Assembly (NCBI RefSeq): GCF_910596095.1
Contig: NC_056546.1
Location: 14,513,425 to 14,577,424 of the forward strand
Source: Thunnus maccoyii
Taxonomy: Eukaryota > Chordata > Actinopteri > Scombriformes > Scombridae
Direction: 5' to 3'
DNA: 64,000 nt
Shown: one piece after another, positions 1 to 64,000 of the stretch
Layout: each line of letters opens with the position of its first letter
Numbering within the stretch: the first letter of the stretch is position 1
Position numbers and translations under genes: made by a program
Notes under the pieces: model-generated
What the model was told of the DNA's origin: nothing
Seen by the model: the letters and a program-made list of their open reading frames with translations, nothing else
The model's database searches: none

Positions 1-562
1 TGCAACAGATGCCACCATAACTCAGCATTTCACCTGCACTGATGCCACACATATCTTCTCTCTCATAACCCTCAATGTGTATCAGTTAACTTGGTTTGTA
101 CAATACAATCAGTTTGTCCATTTGTTTTTGGATGCATGTGTAAGAGAGGGGATTGGGGCATATTAATTGTCTACAAAAATTGAATATCAATGAATAAAAA
201 TTAATAGATAACATGACTAATTAGGTATATTCGCTAATGAATGGATTTCATTAAAAAAAAAAAAAGTGTTTTGAAAAAGAGAAGATAAGCAGATCATTTA
301 TTTCCTTGCTGCTTAATCATTAATCCTAACTTACTGTGTGCAATGCAGATAGTTTCCAAAAAAGTCTTTGATAACAGTGTCAAGAAGCCTTGACACTGCA
401 ATAAAAAGCCACACTAGCATTACAAATTAAATTTCATAATATTGTACAACTAGAGTGGGTCTTCAACCTCTCAACAATTCATTGTGTCAAAAGTCCAAGT
501 TGCAATAAAAACAAATTCTTATCTTTTCAAATAATCAACATTTTGCATTGACATGAAAGAGC
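1..562. other. AT-rich intergenic flank, no gene seen
   Basis: AT-rich DNA beyond the 3' end of the otoraplin gene. I found no splice-bounded open frame, RNA gene or repeat that I can support here. Confidence 0.5.
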
Positions 563-568
563 TTTATT
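563..568 (-). terminator. poly(A) signal of the otoraplin gene
   Basis: The plus strand reads TTTATT, which is AATAAA on the minus strand, about 265 bases beyond the otoraplin stop codon. This implies a short 3'UTR covering roughly 545-831. The open frame in that interval (583-795) is UTR, not a separate gene. Confidence 0.6.
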
Positions 569-831
569 GAGCAAATAGTCTGTTACTGAATGTAAGACAG
601 AGCAAGACAGATAAGACTTGCTGACTCAACAGCAGGGGTGTCAGACTCTGGGCTATGGACAGCTGAGAACGTCCAGGTTTTCCTTTCAGCCGGAAACAAC
701 ACCACTTGATGTAATGGCACATGATCTGACACACCTGCTCGAGGGAAGAACTCTGTACTTTCCTTTATAATAGCCTGAATAACTACAACAAGCACAAGAC
801 TTGAGAAAAAGAAGCTTCAACCTTTTGTGCC

Positions 832-1813
832 TTAATCACAATAGAAGTCCATTTCCTGCAAAGACAAAACAAAAATTGAATAAAATGAGATAAATGAGGA
901 CTAATATCTATCACTATAGAAAAATAAAAATATGCATCTCAGACATTTTCCTATTAAAGAGACAAAGTTGTGTATATACTCACAGTTGTGGGAATCTCCA
1001 CTGTGTCTTCCTTAAACTTCTGCATCTCCTTCACCATAGTTGCAGGGAAGTATCCAATGATGCCCATCTGATCCACATACCGCTCACCATAAACCTGCCA
1101 GTGAAAATAACATGGCCTCTCTTTCAAATTACCATACACCACATTATACAGTAAACACTTTATATATTTAACCCTCCATACAAAACAAATATAATTTAAA
1201 TGCTTACTTGTTTTGGACAATGAAATCAAATATATAACCAAATGTCTTTCTTGATATAATTGCTCTTGTCAGAAAGGCCACACTCCTTTGTCATAGGTTT
1301 CCACATTGTCTTTGCCTTTTGCAACTGACTATAAGTTGGCACTGCTACTCAATAACATGTAACAAAATATTACATACACTTCCAGACCAGAAGACTCCGG
1401 CGCCCTCCTCTGGTACAAGTTTAGAGTACACATAAACCATCTGACCCTTCTTCATGTTGATGAATCTGCAGTCAGGAGCTACAAAGTCATCCAAGGCTCT
1501 GGCCATTGAGAGAACATCTAATAAAGCACAAAAGAAAAGAGGCAGGGGAAATACAGATGAAAAAAAAATCTACTTTTGTTTTTGCAGAAAAAGTTAACAA
1601 GCACATGCGTTCCATTGCATGATCTAATCAATGATAGTTTCCAGAAGTATGTTGCACACATGCAGGTCATGCTACTTTTTCATGCTCTTCTGACTTACAT
1701 GAGCATTCTGCGTCTCCACAAATCTTGTTGTCTCCTAGTTTATCCATGAGGACAGCATTCGTGGTCTGGTGCAGTAGACCCACACAGAACAAAATCACCA
1801 GTGAATAATTCAT
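832..1813 (-). CDS. otor: Otoraplin (MIA family SH3-like secreted protein), 4 exons
   Basis: Joined minus-strand exons are 1813-1699, 1517-1378, 1094-984 and 855-832 (115, 140, 111 and 24 nt), giving 129 aa. All introns are GT-AG and the phases agree. Residues 1-20 form a hydrophobic signal peptide. The rest is one SH3-like fold with the family cysteines at about 32, 37, 55 and 128, expected to pair 32-37 and 55-128. Recognisable blocks are [53 protein letters not shown] and the C-terminal EMDFYCD. Human OTOR is 128 aa with the same landmarks. The [12 protein letters not shown] stretch and the DFYC end favour otoraplin over MIA itself, but the two paralogs are close. In mammals it is a secreted cochlear and cartilage-associated protein. 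The gene lies head-to-head with gtpbp2, 2.6 kb away. The start is the only ATG that opens the signal peptide in frame. Confidence 0.88.
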
Positions 1814-4399
1814 TTTAACCAAAACAACAGAACCAAGGGAATGTTGTATCTACATGTGAATGTGGGTGTTTGACGGAGCTTAAGGCTAAAAAATCCCAAA
1901 ACATTTCTCTCAGCCAGGACAGAATGGGCTGAGCCCCTACATCAGAGGTCGCCTGTCCAATCAGTGTTGACTTTCAGTAATGTCACACTCTGGAACTATT
2001 CATTCCCCAGAGAGGAGTTGGCTGACTTTTCTCAAAATTTCAGCCTCTTTGCAGAAACAAGCAGTCACAGTTCATGTTAACTGTGTGTCTTAAGCTCTGT
2101 AAAACAGCATTTGAATTTCATGTGTTGAAATGCAGTATGTACTTGTATTATGTGAAATACTTTTTTGGATTAAAATGTTCTATGCAAGAGGCAATGAAAC
2201 CTAACTTTTAAGATATTGTATTCATAAATGTGTGGGGAAGATGTTGAGTTAGGTAGTTGTCAGTCTTATTTACTTTTTAGAAAAGAGTTCTTATGATCCT
2301 CTTATGTGACTCTAAAGATCAAACTGCATTATTAAAATGAAAAAAAGGAAACTGCTGAATAAAGCATGAACAAATAAATGAATCCAGACATATAAAACTG
2401 AAGAAATCTCTCTGTGGAGGATGTTATAATGTTGGGAAATACACTGTTTGTACCTGAGTAGCCTGAGAGTGACACCACCTCTAAAAACACAGGCTACACG
2501 TGAAAAGTAACTGCAGCAACAGGAGCAAATGTGATGTACATCCACTCAGCTGGCAACAACTGGTTTCAGTTCAAACGTAGTCTGGAGGTGAATTTAATAC
2601 ATTTTCAAAACAAATTTGTTGAATGAGTTGAACCAAAGCCATTTAGTAACATTTTCAAATCATTTTCACAATTAGAAAATGGTTACAGACAAATGGAGTG
2701 ATACACAAATGTTTTATGTCTAGGTGACCAATGTCCACACTTTCAGCTGAATTTAAAGACCACCTGTCTGAATATTATTTTTTCAAAGCCAAAGAGGAAT
2801 GGTGTCAAAAACTATGGCCAAAATGATTAGTTAATAGTTAGGTATTTTATTATTTAACTTCCAGTGAATAGTAAGAACCAATATAGGAGTCCTGTTTTCA
2901 ACCAAACACCTGATGGCACTGTTGTCCCCTAGATATGGTAAAGGACTCTCACCACTCAAGTGTCTGTATTTGTTTGTGTGTTTGTTTGTTTGGTCTATGA
3001 CAGCCAAGTCACAAAAACACAAATATTAAAGACAAGAACTGAAAAAATAATTTCCAGATTTATGTAGCAGAACTATGTTTTTTCTTCTTTCCTACCCAAT
3101 CTGTAATCTGACAGCCCCTCAGATTTATCTTGTGACTCTTCTAAAGCAGTTCAAAGTAGCTTCACCTCCACCAGCTACAGAAATAAAATGCTGTTTATGC
3201 ATTGACTGTTACATTTATTTAATATATCAGCAGCCTGATTTTAAGCAAAATAAATAGCCAAACTTTTACTTTAGTACTAGTATATTTATCTTGTAATACT
3301 TCTACTTATGTAAAGGATCTTAGTAATTCTTCCACCACTACCATACTGCAATAGTGTATAAAAAATCAGATAATAATTGTTAAGAACTATATTATTTTTA
3401 TACAGTCTATATGGATAACACAGTAACAGGCCGACAAGCAAGCCATTTAAAAAGATTAATTTCAGAAAGATAAGTGAGGAAATGTGAATGCTTCTTGCTG
3501 GTAACACCATTTAATTTACATAATGTAATACAAAGAGGAACAGACGAGTATATACTGTGTTGAACATACGATAATTTAAGATTTTAAGAGGACTTTCTGT
3601 TCGTGTTTTCAACAGCTGCCGTCACCACGACAACCACCACATATTCCCCTGAAAGTCACCAGATAACACGGTTAAACCGAAACACCTGCTTTTCTTTAAT
3701 GGGAACATACCATTTGTTGGTGAAACACTGAAACAACAGTTTTATGAGAATCTAACGCTTATTATTTTGTCTTTGTCTGTGCTGTCTTTGTTTAGCGTGA
3801 ACATCTTTGAATATAAATGCACAGATATTTTAAAGCCTCAGAATGCCGGCGTACAAGTCAAATTCCATGCCAGAAACTAGATGACTAAGTTGATGACACC
3901 TTTTTTCGCTCTTGTGGCATCATATTTTGCAAACAAGCTTTCGACGCTCTTTGTAAACAACTGTGTTATTTCCTTTTTCGTCCGATGCGAAGCGCTGGGA
4001 AGCAGTGTAAGTACGATGTTTTTTTAAACGTTGGCTAGGCAGGCGGGGTTTAGACATACACGCAATCTTGTGAGAAAACAATGAGAACCGCTCACTGGCG
4101 CTGAGCGGTTGTACAAATCAGACACACCCTTTGACATTTAGGGCTGTGACGTAGGTCCACTGTAAACTCAAAACGCTAGTGTCGGACGGTGCTGTTATTG
4201 TTCGGTTTGGAGGGCTTGGGGGTTGTCGGTGCCTTGTTTTCATTTTGGGGGCTGTAAGCTACCACTAGCAGGGTAATTATTACACTCAAATTCAAACACC
4301 TGCATGCCTGGACCGAGGCGCATTTTAATATAACATCATATTTATCCAGGTAACGTTAGTGGTAAGCTTGCAAGTTAACGCTAGGTCCCAAAGTAGCTG
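1814..4399. other. Intergenic region between otor and gtpbp2; gtpbp2 5'UTR and promoter at its right end
   Basis: About 2.6 kb separate the two divergent start codons. Most of it is AT-rich with no supportable gene. The last 500 bases (about 3900-4399) become CpG-richer, as expected for a housekeeping promoter and 5'UTR. They contain a CRE-like TGACGTAG at 4147-4154. The transcription start cannot be fixed from sequence alone, and an untranslated first exon is possible. Confidence 0.45.
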
Positions 4400-7300
4400 A
4401 TGGATGCGCGGGTATCGGAGTTATTTGGCTCAGGAAATGGACAAGGCTCTGGATCTCAAGGTGTTGCGTCCAACGTCAAGCCTGGAAATGCCTTTGGGAT
4501 GGGAACAGCCCCCAAAAAAGCCTCTGCAAAAAACAAGAAAGCAAAGGCTCGATCTTTCCGCAACTTCAAACCAAGCAATAACACCCCGTATCTACCTCCA
4601 GAGGTAAGGCTGAAATGACGCCAACAACACAGTGAAGCTAGCATGCACAGCTAATATTATTTAGCAAAGTCAACAACAAAACAACTTTGCATAAATGTGT
4701 GTTTGTCTGCATGTTGTGATGTGTAACGCTGATAAAAGTAGACTTTCCATTTCATTTCCTGTCCTCGGGGTTAGCTGACTTGTGTTTGAACCTGCAGTGA
4801 CACGTAGCTAGTCGGAAACGTAAACGAAAATGAATGAGAGGGTTTTATCCGGCTAACATTTGCAATCTAATATCTGTTGTTTTACAGTTTGCACATTAAG
4901 TGTAGTTTAACAGTAGCAAGCCAAATGTGTGCTAATTAAAAGTCGCTTGCTATCGCTGCGCAGTGTTGTGCTTGCTAGCAGCGGAAGAACAGCTGTGTTT
5001 GTAAATATCTAACAGGGGGCGGGTGTGTACGCGGTCGACCAAATATTCAACTAATGCGACTAATACACAACTGACATTCACTCAGCCAAGGACTGTGTTA
5101 CTACACAGTAACGAAAGACAGATAATTGTGTAGTGACCTAAATTTAAACGTGTTAAATAGTTGATTATTTTCTCAGGAACGTGAAAGAAAGAATGTTGAT
5201 CTCGATCAAGCTAAGCTAAAGCTCAGCCTAATTTAACCCTTAGCCTAAAAGAAGCAGTTTGGGGTTTGATTTAGAGTTTGTTTTTAATATCAGTGTAAGT
5301 AATTGCAGGGAGATGTGCAGTGTCCTCACAGCAACATGTCCATAAACTCTTCATGGGGCAAGTCTCAACATATTCCATAGCTCATGTACAACATGAAACC
5401 AGCTCCACTGTCATGCAATGTTAGAATACATGTGAGACATCTGTCCCACTTATAGGAATATTGACCAGCTAACCCTAAATGGCAATTGACTTTTACATGT
5501 TTATGTGTTTTGTCTAATAATACATTAAGTAGCTGTGTATTAAGGCAAGCTAAGCAGTTAGTCAGTTTGTATAGCTCTCAGTGACTACCTATTCACAGTA
5601 GTGCACTGACCACTCATTCAGTCAGATTGCTTTTCTTTGTGTGTTTTTAACAAATCAATGGCCTGTTGTCTCACCTCTCTACAGTCTGACAGCTGTTGTT
5701 CCTGTTCTGTCTCTGTCTGACGCTCTTTGTTTCTCTGTTCATCTCTTAGGCTGAAGAGGGCAATATAGAGTACAAGGTAAGCAAATTAGGTGTCACGGAA
5801 GGACCTTGTTGTGTTCAAAAGACATTTTGTCCTCAAAGTGAGTTAATTGCTTCATATAACACCTTAATGATGACGGCTCGTGGTTAGGTCAGCTTCTTCA
5901 TGACAAGAATGTGGAGGTCATAAGTATATCAGTCATCATTGTAACGAGCTGTCAGCAACATGTGGGTAATACGTGAGAATATTTAAGTGTAGTCTCACGT
6001 GGTCTACTGTGGAAAACCAACACCACTGTGGATTAGCAACACCATTTTTAGTATGGTCTGGATAGCTGCTTCCCCCATCACATCAATAGAGATTTATTTC
6101 TCATTTTTATCACCTCAGTCCTTTGTGATATTAGTTATTTTCATCAGAATTATTTAACGACTGACTACACCCATTTTAGGTATAAAGTTCTACAGTTTAG
6201 GTTTAAGTTCAGCACTGATTTCTGTAATCTTTCCCCTGTCCAGCTCAAGCTAGTGAACCCTACGCAATACCGCTTTGAGCATCTGGCAACACAAATGAAA
6301 TGGCGTCTGCAGGAGGGTCGAGGTGAAGCTGTCTATCAAATTGGTGTTGAGGATAACGGCATGTTGGTGGGACTATCAGAGGAGGACATGAGGGCATCGC
6401 TGAAAACCCTCCATAGGCTGGCAGAGAAGTAAGTCCAGAAAGTATCTAATTCACTTGTTGTTAAAAACTTACTGAATGTGTTTCACATTCAGTTATTGAG
6501 TCACTGAGTTAACGTTGCTCCTAATCAGAACCAGATAAATAATAAAAAATAAAAAATAAATACACTATCTAAAAACCATAATTTATTTATTTGTTTGTTT
6601 GTTTTTCTGTTTTCTGACAGAGTTGGAGCTGACATCACTGTTCTCAGAGAGCGAGAGGTCGACTATGACTCTGATGTGCCTCGTAAGATTGCTGAAGTTC
6701 TTATTCGCAAGGTGCCAGATGACCAACAGGTTAGTAGAACCTCTGTGAAAGCATGCTGCTTTATTGCCTGGAGTTGATTTTTTGTTGTTGATTAGTTGAT
6801 TTTTAATAATAATTTTTTCTTCTTGTTTTTCCTGAAGTTCTTGGACCTACGAGTAGCCGTACTGGGTAATGTGGACTCGGGCAAGTCTACTCTTTTGGGT
6901 GTTTTGACACAGGGTGAGCTGGACAATGGACGGGGAAGAGCGAGGCTCAACCTCTTCAGACATCTCCATGAGATCCAGACCGGACGCACTTCAAGCATCA
7001 GCTTTGAGATCCTTGGCTTCAATAGTAAAGGAGAGGTGAGAAAAGATTTAACACTTGAGAATCTGTAATGTGTAGCAACCCGCAACACAGGTTTAATACA
7101 TTATTTTTACTTTTACTTATCAAGATGTTCAAAGTAGATAAGACAAGAAAACATGTTTTTTTTAATAGTGATATAAAAATATAAACTACTACATCTACAG
7201 ATTTGGTTCATTTTTTTCTTAGGTTGTGAATTACAGCGAGTCTCGGACAGCAGAGGAGATTTGTGAGAGTGCCTCTAAAATGATCACATTCATTGATCTT

Positions 7301-10300
7301 GCGGGTCACCACAAGTACCTGAAGACCACCATCTTTGGCCTAACCAGCTACTGTCCTGATTTCGCTATGCTGGTCGTCAGCGCAAATACCGGTATTGGTG
7401 AGTACTGATTAATTGATTTAAGTTTCAAATACTTTTTGTGAGCGTCATTGTATGTCAGGTGGAAAGTCTGCATGTCTGTCTGTGTGAACTTAATCCAGTC
7501 ACTTGACTGTTAAACAGGGAAATTAAATTGAAAGTGAGTCTATCACAGAGACACAGGCTGTCAGGCTCACAGTTGGAAGGGCAGTCTGACGCACAGAGTC
7601 AGTGTTTGTTTTCACCGCAACTCCACACTTTGCAAACATGTGATATCTGAGCTTATGTAAGAGACCAGACGCCCCTGCCTGCCACTACTGGTCCCAAAAT
7701 ATCTCAGATACCATTCATTCACATAAGAGTCCTCTGACCCACCGGAGGTAGCTCTGTGCTTGGTCCCATGTGGACTTGGTCAACCTGACACCTGCAAGTG
7801 GGGCAGTAAGCTACAGAGTATGTCAATAATGCTGACTTAAGGACAAAACACTTGACGGTCACCATAGAAGTTATGGCCCAAATACATACAGGCTATAGGC
7901 TTTTACATCTGGGTAAGGCCCCTTGTTTTCTGTGATGAAATACCCAGATTTTTAAAAGATTGCACCCAGATTGTATGCTCAGACATTTTTAGCGGTAATA
8001 GAAATGAAGAGAACAACTGTATTTTTATAACATTATTTTCACCTTTATTTATCTATTTTTTTAATCTGATCTTCACAAAGTTTTCAAATTTTACTTGAAA
8101 ATAAAAAGAAAAAATAATGAGCCTTACTTTGTCATAACATTTTAACGGCTTTTTTGATTAATAGATTCAGTATTAGTGCGTTATGTCAGAAATATGTCTT
8201 CGCCAAGTCAGACTTTTTATAATAGCACAGAAGAAAGGAAGCTTGTATGGTGTCCACTATAGTGTCATGTCCAGCACATACTGTGAAACCTGACCTACTG
8301 TTTTCTACATTTTTACTTCTTTATATGTACAATAAGTTGCAAAAGCTTTGAAAGTAGAACACCATTTAGTTTACATGGTAGTTTGTAGGAATTGGAGAAA
8401 AAAAAAAAAAAGTTGTTGTCAGAAGTGGGATTCGAACCCACGCCTCCAGGGGAGACTGCGACCTGAACGCAGCGCCTTAGACCGCTCGGCCATCCTGACA
8501 TGTCTGAAGCTCTGTTTAACTCTGCCAGATGACGGGGGGGAGGAGGGGCTTTGACAGGCACAGCGAGTGCATCCAGATAAGAAGACACCGTTCAACGCTT
8601 GAGGCTCTCTGTATAGAATCTGTTTTTGCTTTGCTTTTGAAAGCAATAGCCGAAAGTTTATTAAGAAATCTGCAGTTTTGCTTTCCTTTTGGAAATGGCA
8701 AGGAGACATGTAGTTGAAACCTGAGCCTTGGAGATAACACTTGTTACTTTGCATTCCAGCTTGTGATTTGCTGGCATTTTTAGGTGAACTATATTCAGCT
8801 GCTGTTAATGTATGGCAGGCAGTTTTCAGGTTTATTAAAGTGCTTGTTACTTGAACATTTCCCTTATTGTGCAAAAGGTTGTAAAAGAACTCCGACCCAC
8901 GTCCTGTCCTTTGAGACAGCAAAAATTAACAAGGAGACAAAAGTGATATTTTCTACCTGCAGTAGTAGAACAAGTAGATAAACAAGTATAAAAACAGTGG
9001 AACGCTGAGTAATGTTCAAAGCATAGTCACAACATAATTTGAAGAGCTGGTATGGCTGGATTGTTGTTATCATTTTCAGTCATGTGAAGAAAAACTAGCA
9101 ATTCTATGGTTAGTGTACATTGGATTTGGATGTATTGTTGTGTTCAATAAATTACCGCACAGTAATATCTTACCTGAAAAAATAAAATTACATCCACTGC
9201 TGTGAAAAAAATAATTTCTCCACAGGGAAAATAGGTTCAGGCCTAATGCTTAGTATGGAAAATACTTTTAGCACTTAAGCTACATGAGGCATAAAAAGGG
9301 TATGGATATGAAATTTTAAAAAAAAAAAGTATTACTACACTGCAGACATAAACTGAGATAGGCTCCAAAGAGGACCACTGATTTTCCTCTGGAAGTCTTA
9401 TAGAGTATGAAACCTTATTCATTGATTGATAATTGAATTTCTTCCCTGGTACCCTGTAGATGTTGCTGTCTTTGTGTGGGTGTCTGTTCTAAAATAGGGC
9501 ATGCTGGGGGAAATGGGGTCAAGAATGAGGACCACATTAGCTATACAACAGGCAGAAAGAAGACATGGTGTCTGCAACCCAAGAGTCACAGCTTTAATTA
9601 TGAAACAGAGTAATGGATCTGTGTAATGTATACGTCTTGTCTTAGGTATGTGTGACGAGCTATAGAGCAGGTAATCATCTTGTATCATTCTGTGATGCTT
9701 TACCAAATATTTTGGCACCACCACTTCAGCCATCATCACCTTTACAAAGGATGAGGGACTTTGATTTTCCCTGTGCACCTCTACCTCAAGTGAACTGGGA
9801 ATAACACACAAGAAAAACAATCCTCTGCTCAGCTGACGAGGGGTCAGGGTACTCTGAGTGTCCATTAACCCGTAAATGAATGTTGGGGTCATGTCACAGG
9901 ACGTGATTTACTATACATATCTCTTTCTCTCACGTGTCAAATTTGTTTACAAAGAAACATGAGCCACTAGGACACTGCTAGTTCTGTGAGAAGACAAAAT
10001 CAGGCATTAGTAACATGATTGCTATATGGTTGAGTATATTCCTGCACTGCTATCATGTTTACTTCCTCTCATGACATAATAACAAACATACGTCATGGTA
10101 AATTTTACCTGCTTTTATCTGTTTGAATACCCTCAGACTCACATTAGATAAGCGATGTTATTTCAGGTCACAACAATCCTCCTCTGCACGGATGTGAATT
10201 TCCTTATGTGTCCAAAGGACAGGATCGGTTGATGCAAATTGATCCGTATTTAAATATTATACTCAAAACCAAGAATGAACATTGTGTGCTTACATGTGAA

Positions 10301-12146
10301 AGCATGATAAATGACGTGCAGCTGATGATTTATCGGTGTGAAATCGACATGTTACATAACCCTCTGACTGGACTTCACTTATTCTCTCCCCACTCTCCTT
10401 CTTCCAGCTGGTACAACGCGGGAGCATCTTGGGCTAGCCATGGCCTTGAAGGTACCCATCTTCATCGTCATCAGTAAGGTGGACCTGTGTACACGGGCCA
10501 CTGTGGAGCGCACAGTGCGGCAGTTGGAGCGTGTCCTGAAGCAGCCGGGCTGCAACAAGGTGCCTATGGTTGTAGGCAGCACGGACGACGCCGTCACGGC
10601 AGCACAGCAGTTTGCCCAGTCACCAAAGTATGAAACGCATACATATACATAGTTGAATGAGTGCATAAACCTGTATTCCATTTAATGTTTTATAGTTAAG
10701 TAGAAGGTAGAAACTAGCCAGTGATGTCTGTGTGTCCTAATCACATGACTGTGTTCTCCCCGGCAGCATCACACCTATCTTCACCTTGTCCAGTGTGTCT
10801 GGAGAGAGTCTGGACTTGCTAAAGGTCTTCTTCAACATCATCCCTCCTCTCAGCAACAGCAAGGAACAGGAGGAACTTATGCAACAGCTAACTGAGTTTC
10901 AGGTAGATCTGAGACACACATTTATGTATTTATGGCACATACTCAAACACCCTTACAGATGAAGTGTAAATATACAAATGCCTTTGATGATATGATTGAC
11001 AGCAGTGTACATCCTGTTACAGGTGGATGAGATCTACACAGTGCCAGAGGTGGGGACTGTGGTTGGAGGGACTTTGTACAGGTCAGTTTGTTGAAATGCA
11101 TACCTCACGTTCTTCCATTCAAATTGCATTTTTTGGGAAATCTATGTGACCCAGTATTCTCTTTGACTGCACAGTGGTATTTGCCGTGAGGGAGATCATC
11201 TTGTAGTAGGGCCCACAGACTTGGGCCAGTTCCACAAGTTGACTGTTGGGAGCATCCAAAGGAACCGCTCGGCATGCAGGGTGCTCCGGGCCGGCCAGGC
11301 TGCTACACTCGCACTGGGCAACTTCGACCGGTCACTACTACGCAAGGTCAGACACTCAATGCCAAATTTCTAGCTTGGAACTTTATTACTGATTCATATG
11401 GAAGATTTGACACCAAACCATGTTATTATTATTACTGATTAATCAGTTTACTAGATGGGTGTGAATGACTGCAATAAGCAAACTTGCAATTTGAAAAGTT
11501 TTTAACATGTGTACTGTATTTTTAAGATTAAGTGGATGGTTAAAAATAAACTATATTTTATTATGTTACACACTGAAAATATTTAAATATAAAATATTTT
11601 ACATTTACGATGTCCTTTTTTTTTTCTCTCACAGGGCATGGTAATGGTGAGTCCAGAGATGGATCCCACTATCTGCTGGATGTTTGAGGCTGAGATTGTG
11701 CTGCTCTTTCACGCTAAGACCTTCCACAAGGGTTTCCAGGTTACTGTGCACATTGGCAATGTGAGACAGACCGCCACTGTGGAAGCTGTTTATGGCAAGG
11801 TTAGTTCATCCACTGAGCTACAAATATAAGTATCTGAAATTTGTCTTCTGCATCTAAAACCAGGGCTTGCTCTATCCTAAGAAAATGATGTCCAACTTTA
11901 CATTTTTGGATTATTCTTTCTTTCATTTCCTCCTGTTTCTTGTGATACATCAATGTGCCACAGGAGGAGCTGAGGACAGGGGAGAAAGCAGTGGTTCGTT
12001 TCAGATTCATCAAGCACCCGGAGTACCTGAAGGTGGGAGCGAAGGTGCTCTTCAGAGAGGGCGTGACCAAAGGTATCGGCCACGTCACTAAGTTACAACC
12101 CATCGCGCAGTACCAGCCATCCCAAAGCGAGTATGAGGAAGCCTAA
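4400..12146 (+). CDS. gtpbp2: GTP-binding protein 2 (GTPBP1/2-type translational GTPase), 12 coding exons
   Basis: Exons: 4400-4603, 5750-5776, 6244-6428, 6621-6729, 6838-7035, 7223-7397, 10408-10627, 10767-10902, 11023-11081, 11175-11346, 11635-11799 and 11964-12146. They total 1833 nt and 610 aa (human GTPBP2 is 602), with all phases consistent. The N-terminus [10 protein letters not shown] matches the family. A low-complexity Lys/Asn-rich stretch follows, then the conserved [15 protein letters not shown] block. The GTPase domain shows the P-loop GNVDSGKS at 185-192, G3 DLAGH at 266-270 and an SKVD in place of NKxD at 322-325. EF-Tu-like beta-barrel domains II and III occupy the C-terminal half. 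GTPBP2 acts with GTPBP1 and Pelota-type factors in ribosome stalling and rescue, in the cytosol; loss in mice causes neurodegeneration when a brain tRNA-Arg is also defective. The gene is tail-to-tail with polh. Teleosts may carry two gtpbp2 co-orthologs, and the a/b assignment is not made here. Confidence 0.96.
8398..8411 (-). terminator. RNA polymerase III oligo-T terminator of tRNA-Leu
   Basis: A run of 14 A on the plus strand reads as T14 on the minus strand. It starts 5 bases beyond the tRNA 3' end, where Pol III termination is expected. Confidence 0.75.
8417..8499 (-). tRNA. tRNA-Leu (anticodon CAG)
   Basis: This 83-nt minus-strand cloverleaf begins GTCAGGATGGCCGAGCGG and ends with discriminator A. 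Acceptor arms GTCAGGA and TTCTGAC pair with one G-T wobble. The anticodon loop holds TTCAGGT (CAG, reading CUG). There is a long class II variable arm, as tRNA-Leu requires. The A box (TGGCCGAGCGG) and B box (GGTTCGAATCC) are canonical, and no CCA is encoded. The gene lies in gtpbp2 intron 6 in antisense orientation with its own T-tract terminator, so it should be transcribed independently by Pol III. It is nearly identical to the standard vertebrate tRNA-Leu-CAG and appears functional. Confidence 0.97.
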
Positions 12147-14110
12147 AGTTTCTCTGAGAACCACAACAGAAAACACCGTCCCATCCCAAAACAAGGTGCT
12201 CTATATAAGTAACCTCCCTCTCTCTGCCCTGTTCCCTGCACAGTAAATCCCTTTCACAGGATTTTGTTGGGGGGATCTTTTTTTTGCCCTTTTCCAAAGC
12301 CTTTTCGGCACCATCTTCTGTATTTGTCCTCTTCAGCCTTTTAAAGAACTGCTGATATTTTAGTGTGCTCTCTGGTGTTGAGGTTTTAAAGAGTGTTTGT
12401 TTTTCATGGCACTGATAAGAGGTAGTCTTTCAACTCTATAACACATTCACTTAGCACCATCTACCAAAGTGAAATTGAGTGTCAGGAACACCGTTGGCAG
12501 ATCAATAAGTTGCAACAGCGACATTGCTGTCTCACAACTGCGATGAAGTGCTGCTCACACAGTTTACACCTAAATGCACTCCTCACACTTGCCACACACT
12601 TGCACTGAAACGTACATGCCGGTGTTGATATACCTTTGGCAGACGATTGTTTACAAACTCAGCAGTTGCAAGTATGAGACACTTGGACGTTAAGGTGTAA
12701 CGTATCACCAGTGTCATTGCCCCAAAGCAGCTAGTCTGTGAAACCAGCATAGTGCCTGACTGATGACAAGCCTCTATCTTGCTGTATTTGAGTACTTAAA
12801 CGATATCTTTTTTTCTTGTAACTGCTAATTAATTGTGTGAGATAATAGCAAATGCAATGAGGGACATTTGTGGTTCTCAGACACAGCTTGTCAGTTGTAT
12901 GGAAGCAAAAGTAATCTTTTCTTGAAGCTATAATGCTGACAAGGGCACTTTATGAAGGTGAAGAAGAGCATTGCGAGGTATGCAAAGTTAGAACTTGACC
13001 CAGTTCGTAGGTCAACCTGCCAAGATTACTCACACTGGCAATCACGTTGTAACTGGTTTTTGTCACGTCAAATCTTTTCTGTAAGAATTATGTTTTTATT
13101 CACAAATAATGCCTCACGATGGCGCAGTGAGATGGTAAAGATCTTGCTGCCTGTCTTTCAAGTGCTTTAGTTACTCAGGTCAGTGTAGATATTGTGATAG
13201 ACAGCATTCCACTCTCACAGAACTACTCCGGTGGAGGTTTCTGTTTTTCTGACTTGTGTGGAGGAGGCGGGAGAGAAAAACAAAGTTGTTTCTCCCAAAG
13301 AGATGTGTTTGATTATGCATTATACAGTATATAAAGCTGCCTACTGATGCAGCTTTGTTACAACTGCTCTGTTTAAAAGTAATTATGTTCGAGGTACCTT
13401 GACTTCATCTCTTCACTCATGTTACTGATGTCACTAACTTTGAAGGAGGAGTTAACACAGTGCCTGATGGAACTACTATGAACTAGTCTTCCATCACACC
13501 CAAAGTTTTACAACTTAGTAAAAAAAAAAAAAAAAAACTTAAGTTGGTGCTACTCCTTGAAACAGCTTTTGATATCTAGAAGACAACTTTGAAAATGAAT
13601 GTTAATTGCTACTTTGTTAAAGGCTGCTGTTGGCCTTATCATCTGTCTTATTACTGCATGTTGATGTGATATATACATAGATTGTTGTCTCACTGACATC
13701 AAGGATAGAGGTCAGTTGAAATGTATGCCCTGTTCTGTTGCATCCACTTTGTTGTTGTTACGCACAGTTCGTGTGCACTCAAAGAGAGGAAAAATAACGC
13801 ATTTCAACCAAAATATTTTATAGCATTTATGAAGAGGTATATCAGATGTTAAAGTTTGTTTTTATGCGTCTGAGAAGTACTTTATAGATTTCTAGTAGTT
13901 TCAGATTTTACAATTCATTCAGTTTTCACTGTTAAAGTCTTCTTTGTGACACCATTACATCTTCACTTTTTTGAAATCAGATTTAAGCCTTTTTTTCCTT
14001 TTTAATTGAAAGTGTAATATTTTTGATCATTTGGGTGAAATGCAATATTTATGTACAGATCCAATTTGTGTATTATGGTGTACATGAATAAAACTTTTAT
14101 TATCTCCTTA
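12147..14110 (+). other. gtpbp2 3' untranslated region
   Basis: About 1.96 kb of AT-rich sequence follows the gtpbp2 stop, with no splice-bounded open frame. It ends just past an AATAAA at 14087-14092. It includes an A17 tract near 13520. I infer a single long 3'UTR; earlier cleavage sites are possible. Confidence 0.6.
14087..14092 (+). terminator. poly(A) signal of gtpbp2
   Basis: Canonical AATAAA, followed within 30 bases by a T/GT-rich stretch (around 14116-14135) typical of a downstream cleavage element. Confidence 0.65.
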
Positions 14111-15203
14111 GCAGTTGTTCAATTTTGTTGTCTCTTTAGTAAAAACAATGTTTTCAACCATATCATCATAAAAACCAGTTTTCTGTCTGCTGGCTCACAT
14201 GTCACAGAGCCATGACTCATTACACGCAATTGAGTTGTAACAGGCTTTGTAATTTCATTTTCCTGGTTGTGCTCCTCCTAATCTGCTCTCTGGCTGATGC
14301 AAGACAATGCAAGAATAATTTACCCATTCAGTTGTCTTTCAATGCTCACAACAGAACAATAGGTTCATCATGATAGAAAAAGTATAAACAGTGTGACTTA
14401 TCAGCCAGTGTTGCAATTGCTCTCATCATACTGACAATCATATTAAAGGTCTAACAAACCTATCTAAATAATGTTGCTTTATCAAAGACTAATAAACAAA
14501 CATTTCTTTTTACAACTTAAATATTTTGCCATTTATAACTCCAATTATGGAGTTGTGTGATGTCTTCATAATAAAACAGCTTTAGGGCTCCTTCATCGTG
14601 TATGTTTTTCAGTTCTGCAGGCCTTATCACCAGTGGGGCTGGTGCTCTGTATTGCTCTGATTAGCTATGGACAACCACAAACAAACAAGAAGTACATTTA
14701 CCTAAAGCTGTGTTAGTATATCTATGCTTCCTGTGTGCATTTACGTTCAATAATGTTTACAATATACTCTTGTCTCACAATAGAAACTTTTCTGTACCTC
14801 TTGAGTTTGTAAGAAAACAAAACTTAACACTTGCATGAGGATTCCTGCTGTATCTTCAGCTAATTGGTGGCATCTGGTGGTATGTCAAGATACTACAACA
14901 AAATGTACACAACCACAAAATATGAAAAGTATCTTCTTTATACTCTGGTTTACAATATTAAAATAGCTTTTCCTTTTATAATCAAAGTCATGTGTAAAAC
15001 AAATTATCCAAATAAACTCTTTAATTCTTGGACATTCTTCTAAAATACAACATAATGACATTTATCATTTCAAACAAGTCCAATTGTGATCCTGTTTTAA
15101 TATGGCTTTCCATTCTTTTACCAAATGTATGTCTATGATATATATGCATTTATCAAAGATCAGACTTTAATTTAATTTAAAAATGCTGTTCTACAGCCCA
15201 TCT
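14111..15203. other. Convergent intergenic spacer and polh 3'UTR
   Basis: This is AT-rich DNA between the 3' ends of gtpbp2 and polh. On the minus strand, ATTAAA-type poly(A) hexamers lie close after the polh stop (for example about 15166-15171). No other gene is evident. Confidence 0.4.
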
Positions 15204-18200
15204 TCAGTTCCTCTTGAAAAAGGAATCCAGAGTGCCCGTACTTCCGCCTTGGGAGCGTTGCCTTTTCGGCTGAGGTCCTGACTGGCCTCTGGTTTTTGTT
15301 TTACCACGGGAGGACGCTCCTACTCTGTGAGGAGTTAGAGAGACACCTGAGGTAGAGGAAGAGGCAGCTGCTGAACCTGAGGATGAAGAGAGTGAGTTCT
15401 GGAGGTCGAGGGCAAAGTGATAGTCATTGTGTTCAGGCATTTCCCAGACTGACACCTCCTGATCACAGCGATCACATTTTATCAGGTCTTCTTTGGCTAC
15501 ACTAGGAAGATGGTGATTTTTCTCTGCCTCAATGTCCAGTTCATCCCTTAACTCTTCACATGGCAACTGGTGAGATGTAAACCCTGTGCTATGTTTTACA
15601 TCACTATCTTTTACCTGCAGGCCTGACACAACAGTAACAGTGTCATCAGGGTGTTCTGTATCGACAGACCCTGGCCTTTGTCCCGTTTCAGGCTTGCTCA
15701 AGGTCGAGGCTGCAGCCTGTGAGCTTCTTTCAACACTCTTCTTGTGGAAGAAAGAGGAGATGTCACTATGAGGGCTGGCTGAACCATTTTGAGACTGAGA
15801 AGAAAGACTGAAGGATGAAACGGGGCAATTGGTATCTACCTCCAACTGACAATCAGTTGCAGAGGTTTTATTAGAGGAGGATGATGGGAGAATTACTGTG
15901 GAACCTGCATCTTCATCATCCTCCTCTTCTCCTTTTGTAATCTTCTGTCTTTGTTTCTTAGCTGCCTTTTGAAAGAAAGACTGAATGGTGCCAGGCTGTT
16001 TGCATGTGGAATCATTTTTCAGTTCAGCGGGTGTCTGGGTGGTAGAGAAAGGACTTTGGGTTGAGGTGACATCACTGGAAAGGAAGCCGGCTATCCCCCC
16101 TGCTGATGGAGCGTCATTGAATTTGCTTGCCGAGATATGTAGCAGGGTGAGGGGTGGAGTCCTGGGGACATCAAGCAAGAAAGAGTGTGATATATATCGC
16201 GCGGGATTGATCAACCAATGACTTTAAATATGTTTTTTATATTCTAATTACCATGCTGCCTGGTGGTTTCCTGCTGTGTTGAGACTCTTGATGATGGCAA
16301 AGCTGTCACCGGATATTTTGGTCGCCTCGTAGCGAGATAAAGCACAGCAGCGTGAGAAGCTGCTCGGCCTCTTGTCCCCCAGCTGACGTACACCAACTGT
16401 CAACAACTTAGCCACTCGACCATTCTGTCAGATGGTGAGAAGTTTCACTGGCGCTGACTTGAAACCACGTTATATTTACTTGATATGACATCAATGTGAA
16501 ACTCAACAGAGGGAACAGAAACTACTGCTATCATAAGGTCAAATTAAAAAAAGCACATAACCAAAGTTTTTTCTCACCACTTCTCTGTCCTTGGTTAGCC
16601 TCTCCTCCAGTTCCAGGGCCAGTTGATGAAGCCAGTACTGCACCTTCACAGAGGTTATTAATTATTAACATGAAAACAATCTCACCAATCATAATTTAAT
16701 AGAAAGAAACACATTTTTGTTAATATTACAATAAGTCAATATGAGACTAACAATAAAAGACAGATTGGATAATACCTTTCATACACCAGTGTAACAGTGG
16801 ATGAACATAGACTGACAGCCAGTACCTGCTCTCTTGTAACCAGCGATGTTTTCCCGGGGAAGTTTTTACTGCAGCCAATAGACTTGGGAAGCTGTCTGGG
16901 TTTCACCGCTTCAAACTCAATCCCCCTACACAAGTCATAAAGCCACTGACTGCCAAAGGAGAGAGGTTCAATGATGAATGCAGGTGGCAATCAAACGCAA
17001 ACTAAATGCTCAGAGTTGAAGTCAAGTCCAATTTAAATTGTTCGCCAGTCATCTTATGACGCTTAGGTCTTTTACATGAATATTTGTCCAGTCTTACCCT
17101 GTTTTTTCTCCAAAGTGCTGTCCCAGTTGGGCCTGTGAGAAGCGAGTCATCTCTCCCATGTTCTCTATTCCCAGAGTTTCTGTAATGGAGGCACCCAGCT
17201 TACCCCCCAGGTTACGGCTGCGCAGGTAAAATAAGCAATACGAGAGTTACAGTATTAGTCAAAATCTGTTTTTACACTTCTTTGCCAGAGTATGAGTGTG
17301 ATTTGTGACGAATATATTCTTTATAGCAGGGTACACTTTGAACTCACATCTTACTAATGGGTAGAGAGTTGAAAAGTTCTGTCACAGAGTCCAACGGCAA
17401 AACAGTTTGTCGATTAGGCTTGTTCAGACCACAGGCTAGTTTAGCGAGTACCTGGGGACAGTAAATTATCACTCCAGCAAATATAACTACAGCTTTTGCA
17501 CCACCGTTACATTTACATTAGGAATAAACCAATGTCAGTTTATCCTACCTTGTTGTGCGAAATCCCTGCTGAACAGCGGAAGCCTGTGTGTTCCTCCACA
17601 GCTGCCCTCATTTCCTCGACAATGATTGCCCCCACAGTTAGCCGTAGTTCTGCAGAGTTCTGCTCTCCTGACAGAGGAACAGATGCTGATGCCAGCCACT
17701 GCTGGAGACCTCTGGACCTCTGCACCTCTGTGTGGAAAACATGAAGCTGTTAGAGGAATGCGCACTGCCTGAGTCTCAGTTTTATTCACTTTTCAAACCC
17801 AGCCTTCTCTGTAGAGTGCTGAAACAATTAGTTGAGTAATCGATTTGTAAACATTTTGGCATAACCTACCTTTATCCAAGACAATGTCCTCTGCAGATGC
17901 CTCCTGTTCTGAAAAAGTTTGCGGGTAACCCTGAATGTATGTCGTCCTCAGCAAATGAGGCTCTATTTGTTTGTCTGTCATGTTCTTCAGCCGCTGCTGG
18001 ACCGCAGCAGTCAGATCCATGTAGGCCTCATCAATACTGGCTCGCTCAATCACGGCAAAGCGAGACATCACCTCAATCACCTCCACACTTGCCTCCCTGT
18101 AACTGCACAGGAGTGGAAGTGGGTTATTTAGCTTACAACTTGTCACAGGAGCGGAAATGTTATGATAACAGATTTTGCAGTTCATCCTATCGAAGAGTAA

Positions 18201-19303
18201 GTTTAGAGTTGTGGAGATTACATAGCACATCATTAGCACTTACTATGTCAGGTCTGCCTTGCCGTGAGACTCGCGCACTCGTGCCACCTGGAGATCTTGG
18301 CACAGTTTCTTTGCATCATCCACCCACATGTTCCTGGTGACACCATGGGCCCTGGCCTCGTAGCTCACAGCTATGATACTAACAGAGGATGATATGTAAT
18401 TGAAAACCACATTATTTTTAAATCACATTTGCAAACAATGAGAACAGAGTGGTTATCTTTTCATCTGTAGGCAAACCTGTAGGGTGGAAGAGGAAGGCGA
18501 GTGAGTTGCCAACACAGAGACAGCAATTTAAATGGTCTGAGCAACTGAACAGACACAGGCTGGACCATACTTAAACGAAGACAGGGGTCCTGAGTCCCCC
18601 TACCCCCATGTATAAACAACTGTTATCATGTGAGTGAACCGAAGTAACATATTTAGGCCATTTGATGACACCTAAGCCATCTACATGACAACTGATCAAA
18701 CTCCTTGATGAAGACAGTGAGGTGCTGCTAAAAACTCTTGTATGTGGACCGGACCTTGTGTTGAGGTTTTACAGTCAAACTACTTCCTCCAAAGTCAAGA
18801 CGAAACTTTTATGCAAATCTAGTCATTCAAGTCAGTTAGGCCTATTTCCTTACATTTTCAGTTATCTTCTATTTTTGTCTGATAATACTCATCTTTATTG
18901 TATTATTTACACCTACTACCTTGCAATACACCAAAGGAGCATTTGGCAATATAGATATCATAACAGTGAGCCTGAATGAACTGTGTTTGAGAGAGAAAGA
19001 GGTTTATTTTCGTTTTTTTTGACTGTACTGCTGTCTCATGGACAACAGCACTGAGTAAAACTATAAAAGAGCTTTTTTTGCATCACTTCTAGTTATTGAG
19101 GGACTAGTAGATAGTGGTATCAGTTGCACTGATCATACAAACAGTGTCTCTGTGTCAGAAACTCACCTGCCTCCTTTCCACGTCTTGTACTGGGCTACCA
19201 CACAGGGAGTGTTCCTCAGAGCTGGATTCAGCCTCTGCTCCACCTGGACGTAAAAGCAGTCCATGTCTACTAACGCCACCACTCTATCTTTCCCATACTC
19301 CAT
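15204..19303 (-). CDS. polh: DNA polymerase eta (Y-family translesion polymerase), 10 coding exons
   Basis: Minus-strand exons: 19303-19167, 18378-18244, 18102-17870, 17727-17549, 17451-17348, 17217-17098, 16949-16826, 16643-16578, 16424-16252 and 16161-15204. They total 2229 nt and 742 aa (human 713), with every splice phase consistent. The enzyme inserts A opposite UV cyclobutane TT dimers in the nucleus. Catalytic carboxylates are D13 (in VDMDCF) and D115/E116 (in RASIDEAYMDL). Lesion-site residues Q38 and R61 are conserved. Thumb and little-finger landmarks include GGKLGAS, CRGIE and KPRQLPKSIGCSKNFPGK. The large last exon encodes the disordered regulatory tail. It has FF-containing interaction motifs at about 482-487 (TIQSFF), 557-562 and 733-740 (GTLDSFFK, a PIP-like box), and a UBZ finger with C653, C656, H668 and H672. 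The gene appears intact and is convergent with gtpbp2, as in human 6p21. Confidence 0.97.
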
Positions 19304-19675
19304 GAGTGTAGGGGAGGGTCGGTCAGTGAAAGCTTGGTGTCAGCACCGAATACTAGTTTAAGCTTCTCTGCTTCTGTCCGTGTCGCTTTGTATTTCGCGC
19401 AGTTACGCAAAGTTACATAAATGCGTCATCGAAGGTCGGCGAAGACAACCTCGGCAATCCGCCATTGTGGTGAGGTCTGTCCATGGGTCTGTCGCAATTA
19501 TGTAGTTTGTCTAAGTGGTGTTGCCGTAGCCGTACCCAGCCGTCCGAGACGGCGGCCCTGCACGCGCATGCGCGACTTACATCCACAGTTGGTAAACTTA
19601 AAGAAATCGTGTGGTGATGATGTCCACCGTCGTTTGGTCTCCAACTGGAGGAAATAAATCAGCATTTGCCATATT
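19304..19675 (-). promoter_or_regulatory. polh promoter region, CpG-rich, with NRF-1-like palindrome
   Basis: The 300 bases upstream of the polh start are locally CpG-rich against an AT-rich background. They contain a perfect GCGCATGCGC palindrome at 19564-19573, the NRF-1 consensus common in TATA-less housekeeping and DNA-repair promoters. A GCCATTG motif (YY1-like) sits near 19462. The placement is inferred; no transcription start can be read directly. Confidence 0.55.
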
Positions 19676-20002
19676 TACTGTCTTTTTAGCATATAATTCC
19701 CCCTTAGTGTTTCCCTGTTGAGCTGCGGTGGAAGTATAGTAACAAAAAGAGGGACTTTGGCACTGAAAAGACTAACATTAAAAGATATCTAGGCTACTTG
19801 ATTTGACTAATTTGCACGGCTGAAATATATTAGCCTCAGATAAACTTTTAAATACATCGTAAGTGCATTATGAAGGGATCTTCTCATGGCCAGCACGAAC
19901 AGGAGGAATGATTATGGCAAGAAAAAAACCTGTTTCAATGTTTATTTGGGCACCTGACTGTTGTTTTAAGAAAGACTTGAAAAATTGTGAATCTGTCCTT
20001 TA
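19676..20002 (+). repeat. Interspersed repeat, copy related to those inside the receptor units
   Basis: Several blocks here recur in every receptor unit. They include TTAGCCTCAGATAAACTTTT, a GAACAGGAGGAATGATTA block, an AAAAACCTGTTT block and a GGGTACCTGACTATTGTTT-like block. They match the unit-1 copies at about 25,560-25,800 and 27,370-27,640. The copy here is diverged from those, so it is an older, separately inserted member. I infer a non-autonomous element; its class is not established. Confidence 0.6.
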
Positions 20003-20189
20003 AACTAGGAATGCCAATGCCTTTCATTCTTAATTATTGTGTAGCTCTCTCTCTCTCTTTCTCTGCCCATTTCTCCCCTTTCAAAAATATCAAGAAAAAA
20101 ATAAGTGGGACTGTACGAAAAGTATTCAGCAGGGCCCGCAGTGGTGTCAGTGGCAGCCAGTATGGCACTTCCGGTGAGATGCCACAATA

Positions 20190-21420
20190 GTCGCCACCAT
20201 GGGGTACGTCTCAAGTCCATGGATGCTCAAGTCTCTTATTTTATGGCTCCTCGCTCCTCGCCTGAACCGGAAGTTGTTCCCGATGCGCCATTTTGACGAG
20301 CGTCCCAAGTCTCTTATTTTGCGCGGAGTGAGGAGCGAGGAAACATAAGAGCAGCCTTCACGGAAGTCTTTTACCAGCCGACACGCCCCCTTATTGGATA
20401 TCAGTTATTGATTGGACGCTGCACCTGATCTGACTGATCTGATACATCATTGCAGTTTCATACCGAAGTGGAGACAGATTATAGATTTAGTTTAAATGTA
20501 TCACTCGCAAGTTTTATGCTTTACTTGTTTTCTGATTCATCATATAGTTAAAATCAATTAATTGTCGACCTGATCAACAAAAGAACCATTAATAAATTTC
20601 TTCATGTATTAGTAAGATTTTTCTTTTCATGATCTATTATTTCCTCCATTAAACTGTTTCTTGCTGACAGACAGACTCTTCCTGACTTTAATTTCATCTA
20701 TAACAGTTAAACACATTTATATTTTACATCATTTGTCGTCATTTCCATTCAGTCACATGTGAGGCTGAAAATTCCGGAGCGTCGGATTTGATATGAGTTA
20801 CATAATTTCCATTTTCCCTGAAACATTTAGCCAAATACATATTTTCCGGTGTTCAGAAGAAATGATCATATTCTGGGTAATTGAATAATGAATTCACTAT
20901 CAGGATTATCACAAGATACAGATACAAATAATCGATAATCGAGTATAAACGCATTCCGCGAGTAGAAATGGTTCCTGTGCCTCTGAGCAGGACACAGTAT
21001 AATGCAGAATGCAGGTTTTTATTTAGGTGTTTGTTAAACAGGTAACAGGCTGCAGAAAGGAAACAGCTGCTCTAGCGGTAATAACTGTGAACCTTTATTA
21101 GTATTAACACAGTGCACATGTGTGCAGACACAAACTCCATCAGAAGTTTCTACAGCTGCTAAAGCCGACTGACAGCTGATCCAGCTGTGATCAGCTGTCA
21201 CCGTCATCAGAAACGGACGTCGCTTCACATGACGCTTCAGAGGAGAGGACGTCTCATGTCTCTTAACACAAATTTCCTCGTTTCCTCTCTCCTCGCTTGG
21301 TTTCCTTGCGTCTCTCCTTGCATCCACGGCGGGAGGGACTAAGACGCAAGAAAAGGACGCAAGTGAGGGAAACGTGGATGCAATTTAAGAGACTTGGGAT
21401 GCACCCATGGATGTATCATG
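20190..21420. mobile_element. Putative non-autonomous inverted-repeat element
   Basis: The left edge (about 20213-20240) reads CCATGGATGC then TCAAGTCTCTTA. The right edge (about 21382-21412) carries the reverse complement with small differences: TAAGAGACTTGGGATGC, then ACCCATGG. A second CCCAAGTCTCTTATTTT occurs inside the left arm at 20305. Both sides are rich in CCTCGCTCCTCG/GAGGAGCGAGG-type sequence. No transposase frame is present. Related inverted blocks extend further out (GGCAGCCAGTATGGCACTT on the left; AAGTGCCATAACTTCCTGCC on the right), so the true ends and any target-site duplication are uncertain. The receptor tandem unit starts inside its right arm. Confidence 0.45.
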
Positions 21421-22411
21421 CAGGGCTGCCACCATTTGTGGCACCCGCAACAGAAAGTGTCATCGAAAGTGCCATAACTTCCTGCCACAGTCTGTCGGGT
21501 GTGGTTGTCAGAAAAGGTTAAGGGTCATATATTTTTCTGTTTACTGAAGGGAGGATAGTCTAAATTTGAGGGGAAAGCAGGGAGAGTCTTTAAGCTTATT
21601 CTCATCTCAGATTTAGACTATACTTCACTGCTATTTTATCACAATATTCTATTGTGATATTAATTTTGAAAAGCAGAAATATATCATATGCAGAAGACAA
21701 CAATGCTGTCTCTATATTAGGGCACTGTTTCCCTCTTCAAAATCAATTTATCACTAGGACCAATATGTCAGTTTTGTGAAAGAAGAATACATGTGGATCT
21801 TTATAATTATTAGTGAGTGAATGCTTGTAATTGCTACACAAAGCGCATAATTTCTCATCCTGCAGCAAATCCCATTTTCACTTAATTCTGCATCATAACA
21901 AAAAATAGAACTGCAGTAAAATGACATATAAAATTTACCTTTGATATAATAAAGATACTTGAATATAAATCTAGTCTTTCGTGAGCTGAGTTGCTTTGTT
22001 TTGATGTTCACCTAACATGGAGATTATGCTCAGGATAGTAGGCTATACAAATAAATAGAGTGAATGTGCCACAGGGAACTTAGAGGTTTACTCGTCATAA
22101 TACACCATTATCTGTCTTTTCCTTTCTTTCTTAAACTTAATTGATCGAAATAAACTGAAAAAATGCCCATTTATTTGTGTAGATTAGAAAGAAAGTTTTG
22201 AAGGAAAAAAAATCTTTATATATACATATATATTATTATTAAAATTACATATATAATTAAAAAAAACTTTTTAACAAAAAAGGAATAGGTTTTAGTAACT
22301 CATTGTGTCACTATAAATGAAGTAAATAAAACTCATGGAATAATAAACTAATTTTTTTTTTATAATCACTAAACCTGTTACTAGTAGATTTACTGCAGGA
22401 ACTGCTTGAAT

Positions 22412-22419
22412 GAGGAAGT
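22412..22419 (+). promoter_or_regulatory. Conserved ETS/PU.1-like site upstream of each receptor gene
   Basis: GAGGAAGT lies 66-73 bases before the receptor start codon. It is kept in all six units (30303, 38094, 46377, 54206 and 61999 are the other starts). GAGGAAGT fits the PU.1 core found in myeloid and B-cell promoters. The motif is short, and the flanking sequence is also conserved among these recent copies, so function is inferred from position and family. Confidence 0.4.
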
Positions 22420-22484
22420 AACCCAGGTAGAGTCACCCACTGTAATGTTGAAAGTGCTCATTCACTCACAACGCTGAAGCAGAC

Positions 22485-25400
22485 ATGAGTTTTATTCCTC
22501 ACCTAATACTGGCTGGACTCATTGGTAAGTCAGCTAAGATTCTAATATGAATGCTATGCATAAATGATAGTCAAGTTTGTAATTAAAAAATATTGTTGGT
22601 ACTGATATATGTATTGCTGTTGAGTGATAAAATTTGAGTCTTACATTTAAAGTGACAACTAGCCACTAATTTTAAATTTTTAATATTGTGTTTTAGTGGA
22701 ATTCATGATACTAACCTGTAACTGATATTGATATATACAATGTATTTGAGGGCATCACTACAAGATAAATGTCTGTTGTTGTTTTGGCAGGAATTCACAG
22801 TAAAATTATTACAGTGAGTCGAGTTTCAGTTAAGGCTGGAGGCTCCATCTCTATCCCATGTCTCTATGACCAGTACTACAGAAACCATGTGAAATACTTG
22901 TGTCAAGGATATAAATGGCATTCGTGTCATATAGTAGTTGACACAAACCAACGACAAAGTAGTTCAGGAAAGTTTTCAATCTCTGATGACACAAACCAAA
23001 GAATCTTCACTGTGACTATTAATAATATAACGGATAAGGACACTGATTTCTGGTGTGGTGTGAAGATTGTGTGGGGGAAAGATGTCGGACAGTATTTTCA
23101 GCAGTCAGTGACCACAGGTAAAATGCCTTAAATGTTTTAAACACATTTTAAGTCCTTTCTGTGAACAATTTGGTGGGGAAGAAAACTAAGAATGTGTCTA
23201 ATTTTGAATTATCTTTTTGAAGGTATGTCAAATCTGTACATGGACCAACAAGAAATTACCGCATTTGAAGGAGGAAGTGTGACTATCAACTGTCACTATA
23301 AATACTCAGCAGAAAGAAAGTGGTGCAGACTGGGCCGCACCTGTGTGACAAATCGGTTTGGATCAATAGATGAAACAGCAGTGACCATCAATGCCAGTGT
23401 CTCCAATGATTTCACTGTGACTATGAGTGAACTGAGGACAGAGAGCAGTGGCTGGTACTGGTGTGCCGCAGGAGACTTACAGATGCCAGTGCACGTAACT
23501 GTTAATGAATTACCCTCAACTACAATGAGCCCCAGTACAGCAAGTAAGATTCAAACCATTTTCTATTCTCATAAATTAGTGACCAGTAAGTGGACGCAAC
23601 AAAAGTGACAAAAATGAAACCCTGGTATATTATTAATAATAATATTATTATTAAAATTTAACTTGTACATCTGGGAGTTACAGTATTATAATCCATAATA
23701 TACAGTATCATCAAAATACCGTGATACAATTCTTGCATTAACATGGCTTTTTACATGAATTTACTTTGACTTCACAGGGACACTTTCTACCACTCACCAG
23801 CATTCCACCTTGCTCATGAGTGTTGAACCATGTACTGCCCAGCCCACAAACACCACCATAACTGGGGCTGGTGGAGAGAGCTTGCAAGATGAACACAAGA
23901 GGTTACTACTCTTTACAACTTCAATGCATTTAAATCTGATTTACAACCTGGGTTTGTGCAAAAACATTTGCCCCTTTATTCTTGATGAAATGTAGGCTAC
24001 CTCTGCATTTACCTTCCAGGCCCACTACAATGACGATTCTCATCATCACCCTGGTCTTACAGCTGTTAGTTGTTCTCACTGCGTTTTTTGGATGGAGGAT
24101 GATAAGATGCAGTAAGTCTGTTGTAAGCTAATGCAAACTGAGGAATGAAATATCTGTTTCTGTAAAATAATTTCCTCAGAAATGTATGTGTTTGTTATAG
24201 ATCAGACCAAACCTCGGACGTCTGACATCACAGCGGTAAGTATAGTCATATATTTCCCTTATTATGTTTGCTAATAAGAAATTTGGATTGGTCACACAAC
24301 ACAGAAAGTAAACAGCATTTAAGGAACTTGACCATGCAAGTGTAACTGTACAATATACCTTATTTAACTACATTAACTGTTTGTTGGCTATAATTTCCTT
24401 GATTTACATCAGCATGGTAATTCTGTGAGTTCTGTAAACAGTTATACTATTTAAACCAGAACATAACCTGTCCGGGCCTGTGGATATTACAAACCTGTCT
24501 AATACTAGCTAAATACATCAAAATGGAAGAGCTGGAAAATCATGATATTTTAAGGGAATTTTTAGACAACATAAAATAATAATAAATGGCATTGTCCTGC
24601 AAGTTAGCTCATTCTTAGAGGTGAAAACCCAGGGCAAAAATGTCACTGGGTTTCAAATTACTGTAAGTACTAGCTGCTACCCAATGCTGTGAGTATCTGA
24701 ACATCTGGAGACGACCCTGATGAGTATGTGATCTTTCCTCCTCAGGATTATGACAGCCAGACAGTAAGAGGCCACCGCTTAGACAGATTTTAGCAAGTCA
24801 CTCAGACTAACTGTAAAACTTATACAAAATCTGTGACATGTCAGATTCTGTGACATTAGAGTGTCAACAATGGAAAAAAATATTGATGCATTGGAGGTGG
24901 CGGACTCCATCACTGCTATCGAAATGTGTGACCCTAACTAAATATTATGAGATCACCAATTGTGCTAACAGCTACGAAAATAGGTGACCTATGTACATCC
25001 TGTGGAGTCACCATTTTAGGTAGCAATCACAATATAATACGTGACCCTGGCAAAAACGTTTGCAGTGGCAATTAAGCCAACTGAGCATGATCAAGTCAGA
25101 AAGTCCAATTAAAACAAAAGAATCACTCACCAACAGTCCATCTGAAAGTGAATTTGTTAGTTTGTCATGTTGAGTCAGACTAAGTTGGACCAAAAGCTGT
25201 GTCGACCAGGCTTCCAAAATTGACCAAATTTTCATCCCAATCCCCCTCACACACTCGCTTTAAAGAAAGAATTTTTCAAGTCTGTCTGAAAACAAGAGTC
25301 ATACTACGTAAAGGTGTCCATATGAACATTGAAACAGGTTTTGCTTGCTTTAATGTTTTTTTTATTTAAAAGATTTTAAAATTTAAAAGATCCCATCCTA

Positions 25401-26832
25401 ATGTGCTTCCAATTTAAGTGATGGAGGACAAAGTCAAAGGATTGTTTTGTGCAAATATGTGTTTAAAAGTTTGTATGAAGCTAATTTGAAGCTTCAGCAG
25501 ACTTAACTTGAGAAAATCAGTCAAATCAAATGTAAACTTTCAAAGTTACAGTCTTTTTAGTAGCTACTGTGGACGGATAATAAGAAAAAGAGGTAATTTG
25601 GCACTAAAAAGACAGTAACTTTAAAAGATACCCACTTGATGTGAATCATTTGGTTGGCTGAAGCTTAATATTAGCCTCAGATAAACTTTTAAATACATTG
25701 TTGCATTACATTGAAAGTGTATTTGAGTAGGAAGATCTTTCAATGTCCAATATGAAAGGGAGGAATGATTAAAAGAAAAAACTGTTTGAATGTTCATATG
25801 GTGCCATATGTTTATATGGTGGTACTGTTCTGTTCCTACAACCTTTGTGCTGATCTAAACAGCAGTTTGACACACCATCCCCCAAGTGTTGTAGGAGTAA
25901 GTAGGTGTGCAAAGAACGTTGTGAACTTCACAACTTTCTAAAGGTATGAACTTTATGTCGAATGCTCTTATGTGTGAATGCTCCTTACAAGCAAATAATT
26001 GTGCAGTTAGACAGGAGAAAGCAACTCATTGTAAGATGGCATATGATGAGATTGATGCTACATTTCAAATTCGTCCACCGTAGGTCTCACAAACTGGGAG
26101 TGATCCTGACGTGCTCTATGCCACCGTTGTTCATGTGGTCAGGAAGGTAAACCAGACAAAAAAATAATATTTTTTTATCACAGTATAATTTGCCCACATT
26201 TTATTTGTCCGCCTTCATTTTTTCCCCTGAAATTTTATCACTTTGACCTTGTATTTTGTCCAGCAGGACCAGACACCCAAAGACAGTGTGACATACAGTA
26301 CTATTAATATAAGGGATGGTGCGAAGCAAATGGTATGTGATTTATTTTAAACTCATATAAGCCTCTCAATCATGGAAGATTTAAAATGCCTAAATTAAAA
26401 CAAATCAAAGATAGAAATAAAGTGACATGCAATGTGTCAAAATTAAATGAAAAACATATGTTGAAAGGACAATTATTTAGCTTTTTCAGCCAATACTACA
26501 TGCAAAGCACTGTCACTGAAGCTCCCCTGCACCTCCTCATGATAATGCATATACACAAATGCATACATAAAAGGAAATACATCTAACAATGTGTGTTTTA
26601 TTTCACTTTGTTTCTTTGGTTAAATTGTTTTAATTTAAGAATTTTAAACCTCCCACAGTTAATACTTAAACTATCTGTTAATAAGGCAAATTAATTTCTG
26701 TTGTGTTTTTCATCATTAGGTCATAATTATTCAGCATTCTGTGCTTTTTTTTCTCATTAGACTGAACCAGAAGATGGAGTTGTGATCTACAGCACAGTGG
26801 GTCAACACTCAAATAGAATGAAAAAGTTCTAA
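22485..26832 (+). CDS. CD300/pIgR-like (CMRF35-like) inhibitory receptor, copy 1, intact
   Basis: Exons: 22485-22524, 22791-23117, 23223-23543, 23778-23901, 24020-24111, 24201-24235, 24746-24763, 26084-26146, 26264-26332 and 26761-26832 (1161 nt, 386 aa). Residues 1-16 are a short signal peptide. Ig domain 1 (14-122) has C37-C102 plus the extra C51-C59 pair in CQGYKWHSC, the CD300/pIgR signature. Ig domain 2 (123-229) has C146-C203 plus C157-C163. A Thr-rich stalk (230-270) follows, then a transmembrane segment at about 276-297 with no charged residue. The tail carries ITIM-like motifs at Y331 (VLYATV), Y351 (VTYSTI) and Y373 (VIYSTV). By family knowledge this is a surface receptor of leukocytes recruiting SHP phosphatases. 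The ligand is unknown. N92 (NIT) and N179 (NAS) are possible glycosylation sites. The exon 4 donor (GTTACT) is weak but preserved in every copy. Confidence 0.86.
25130..25810 (+). repeat. Interspersed repeat in intron 7 (copy A of the unit), with hairpin
   Basis: This segment is similar to 26,985-27,640 in the same unit. Shared blocks include GTTGGACC, AAAATTGACCAAAT, TAATGTGCTTCCA, TTGTTTTGTGCAAA and GTGTTTAAAAGTTT. Its last part matches the repeat at 19,676-20,002. It contains 20-base inverted arms at 25542-25561 and 25603-25622 (one mismatch). Units 2-5 carry the same insert at about 33,020, 40,815, 49,140 and 56,930. Confidence 0.65.
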
Positions 26833-26984
26833 TGAGAAGAAAAGCTGGGAGGACAATAATCCTGCAAGTATGGCAACATTGATGAGGTCATTCTGATGTG
26901 TCCTGCATTTTATTAGTTGTATCTCAGTTCACTTTGATAAATTAGTCCTGCAGGCACAGGCATATTTCATGATAAAGATGTGAT

Positions 26985-27640
26985 GTGGTGAATTTGTCTG
27001 TATGTCATGTTGAGCAAGAGAAAGAATTGGACCACAAGCAGTGTGGACCACAGGCCTCTAAAATTGACCAAATGAAGGAATTGACCTTGTGGCCAATTTA
27101 CTCCATTGTGAAATTTCTCCAAAAATGTAAAGAAGAATTTTGAAGTGGCTTGAAGAAGTCTGTCTTAAAACAATAGTCAGTTGTCAGGAGCCTTAATCAT
27201 TCCTCCTGTTTATACTGGCTGTAAGAAGATCCTAATGTGCTTCCAGTGTAGGTGATGGGGGACAAAATCCAAGGACCTTGTTTTGTGCAAAAATGTGTTT
27301 AAAAGTTTATATGCAGTTAATGCTAATTTGAAGCTGAATTAGTCAAATCAAATGTAATCTTCCAAAGTTACAGTTTTTTTGTGTAAAATTCCTTCTTTAT
27401 GTTTCTCCAGACAGATCTGAATCATTTGCATGGCTGAAGCTTCATATTATCCTCAGACAAACTTTTAATACATTTTTGCAGGGAAGGATGACCATCATTT
27501 ACATTGAAAGTGCATTAGAGAGAGATCTTTTAATGTCCGATATGAACAGGAGGAATGATTAAAAGAAGAAAAACCTGTTTGAATGTCCGTTTGGGTACCT
27601 GACTATTGTTTAAAGATGGACTTAAAAAATCGATTTTCTA
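26985..27640 (+). repeat. Interspersed repeat in the receptor 3' flank (copy B of the unit)
   Basis: Second member of the same repeat family within unit 1, about 150 bases after the receptor stop codon, so it probably forms part of the 3'UTR. It lacks the central hairpin seen in copy A but extends further right, through GAACAGGAGGAATGATTA to the GACTATTGTTTAAAGATGG block. Equivalent copies lie at about 34,730, 43,040, 50,865 and 58,650. Confidence 0.6.
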
Positions 27641-27807
27641 ATGTCATCTAGTAGTTGATCCAGTAGTACAACCTCAGGCTCTGCTCGGGGTGTGGTGTAA
27701 TATTAGGCACAAACAAGATATGGAAGGTTCAATCACTTTGTGTTTTGATCATAGACTGTACATTTTTTTTTTTTGTTTTGATTCTTATTATGCTTCATTA
27801 CTGTGCA

Positions 27808-27962
27808 AATAAAACTGTTTTTTTAAAAACATGCATCTCCATAGCTATTAATTTTATCTAAAGCATTTAGTTGATATTTAGTTTGTTTGTTTTTTTGCTT
27901 GTGATTTCTTTTCATTGTTGTAAAGGACTTTGTCACTCAGATTTAAAAAATCTTCTAATAAA
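27808..27962 (+). terminator. Receptor poly(A) signals (two candidates)
   Basis: AATAAA occurs at 27808-27813 and 27957-27962, about 1.0 and 1.1 kb after the copy 1 stop. Both hexamers are kept in the later full units; the second lies at 35705, 44014, 51820 and 59613. The mRNA 3' end is probably here, which places the exon-like segment at 28741 beyond the normal transcript end. Confidence 0.55.
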
Positions 27963-28046
27963 GTTTAACTTACAATGTACAATCATGTAGCTTGTCATTA
28001 TTTTCTTCATCAACAAACTCGCTACAGCCTCTGAAAGACAGTAATT

Positions 28047-28289
28047 TCACCCGCAGATGCCGGCATCCTCGGGGAAGAGGAAGAGGTTAAACCACAGTGA
28101 CAGACAAGTCTTGTCTCTTGTTACAACTACTGTGCTGCTCTGCACAGCACTATCACATACCTTCCATAAAGTGTTGTCAAGTAGAGTAAAAATAGACTTT
28201 TTTAGACTCCTGTGACTTGGGTTATGTCCCCGGATCAAGTCTAGTTGGGGACTTTTATTGCATTTCTCTACTGGCTGTAAAAAAGGCAT
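28047..28289 (-). other. Conserved 80-codon open frame, unknown, possibly not coding
   Basis: A minus-strand frame starting MPFLQPVE and ending DAGICG is open in all five full units (35795-36067, 44104-44346, 51910-52152 and 59703-59945), with only a few substitutions. I recognise no family, signal peptide or motif. Non-coding spacer around it is just as conserved, so an open frame is weak evidence. It could be a captured exon or repeat fragment. Confidence 0.2.
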
Positions 28290-28740
28290 ACATTCTTTTT
28301 TTCACCTAAGCCTCAACTGGAAACACTATACATATATATGTATATCTCACATTCTGTAAAACTCCAGACCAGGATTCAGTATTCTGTATTACAGATACAT
28401 ACACTCCATAAAACCAAGCATCTGCAGCGCAAAGAGAATAGTCCAGAAATATTCAAATTATGCAACAATTTGTGGATTTGATAGGAGAAAGCAAATAATT
28501 TGAAAATAACTGGTCATATTCTAACATAATCAATCAAGAGTTGGTTGAGTGGTTTTAAGGTAGAAACAACTTTTGTCAGATATGCACAATTGTGTGTCAT
28601 AGGCACACATGACTGCTGTGCATGAACATACACACACAAAGAACTTAATTCTGGAAGCTGCTTTAATGGATTAGTATTTTCTCATTTAACTCGCCAAAAG
28701 CAGGATTTCTATCATATACATTTTTTCTTCTTTTAAACAG

Positions 28741-28815
28741 ATAGTTTACATGTTACCTGAAGAGAATGATCAGGAGAGCAGGAGACAATTTAACCAACAA
28801 AATACACTTTGGTAG
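28741..28815 (+). other. Exon-like segment downstream of the receptor (possible alternative cytoplasmic exon)
   Basis: A strong pyrimidine tract and TTTTAAACAG are followed by a 25-codon in-phase frame, IVYMLPEENDQESRRQF to a TAG stop. It includes a tyrosine and an acidic/polar stretch. It would join in phase 0 to receptor exon 7, 8 or 9. All five full units keep the acceptor, frame and stop (36492-36566, 44798-44872, 52604-52678 and 60397-60471), with M/I at the fourth residue. It lies past the poly(A) signals, so use would need read-through. It may be an orphaned ancestral terminal exon. Confidence 0.35.
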
Positions 28816-30084
28816 CCCCTCTATGCACCTTAAGAACAGTAGTTAACATTATCGCTAAACTCTGTGGTTTCAACTGCTTATCTCTTCCACTGGCACTATC
28901 TAGATTTGATGGTGTTTTCTGAGTGTAATGCAATTATGAGTTGGTGTATGATGGAGACAAAGTAAACATTTCAAATGAACTTCCACCATTTAAAAATATA
29001 TTTTAACAATAGCTGAAACATCCAGTGAGCTATGTCTGTACACTATGTTAAACCTCAGGTTCTACAGGCCTGTCCTCTCAGAGAGTTGATTTGTCCAAGA
29101 CAACTCATGAGTTTTCTGCATTCAATAAGATGGTGCATTTATGAGAGACCACAGCAAAGCTCATACAGTAACCTATATTTAAACCATCTCAAAACTGTCC
29201 CCATTCTTCAATCACTGAAGCACTGAAACACTATGAAGCATCACTGTTTCACAGCATGTTATACAGTCAAAATGTTCATATGTGCTGAGCAACTCTTGGT
29301 ATTGCATTTGTGTGGATGTATTCAATCTGAAACCATGATGAAACAGTTTCTCTGTTGGTCATTTTGTTCAGTCAAAGTCTCTATTCTATAAACTGATCAC
29401 TTTTACTTTTTGGATGCAATTTAAGAGACTTGGGATGCACCCATGGATGTATCATGCAGGGCTGCCACCATTTGTGGCGCAACAGAAAGTGTCATTTGGG
29501 GGGAAAGCAGGGAGAGTCTTTAAGCTTATTCTCATCTCAGATTTAGACTATACTTCACTGCTATTTTATCACAGTATTCTATTGTGATATTAATTTTGAA
29601 AAGCAGAAATATATCATATGCAGAAGACAACAATCCAGTCTCTATATTAGGGCGCTATTTCCCTCTTCAAAATCAATTTATCACTAGGACCAATATGTCA
29701 GTTTACATGTGGATCTTTATAATTATTAGTGAGTGAATGCATGTAATTGGCACACAAAGCGCATAATTTCTCATCCTGCAGCAAATCCCATTTTCACTTA
29801 ATTCTGCATCATAACAAAAAATAGAACTGCAGTAAAATGACATATAAAATTTACCTTTGATATAATAAAGATACTTGAATATAAATCTAGTCTTTCGTGA
29901 GCTGAGTTGCTTTGTTTTGATGTTCACCTAACATGGAGATTATGCTCAGGATAGTAGGCTATACAAATAAATAGAGTGAATGTGCCACAGGGAGATTAGA
30001 GGTTTACTCGTCATAATACACCATTATCTGTCTTTTCATTTCTTTCTTAAACTTAATTGATTGAAATAAACTGAAAAAATGCCC

Positions 30085-30091
<7 letters not shown>

Positions 30092-30131
<40 letters not shown>

Positions 30132-30135
30132 TATA
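30092..30135. repeat. TA dinucleotide microsatellite, unit 2 only
   Basis: About 44 bases of nearly pure TA repeat, interrupted once by C. It replaces the AGATTAGAAAGAAAG-type sequence found at this place in units 1 and 3-6. It lies upstream of receptor copy 2. Confidence 0.85.
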
Positions 30136-30375
30136 AAATTACATATATAATTTAAAAAACTTTTTAACAAAAAAGGAATAGGTCTTAGTTACTCATTGTG
30201 TCACTATAAATGAAGTAAATAAAACTCATGGAATAATAAACTAATTTTTTTTATAGCCACTAAAACTGTTACTAGTAGATTTACTGCAGGAACTGCTTGA
30301 ATGAGGAAGTAACCCAGGTAGAGTCACCCGCTGTAATGTTGAAAGTGCTCATTCACTCACAACGCTGAAGCAGAC

Positions 30376-33300
30376 ATGAGTTTTATTCCTCACCTAATAC
30401 TGGCTGGACTCATTGGTAAGTCAGCTAAGATTCTAATATGAATGCTATGCATAAATGATAGTCAAGTTTGTAATTAAAAAAAATATTGTTGGTACTGATA
30501 TATGTATTGCTGTTGAGTGATAAAATCTGAGGCTTACATTTAAAATGACAACTAGCCACTAATTTTAAATTTTAATATTGTGTTTTAATAAAATTCATGA
30601 TACTAGCCTGTAACTGATATTGATATATACAATGCATTTGAAGGCATCACTACAAGATAAATGTCTGTTGTTGTTTTGGCAGGAATTCACTGTAAAATTA
30701 TTACAGTGAGTAAAGTTTCAGTTAAGGCTGGAGGCTCCATCTCTATCCCATGTCTCTATGACCAGTACTACAGAAACCATGTGAAATACTTGTGTCAAGG
30801 ATATTACTGGAATTCGTGTCATATAGTAGTTAAAACAAACCAACGAAAAAGTAGTTCAGGAAAGTTTTCAATCTCTGATGACACAAACCAAAGAATCTTC
30901 ACTGTGACTATTAATGATATAACGCATAAGGACACTTATTTCTGGTGTGGTGTGGAGATTGTACCAGAGGCAGATGATGGACAGTATTTTCAGCTGTCAG
31001 TGACCACAGGTAAAATGCTTTAAATGTTTTAAACACATTTTAAATCCTTTCTGTGAACAATTTGGTGGGGAAGAAAACTAAGAATGTGTCTAATTTTGAA
31101 TTATCTTTTTGAAGGTACGTCAAATCTGTATGTGGGCAAACAAAAAATTACAGCATCTAAAAGAGGTAGTGTGACTATCAAATGTCCATATAAATACTCA
31201 GCAAAAAGAAAGTGGTGCAGACTGGGCCGCACCTGTGTGACAAATCAGTCTGGATCAATAGATGGAACAGCAGTGACCATTGATGCCAGTGTCTCTAATG
31301 ATTTCACTGTGACTATGAGTGAACTGAGGACAGAGAGCAGCGGCTGGTACTGGTGTGCTGCAGGAGACTTACAGATGCCAGTGCATGTAACTGTTAATGA
31401 ATTACCCTCAACTACAATGAGCCCCAGTACAGCAAGTAAGATTCAAATCATTTTCTATTCTCATAAATTAGTGACCAGTAAGTGGACGCAACAAAAGTGA
31501 CAAAAATGAAACCCTGGTATATTATTAATAATAATATTATTATTAAAATTTAACTTGTACATCTGGGAGTTACAGTATTATAATCCATAATATGCAGTAT
31601 CATCAAAATACCGTGATACAATTCTTGCATTAACATGGCTTTTTACATGAATTTACTTTGACTTCACAGGGACACTTTCTGTTGAACCATGTGCTGCCCA
31701 GCCTACAAACACCGCCATAACCGGGGCTGGTGGAGAGAGCTTGCAAGATGAACACAAGAGGTTACTACTCTTTACAACTTCAATGCATTTAAATCTGATT
31801 TACAACCTGGGTTTGTGCAAAAACATTTGCCCCTTTATTCTTGATGAAATGTAGGCTACCTCTGTATTTACCTTCCAGGCCCACTACAATGACGATTCTC
31901 ATCACCATCCTGGTCTTACTGCTGTTAGTTGTTCTCACTGCATTTTTTGGATGGAGGATGATAAGATGCAGTAAGTCTGTTGTAAGCTAATGCAAACTGA
32001 GGAATGAAATATCTGTTTCTGTAAAATAATTTCCTCAGAAATGTATGTGTTTGTTATAGATAAGACCAAACCTTGGACGTCTGACATCACAGCGGTAAGT
32101 ATAGTCATGTATTTCCCTTATTATGTTTGCTGATAAGAAATTTGGATTGGTCACACAACACAGAAAGTAAACAGCATTTAAGGAACTTGACCATGCAAGT
32201 GTAACTGTACAATATACCTTATTTAACTACATTAACTGTTTGTTGGCTATAATTTCCTTGATTTACATCAGCATGGTAATTCTGTGAGTTCTGTAAACAG
32301 TTGTACTATTTAAACCAGAACATAACCTGTCCGGGCCTGTGGATATTACAAACCTGTCTAATACCAGCTAAATACATCAAAATGGAAGAGCTGGAAAATC
32401 ATGATATTTTAAGGGAATTAGACAACATAAAATAATAATAAATGGCATTGTCCTGCAAGTTAGCTCATTCTTAGAGGTGAAAACCCAGGGCAAAAATGTC
32501 ACTGGGTTTCAAATTACTGTAAGTACTAGCTGCTATCCAATACTGTGAGTATCTGAACACCTGGAGACGACCCTGATGAGTATGTGATCTTTCCTCCTCA
32601 GGATTATGACAGCCAGACAGTAAGAGGCCACCGTTTAGACAGATTTTAGCAAGTCACTCAGACTAACTGTAAAACTTATACAAAATCTGTGACATTTCAG
32701 ATTCTGTGACATAAGAGGGTCAACAATGGAAAAAATATTGATGCATTGGAGGTGGCGGGCTCCATCACTGCTATCGAAATGTGTGACCCTAACTAAATAT
32801 TATGAGATCACCAATTGTGCTAACAGCTATGAAAATATGTGACCTATGTACATCCTGTGGAGTCACCATTTTAGGTAGCAATCACAATAAAATACGTGAC
32901 CCTGGCAAAAACGTTTGCAGTGGCAATTAAGCCAACTGAGCATGATCAAGTCAGAAAGTCCAATTAAAACAAAAGAATCACTCACCAACAGTCCATCATA
33001 GTCCATCCGGCATAGGGCTCACAAACTGAAAGTGAATTTGTTAGTTTGTCATGTTGAGTCAGAGCAAGTTGGACCAAAAGCTGTGTCGACCAGGCTTCCA
33101 AAATTGACCAAATTTTCATCCCAATCCCCCTCACACACTCGCTTTAAAGAAAGAATTTTTCAAGTCTGTCTGAAAACAAGAGTCATACTACGTAAAGGTG
33201 TCCATATGAACATTGAAACAGGTTTTGCTTGCTTTAATCTTTTTTTTATTTAAAAGATTTTAAAATTTAAAAGATCCCATCCTAATGTGCTTCCAATTTA

Positions 33301-34578
33301 AGTTATGGAGGACAAAGTCAAAGGATTGTTTTGTGCAAATATGTGTTTAAAAGTTTGTATGAAGCTAATTTGAAGCTTCAGCAGACTTAACTTGAGCAAA
33401 TTAGTCAAATCAAATGTAAACTTTCAAAGTTACAGTCTTTTTAGTAGCTACTGTGGACGGATAATAAGAAAAAGAGGTAATTTGGCACTAAAAAGACAGT
33501 AACTTTAAAAGATACCCACTTGATGTGAATCATTTGGTTGGCTGAAGCTTAATATTAGCCTCAGATAAACTTTTAAATACATTGTTGCATTACATTGAAA
33601 GTGCACCATCCCCCAAGTGTTGTAGGAGTAAGTAGGTGTGCAAAGAACGTTGTGAACTTCACAACTTCAGTTCACAACTTTCTAAAGGTGTGAACTTTAT
33701 GTTGAATGCTCTTATGTGTGAATGCTCCTTACAAGCAAATAATTGTGCAGTTAGACAGGAGAAAGCAACTCATTGTAAGATAGCATATGATGAGATTGAT
33801 GCTACATTTCAAATTTGTCCATCATAGGTCTCACAAACTGGGAGTGATGCTGACGTGCGCTATACCACTGTTGTTGTATATGTGGCCTGGAAGGTAAACC
33901 AGGCAAGAAAATAATATTTTTTTAACACAGTATAATTTGCCCACATTTTATTTGTCCGCCTTCATTTTTTCCCCTGAAATTTTATCACTTTGACCTTGTA
34001 TTTTGTCCAGCAGGACCAGACACCCAAAGACAGTGTGAAATACAGTACTATTAATAAAAGGGATGGTGCGAAGCAAATGGTATGTGATTTATTTTAAACT
34101 CATATAAGCCTCTCAATCATGGAAGATTTAAAATGCCTAAATTAAAACAAATCAAAGATAGAAATAAAGTGACATGCAATGTGTCAAAATTAAATGAAAA
34201 ACATATGTTGAAAGGACAATTATTTAGCTTTTTCAGCCAATACTACATGCAAAGCACTGTCACTGAAGCTCCCCTGCACCTCCTCATGATAATGCATATA
34301 CACAAATGCATACATAAAAGGAAATACATCTAACAATGTGTGTTTTATTTCACTTTGTTTCTTTGGTTAAATTGTTTTAATTTAAGAATTTTAAACCTCC
34401 CACAGTTAATATTTAAACTATCTCTTAATAAAGCAAATGAATTTCTGTTGTGTTTTTCATCATTAGGTCATAATTATTCAGTAGTCTGTGCTCTTTTTCT
34501 CATTAGACTGAACCAGAAGATGGAGTTGTGATCTACAGCACAGTGGGTCAACACTCAAATAGAATGAAAAAGTTCTAA
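30376..34578 (+). CDS. CD300/pIgR-like inhibitory receptor, copy 2, intact
   Basis: Exons: 30376-30415, 30683-31009, 31115-31435, 31670-31760, 31879-31970, 32060-32094, 32602-32619, 33828-33893, 34011-34079 and 34507-34578 (1131 nt, 376 aa). The architecture matches copy 1. The Ig1 loop between the extra cysteines reads CQGYYWNSC, and the region before the last strand reads VEIVPEADD. Exon 4 lacks 33 bases (11 stalk residues), in frame, as in copy 3. The stalk reads TNTAITG, so the NTT sequon is lost, and the Ig2 NAS sequon is DAS. Exon 8 is the second type (VRYTTVVVYVAWK, one codon longer), which keeps an ITIM-like VRYTTV. The other tail motifs are VKYSTI and VIYSTV. Ig2 is unusually basic at its start (KQKITASKRG). 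No stop or frameshift is seen. Confidence 0.85.
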
Positions 34579-37500
34579 TGAGAAGAAAAGCTGGGAGGAC
34601 ATTAATCCTGCAAGTATGGCAACATTGATGAGGTCATTCTGATGTGTCCTGCATTTTATTAGTTGTATCTCAGTTCACTTGGATAAATCAGTCCTGCAGG
34701 CACAGGCATATTTCATGATAAAGATGTGATGTGGTGACTTTGTCTGTATGTCATGTTGAGCAAGAGAAAGAGTTGGACCAGAAGCAGTGTGGACCACAGG
34801 CCTCTAAAATTGACCAAATTAAGGAATTGGCCTTGTGGCCAACTTACTCCATTGTGAAACTTCTCCAAAAATGTAAAGAAGAATTTTGAAGTGGCTTGAA
34901 GAAGTCTGTCTTAAAACAATAGTCAGTTGTCAGGAGCTTTAATCATTCCTCCTGTTTATACTGGCTGTAAAAAGATCCTAATGTGCTTCCAGTGTAGGTG
35001 ATGGGGGACAAAATCCAAGGACCTTGTTTTGTGCAAAAATGTGTTTAAAAGTTTATATGCAGTTAATGCTAATTTGAAGCTGAATTAGTCAAATCAAATG
35101 TAATCTTCCAAAGTTACAGTTTTTTTTGTGTAAAATTCCTTCTTTATGTTTCTCCAGACAAATCTGAATCATTTGCATGGCTGAAGCTTCATATTAGCCT
35201 CAGACAAACTTTTAATACATTTTTGCAGGGAAGGATGACCATCATTTACATTGAAAGTGCATTAGAGAGAGATCTTTTAATGTCCGATATGAACAGGAGG
35301 AATGATTAAAAGAAGAAAAACCTGTGTGAATGTTCATTTGGGTACCTGACTATTGTTTAAAGATGGACTTAAAAAATTGATTTTCGAATGTCATCTAGTA
35401 GTTGATCCAGTAGTACAACCTCAGGCTCTGCTCGGGGTGTGGTGTAATATTAGGCACAAACAAGATATGGAAGGTTCAATCACTTTGTGTTTTGATCATA
35501 GACTGCACATTTTTTTTGTTTTGTTTTGATTCTTATTATGCTTCATTACTGTGCAAATAAAACTGTTTTTTAAAAACATGCATCTCCATAGCTATTAATT
35601 TGATCTAAAGCATTTAGTTGAAATTTAGTTTGTTTGTTTTTTTTGCTTGTGATTTCTTTTCATTGTTGTAAAGGACCTTGTCACTCAGATTTAAAAAATC
35701 TTCTAATAAAGTTTAACTTACAATGTACAATCATGTAGCTTGTCATTATTTGCTTCATCAACAAACTCGCTACAGCCTCTGAAAGACAGTAATTTCACCC
35801 GCAGATGCGGGCATCCTCGGGGAAGTGGAAGAGGTTAAACCACAGTGACAGACAAGTCTTGTCTCTTGTTACAACTACTGTGCTGCTCTGCACAGCACTA
35901 TCACATACCTTCCATAAAGTGTTGTCAAGTAGAGTAAAAATAGACTTTTTTAGACTCCTGTGACTTGGGTTATGTCCCCGGATCAAGTCCAGTTGGGGAC
36001 TTTTATTGCATCTCTCTACTGGCTGTAAAAAAGGCTTTTTTTTTTTTTTTTTCCACCTAAGCCTCAACTGGAAACACTATACATATATGTGTATATCTCA
36101 CATTCTGTAAAACTCCAGACCAGGATTCAGTATTCTGTATTACAGATACATACACTCCATAACACCAAGCATCTGCAGCGCAAAGAGAATAATCCAGAAA
36201 TATTCAAATTATGCAACAATTTGTGGATTTGATAGGAGAAAGCAAATAATTTGAAAATAACTGGTCATATTCTAACATAATCAATCAAGAGTTGGTTGAG
36301 TGGTTTTAAGGTAGAAACAACTTTTGTCAGATATGCACAACTGTGTGTCATAGGCACACATGACTGCTGTGCATGAACATACACACACAAAGAGCTTAAT
36401 TCTGGAAGCTGCTTTAATGGATTAGTATTTTCTCATTTAACTTGCCAAAAATAGGACTTCTATCATATACATTTTTTCTTCTTTTAAACAGATAGTTTAC
36501 ATTTTACCTGAAGAGAATGATCAAGAGAGCAGGAGACAATTTAACCAACAAAATACACTTTGGTAGCCCCTCTATGCACCTTAAGAACAGTAGTTAACAT
36601 TATCGCTAAACTCTGTGGTTTCAACTGCTTATCTCTTCCACTGCCACTATCTAGATTTTATGGTGTTTTCTGAGTGTAATGCAATTATGAGTTGGTGTAT
36701 GATGGAGACAAAGTAAACATTTCAAATGAACTTCCACCATTTAAAAATATATTTTAACAATAGCTGAAACATCCAGTGAGCTATGTCTGTATACTATTAT
36801 AAACCTCAGGTTCTACAGGCCTGTCCTCTCAGAGAGTTGATTTGTCCAAGACAACTCATGAGTTTTCTGCATTCAATAAGATGGTGCATTTATGAGAGAC
36901 CACAGCAAAGCTCATACAGTAACCTATATTTAAACCATCTCAAAACTGTCCCCAGTGTTTGATCACTGAAGCACTGAAACACTATGAAGCATCACTGTTT
37001 CACAGCATGTTATAAGGTCAAAATGTTAACATGTGCTGAGCAACTCTTGGTATTGCATTTGTGTGGATGTATTCAATCTGAAACCATGATGAAACAGTTT
37101 CTCTGTTGGTCATTTTGTTCAGTCAAAGTCTATATTCTAAAAACTGATCACTTTTACTTTTTGGATGCAATTTAAGAGACTTGGGATGCACCCATGGATG
37201 TATCATGCAGGGCTGCCACCATTTGTGGCACCCGCAACAGAAAGTGTCATTTGGGGGGAAAGCAGGGAGAGTCTTTAAGCTTATTCTCATCTCAGATTTA
37301 GACTATACTTCACTGCTATTTTATCACAATATTCTATTGTGATATTAATTTTGAAAAGCAGAAATATATCATATGCAGAAGACAACAATCCAGTCTCTTT
37401 ATTAGGGCGCTATTTCCCTCTTCAAAATCAATTTATCACTAGGACCAATATGTCAGTTTTGTGAAAGAAGAATAAGTGTGGATCTTTATAATTATTAGTG

Positions 37501-38166
37501 AGTGAATGCTTGTAATTGCTACACAAAGCTCATAATTTCTCATCCTGCAGCAAATCCCATTTTCACTTAATTCTGCATCATAACAAAAAATAGAACTGCA
37601 GTAAAATGACATATAAAATTTACCTATGATATAATAAAGATACTTGAATATAAATCTAGTCTTTCGTGAGCTGAGTTGCTTTGTTTTGATGTTCACCTAA
37701 CATGGAGATTATGCTCAGGATAGCAGGCTATACAAATAAATAGAGTGAATGTGCCACAGGGAGATTAGAGGTTTACTCGTCATAATACACCATTATCTGT
37801 CTTTTCATTTCTTTCTTAAACTTAATTGATTGAAATAAACTGAAAAAATGCCCATTTATTTGTGTAGATTAGAAAGAAAGTTTTGAAGGAAAAAAAATCT
37901 TTATATATACATATATATTATTATTAAAATTACATATATAATTTAAAAAACTTTTTAACAAAAAAGGAATAGGTCTTAGTTACTCATTGTGTGACTATAA
38001 ATGAAGTAAATAAAACTCATGGAATAATAAACTAATTTTTTTTATAACCACTAAAACTGTTACTAGTAGATTTACTGCAGGAACTGCTTGAATGAGGAAG
38101 TAACCCAGGTAGAGTCACCCGCTGTAATTTTGAAAGTGCTCATTCACTCACAACGCTGAAGCAGAC

Positions 38167-41100
38167 ATGAGTGTTATTCCTCACCTAATACTGGCTGGAC
38201 TCATTGGTAAGTCAGCTATGATTCTAATATGAATGCTATGCATAAATGATAGTCAAGTTTGTAATTAAAAAAAATATTGTTGGTACTGATATATGTATTG
38301 CTGTTGAGTGATAAAATTTGAGTCTTACATTTAAAGTGACAACTAGCCACTAATTTTAAATTTTTAATATTGTCTTTTAATAAAATTCATGATACTAACC
38401 TGTAACTGATATTGATATATACAATGCATTTGAAGGCATCACTACAAGATAAATGTCTGTTGTTGTTTTGGCAGGAATTCACTGTCAAATTATTACAGTG
38501 AGTCGAGTTTCAGTTAAGGCTGGAGGCTCCATCTCTATCCCATGTCTCTATGACCAGGACTACAGAAACCATGTGAAATACTTGTGTCAAGGATATTACT
38601 GGAATTCGTGTCATATAGTAGTTGACACAAACCAATGACAAAGTAGTTCAGGAAAGTTTTCAATCTCTGATGACAGAAACCAAAGAATCTTCACTGTGAC
38701 TATTAATGATATAACGCATAAGGACACTTATTTCTGGTGTGCTGTGGAGATCGTATCGAGGGCAGATGATGGACAGTATTTTCAGCTGTCAGTGACCACA
38801 GGTAAAATGCCTTAAATGTTTTAAACACATTTTAAGTCCTTTCTGTGAACAATTTGGTGGGGAAGAAAACTAAGAATGTGTCTAATTTTGAATTATCTTT
38901 TTGAAGGTACGTCAAATCTGTATGTGGACCAACAAGAAATTACAGCATTTGAAGGACGTAGTGTGACTATCACCTGTTACTATAAATACCCAGCAGATAG
39001 AAAGTGGTGCAGACTGGGCCGCACCTGTGTGACAAATCAGTCTGGATCAATAGATGGAACAGCAGTGACCATCAATGCCAGTGTCTCTAATGATTTCACT
39101 GTGACTATGAGTGAACTGAAGACAGAGAGCAGCGGCTGGTACTGGTGTGCCGCAGGAGACTTACAGATGCCAGTGAACGTAACTGTTAATGAATTACCCT
39201 CAACTACAATGAGCCCCAGTACAGCAAGTAAGATTCAAACCATTTTCTATTCTCATAAATTAGTGACCAGTAAGTGGACGCAACAAAAGTGACAAAAATG
39301 AAACCCTGGTATATTATTAATAATAATATTATTATTAAAATTTAACTTGTACATCCGTGAGTTACAGTATTATAATCCATAATATACAGTATCATCAAAA
39401 TACCGTGATACAATTCTTGCATTAACATGGCTTTTTACATGAATTTACTTTGACTTCACAGGGACACTTTCTGTTAAACCAAGTACTGCCCAGCCTACAA
39501 ACACCGCCATAACCGGGGCTGGTGGAGAGAGCTCGCAAGATGCAAGACACAAGAGGTTACTACTCTTTACAACTTCAATGCATTTAAATCTGATTTACAA
39601 CCTGGGTTTGTGCAAAAACATTTGCCCCTTTATTCTTGATGAAATGTAGGCTACCTCTGCATTTACCTTCCAGGTCCACTACAATGACGATTCTCATCAC
39701 CATCCTGGTCTTACAGCTGTTAGCTGTTCTCACTGCATTTTTTGGATGGAGGATGATAAGATGCAGTAAGTCTGTTGTAAGCTAATGCAAACTGAGGAAT
39801 GAAATATCTGTTTCTGTAAAATAATTTCCTCAGAAATGTATGTGTTTGTTATAGATAAGACCAAACCTCGGACATCTGACATCACAGCGGTAAGTATAGT
39901 CATGTATTTCCCTTATTATGTTTGCTGATAAGAAATTTGGATTGGTCACACAACACAGAAAGTAAATAGCATTTAAGGAACTTGACCATGCAAGTGTAAC
40001 TGTACAATATACCTTATTTAACTACATTAACTGTTTGTTGGCTATAATTTCCTTGATTTACATCAGCATGGTAATTCTGTGAGTTCTGTAAACAGTTGTA
40101 CTATTTAAACCAGAACATAACCTGTCCGGGCCTGTGGATATTACAAACCTGTCTAATACCAGCTAAATACATCAAAATGGAAGAGCTGGAAAATCATGAT
40201 ATTTTAAGGGAATTTTTAGATAATATAAAATAATAATAAATGGCATTGTCCTGCAAGTTAGCTCATTCTGAGAGGCAAAAACCCAGGGCAAAAATGTCAC
40301 TGGGTTTCAAATTACTGGAAGTACTAGCTGCTACCCAATACTGTGAGTATCTGAACATCTGGAGATGACCCTGATGACTATGTGATCTTTCCTCTTCAGG
40401 ATTATGACAGCCAGACAGTAAGAGGCCACCGTTTAGACAGATTTTAGCAAGTCACTCAGACTAACTGTAAAACTTAAACAAAATCTGTGACATTTCAGAT
40501 TCTGTGACATTAGAGGGTCAACAATGGAAAAAATATTGATGCATTGGAGGTGGCGGGCTCCATCACTGCTATCGAAATGTGTGACCCTAACTAAGATCAC
40601 CAATTGTGCGAACAGCTACGAAAATACATGACGTATGTACATCCTGTGGAGTCACCATTTTAGGTAGCAATCACAATATAATACGTGACCCTGGCAAAAA
40701 TGCTTGCAGTGGCAATTAAGCCAACTGAGCATGATCAAGTCAGAAAGTCCAATTAAAACAAAAGAATCACTCACCAACAGTCCATCATAGTCCATCCGGC
40801 ATAGGGCTCACAGACTGAAAGTGAATTTGTTAGTTTGTCATGTTGAGTCAGAGTAAGTTGGACCAAAAGCTGTGTCGACCAGGCTTCCAAAATTGACCAA
40901 ATTTTCATCCCAATCCCCCTCACACACTCGCTTTAAAGAAAGAATTTTTCAAGTCTGTCTGAAAACAAGAGTCATACTACGTAAAGGTGTCCATATGAAC
41001 ATTGAAACAGGTTTTGCTTGCTTTAATGTTTTTTTTATTTAAAAGATTTTAAAATTTAAAAGATCCCATCCTAATGTGCTTCCAATTTAAGTGATGGAGG

Positions 41101-42887
41101 ACAAAGTCAAAGGATTGTTTTGTGCAAAAATGTGTTTAAAAGTTTGTATGAAGCTAATTTGAGGCTTCAGCAGACTTAACTTGAGCAAATTAGTCAAATC
41201 AAATGTAAACTTTCAAAGTTACAGTCTTTTTAGTAGCTACTGTGGACGGATAATAAGAAAAAGAGGTAATTTGGCACTAAAAAGACAGTAACTTTAAAAG
41301 ATACCCACTTGATGTGAATCATTTGGTTGGCTGAAGCTTAATATTAGCCTCAGATAAACTTTTAAATACATTGTTGCATTACATTGAAAGTGCACCATCC
41401 CCCAAGTGTTGTAGGAGTAAATAGGTGTGCAAAGAACGTTGTGAACTTCACAACTTCAGTTCACAACTTTCTAAAGGTGTGAACTTTATGTCAAATGCTC
41501 TTATGTGTGAATGCTTCTTACAAGCAAATAATTGTGCAGTTAGACAGGAGAAAGCAACTCATTGTAAGATAGCATATGATGAGATTGATGCTACATTTCA
41601 AATTTGTCCACCGTAGGTCTCACAAACTGGGAGTGATCCTGACGTGCTCTATGCCACCGTTGTTCATGTGGCCAGGAAGGTAAACCAGACAAAAAAAATA
41701 ATATTTTTTTAACACAGTATAATTTGCCCATATTTTATTTGTCCGCCTTCATTTTTTCCCCTGAAATTTTATCACTTTGACCTTGTATTTTGTCTAGCAG
41801 GACCAGACACCCAAAGACAGTGTGACATACAGTACTATTAATAAAAGGGATGGTGAGAAGCAAATGGTATGTGATTTATTTTAAACTCATATAAGCCTCT
41901 CAATCATGGAAGATTTAAAATGCCTAAATTAAAACAAATCAAAGATAGAAATAAAGTGACATGCAATGTGTCAAAATTAAATGAAAAACATATGTTGAAA
42001 GGACAATTATTTAGCTTTTTCAGCTCTTATGTGTGAATGCTCCTTACAAGCAAATAATTGTGCAGTTAGACAGGAGAAAGCAACTCATTGTAAGATAGCA
42101 TATGATGAGATTGATGCTACATTTCAAATTCGTCCATCGTAGGTCTCACAAACTGGGAGTGATCCTGACGTGCTCTATGCCAACGTTGTTCATGTGGCCA
42201 GGAAGGTAAACCAGACAAAAAAATATTTTTTTAACATAGTATAATTTGCCCACATTTTATTTGTCCGCCTTCATTTTTTCCCCTGAAATTTTATCACTTT
42301 GACCTTGTATTTTGTCCAGCAGGACCAGACACCCAAAGACAGTGTGACATACAGTACTATTAATAAGAGGGATGGTGGGAAGCAAATGGTATGTGATTTA
42401 TTTTAAACTCATATAAGCCTCTCAATCATGGAAGATTTAAAATGCCTAAATTAAAACAAATCAAAGATAGAAATAAAGTGACATGCAATGTGTCAAAATT
42501 AAATGAAAAACATATGTTGAAAGGACAATTATTTAGCTTTTTCAGCCAATACTACATGCAAAGCACTGTCACTGAAGCTCCCCTGCACCTCCTCATGATA
42601 ATGCATATACACAAATGCATACATAAAAGGAAATACATCTAACAATGTGTGTTTTATTTCACTTTGTTTCTTTGGTTAAATTGTTTTAATTTAAGAATTT
42701 TAAACCTCCCACAGTTAATACTTAAACTATCTGTTAATAAGGCAAATTAATTTCTGTTGTGTATTTCATCATTAGGTCATAATTATTCAGCATTCTGTGC
42801 TTTTTTTCTCATTAGACTGAACCAGAAGATGGAGTTGTGATCTACAGCACAGTGGGTCAACACTCAAATAGAATGAAAAAGTTCTAA
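38167..42887 (+). pseudogene. CD300/pIgR-like receptor, copy 3, nonsense mutation in Ig domain 1
   Basis: Exons by homology: 38167-38206, 38475-38801, 38907-39227, 39462-39555, 39674-39765, 39855-39889, 40400-40417, 41617-41679, 41798-41866, 42143-42205, 42320-42388 and 42816-42887. An in-frame TGA at 38636-38638 replaces the CGA arginine codon that copies 1, 2 and 4-6 have after DTNQ or KTNQ. This is a C-to-T change at a CpG. It truncates the protein in the first Ig domain, before the second canonical cysteine. All splice sites and all downstream frames are otherwise intact, so the lesion looks recent. Exons 8 and 9 are duplicated, which would have given five ITIM-like motifs (VLYATV, VTYSTI, VLYANV, VTYSTI, VIYSTV). 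A sequencing or assembly error at one base, or a segregating allele, remains possible. Confidence 0.8.
41497..42545 (+). repeat. Internal tandem duplication of two ITIM exons in unit 3
   Basis: The segment from GCTCTTATGTGTGAATGC (41497) to TTTAGCTTTTTCAGC (about 42023) is repeated directly at 42023-42545, a period of about 525 bp. Each copy has one exon 8 and one exon 9 with splice sites. Junction microhomology is only a few bases (AGC/GCT). The halves differ slightly, for example ATGCCACC against ATGCCAAC in exon 8. Confidence 0.85.
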
Positions 42888-45458
42888 TGAGAAGAAAAGC
42901 TGAGAGGACATTAATCCTGCAAGTATGGCAACATTGATGAGGTCATTCTGATGTGTCCTGCATTTTATTAGTTGTATCTCAGTTCACTTTGATAAATCAG
43001 TCCTGCAGGCACAGGCATATTTCATGATAAAGATGTGATGTGGTGACTTTGTCTGTATGTCATGTTGAGCAAGAGAAAGAGTTGGACCAGAAGCAGTGTG
43101 GACCACAGGCCTCTAAAATTGACCAAATGAAGGAATTGACCTTGTGGCCAACTTACTCCATTGTGAAACTTCTCCAAAAATGTAAAGAAGAATTTTGAAG
43201 TGGCTTGAAGAAGTCTGTCTTAAAACAATAGTCAGTTGTCAGGAGCTTTAATCATTCCTCCTGTTTATACTGGCTGTAAAAAGATCCTAATGTGCTTCCA
43301 GTGTAGGTGATGGGGGACAAAATCCAAGGACCTTGTTTTGTGCAAAAATGTGTTTTAAAATTTATATGCAGTTAATGCTAATTTGAAGCTGAATTAGTCA
43401 AATCAAATGTAATCTTCCAAAGTTACAGTTTTTTTGTGTACATTTCCTTCTTTATGTTTCTCCAGACAGATCTGAATCATTTGCATGGCTGAAGCTTCAT
43501 ATTAGCCTCAGACAAACTTTTAATACATTTTTGCAGGGAAGGAGGATCATCATTTACATTGAAAGCGCATTAGAGAGAGATCTTTTAATGTCCGATATGA
43601 ACAGGAGGAATGATTAAAAGAAGAAAAACCCGTGTGAATGTTCATCTGGGTACCTGACTATTGTTTAAAGATGGACTTAAAAAATTGATTTTCTAATGTC
43701 ATCTAGTAGTTGATCCAGTAGTACAACCTCAGGCTCTGCTCGGGGTGTGGTGTAATATTAGGCACAAACAAGATATGGAAGGTTCAATCACTTTGTGTTT
43801 TGATCATAGACTGTACATTTTTTTTGTTTTGTTTTGATTCTTATTATGCTTCATTACTGTGCAAATAAAACTGTTTTTTTAAAAACATGCATCTCCATAG
43901 CTATTAATTTGATCTAAAGCATTTCGTTGATATTTAGTTTGTTTGTTTTTTTTGCTTGTGATTTCTTTTCATTGTTGTAAAGGACTTTGTCACTCAGATT
44001 TAAAAAATCTTCTAATAAAGTTTAACTTACAATGTACAATCATGTAGCTTGTCATTATTTGCTTCATCAACAAACTGGCTACAGCCTCTGAAATACAGTA
44101 ATTTCACCCGCAGATGCCGCCATCCTCGGGGAAGAGGAAGAGGTTAAACCACAGTGACAGACAAGTCTTGTCTCTTGTTACAACTACTGTGCTGCTCTGC
44201 ACAGCACTATCACATACCTTCCATAAAGTGTTGTCAAGTAGAGTAAAAATAGACTTTTTTAGACTCCTGTGACTTGGGTTATGTCCCCGGATCAAGTCCA
44301 GTTGGGGACTTTTATTGCATCTCTCTACTGGCTGTAAAAAAGGCATACATTCTTTTTTTCACCTAAGCCTCAACTGGAAACACTATACATATATATGTAT
44401 ATCTCACATCATGTAAAACTCCAGACCAGGATTCAGTATTCTGTATTACAGATACATACACTCCATAAAACCAAGCATCTGCAGCGCAAAGAGAATAGTC
44501 CACAAATATTCAAATTATGCAACAATTTGTGGATTTGATAGGAGAAAGCAAATAATTTGAAAATAACTGGTCATATTCTAACATAATCAATCAAGAGTTG
44601 GTTGAGTGGTTTTAAGGTAGAAACAACTTTTGTCAGATATGCACAACTGTGTGTCATAGGCACACATGACTGCTGTGCATGAACATACACACACAAAGAG
44701 CTTAATTCTGGAAGCTGCTTTAATGGATTAGTATTTTCTCATTTAACTTGCCAAAAATAGGACTTCTATCATATACATTTTTTCTTCTTTTAAACAGATA
44801 GTTTACATTTTACCTGAAGAGAATGATCAAGAGAGCAGGAGACAATTTAACCAACAAAATACACTTTGGTAGCCCCTCTATGCATCTTAAGAACAGTAGT
44901 TAACATTATCACTAAACTCTGTGGTTTCAACTGCTTATCTCTTCCACTGCCACTATCTAGATTTTCTGAGGGTAATGCAATTATGAGTTGGTGTATGATG
45001 GAGACAAAGTAAACATTTCAAATGAACTTCCACCATTTAAAAATATATTTTAACAATAGCTGAAACATCCAGTGAGCTATGTCTGTATACTATGTTAAAC
45101 CTCAGGTTCTACAGGCCTGTCCTCTCAGAGAGTTGATTTGTCCAAGACAACTCATGAGTTTTCTGCATTCAATAAGATGGTGCATTTATGAGAGACCACA
45201 GCAAAGCTCATACAGTAACCTATATTTAAACCATCTCAAAACTGTCCCCATTCTTCAATCACTGAAGCACTGAAACACTATGAAGCATCACTGTTTCACA
45301 GCATGTTATACAGTCAAAATGTTCACATGTGCTGAGCAACTCTTGGTATTGCATTTGTGTGGATGTATTCAATCTGAAACCATGATGAAACAGTTTATCT
45401 GTTGGTCATTTTGTTCAGTCAAAGTCTATATTCTAAAAACTGATCACTTTTACTTTTT

Positions 45459-48400
45459 GGATGCAATTTAAGAGACTTGGGATGCACCCATGGATGTATC
45501 ATGCAGGGCTGCCACCATTTGTGGCACCCGCAACAGAAAGTGTCATTTGGGGGAAAGCAGGGAGAGTCTTTAAGCTTATTCTCATCTCAGATTTAGACTA
45601 TACTTCACTGCTATTTTATCACAATATTCTATTGTGATATTAATTTTGAAAAGCAGAAATACATCATATGCAGAGGACAACAATCCAGTCTCTATATTAG
45701 GGCGCTATTTCCCTCTTCAAAATCAATTTATCACTAGGACCAATATGTCAGTTTACATGTGGATCTTTATAATTATTAATGAGTGAATGCTTGTAATTGC
45801 TACACAAAGCGCATCATTTCTCATCCTGCAGAAAATCCCATTTTCACTTAATTCTGCATCATAACAAAAAATAGAACTGCAGTAAAATGACATATAAAAT
45901 TTACCTATGATATAATAAAGATACTTGAATATAAATCTAGTCTTTCGTGAGCTGAGTTGCTTTGTTTTGATGTTCACCTAACATGGAGATTATGCTCAGG
46001 ATAGTAGACTATACAAATAAATAGAGTGAATGTGCCACGGGGAGATTAGAGGTTTACTCATCATAATACACCATTATCTGTCTTTTCCTTTCTTTCTTAA
46101 ACTTAATTGATTGAAATAAACTGAAAAAAATGCCCATTTATTTGTGTAGATTAGAAAGAATGTTATGAAGGAAAAATAATCTTTATATATACATATATAT
46201 TATTATTAAAATTACATATATAATTAAAAAAACTTTTTAACAAAAAAGGAATAGGTCTTAGTTACTCATTGTGTGACTATATATGAAGTAAATAAAACTC
46301 ATGGAATAATAAACTAATTATTTTTTACAGCCACTAAAACTGTTACTAGTAGATTTACTGCAGGAACTGCTTGAATGAGGAAGTGACCCAGGTAGAGTCA
46401 CCCGCTGTAATGTTGAAAGTGCTCATTCACTCACAACGCTGAAGCAGACATGAGTGTTATTCCTCACCTAATACTGGCTGGACTCATTGGTAAGTCAGCT
46501 AAGATTCTAATATGAATGCTATGCATAAATGATAGTCAAGTTTGTAATTAAAAAAATATTGTTGGTACTGATATATGTAGTGCTGTTGAGTGATAAAATT
46601 TGAGTCTTACATTTAAAGTGACAACTAGCCACTAATTTTAAATTTTTAATATTGTGTTTCAATAAAATTCATGATACTAACCTGTAACTGATATTGATAT
46701 ATACAATGCATTTGAAGGCATCACTACAAGATAAATGTCTGTTGTTGTTTTGGCAGGAATTCACTGTCAAATTATTACAGTGAGTCGAGTTTCAGTTAAG
46801 GCTGGAGGCTCCATCTCTATCCCATGTCTCTATGACCAGGACTACAGAAACCATGTGAAATACTTGTGTCAAGGATATGACTGGGTGTCGTGTCATATAG
46901 TAGTTAAAACAAACCAACGACAAAGTAGTTCAGGAAAGTTTTCAATCTCTGATGACAGAAACCAAAGAATCTTCACTGTGACTATTAATGATATAACGCA
47001 TAAGGACAATTATTTCTGGTGTGCTGTGGAGATCGTATCGAGGGCAGATGATGGACAGTATTTTCAGCTGTCAGTGACCACAGGTAAAATGCCTTAAATG
47101 TTTTAAACACATTTTAAGTCCTTTCTGTGAACAATTTGGTGGGGAAGAAAACTAAGAATGTGTCTAATTTTGAATTATCTTTTTGAAGGTATATCAAATC
47201 TGTACATGGACCAACAAGAAATTACAGCATTTGAAGGACGTAGTGTGACTATCACCTGTTACTATAAATACCCAGCAGATAGAAAGTGGTGCAGACTGGG
47301 CCGCACCTGTGTGACAAATCGGTTTGGATCAATAGATGGAACAGCAGTGACCATTGATGCCAGTGTCTCTAATGATTTCACTGTGACTATGAGTGAACTG
47401 AGGACAGAGAGCAGCGGCTGGTACTGGTGTGCCACAGGAGACTTACAGATGCCAGTGCACGTAACTGTTAATAAATTACCCTCAACTACAATGAGCCCCA
47501 GTGCAGCAAGTAAGATTCAAACCATTTTCTATTCTCATAAATTAGTGACCAGTAAGTGGACGCAACAAAAGTGACAAAAATGAAACCCTGATATATTATT
47601 AATAATAATATTATTATTAAATTTTAACTTGTACATCTGGGAGTTACAGTATTATAATCCATAATATACAGTATCATCAAAATACCGTGATACAATTCTT
47701 GCATTAACATGGCTTTTTACATGAATTTACTTTGACTTCACAGGGACACTTTCTACCACTCACCAGCATTCCTCCTTGCTCATGAGTGTTGAACCATGTA
47801 CTGCCCAGCCCACAAACACCACCATAACTGGGGCTGGTGGAGAGAGCTTGCAAGATGAACACAAGAGGTTACTACTCTTTACAACTTCAATGCATTTAAA
47901 TCTGATTTACAACCTGGGTTTGTGCAAAAACATTTGCCCCTTTATTCTTGATGAAATGTAGGCTACCTCTGCATTTACCTTCCAGGCCCACTACAATGAC
48001 GATTCTCATCATCACCCTGGTCTTACAGCTGTTAGTTGTTCTCACTGCGTTTTTTGGATGGAGGATGATAAGATGCAGTAAGTCTGTTGTAAGCTAATGC
48101 AAACTGAGGAATGAAATATCTGTTTCTGTAAAATAACTTCCTCAGAAATGTATGTGTTTGTTATAGATAAGACCAAACCTCGGACGTCTGACATCACAGC
48201 GGTAAGTATAGTCATATATTTCCCTTATTATGTTTGCTGATAAGAAATTTGGATTGGTCACACAACACATAAAGTAAATAGCATTTAAGGAACTTGACCA
48301 TGCAAGTGTAACTGTACAATATGCCTTATTTAACTACATTAACTGTTTGTTGGCTATAATTTCCTTGATTTACATCAGCATGGTAATTCTGTGAGTTCTG

Positions 48401-51400
48401 TGAACAGTTATACTATTTAAACCAGAACATTACCTGTCCGGGCCTGTGGATATTACAAACCTGTCTAATACCAGCTAAATACATCAAAATGGAAGAGCTG
48501 GAAAATCATTATATTTTAAGAGAATTTTTAGACAACATAAAATAATAATAAATGGCATTGTCCTGCAAGTTAGCTCATTCTTAGAGGCAAAAACCCAGGG
48601 CAAAAATGTCACTGGGTTTCAAATTACTGTAAGTACTAGCTGCTACCCAATGCTGTGAGTATCTGAACATCTGGAGACGACCCTGATGAGTATGTGATCT
48701 TTCCTCCTCAGGACTATGACAGCCAGACAGTAAGAGGCCACCGTTTAGACAGATTTTAGCAAGTCACTCAGACTAACTGTAAAACTTAAACAAAATCTGT
48801 GACATGTCAGATTCTGTGACATAAGAGAGTCAACAATGGAAAAAATATTGATGCATTGGAGGTGGTGGGCTCCATCACTGCTATCGAAATGTGTGACCCT
48901 AACTAAATATTATGAGGTCACCAATTGTGCTAAGAGCTATGAAAATAGGTGACCTATGTACATCCTGTGGAGTCACCATTTTAGGTAGCAATCACAATAT
49001 AATACGTGACCCTGGCAAAAACTTTTGCAGTGGCAATTAAGCCAACTTAGCATGATCAAGTCAGAAAGTCCAATTAAAACAAAAGAATCACTCACCAACA
49101 GTCGATCATAGTCCATCCGGCATAGGGCTCACAGACTGAAAGTGAATTTGTTAGTTTGTCATGTTGAGTCAGAGGAGTTGGACCAAAAGCTGTGTTAACC
49201 AGGCTTCCAAAATTGACCAAATTTTCATCCCAATCCCCCTCACACACTCGCTTTAAAGAAAGAATTTTTCAAGTCTGTCTGAAAACAAGAGTCATACTAC
49301 GTAAAGGTGTCCATATGAACATTGAAACAGGTTTTGCTTGCTTTAATCTTTTTTTTATTTAAAAGATTTTAAAATTTAATAGATCCCATCCCAATGTGCT
49401 TCCAATTTAAGTGATGGAGGACAAAGTCAAAGGATTGTTTTGTGCAAATATGTGTTTAAAAGTTTGTATGAAGCTAATTTGAAGCTTCAGCAGACTTAAC
49501 TTGAGCAAATTAGTCAAATCAAATGTAAACTTTCAAAGTTACAGTCTTTTTAGTAGCTACTGTGGACGGATAATAAGAAAAAGAGGTAATTTGGCACTAA
49601 AAAGACAGTAACTTTAAAAGATACCCATTTGATGTGAATCATTTGGTTGGCTGAAGCTTAATATTAGCCTCAGATAAACTTTTAAATACATTGTTGCATT
49701 ACATTGAAAGTGCACCATCCCCCAAGTGTTGTAGGAGTAAATAGGTGTGCAAAGAACGTTGTGAACTTCACAACTTCAGTTCACAACTTTCTAAAGGTGT
49801 GAACTTTATGTTGAATGCTCTTATGTGTGAATGCTCCTTACAAGCAAATAATTGTGCAGTTAGACAGGAGAAAGCAACTCATTGTAAGATAGCATATGAT
49901 GAGATTGATGCTACATTTCAAATTTGTCCATCACAGGTCTCACAAACTGGGAGTGATCCTGACATGCGCTATACCACTGTTGTTGTATATGTGGCCTGGA
50001 AGGTAAACCAGACAAAAAAAAAATATTTTTTTAACACAGTATAATTTGCCCACATTTTATTTGTCCGCCTTCATTTTTTCCCCTGAAATTTTATCACTTT
50101 GACCTTGTATTTTGTCCAGCAGGACCAGACACCCAAAGACAGTGTGACATACAGTACTATTAATATAAGGGATGGTGCGAAGCAAATGGTATGTGATTTA
50201 TTTTAAACTCATATAAGCCTCTCAATCATGGAAGATTTAAAATGCCTAAATTAAAACAAATCAAAGATAGAAATAAAGTGACATGCAATGTGTCAAAATT
50301 AAATGAAAAACATATGTTGAAAGGACAATTATTTAGCTTTTTCAGCCAATACTACATGCAAAGCACTGTCACTGAAGCTCCCCTGCACCTCCTCATGATA
50401 ATGCATATACACAAATGCATACATAAAAGGAAATACATCTAACAATGTGTGTTTTATTTCACTTTGTTTCTTTGGTTAAATTGTTTTAATTTAAGAATTT
50501 TAAACCTCCCACAGTTAATACTTAAACTATCTGTTAATAAGGCAAATGAATTTCTGTGTTTTTTTCTGTTGTGTTTTTTATCATTAGATCATAATTATTC
50601 AGCATTCTGTGCTTTTTTTTCTCATTAGACTGAACCAGAAGATGGAGGTGTGATCTACAGCACAGTGGGTCAACACTCAAATAGAATGAAAAAGTTCTAA
50701 TGAGAAGAAAAGCTGGGAGGACAATAATCCTGCAAGTATGGCAACATTGATGAGGTCATTCTGATGTGTCCTGCATTTTATTAGTTGTATCTCAGTTCAC
50801 TTGGATAAATCAGTCCTGCAGGCACAGGCATATTTCATGATAAAGATGTGATGTGGTGAATTTGTCTGTATGTCATGTTGAGCAAGAGAAAGAGTTGGAC
50901 CACAAGCAGTGTGGACCACAGGCCTCTAAAATTGACCAAATGAAGGAATTGACCTTGTGGCCAACTTACTCCATTGTGAAACTTCTCCAAAAATGTAAAG
51001 AAGAATTTTGAAGTGGCTTGAAGAAGTCTGTCTTAAAACAATAGTCAGTTGTCAGGAGCCATCATTCCTCCTGTTTATACTGGCTGTAAGAAGATCCTAA
51101 TGTGCTTCCAGTGTAGGTGATGGGGGACAAAATCCAAGGACCTTGTTTTGTGCAAAAATGTCTTTAAAAGTTTATATGCAGTTAATGCTAATTTGAAGCT
51201 GAATTAGTCAAATCAAATGTAATCTTCCAAAGTTACAGTTTTTTTGTGTAAAATTCCTTCTTTATGTTTCTCCAGACAGATCTGAATCATTTGCATGGCT
51301 GAAGCTTCATATTAGCCTCAGACAAACTTTTAATACATTTTTGCAGGGAAGGAGGACCATCATTTACATTGAAAGCGCATTAGAGAGAGATCTTTTAATG

Positions 51401-53274
51401 TCCGATATGAACAGGAGGAATGATTAAAAGAAGAAAAACCTGTTTGAATGTCCATTTGGGTACCCGACTATTGTTTAAAGATGGACTTAAAAAATTGATT
51501 TTCTAATGTCATCTAGTAGTTGATCCAGTAGTACAACCTCAGGCTCTGCTCGGGGTGTGGTGTAATATTAGGCACAAACAAGATATGGAAGGTTCAATCA
51601 CTTTGTGTTTTGATCATAGACTGTACTTTTTTTTTTTTTGTTTTGATTCTTATTATGCTTCATTACTGTGCAAATAAAACTGATTTTTTTAAAAACATGC
51701 ATCTCCATAGCTATTAATTTGATCTAAAGCATTTCGTTGATATTTAGTTTGTTTTTTTTGCTTGTGATTTCTTTTCATTGTTGTAAAGGACTTTGTCACT
51801 CAGATTTAAAAAATCTTCTAATAAAGTTTAACTTACAATGTACAATCATGTAGCTTGTCATTATTTGCTTCATCAACAAACTCGCTACAGCCTCTGAAAG
51901 ACAGTAATTTCACCCGCAGATGCGGGCATCCTCGGGGAAGAGGAAGAGGTTAAACCACAGTGACAGACAAGTCTTGTCTCTTGTTACAACTACTGTGCTG
52001 CTCTGCACAGCACTATCACATACCTTCCATAAAGTGTTGTCAAGTAGAGTAAAAATAGACTTTTTTAGACTCCTGTGACTTGGGTTATGTCCCCGGATCA
52101 AGTCCAGTTGGGGACTTTTATTGCATCTCTCTACTGGCTGTAAAAAAGGCATACATTCTGTTTTTCACCTAAGCCTCAACTGGAAACACTATACATATAT
52201 ATGTATATCTCACATTCTGTAAAACTCCAGACCAGGATTCAGTATTCTGTATTACAGATACATACACTCCATAACACCAAGCATCTGCAGCGCAAAGAGA
52301 ATAGTCCAGAAATATTCAAATTATGCAACAATTTGTGGATTTGATAGGAGAAAGCAAATAATTTGAACATAACTGGTCATATTCTAACATAATCAATCAA
52401 GAGTTGGTTGAGTGGTTTTAAGGTAGAAACAGCTTTTGTCAGATATGCACAATTGTGTGTCATAGGCACACATGACTGCTGTGCATGAACATACACACAC
52501 AAAGAACTTAATTCTGGAAGCTGCTTTAATGGATTAGTATTTTCTCATTTAACTTGCCAAAAACAGGACTTCTATCATACACATTTTTTCTTCTTTTAAA
52601 CAGATAGTTTACATGTTACCTGAAGAGAATGATCAGGAGAGCAGGAGACAATTTAACCAACAAAATACACTTTGGTAGCCCCTCTATGCACCTTAAGAAC
52701 AGTAGTTAACATTATCACTAAACTCTGTGGTTTCAACTGCTTATCTCTTCCACTGGCACTATCTAGATTTTATGGTGTTTTCTGAGTGTAATGCAATTAT
52801 GAGTTGGTGTATGATGGAGACAAAGTAAACATTTCAAATGAACTTCCACCATTTAAAAATATATTTTAACAATAGCTGAAACATCCAGTGAGCTATGTCT
52901 GTACACTATGTTAAACCTCAGGTTCTACAGGCCTGTCCTCTCAGAGAGTTGATTTGTCCAAGACAACTCGTGAGTTTTCTGCACTCAATAAGATGGTGCA
53001 TTTATGAGAGACCACAGCAAAGCTCATACAGTAACCTATATTTAAACCATCTCAAAACTGTCCCCAGTCTTTGATCACTGAAGCACTGAAACACTATGAA
53101 GCATCACTGTTTCACAGCATGTTATACAGTCAAAATATTCACATGTGCTGAGCAACTATTGGTATTGCATTTGTGTGGATGTATTCAATCTGAAACCATG
53201 ATGAAACAGTTTATCTGTTGGTCATTTTGTTCAGTCAAAGTCTATATTCTAAAAACTGATCACTTTTACTTTTT
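45459..53274 (+). repeat. Tandem unit 4 (7816 bp)
   Basis: Fourth unit. Its first half is closest to unit 3 in Ig1. From about 48,960 onward it is almost identical to unit 5 from about 56,750. The spacer after the gene (50,701-53,274) carries the usual 3' repeat, the poly(A) signal at 51820, the minus-strand open frame and the exon-like segment at 52604. Confidence 0.93.
46450..50700 (+). CDS. CD300/pIgR-like inhibitory receptor, copy 4, intact
   Basis: Exons: 46450-46489, 46757-47083, 47189-47509, 47744-47867, 47986-48077, 48167-48201, 48712-48729, 49937-50002, 50120-50188 and 50629-50700 (1164 nt, 387 aa). The Ig1 loop reads CQGYDWVSC, followed by KTNQR. The late segment is VEIVSRADD, identical to copy 3. 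The alanine in FWCAV is likewise shared with copy 3. The full-length stalk keeps TNTTITG. Exon 8 is the VRYTTV type (here DMRYTTV, so the position before Tyr -1 is Met, a weaker ITIM). Exons 9 and 10 give VTYSTI and VIYSTV. Exon 8 uses a CAG acceptor where copies 1-3 use TAG. It appears to be the functional sister of the broken copy 3. Confidence 0.85.
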
Positions 53275-56200
53275 GGATGCAATTTAAGAGACTTGGGATG
53301 CACCCATGGATGTATCATGCAGGGCTGCCACCATTTGTGGCACCCGCAACAGAAAGTGTCATTTGGGGGGAAAGCAGGGAGAGTCTTTAAGCTTATTCTC
53401 ATCTCAGATTTAGACTATACTTCACTGCTATTTTATCACAATATTCTATTGTGATATTAATTTTGAAAAGCAGAAATATATCATATGCAGAAGACAACAA
53501 TCCTGTCTCTATATTAGGGCGCTATTTCTCTCTTCAAAATCAATTTATCACTAGGACCAATATGTCAGTTTTGTGAAAGAAGAATACATATGGATCTTTA
53601 TAATTATTAGTGAGTGAATGCATGTAATTGCCACACAAAGCGCATCATTTCTCATCCTGCAGCAAATCCCATTTTCACTTAATTCTGCATCATAACAAAA
53701 AATAGAACTGCAGTAAAATGACATATAAAATTTACCTATGATATAATAAAGATACGTGAATATAAATCTAGTCTTTCGTGAGCTGAGTTGCTTTGTTTTG
53801 ATGTTCACCTAACATGGAGATTATGCGCAGGATAGTAGGCTATACAAATAAATAGAGTGAATGTGCCACAGGGAGATTAGAGGTTTACTCGTCATAATAC
53901 ACCATTATCTGTCTTTTCCTTTCTTTCTTCAACTTAATTGATTGAAATAAACTGAAAAAATGCCCATTTATTTGTGTAGATTAGAAAGAAAGTTTTGAAG
54001 GAAAAATAATCTGTATATATACATATATATTATTATTAAAATTACATATATAATTTAAAAAACTTTTTAACAAAAAATGAATAGGTCTTAGTTACTCATT
54101 GTGTGACTATAAATGAAGTACATAAAACTCATGGAATAATAAACTAATTTTTTTTACAGCCACTAAAACTGTTACTAGTAGATTTACTGCAGGAACTGCT
54201 TGAATGAGGAAGTAACCCAGGTAGAGTCACCCGCTGTAATGTTGAAAGTGCTCATTCACTCACAACACTGAAGCAGACATGAGTTTTATTCCTCACCTAA
54301 TACTGGCTGGACTCATTGGTAAGTCAGCTAAGATTCTAATATGAATGCTATGCATAAATGATAGTCAAGTTTGTAATTAAAACAATATTGTTGGTACTGA
54401 TATATGTATTGCTGTTGAGTGATAAAATTTGAGTCTTACATTTAAAGTGACAACTAGCCACTAATTTTAAATTTTTAATATTGTGTTTTAATAAAATTCA
54501 TGATACTAACCTGTAACTGATATTCATACATACAATGCATTTGAAGGCATCACTACAAGATAAATGTCTGTTGTTGTTTTGGCAGGAATTCACTGTAAAA
54601 TTATTACAGTGAGTCGAGTTTCAGTTAAGGCTGGAGGCTCCATCTCTATCCCATGTCTCTATGACCAGTACTACAGAAACCATGTGAAACACTTGTGTCA
54701 AGGATATAAATGGCAGTCGTGTCATATAGTAGTTGACACAAACCAACGAAAAAGTAGTTCAGGAAAGTTTTCAATCTCTGATGATACAAACCAAAGAATC
54801 TTCACTGTGACTATTAATGAAATAACGCATAAGGACACTGATTTCTGGTGTGTTGTGGAGAAATGGGGGGAAGATGTCGGACAGTATTTTCAGCTGTCAG
54901 TGACCACAGGTAAAATGCCTTAAATGTTTTAAACACATTTTAAATCCTTTCTGTGAACAATTTGGTGGGGAAGAAAACTAAGAATGTGTCTAATTTTGAA
55001 TTATCTTTTTGAAGGTATGTCAAATCTGTACGTGGACCAACAAGAAATTACAGCATCTGAAGGAGGTAGTGTGACTATCAACTGTCACTATAAATACTCA
55101 GCAGAAAGAAAGTGGTGCAGACTGGGCCGCACCTGTGTGACAAATCAGTCTGGATCAATAGATGGAACAGCAGTGACCATCGACGCCAGTGTCTCTAATG
55201 ATTTCACTGTGACCATGAGTAAACTGAGGACAGAGAGCAGCGGCTGGTACTGGTGTGCTGCAGGAGACTTACAGATGCCATTGCACGTAACTGTTAATGA
55301 ATTACCCACAGCAAGTAAGATTCAAACCATTTTCTATTCTCATAAATTAGTGACCAGTAAGTGGACGCAACAAAAGTGACAAAAATGAAACCCTGATATA
55401 TCATTAATAATAATATTATTATTAAAATTTAACTTGTACATCTGGGAGTTACAGTATTATAATCCATAATATACAGTATCATCAAAATACGGTGATACAA
55501 TTCTTGCATTAACATGGCTTTTTACATGAATTTACTTTGACTTCACAGGGACACTTTCTACCACTCACCAGCATTCCTCCTTGCTCATGAGTGTTGAACC
55601 ATGTACTGCCCAGCCCACAAACACCACCATAACCGGGGCTGGTGGAGAGAGCTTGCAAGATGAACACAAGAGGTTACTACTCTTTACAACTTCAATGTAT
55701 TTAAATCTGATTTACAACCTGGATTTGTACAAAAACATTTGCCCCTTTATTCTTGATGAAATGTAGGCTACCTTCCAGACCCACTACAATGACGATTCTC
55801 ATCACCATCCTGGTCTTACAGCTGTTAGTTGTTCTCACTGTGTTTTTTGGATGGAGGATGATAAGATGCAGTAAGTCTGTTGCAAGCTAATGCAAACTGA
55901 GGAATGAAATATCTGTTTCTGTAAAATAACTTCCTCAGAAATGTATGTGTTTGTTATAGATAAGACCAAACCTCGGACGTCTGACATCACAGCGGTAAGT
56001 ATAGTCATGTATTTCCCTTATTATGTTTGCTGATAAGAAATTTGGATTGGTCACACAACACAGAAAGTAAACAGCATTTAAGGAACTTGACCATGCAAGT
56101 GTAACTGTACAATATACCTTATTTAACTACATTAACTGTTTGTTGGCTATAATTTCCTTGATTTACATCAGCATGGTAATTCTGTGAGTTCTGTAAACAG

Positions 56201-59200
56201 TTGTACTATTTAAACCAGAACATTACCTGTCCGGGCCTGTGGATATTACAAACCTGTCTAATACCAGCTAAATACATCAAAATGGAGGAGCTGGAAAATC
56301 ATGATATTTTAAGGGAATTTTTAGACGACATAAAATAATAATAAATGGCGTTGTCCTGCAAGTTAGCTCATTCTTAGAGGCGAAAACCCAGGGCAAAAAT
56401 GTCACTGGGTTTCAAATTACTGTAAGTACTAGCTGCTACCCAATGCTGTGAGTATCTGAACATCTGGAGACGACCCTGATGAGTATGTGATCTTTCCTCC
56501 TCAGGATTATGACAGCCAGACAGTAAGAGGCCACCGTTTAGACAGATTTTAGCAAGTCACTCAGACTAACTGTAAAACTTAAACAAAATCTGTGACATGT
56601 CAGATTCTGTGACATTAGAGGGTCAGCAATGGAAAAAATATTGATGCACTGGAGGTGGCAGGCTCCATCACTGCTATCGAAATGTGTGACCCTAACTAAA
56701 TATTATGAGATCACCAATTGTGCTAACAGCTATGAAAATATGTGACCTATGTACATCCTGTGGAGTCACCATTTTAGGTAGCAATCACAATATAATACGT
56801 GACCCTGGCAAAAACTTTTGCAGTGGCAATTAAGCCAACTTAGCATGATCAAGTCAGAAAGTCCAATTAAAACAAAAGAATCACTCACCAACAGTCGATC
56901 ATAGTCCATCCGGCATAGGGCTCACAGACTGAAAGTGAATTTGTTAGTTTGTCATGTTGAGTCAGAGGAGTTGGACCAAAAGCTGTGTTAACCAGGCTTC
57001 CAAAATTGACCAAATTTTCATCCCAATCCCCCTCACACACTCGCTTTAAAGAAAGAATTTTTCAAGTCTGTCTGAAAACAAGAGTCATACTACGTAAAGG
57101 TGTCCATATGAACATTGAAACAGGTTTTGCTTGCTTTAATCTTTTTTTTATTTAAAAGATTTTAAAATTTAATAGATCCCATCCCAATGTGCTTCCAATT
57201 TAAGTGATGGAGGACAAAGTCAAAGGATTGTTTTGTGCAAATATGTGTTTAAAAGTTTGTATGAAGCTAATTTGAAGCTTCAGCAGACTTAACTTGAGCA
57301 AATTAGTCAAATCAAATGTAAACTTTCAAAGTTACAGTCTTTTTAGTAGCTACTGTGGACGGATAATAAGAAAAAGAGGTAATTTGGCACTAAAAAGACA
57401 GTAACTTTAAAAGATACCCATTTGATGTGAATCATTTGGTTGGCTGAAGCTTAATATTAGCCTCAGATAAACTTTTAAATACATTGTTGCATTACATTGA
57501 AAGTGCACCATCCCCCAAGTGTTGTAGGAGTAAATAGGTGTGCAAAGAACGTTGTGAACTTCACAACTTCAGTTCACAACTTTCTAAAGGTGTGAACTTT
57601 ATGTTGAATGCTCTTATGTGTGAATGCTCCTTACAAGCAAATAATTGTGCAGTTAGACAGGAGAAAGCAACTCATTGTAAGATAGCATATGATGAGATTG
57701 ATGCTACATTTCAAATTTGTCCATCACAGGTCTCACAAACTGGGAGTGATCCTGACATGCGCTATACCACTGTTGTTGTATATGTGGCCTGGAAGGTAAA
57801 CCAGACAAAAAAAAAATATTTTTTTAACACAGTATAATTTGCCCACATTTTATTTGTCCGCCTTCATTTTTTCCCCTGAAATTTTATCACTTTGACCTTG
57901 TATTTTGTCCAGCAGGACCAGACACCCAAAGACAGTGTGAAATACAGTACTATTAATATAAGGGATGGTGCGAAGCAAATGGTATGTGATTTATTTTAAA
58001 CTCATATAAGCCTCTCAATCATGGAAGATTTAAAATGCCTAAATTAAAACAAATCAAAGATAGAAATAAAGTGACATGCAATGTGTCAAAATTAAATGAA
58101 AAACATATGTTGAAAGGACAATTATTTAGCTTTTTCAGCCAATACTACATGCAAAGCACTGTCACTGAAGCTCCCCTGCACCTCCTCATGATAATGCATA
58201 TACACAAATGCATACATAAAAGGAAATACATCTAACAATGTGTGTTTTATTTCACTTTGTTTCTTTGGTTAAATTGTTTTAATTTAAGAATTTTAAACCT
58301 CCCACAGTTAATACTTAAACTATCTGTTAATAAGGCAAATGAATTTCTGTGTTTTTTTCTGTTGTGTTTTTTATCATTAGATCATAATTATTCAGCATTC
58401 TGTGCTTTTTTTTCTCATTAGACTGAACCAGAAGATGGAGGTGTGATCTACAGCACAGTGGGTCAACACTCAAATAGAATGAAAAAGTTCTAATGAGAAG
58501 AAAAGCTGGGAGGACAATAATCCTGCAAGTATGGCAACATTGATGAGGTCATTCTGATGTGTCCTGCATTTTATTAGTTGTATCTCAGTTCACTTGGATA
58601 AATCAGTCCTGCAGGCACAGGCATATTTCATGATAAAGATGTGATGTGGTGAATTTGTCTGTATGTCATGTTGAGCAAGAGAAAGAGTTGGACCACAAGC
58701 AGTGTGGACCACAGGCCTCTAAAATTGACCAAATGAAGGAATTGACCTTGTGGCCAACTTACTCCATTGTGAAACTTCTCCAAAAATGTAAAGAAGAATT
58801 TTGAAGTGGCTTGAAGAAGTCTGTCTTAAAACAATAGTCAGTTGTCAGGAGCCATCATTCCTCCTGTTTATACTGGCTGTAAGAAGATCCTAATGTGCTT
58901 CCAGTGTAGGTGATGGGGGACAAAATCCAAGGACCTTGTTTTGTGCAAAAATGTCTTTAAAAGTTTATATGCAGTTAATGCTAATTTGAAGCTGAATTAG
59001 TCAAATCAAATGTAATCTTCCAAAGTTACAGTTTTTTTGTGTAAAATTCCTTCTTTATGTTTCTCCAGACAGATCTGAATCATTTGCATGGCTGAAGCTT
59101 CATATTAGCCTCAGACAAACTTTTAATACATTTTTGCAGGGAAGGAGGACCATCATTTACATTGAAAGCGCATTAGAGAGAGATCTTTTAATGTCCGATA

Positions 59201-61067
59201 TGAACAGGAGGAATGATTAAAAGAAGAAAAACCTGTTTGAATGTCCATTTGGGTACCCGACTATTGTTTAAAGATGGACTTAAAAAATTGATTTTCTAAT
59301 GTCATCTAGTAGTTGATCCAGTAGTACAACCTCAGGCTCTGCTCGGGGTGTGGTGTAATATTAGGCACAAACAAGATATGGAAGGTTCAATCACTTTGTG
59401 TTTTGATCATAGACTGTACTTTTTTTTTTTTTGTTTTGATTCTTATTATGCTTCATTACTGTGCAAATAAAACTGATTTTTTTAAAAACATGCATCTCCA
59501 TAGCTATTAATTTGATCTAAAGCATTTCGTTGATATTTAGTTTGTTTTTTTTGCTTGTGATTTCTTTTCATTGTTGTAAAGGACTTTGTCACTCAGATTT
59601 AAAAAATCTTCTAATAAAGTTTAACTTACAATGTACAATCATGTAGCTTGTCATTATTTGCTTCATCAACAAACTCGCTACAGCCTCTGAAAGACAGTAA
59701 TTTCACCCGCAGATGCGGGCATCCTCGGGGAAGAGGAAGAGGTTAAACCACAGTGACAGACAAGTCTTTTCTCTTGTTACAACTACTGTGCTGCTCTGCA
59801 CAGCACTATCACATACCTTCCATAAAGTGTTGTCAAGTAGAGTAAAAATAGACTTTTTTAGACTCCTGTGACTTGGGTTATGTCCCCGGATCAAGTCCAG
59901 TTGGGGACTTTTATTGCATCTCTCTACTGGCTGTAAAAAAGGCATACATTCTGTTTTTCACCTAAGCCTCAACTGGAAACACTATACATATATATGTATA
60001 TCTCACATTCTGTAAAACTCCAGACCAGGATTCAGTATTCTGTATTACAGATACATACACTCCATAACACCAAGCATCTGCAGCGCAAAGAGAATAGTCC
60101 AGAAATATTCAAATTATGCAACAATTTGTGGATTTGATAGGAGAAAGCAAATAATTTGAACATAACTGGTCATATTCTAACATAATCAATCAAGAGTTGG
60201 TTGAGTGGTTTTAAGGTAGAAACAGCTTTTGTCAGATATGCACAATTGTGTGTCATAGGCACACATGACTGCTGTGCATGAACATACACACACAAAGAAC
60301 TTAATTCTGGAAGCTGCTTTAATGGATTAGTATTTTCTCATTTAACTTGCCAAAAACAGGACTTCTATCATATACATTTTTTCTTCTTTTAAACAGATAG
60401 TTTACATGTTACCTGAAGAGAATGATCAGGAGAGCAGGAGACAATTTAACCAACAAAATACACTTTGGTAGCCCCTCTATGCACCTTAAGAACAGTAGTT
60501 AACATTATCACTAAACTCTGTGGTTTCAACTGCTTATCTCTTCCACTGGCACTATCTAGATTTTATGGTGTTTTCTGAGTGTAATGCAATTATGAGTTGG
60601 TGTATGATGGAGACAAAGTAAACATTTCAAATGAACTTCCACCATTTAAAAATATATTTTAACAATAGCTGAAACATCCAGTGAGCTATGTCTGTACACT
60701 ATGTTAAACCTCAGGTTCTACAGGCCTGTCCTCTCAGAGAGTTGATTTGTCCAAGACAACTCGTGAGTTTTCTGCACTCAATAAGATGGTGCATTTATGA
60801 GAGACCACAGCAAAGCTCATACAGTAACCTATATTTAAACCATCTCAAAACTGTCCCCAGTCTTTGATCACTGAAGCACTGAAACACTATGAAGCATCAC
60901 TGTTTCACAGCATGTTATACAGTCAAAATATTCACATGTGCTGAGCAACTATTGGTATTGCATTTGTGTGGATGTATTCAATCTGAAACCATGATGAAAC
61001 AGTTTATCTGTTGGTCATTTTGTTCAGTCAAAGTCTATATTCTAAAAACTGATCACTTTTACTTTTT
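53275..61067 (+). repeat. Tandem unit 5 (7793 bp)
   Basis: Fifth unit. Its second half is nearly identical to that of unit 4 and its first half is nearly identical to that of unit 6. The intron between stalk and transmembrane exons is about 12 bases shorter than in units 1-4. The 3' spacer (58,494-61,067) is as in unit 4. Confidence 0.93.
54279..58493 (+). CDS. CD300/pIgR-like inhibitory receptor, copy 5, intact
   Basis: Exons: 54279-54318, 54586-54909, 55015-55314, 55549-55672, 55779-55870, 55960-55994, 56505-56522, 57730-57795, 57913-57981 and 58422-58493 (1140 nt, 379 aa). The Ig1 loop is CQGYKWQSC. Ig1 is one codon shorter late in the domain (VEKWGEDV) and has FWCVV. Exon 3 lacks 21 bases (7 Ser/Thr-rich stalk residues), in frame. 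Tail motifs are MRYTTV, VKYSTI and VIYSTV. Exon 5 starts with A instead of G (AGA arginine at the junction, synonymous). No disabling change is seen. Confidence 0.85.
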
Positions 61068-64000
61068 GGATGCAATTTAAGAGACTTGGGATGCACCCAT
61101 GGATGTATCATGCAGGGCTGCCACCATTTGTGGCACCCGCAACAGAAAGTGTCATTTGGGGGGAAAGCAGGGAGAGTCTTTAAGCTTATTCTCATCTCAG
61201 ATTTAGACTATACTTCACTGCTATTTTATCACAATATTCTATTGTGATATTAATTTTGAAAAGCAGAAATATATCATATGCAGAAGACAACAATCCTGTC
61301 TCTATATTAGGGCGCTATTTCTCTCTTCAAAATCAATTTATCACTAGGACCAATATGTCAGTTTTGTGAAAGAAGAATACATATGGATCTTTATAATTAT
61401 TAGTGAGTGAATGCATGTAATTGCCACACAAAGCGCATCATTTCTCATCCTGCAGCAAATCCCATTTTCACTTAATTCTGCATCATAACAAAAAATAGAA
61501 CTGCAGTAAAATGACATATAAAATTTACCTATGATATAATAAAGATACGTGAATATAAATCTAGTCTTTCGTGAGCTGAGTTGCTTTGTTTTGATGTTCA
61601 CCTAACATGGAGATTATGCGCAGGATAGTAGGCTATACAAATAAATAGAGTGAATGTGCCACAGGGAGATTAGAGGTTTACTCGTCATAATACACCATTA
61701 TCTGTCTTTTCCTTTCTTTCTTCAACTTAATTGATTGAAATAAACTGAAAAAATGCCCATTTATTTGTGTAGATTAGAAAGAAAGTTTTGAAGGAAAAAT
61801 AATCTGTATATATACATATATATTATTATTAAAATTACATATATAATTTAAAAAACTTTTTAACAAAAAATGAATAGGTCTTAGTTACTCATTGTGTGAC
61901 TATAAATGAAGTACATAAAACTCATGGAATAATAAACTAATTTTTTTTACAGCCACTAAAACTGTTACTAGTAGATTTACTGCAGGAACTGCTTGAATGA
62001 GGAAGTAACCCAGGTAGAGTCACCCGCTGTAATGTTGAAAGTGCTCATTCACTCACAACACTGAAGCAGACATGAGTTTTATTCCTCACCTAATACTGGC
62101 TGGACTCATTGGTAAGTCAGCTAAGATTCTAATATGAATGCTATGCATAAATGATAGTCAAGTTTGTAATTAAAACAATATTGTTGGTACTGATATATGT
62201 ATTGCTGTTGAGTGATAAAATTTGAGTCTTACATTTAAAGTGACAACTAGCCACTAATTTTAAATTTTTAATATTGTGTTTTAATAAAATTCATGATACT
62301 AACCTGTAACTGATATTCATACATACAATGCATTTGAAGGCATCACTACAAGATAAATGTCTGTTGTTGTTTTGGCAGGAATTCACTGTAAAATTATTAC
62401 AGTGAGTCGAGTTTCAGTTAAGGCTGGAGGCTCCATCTCTATCCCATGTCTCTATGACCAGTACTACAGAAACCATGTGAAACACTTGTGTCAAGGATAT
62501 AAATGGCAGTCGTGTCATATAGTAGTTGACACAAACCAACGAAAAAGTAGTTCAGGAAAGTTTTCAATCTCTGATGATACAAACCAAAGAATCTTCACTG
62601 TGACTATTAATGAAATAACGCATAAGGACACTGATTTCTGGTGTGTTGTGGAGAAATGGGGGGAAGATGTCGGACAGTATTTTCAGCTGTCAGTGACCAC
62701 AGGTAAAATGCCTTAAATGTTTTAAACACATTTTAAATCCTTTCTGTGAACAATTTGGTGGGGAAGAAAACTAAGAATGTGTCTAATTTTGAATTATCTT
62801 TTTGAAGGTATGTCAAATCTGTACGTGGACCAACAAGAAATTACCGCATTTGAAGGAGGAAGTGTGACTATCAACTGTCACTATAAATACTCAGCAGAAA
62901 GAAAGTGGTGCAGACTGGGCCGCACCTGTGTGACAAATCAGTCTGGATCAATAGATGGAACAGCAGTGACCATCGACGCCAGTGTCTCTAATGATTTCAC
63001 TGTGACCATGAGTAAACTGAGGACAGAGAGCAGCGGCTGGTACTGGTGTGCTGCAGGAGACTTACAGATGCCATTGCACGTAACTGTTAATGAATTACCC
63101 ACAGCAAGTAAGATTCAAACCATTTTCTATTCTCATAAATTAGTGACCAGTAAGTGGACGCAACAAAAGTGACAAAAATGAAACCCTGATATATCATTAA
63201 TAATAATATTATTATTAAAATTTAACTTGTACATCTGGGAGTTACAGTATTATAATCCATAATATACAGTATCATCAAAATACGGTGATACAATTCTTGC
63301 ATTAACATGGCTTTTTACATGAATTTACTTTGACTTCACAGGGACACTTTCTACCACTCACCAGCATTCCTCCTTGCTCATGAGTGTTGAACCATGTACT
63401 GCCCAGCCCTCAAACACCACCATAACCGGGGCTGGTGGAGAGAGCTTGCAAGATGAACACAAGAGGTTACTACTCTTTACAACTTCAATGTATTTAAATC
63501 TGATTTACAACCTGGATTTGTACAAAAACATTTGCCCCTTTATTCTTGATGAAATGTAGGCTACCTTCCAGACCCACTACAATGACGATTCTCATCACCA
63601 TCCTGGTCTTACAGCTGTTAGTTGTTCTCACTGTGTTTTTTGGATGGAGGATGATAAGATGCAGTAAGTCTGTTGCAAGCTAATGCAAACTGAGGAATGA
63701 AATATCTGTTTCTGTAAAATAACTTCCTCAGAAATGTATGTGTTTGTTATAGATAAGACCAAACCTCGGACGTCTGACATCACAGCGGTAAGTATAGTCA
63801 TGTATTTCCCTTATTATGTTTGCTGATAAGAAATTTGGATTGGTCACACAACACAGAAAGTAAACAGCATTTAAGGAACTTGACCATGCAAGTGTAACTG
63901 TACAATATACCTTATTTAACTACATTAACTGTTTGTTGGCTATAATTTCCTTGATTTACATCAGCATGGTAATTCTGTGAGTTCTGTAAACAGTTGTACT
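61068..64000 (+). repeat. Tandem unit 6 (partial, at least 2933 bp)
   Basis: The sixth unit is cut by the window edge. It is almost base-for-base equal to unit 5 over the visible part, except for a short patch in receptor exon 3 and scattered single changes (for example CCCTCAAAC against CCCACAAAC near 63,409). Confidence 0.93.
62072..63787 (+). CDS. CD300/pIgR-like inhibitory receptor, copy 6, partial (3' exons outside the window)
   Basis: Visible exons: 62072-62111, 62379-62702, 62808-63107, 63342-63465, 63572-63663 and 63753-63787, matching exons 1-6 of copy 5 in length and phase. The encoded signal peptide, both Ig domains, stalk, transmembrane segment and first tail exon are open. It differs from copy 5 in exon 3 (ITAFEGG in place of ITASEGG) and in the stalk (SNTTITG for TNTTITG). 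Exon 7 would lie about 64,298 by unit spacing, beyond the window. The ITIM tail is therefore not seen here and is only expected. Confidence 0.83.

Follow-up and report, generated by a model that had tools for sequence, protein, structure and literature searches.

The locus and its repeat units

The window, i.e., the whole stretch of Thunnus maccoyii DNA analyzed here (64,000 nt; NC_056546.1, 14,513,425-14,577,424, forward strand), contains six near-identical copies of one gene, arranged head to tail from position 21376 to its end. The copies reside in direct repeats of approximately 7.8 kb, which occur six times from 21376 onward. The array is located on contig C14, between polh and a VDAC-like gene. 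The flanking genes, which we take to be polh and gtpbp2, gave Pfam matches to zf_UBZ, IMS, and GTP_EFTU, in agreement with the flank named in the original prediction. The tuna's own genome adds a seventh copy beyond the window, on the flanking contig, and one older, diverged neighbour gene. The tandem array that had been predicted is thus real, but the count of “at least six” genes becomes seven with flanking DNA, six of which begin in the window. The boundaries of the repeat units, defined by blastn of unit 1 and comparison of the junctions, agree with the five full units and part of a sixth proposed earlier:

21376..29411, + strand, array unit 1 (8036 bases)
29412..37162, + strand, array unit 2 (7751 bases)
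37163..45458, + strand, array unit 3 (8296 bases, including an internal duplication of 522 bases)
45459..53274, + strand, array unit 4 (7816 bases)
53275..61067, + strand, array unit 5 (7793 bases; crossover hybrid)
61068..64000, + strand, array unit 6 (truncated where the window stops; continues to position 68857 in the window frame)
21376..21564, + strand, left-edge stretch of 189 bases (matched at 96.8% by the array's right edge, 77302-77490 in the window frame)

The left edge is exact at 21376, the sequence upstream of copy 1 having no match in the other copies. At the inner junctions the first ~88 bases of the 189-base stretch are present and ~100 are absent (6/6). Neither such an array nor a polh-linked pIgR-like family is described in the titles and abstract openings recovered by a literature search, which was thin on subscription journals and is weak evidence of absence.

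Gene structure

Exon models were constructed on copy 1 and lifted to the remaining copies, the flanking contig supplying copy 7 and the 3′ remainder of copy 6. The features are as follows:

22485..22524, + strand, copy 1 exon 1, start codon with a hydrophobic leader judged by eye to be a signal peptide
22791..23117, + strand, copy 1 exon 2, Ig V domain 1 with CX7C extra cysteine pair (Pfam V-set, 4.8e-07; pIgR 5f1s, 1.2e-25)
23223..23543, + strand, copy 1 exon 3, Ig V domain 2 with CX5C extra cysteine pair (Pfam V-set, 5.3e-08; pIgR 5f1s, 3.3e-24)
23778..23901, + strand, copy 1 exon 4, stalk (exon model)
24020..24111, + strand, copy 1 exon 5, membrane segment with a hydrophobic core lacking charged residues (exon model)
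24201..24235, + strand, copy 1 exon 6, cytoplasmic (exon model)
24746..24763, + strand, copy 1 exon 7, cytoplasmic, 18 nt (exon model)
26084..26146, + strand, copy 1 exon 8, ITIM VLYATV (exon model and motif)
26267..26332, + strand, copy 1 exon 9, ITIM VTYSTI (exon model and motif)
26761..26832, + strand, copy 1 exon 10, ITIM VIYSTV and stop (exon model and motif)
30376..34578, + strand, copy 2, exons 1-10, open, 375 aa (lifted model)
38167..42887, + strand, copy 3, exons 1-10, exon 2 interrupted by a single in-frame TGA (lifted model)
42143..42205, + strand, copy 3, additional exon-8-like exon, VLYANV (comparison of copies)
42323..42388, + strand, copy 3, additional exon-9-like exon, VTYSTI (comparison of copies)
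46450..50700, + strand, copy 4, exons 1-10, open, 386 aa (lifted model)
54279..58493, + strand, copy 5, exons 1-10, open, 378 aa, hybrid with its 5′ part from copy 6 and its 3′ part from copy 4 (lifted model)
62072..63787, + strand, copy 6, exons 1-6 in the window and 7-10 in the flank, open, 378 aa (lifted model)

All 63 introns possess AG/GT ends, and the phases of the modelled exons are constant in 7/7 copies; splicing in the animal presumably follows the same pattern. The exon set is shared, as predicted, but copies 3 and 7 carry a second exon 8/9 pair and are therefore not plain ten-exon genes. Copies 1, 2, 4, and 5 read open within the window, as do copies 6 and 7 once the flank is included, and copy 3 is interrupted by its TGA, which bears out the expectation of four intact genes, one broken, and one cut by the window. 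The product of copy 1, previously put at 386 aa, is 385 aa; 386 aa is the length of copy 4.

Ig domains, membrane segment, and cytoplasmic tails

Two Ig exons are found in 7/7 copies, and all 10 Ig stretches scanned matched the Pfam V-set, one of these (31057-31497) exactly at the cut-off. The extra C-C′ cysteine pair is present in domain 2 of 7/7 copies and in domain 1 of 6/7; hence the two V-type domains and their pairs hold as anticipated, except that the pair is broken in copy 7 domain 1. Structures predicted from alignments of the window's own copies were poor (mean pLDDT 47.3 and 56.2).

The transmembrane segment is uncharged, as had been noted, and in 7/7 tails it is followed by strict ITIMs, two or three in number, spread over three phase-0 exons. 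Against the three ITIM-like motifs noted earlier for each gene, three strict motifs occur in copies 1, 2, 3, 6, and 7; in copies 4 and 5 the first motif starts with M, leaving two. The ITIM count per tail was equalled in 0 to 35 of 5000 shuffles. The predicted label of inhibitory-type receptors, tandemly arranged, with two V domains and within the pIgR/CD300 superfamily, is supported.

Divergence between copies

Divergence between the copies is highest exactly on the Ig exons (5.6%, versus 1.85% outside exons). Only 9 of 7072 circular shifts gave a peak as high as that on exons 2 and 3, all of them within 6 bases. For domain 1 a codon bootstrap gave pN 0.0685 and pS 0.0432, with a 95% interval of the difference from -0.005 to 0.053 and a difference of zero or less in 5.1% of 2000 resamples; the evidence for positive selection on this domain is suggestive only, and the underlying pairwise counts pool non-independent pairs. 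The same pN/pS comparison revealed no positive selection in domain 2 (pN 0.0539, pS 0.0810). Within domain 1, where the loop limits were set by eye from the cysteines, nonsynonymous change is 0.151 in the loops versus 0.030 in the framework, and synonymous change 0.126 versus 0.013. Since synonymous change is also higher in the loops, gene conversion or old variation is no worse an explanation than selection.

Copy 5 is a crossover hybrid

Copy 5 consists of a 5′ part from copy 6 and a 3′ part from copy 4, the join being placed within 75 bases of intron 7 by comparison with these copies and of the junctions:

56741..56816, + strand, crossover interval in copy 5 intron 7

A hybrid made of near-identical pieces of both neighbours is also what a false join would be expected to produce, and the genes could be real while two haplotypes differing in copy number have been merged by the assembly in part of the array, copy 5 in particular. 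Herring haplotypes are described as varying in copy number at immune clusters (PMC11088111). Against this, copy 5 still differs from copy 6 at 5 sites in the shared 5′ part of the compared stretch and from copy 4 at 2 sites in the 3′ part. Pairs other than 5-6 differ by 1.57 to 2.81% across the whole unit, from which it follows that the other copies are not haplotype doubles. We consider an assembly artifact improbable.

Relationship to pIgR, CD300, and NILT receptors

The best PDB match of both Ig domains is pIgR (1.2e-25 for domain 1 and 3.3e-24 for domain 2). Domain 2 groups with pIgR domain 2 at 100/99, in a tree which carries a long-branch warning. In this tree and a second one, both built without CD300 sequences, domain 1 falls with pIgR and one gene on contig C4, apart from the clusters on C2 and C3 (95/87 and 88/82, respectively). 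Counting against a pIgR-like reading, a starred branch (97/95) of the first tree joins pIgR domain 1 to all domain-2-type rows, apart from the array domain 1. A domain 2 search of the tuna's own genome (E≤0.001; 22/22 candidates scored) gave, as a lower bound, at least 10 places, and the matches listed were confined to the array with its seven copies, the diverged neighbour gene, and a pIgR gene on C12. The latter resembles the array, as does 5f1s, in possessing two V domains in the same D1 and D2 order. It differs in that the array is located elsewhere, is multi-copy, and has ITIM exons; furthermore, its domain 2 is split by an intron, judging from the splice sites, whereas that of the array is a single exon, and 5f1s has CX7C in both domains where the array combines CX7C (domain 1) with CX5C (domain 2). 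Nor is the array pIgR itself, a single gene beside dad1, since that gene adjoins the DAD exons on C12 and the array lies between polh and the VDAC-like gene.

The earlier label of CMRF35-like/PIGRL holds for its pIgR half through the grouping of domain 2; the CD300 half is weaker, domain 1 being split between CD300f and pIgR. With its profile, the best single PDB domain is CD300f (2nms, 59.9 bits, versus 52.5 for 5f1s pIgR domain 1), and the pIgR relationship is less firm for domain 1 than for domain 2. The inhibitory CD300 members also possess ITIM tails and uncharged membrane segments, and their V domain has the extra C-C′ cysteine pair. The genes might be CD300/CMRF35-like receptors proper that gained a second Ig domain in fish, the direction in which the original prediction leaned. 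However, mammalian CD300 has a single Ig domain, unlike the two Ig exons in every copy here, and domain 2 is clearly nearer pIgR, scoring 58.0 bits on pIgR domain 2 versus 36.3 on the best CD300 chain. It is because of domain 2 that CD300 proper ranks second, and we regard it as unlikely. NILT-type receptors (novel immunoglobulin-like transcripts) of salmonids and cyprinids show a further resemblance: according to PMC3022915, salmonid NILTs combine one or two V domains with ITIMs and lie in tight clusters, and the two-Ig forms with ITIMs share with the array phase-1 Ig exons and phase-0 ITIM exons. From the same description, however, their ITIMs are in one last exon rather than three, and their cysteine spacing is CX3C, or, where two Ig domains are present, CX6C and CX7C, as against CX7C and CX5C here. 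NKp44, the nearest relative used in NILT comparisons, is missing from the 26 rows of domain 1 matches (E≤0.001) and is a weak match for domain 2 (2.8e-05). As exon layout and cysteine spacing differ, NILT ranks third and is very improbable.

Our preferred reading is that this bony-fish array probably represents pIgR-like (PIGRL-type) inhibitory receptors, a tandem family of recent expansion, and not CD300 proper. It is a further member of an already known sort of fish gene family. Inhibitory membrane forms exist among the zebrafish PIGRL. The zebrafish family as a whole is reported to be multigene, to have pIgR-related V domains, and to be distinct from the single pIgR gene (Kortum et al. 2014, as cited in PMC9321927 and PMC4384117), and it is in these described traits that the array resembles it.

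Proposed function and evolution

Each product would be a type I membrane protein, presumably expressed in leukocytes, whose two V-type domains, in the pIgR two-domain layout, bind an extracellular ligand. As the membrane segment is uncharged, no adaptor chain should be required. Upon ligand binding the tyrosines of the ITIMs, encoded by the three small phase-0 exons, may be phosphorylated and recruit SHP-type phosphatases, thereby damping activation. Our first guess for the ligand is a membrane phospholipid, because zebrafish pIgR-like molecules are tied to phospholipids in PMC4384117; fish immunoglobulin is the second.

The copies would have multiplied by unequal crossing over between units, and one crossover in intron 7 would have put the ectodomain of one copy on the tail of another. 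The array offers a clean, recent case of multiplication and recombination of inhibitory immune receptors in fish, and would link an ITIM receptor array with the pIgR lineage and not with CD300. A more general scheme of modular evolution is possible, and we offer it tentatively: the Ig exons diverge at approximately three times the rate of the non-exon part of the unit, most in the domain 1 loops; through crossovers in intron 7, ectodomains acquire the ITIM tails of other copies; and further pairs of ITIM exons arise by internal duplication. The binding face would then vary independently of how many inhibitory motifs a receptor has, as in KIR-like systems, and copy number would probably differ between individuals. 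If so, the position of crossing over sets the pairing of ectodomain and tail in such families.

Structure of the array

The receptor array on contig C14 of Thunnus maccoyii consists of seven tandem genes; the window covers C14:14513425-14577424. Units within the window run head to tail from position 21376 and measure 7751 to 8296 bases; unit 6, cut by the window end, is 7790 bases once completed by the flanking contig, which also supplies unit 7 (8444 bases). The left edge at 21376 in the original prediction proved correct: copy 1 sequence upstream of it matches none of the other copies. The right end, in the flanking contig, is a 189-base stretch 96.8% equal to the left edge. All six inner junctions keep approximately the first 88 bases of this stretch (84 aligned at the first junction) and lack some 100 bases, which suggests that one original duplication was the source of them all.

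Gene models and predicted products

Copy 1 has ten exons, which joined give 1158 nt (385 amino acid residues plus the stop). This layout, with identical phases, recurs in all seven copies, and all 63 introns across them have AG/GT ends. Open reading frames are found in copies 1, 2, 4, 5, 6 and 7; copy 3 carries a single in-frame TGA, in exon 2. Copies 3 and 7 contain exons 8 and 9 twice; the additional pair is bounded by AG and GT, and its lengths keep the phase:

42143-42388: extra exon 8/9 pair of copy 3, from a 522-base internal duplication
73454-74227 (window numbering extended into the flank): extra exon 8/9 pair of copy 7, from a 522-base internal duplication

If both pairs are spliced in, the tails of copies 3 and 7 would have five ITIM-like motifs, not three.

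The products begin with a hydrophobic leader, judged by eye to be a putative signal peptide. The extra cysteines are spaced CX7C in domain 1 (exon 2; the pair is broken in copy 7) and CX5C in domain 2 (exon 3), after which come a stalk, a membrane segment with an uncharged core, and an 84- or 85-residue tail. The strict ITIM pattern, [SILV]xYxx[ILV], occurs three times in copies 1, 2, 3, 6 and 7 and twice in copies 4 and 5, a count reached in 0 to 35 of 5000 shuffles per tail.

Family assignment and relatives

Pfam V-set matched all ten Ig stretches scanned, one exactly on the cut-off. For both domains the top PDB matches were pIgR (5f1s, presumably from rainbow trout, then mammalian chains), with CD300 chains next. 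Since many-domain chains gain in whole-chain scores, single domains were compared. The domain 1 profile scored 59.9 bits on a CD300f structure (2nms) against 52.5 on 5f1s domain 1. For domain 2 the profile reached 58.0 bits on 5f1s domain 2, and CD300 chains scored 36.3 at best.

The genome (782 Mb, 54 contigs) was searched with domain 1, giving at least 72 places at E<=10, the seven copies among them; the tool itself describes such counts as lower bounds. Matches also fell in single genes on contigs C4 and C12 and in clusters on C2, C3, C4 and C18. Domain 2 found at least ten places at E<=0.001, namely the seven copies, a diverged neighbour of the array and, in the C12 gene, two exons. Used as query in turn, domain 2 of the neighbour recovered all seven array copies, a weak match on C12 (E 0.007) and a single C11 place (E 0.28). 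Near the C12 gene two reading frames match DAD (4.1e-25 and 9.3e-17), and according to PMC9321927 pIgR has dad1 as its neighbour in zebrafish and T. bernacchii. On this shared neighbourhood we identify the C12 gene as pIgR, so that the array must be a different thing.

The following features lie beyond the array (L010 and L011 are pieces of flanking DNA):

C14:14595543 (L010:8531-9902 plus L011:128-493): diverged neighbour gene, layout as in the array, domain 1 65% identical
C14:14599951 (near L011:2942): domain 1 fragment beyond this neighbour, from the domain 1 search

The diverged neighbour, possibly intact, encodes the two Ig domains, a hydrophobic stretch and the motif VTYSTV, all in open frames. 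Because it holds these parts, the locus predates the seven copies.

Tree A (42 rows) and tree B (30 rows, domain-2-type rows left out) were midpoint-rooted, carried long-branch warnings and were built without named CD300, PIGRL or NILT rows. In tree A, domain 2 of the array and of pIgR lie on one side of a branch (100/99). A 95/87 branch has the C2/C3 rows on one side and the C4 gene, array domain 1, and the pIgR and domain-2 rows on the other. Another branch (97/95) puts pIgR domain 1 together with the domain-2-type rows and leaves array domain 1 on the opposite side. Support is weak (81/58) for the branch that would place array domain 1 with the C2/C3 side, opposite C4 and pIgR. Tree B groups the C4 gene with domain 1 of the array and of pIgR (88/82), and the AU test does not reject a clade of these two domains without C4 (p 0.361). 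We conclude that the array receptors are pIgR-like, a label given by domain 2; domain 1 may belong with pIgR or with CD300.

The pIgR/CD300 superfamily has additional V-domain clusters on C2 (31.47 and 32.09-32.13 Mb), C3 (32.86-33.06 Mb) and C4 (24.94 Mb); at the three loci tested (C4 and two on C2) the top PDB matches were pIgR and CD300.

Recombination and divergence between copies

Between whole units the difference ranges from 0.92% for copies 5 and 6 to 2.81% for copies 1 and 2. Copy 5 is a hybrid. Compared with copy 6, it shows five differences in the aligned region as far as copy 1 position 24867 and many from 25058 onward; compared with copy 4, it shows many as far as 24983 and only two after that. 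The crossover falls inside these limits, from 56741 to 56816 in copy 5 (intron 7). An unequal crossover in this intron that paired copies 4 and 6 would yield exactly the order seen in copy 5, and such crossovers bring ectodomains and tails together in new combinations. Copy 6 is nearest to copy 2 in its 3′ part, namely in seven of the last eight 500-column windows.

Exons (1104 columns) have a nucleotide diversity of 4.78% and the remaining 5152 columns 1.85%; the value is 5.59% for exons 2 and 3 taken together and 7.07% for exon 8, the first ITIM exon. When the exon 2 and 3 mask was shifted circularly, 9 of 7072 shifts were as high, all within 6 bases of its true place. For pooled pN/pS the values are 1.58 (domain 1), 0.67 (domain 2), 1.38 (exons 8-10) and 1.14 (overall). 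The domain 1 excess lacks significance, and the loops of domain 1 also show elevated synonymous change, so these values do not demonstrate selection.

One stretch is invariant in all seven copies:

26323-26664 (copy 1, from the end of exon 9 to within intron 9) and the corresponding positions of the other copies: 342 identical columns

It is 2.7 times as long as the next longest such run in the unit (128), and an 81-codon frame within it is identical in five window copies and copy 7. It may be either a conversion tract or a constrained intronic element.

Published work describes tandem families of ITIM receptors (NILT, PMC3022915) and immune loci of fish whose copy number changes (herring CLM2, PMC11088111), and the array is thus an addition to a known type. 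The literature consulted also comprises PMC3031540, PMC4384117, PMC4016189, PMC4810170, PMC8138431, PMC9019723, PMC8502891 and PMC9652883. What is special is the unusually clear crossover and the exon-focused divergence.

Genomic neighbourhood

To the right of the array Pfam reveals a VDAC-like Porin_3 exon (7.4e-21) and an intermediate-filament gene (1.1e-63). To the left are a ubiquitin-binding zinc finger with an IMS domain, which we take to be polh, and two GTP_EFTU stretches, one under its cut-off, presumably gtpbp2. An open frame on the minus strand (954-1268) matches no Pfam family at E<=0.01; it may resemble a MIA/otoraplin-type SH3 domain. ARAGORN and Rfam both report one tRNA in the gtpbp2 region:

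8415-8500, minus strand: tRNA-Leu (anticodon CAG)
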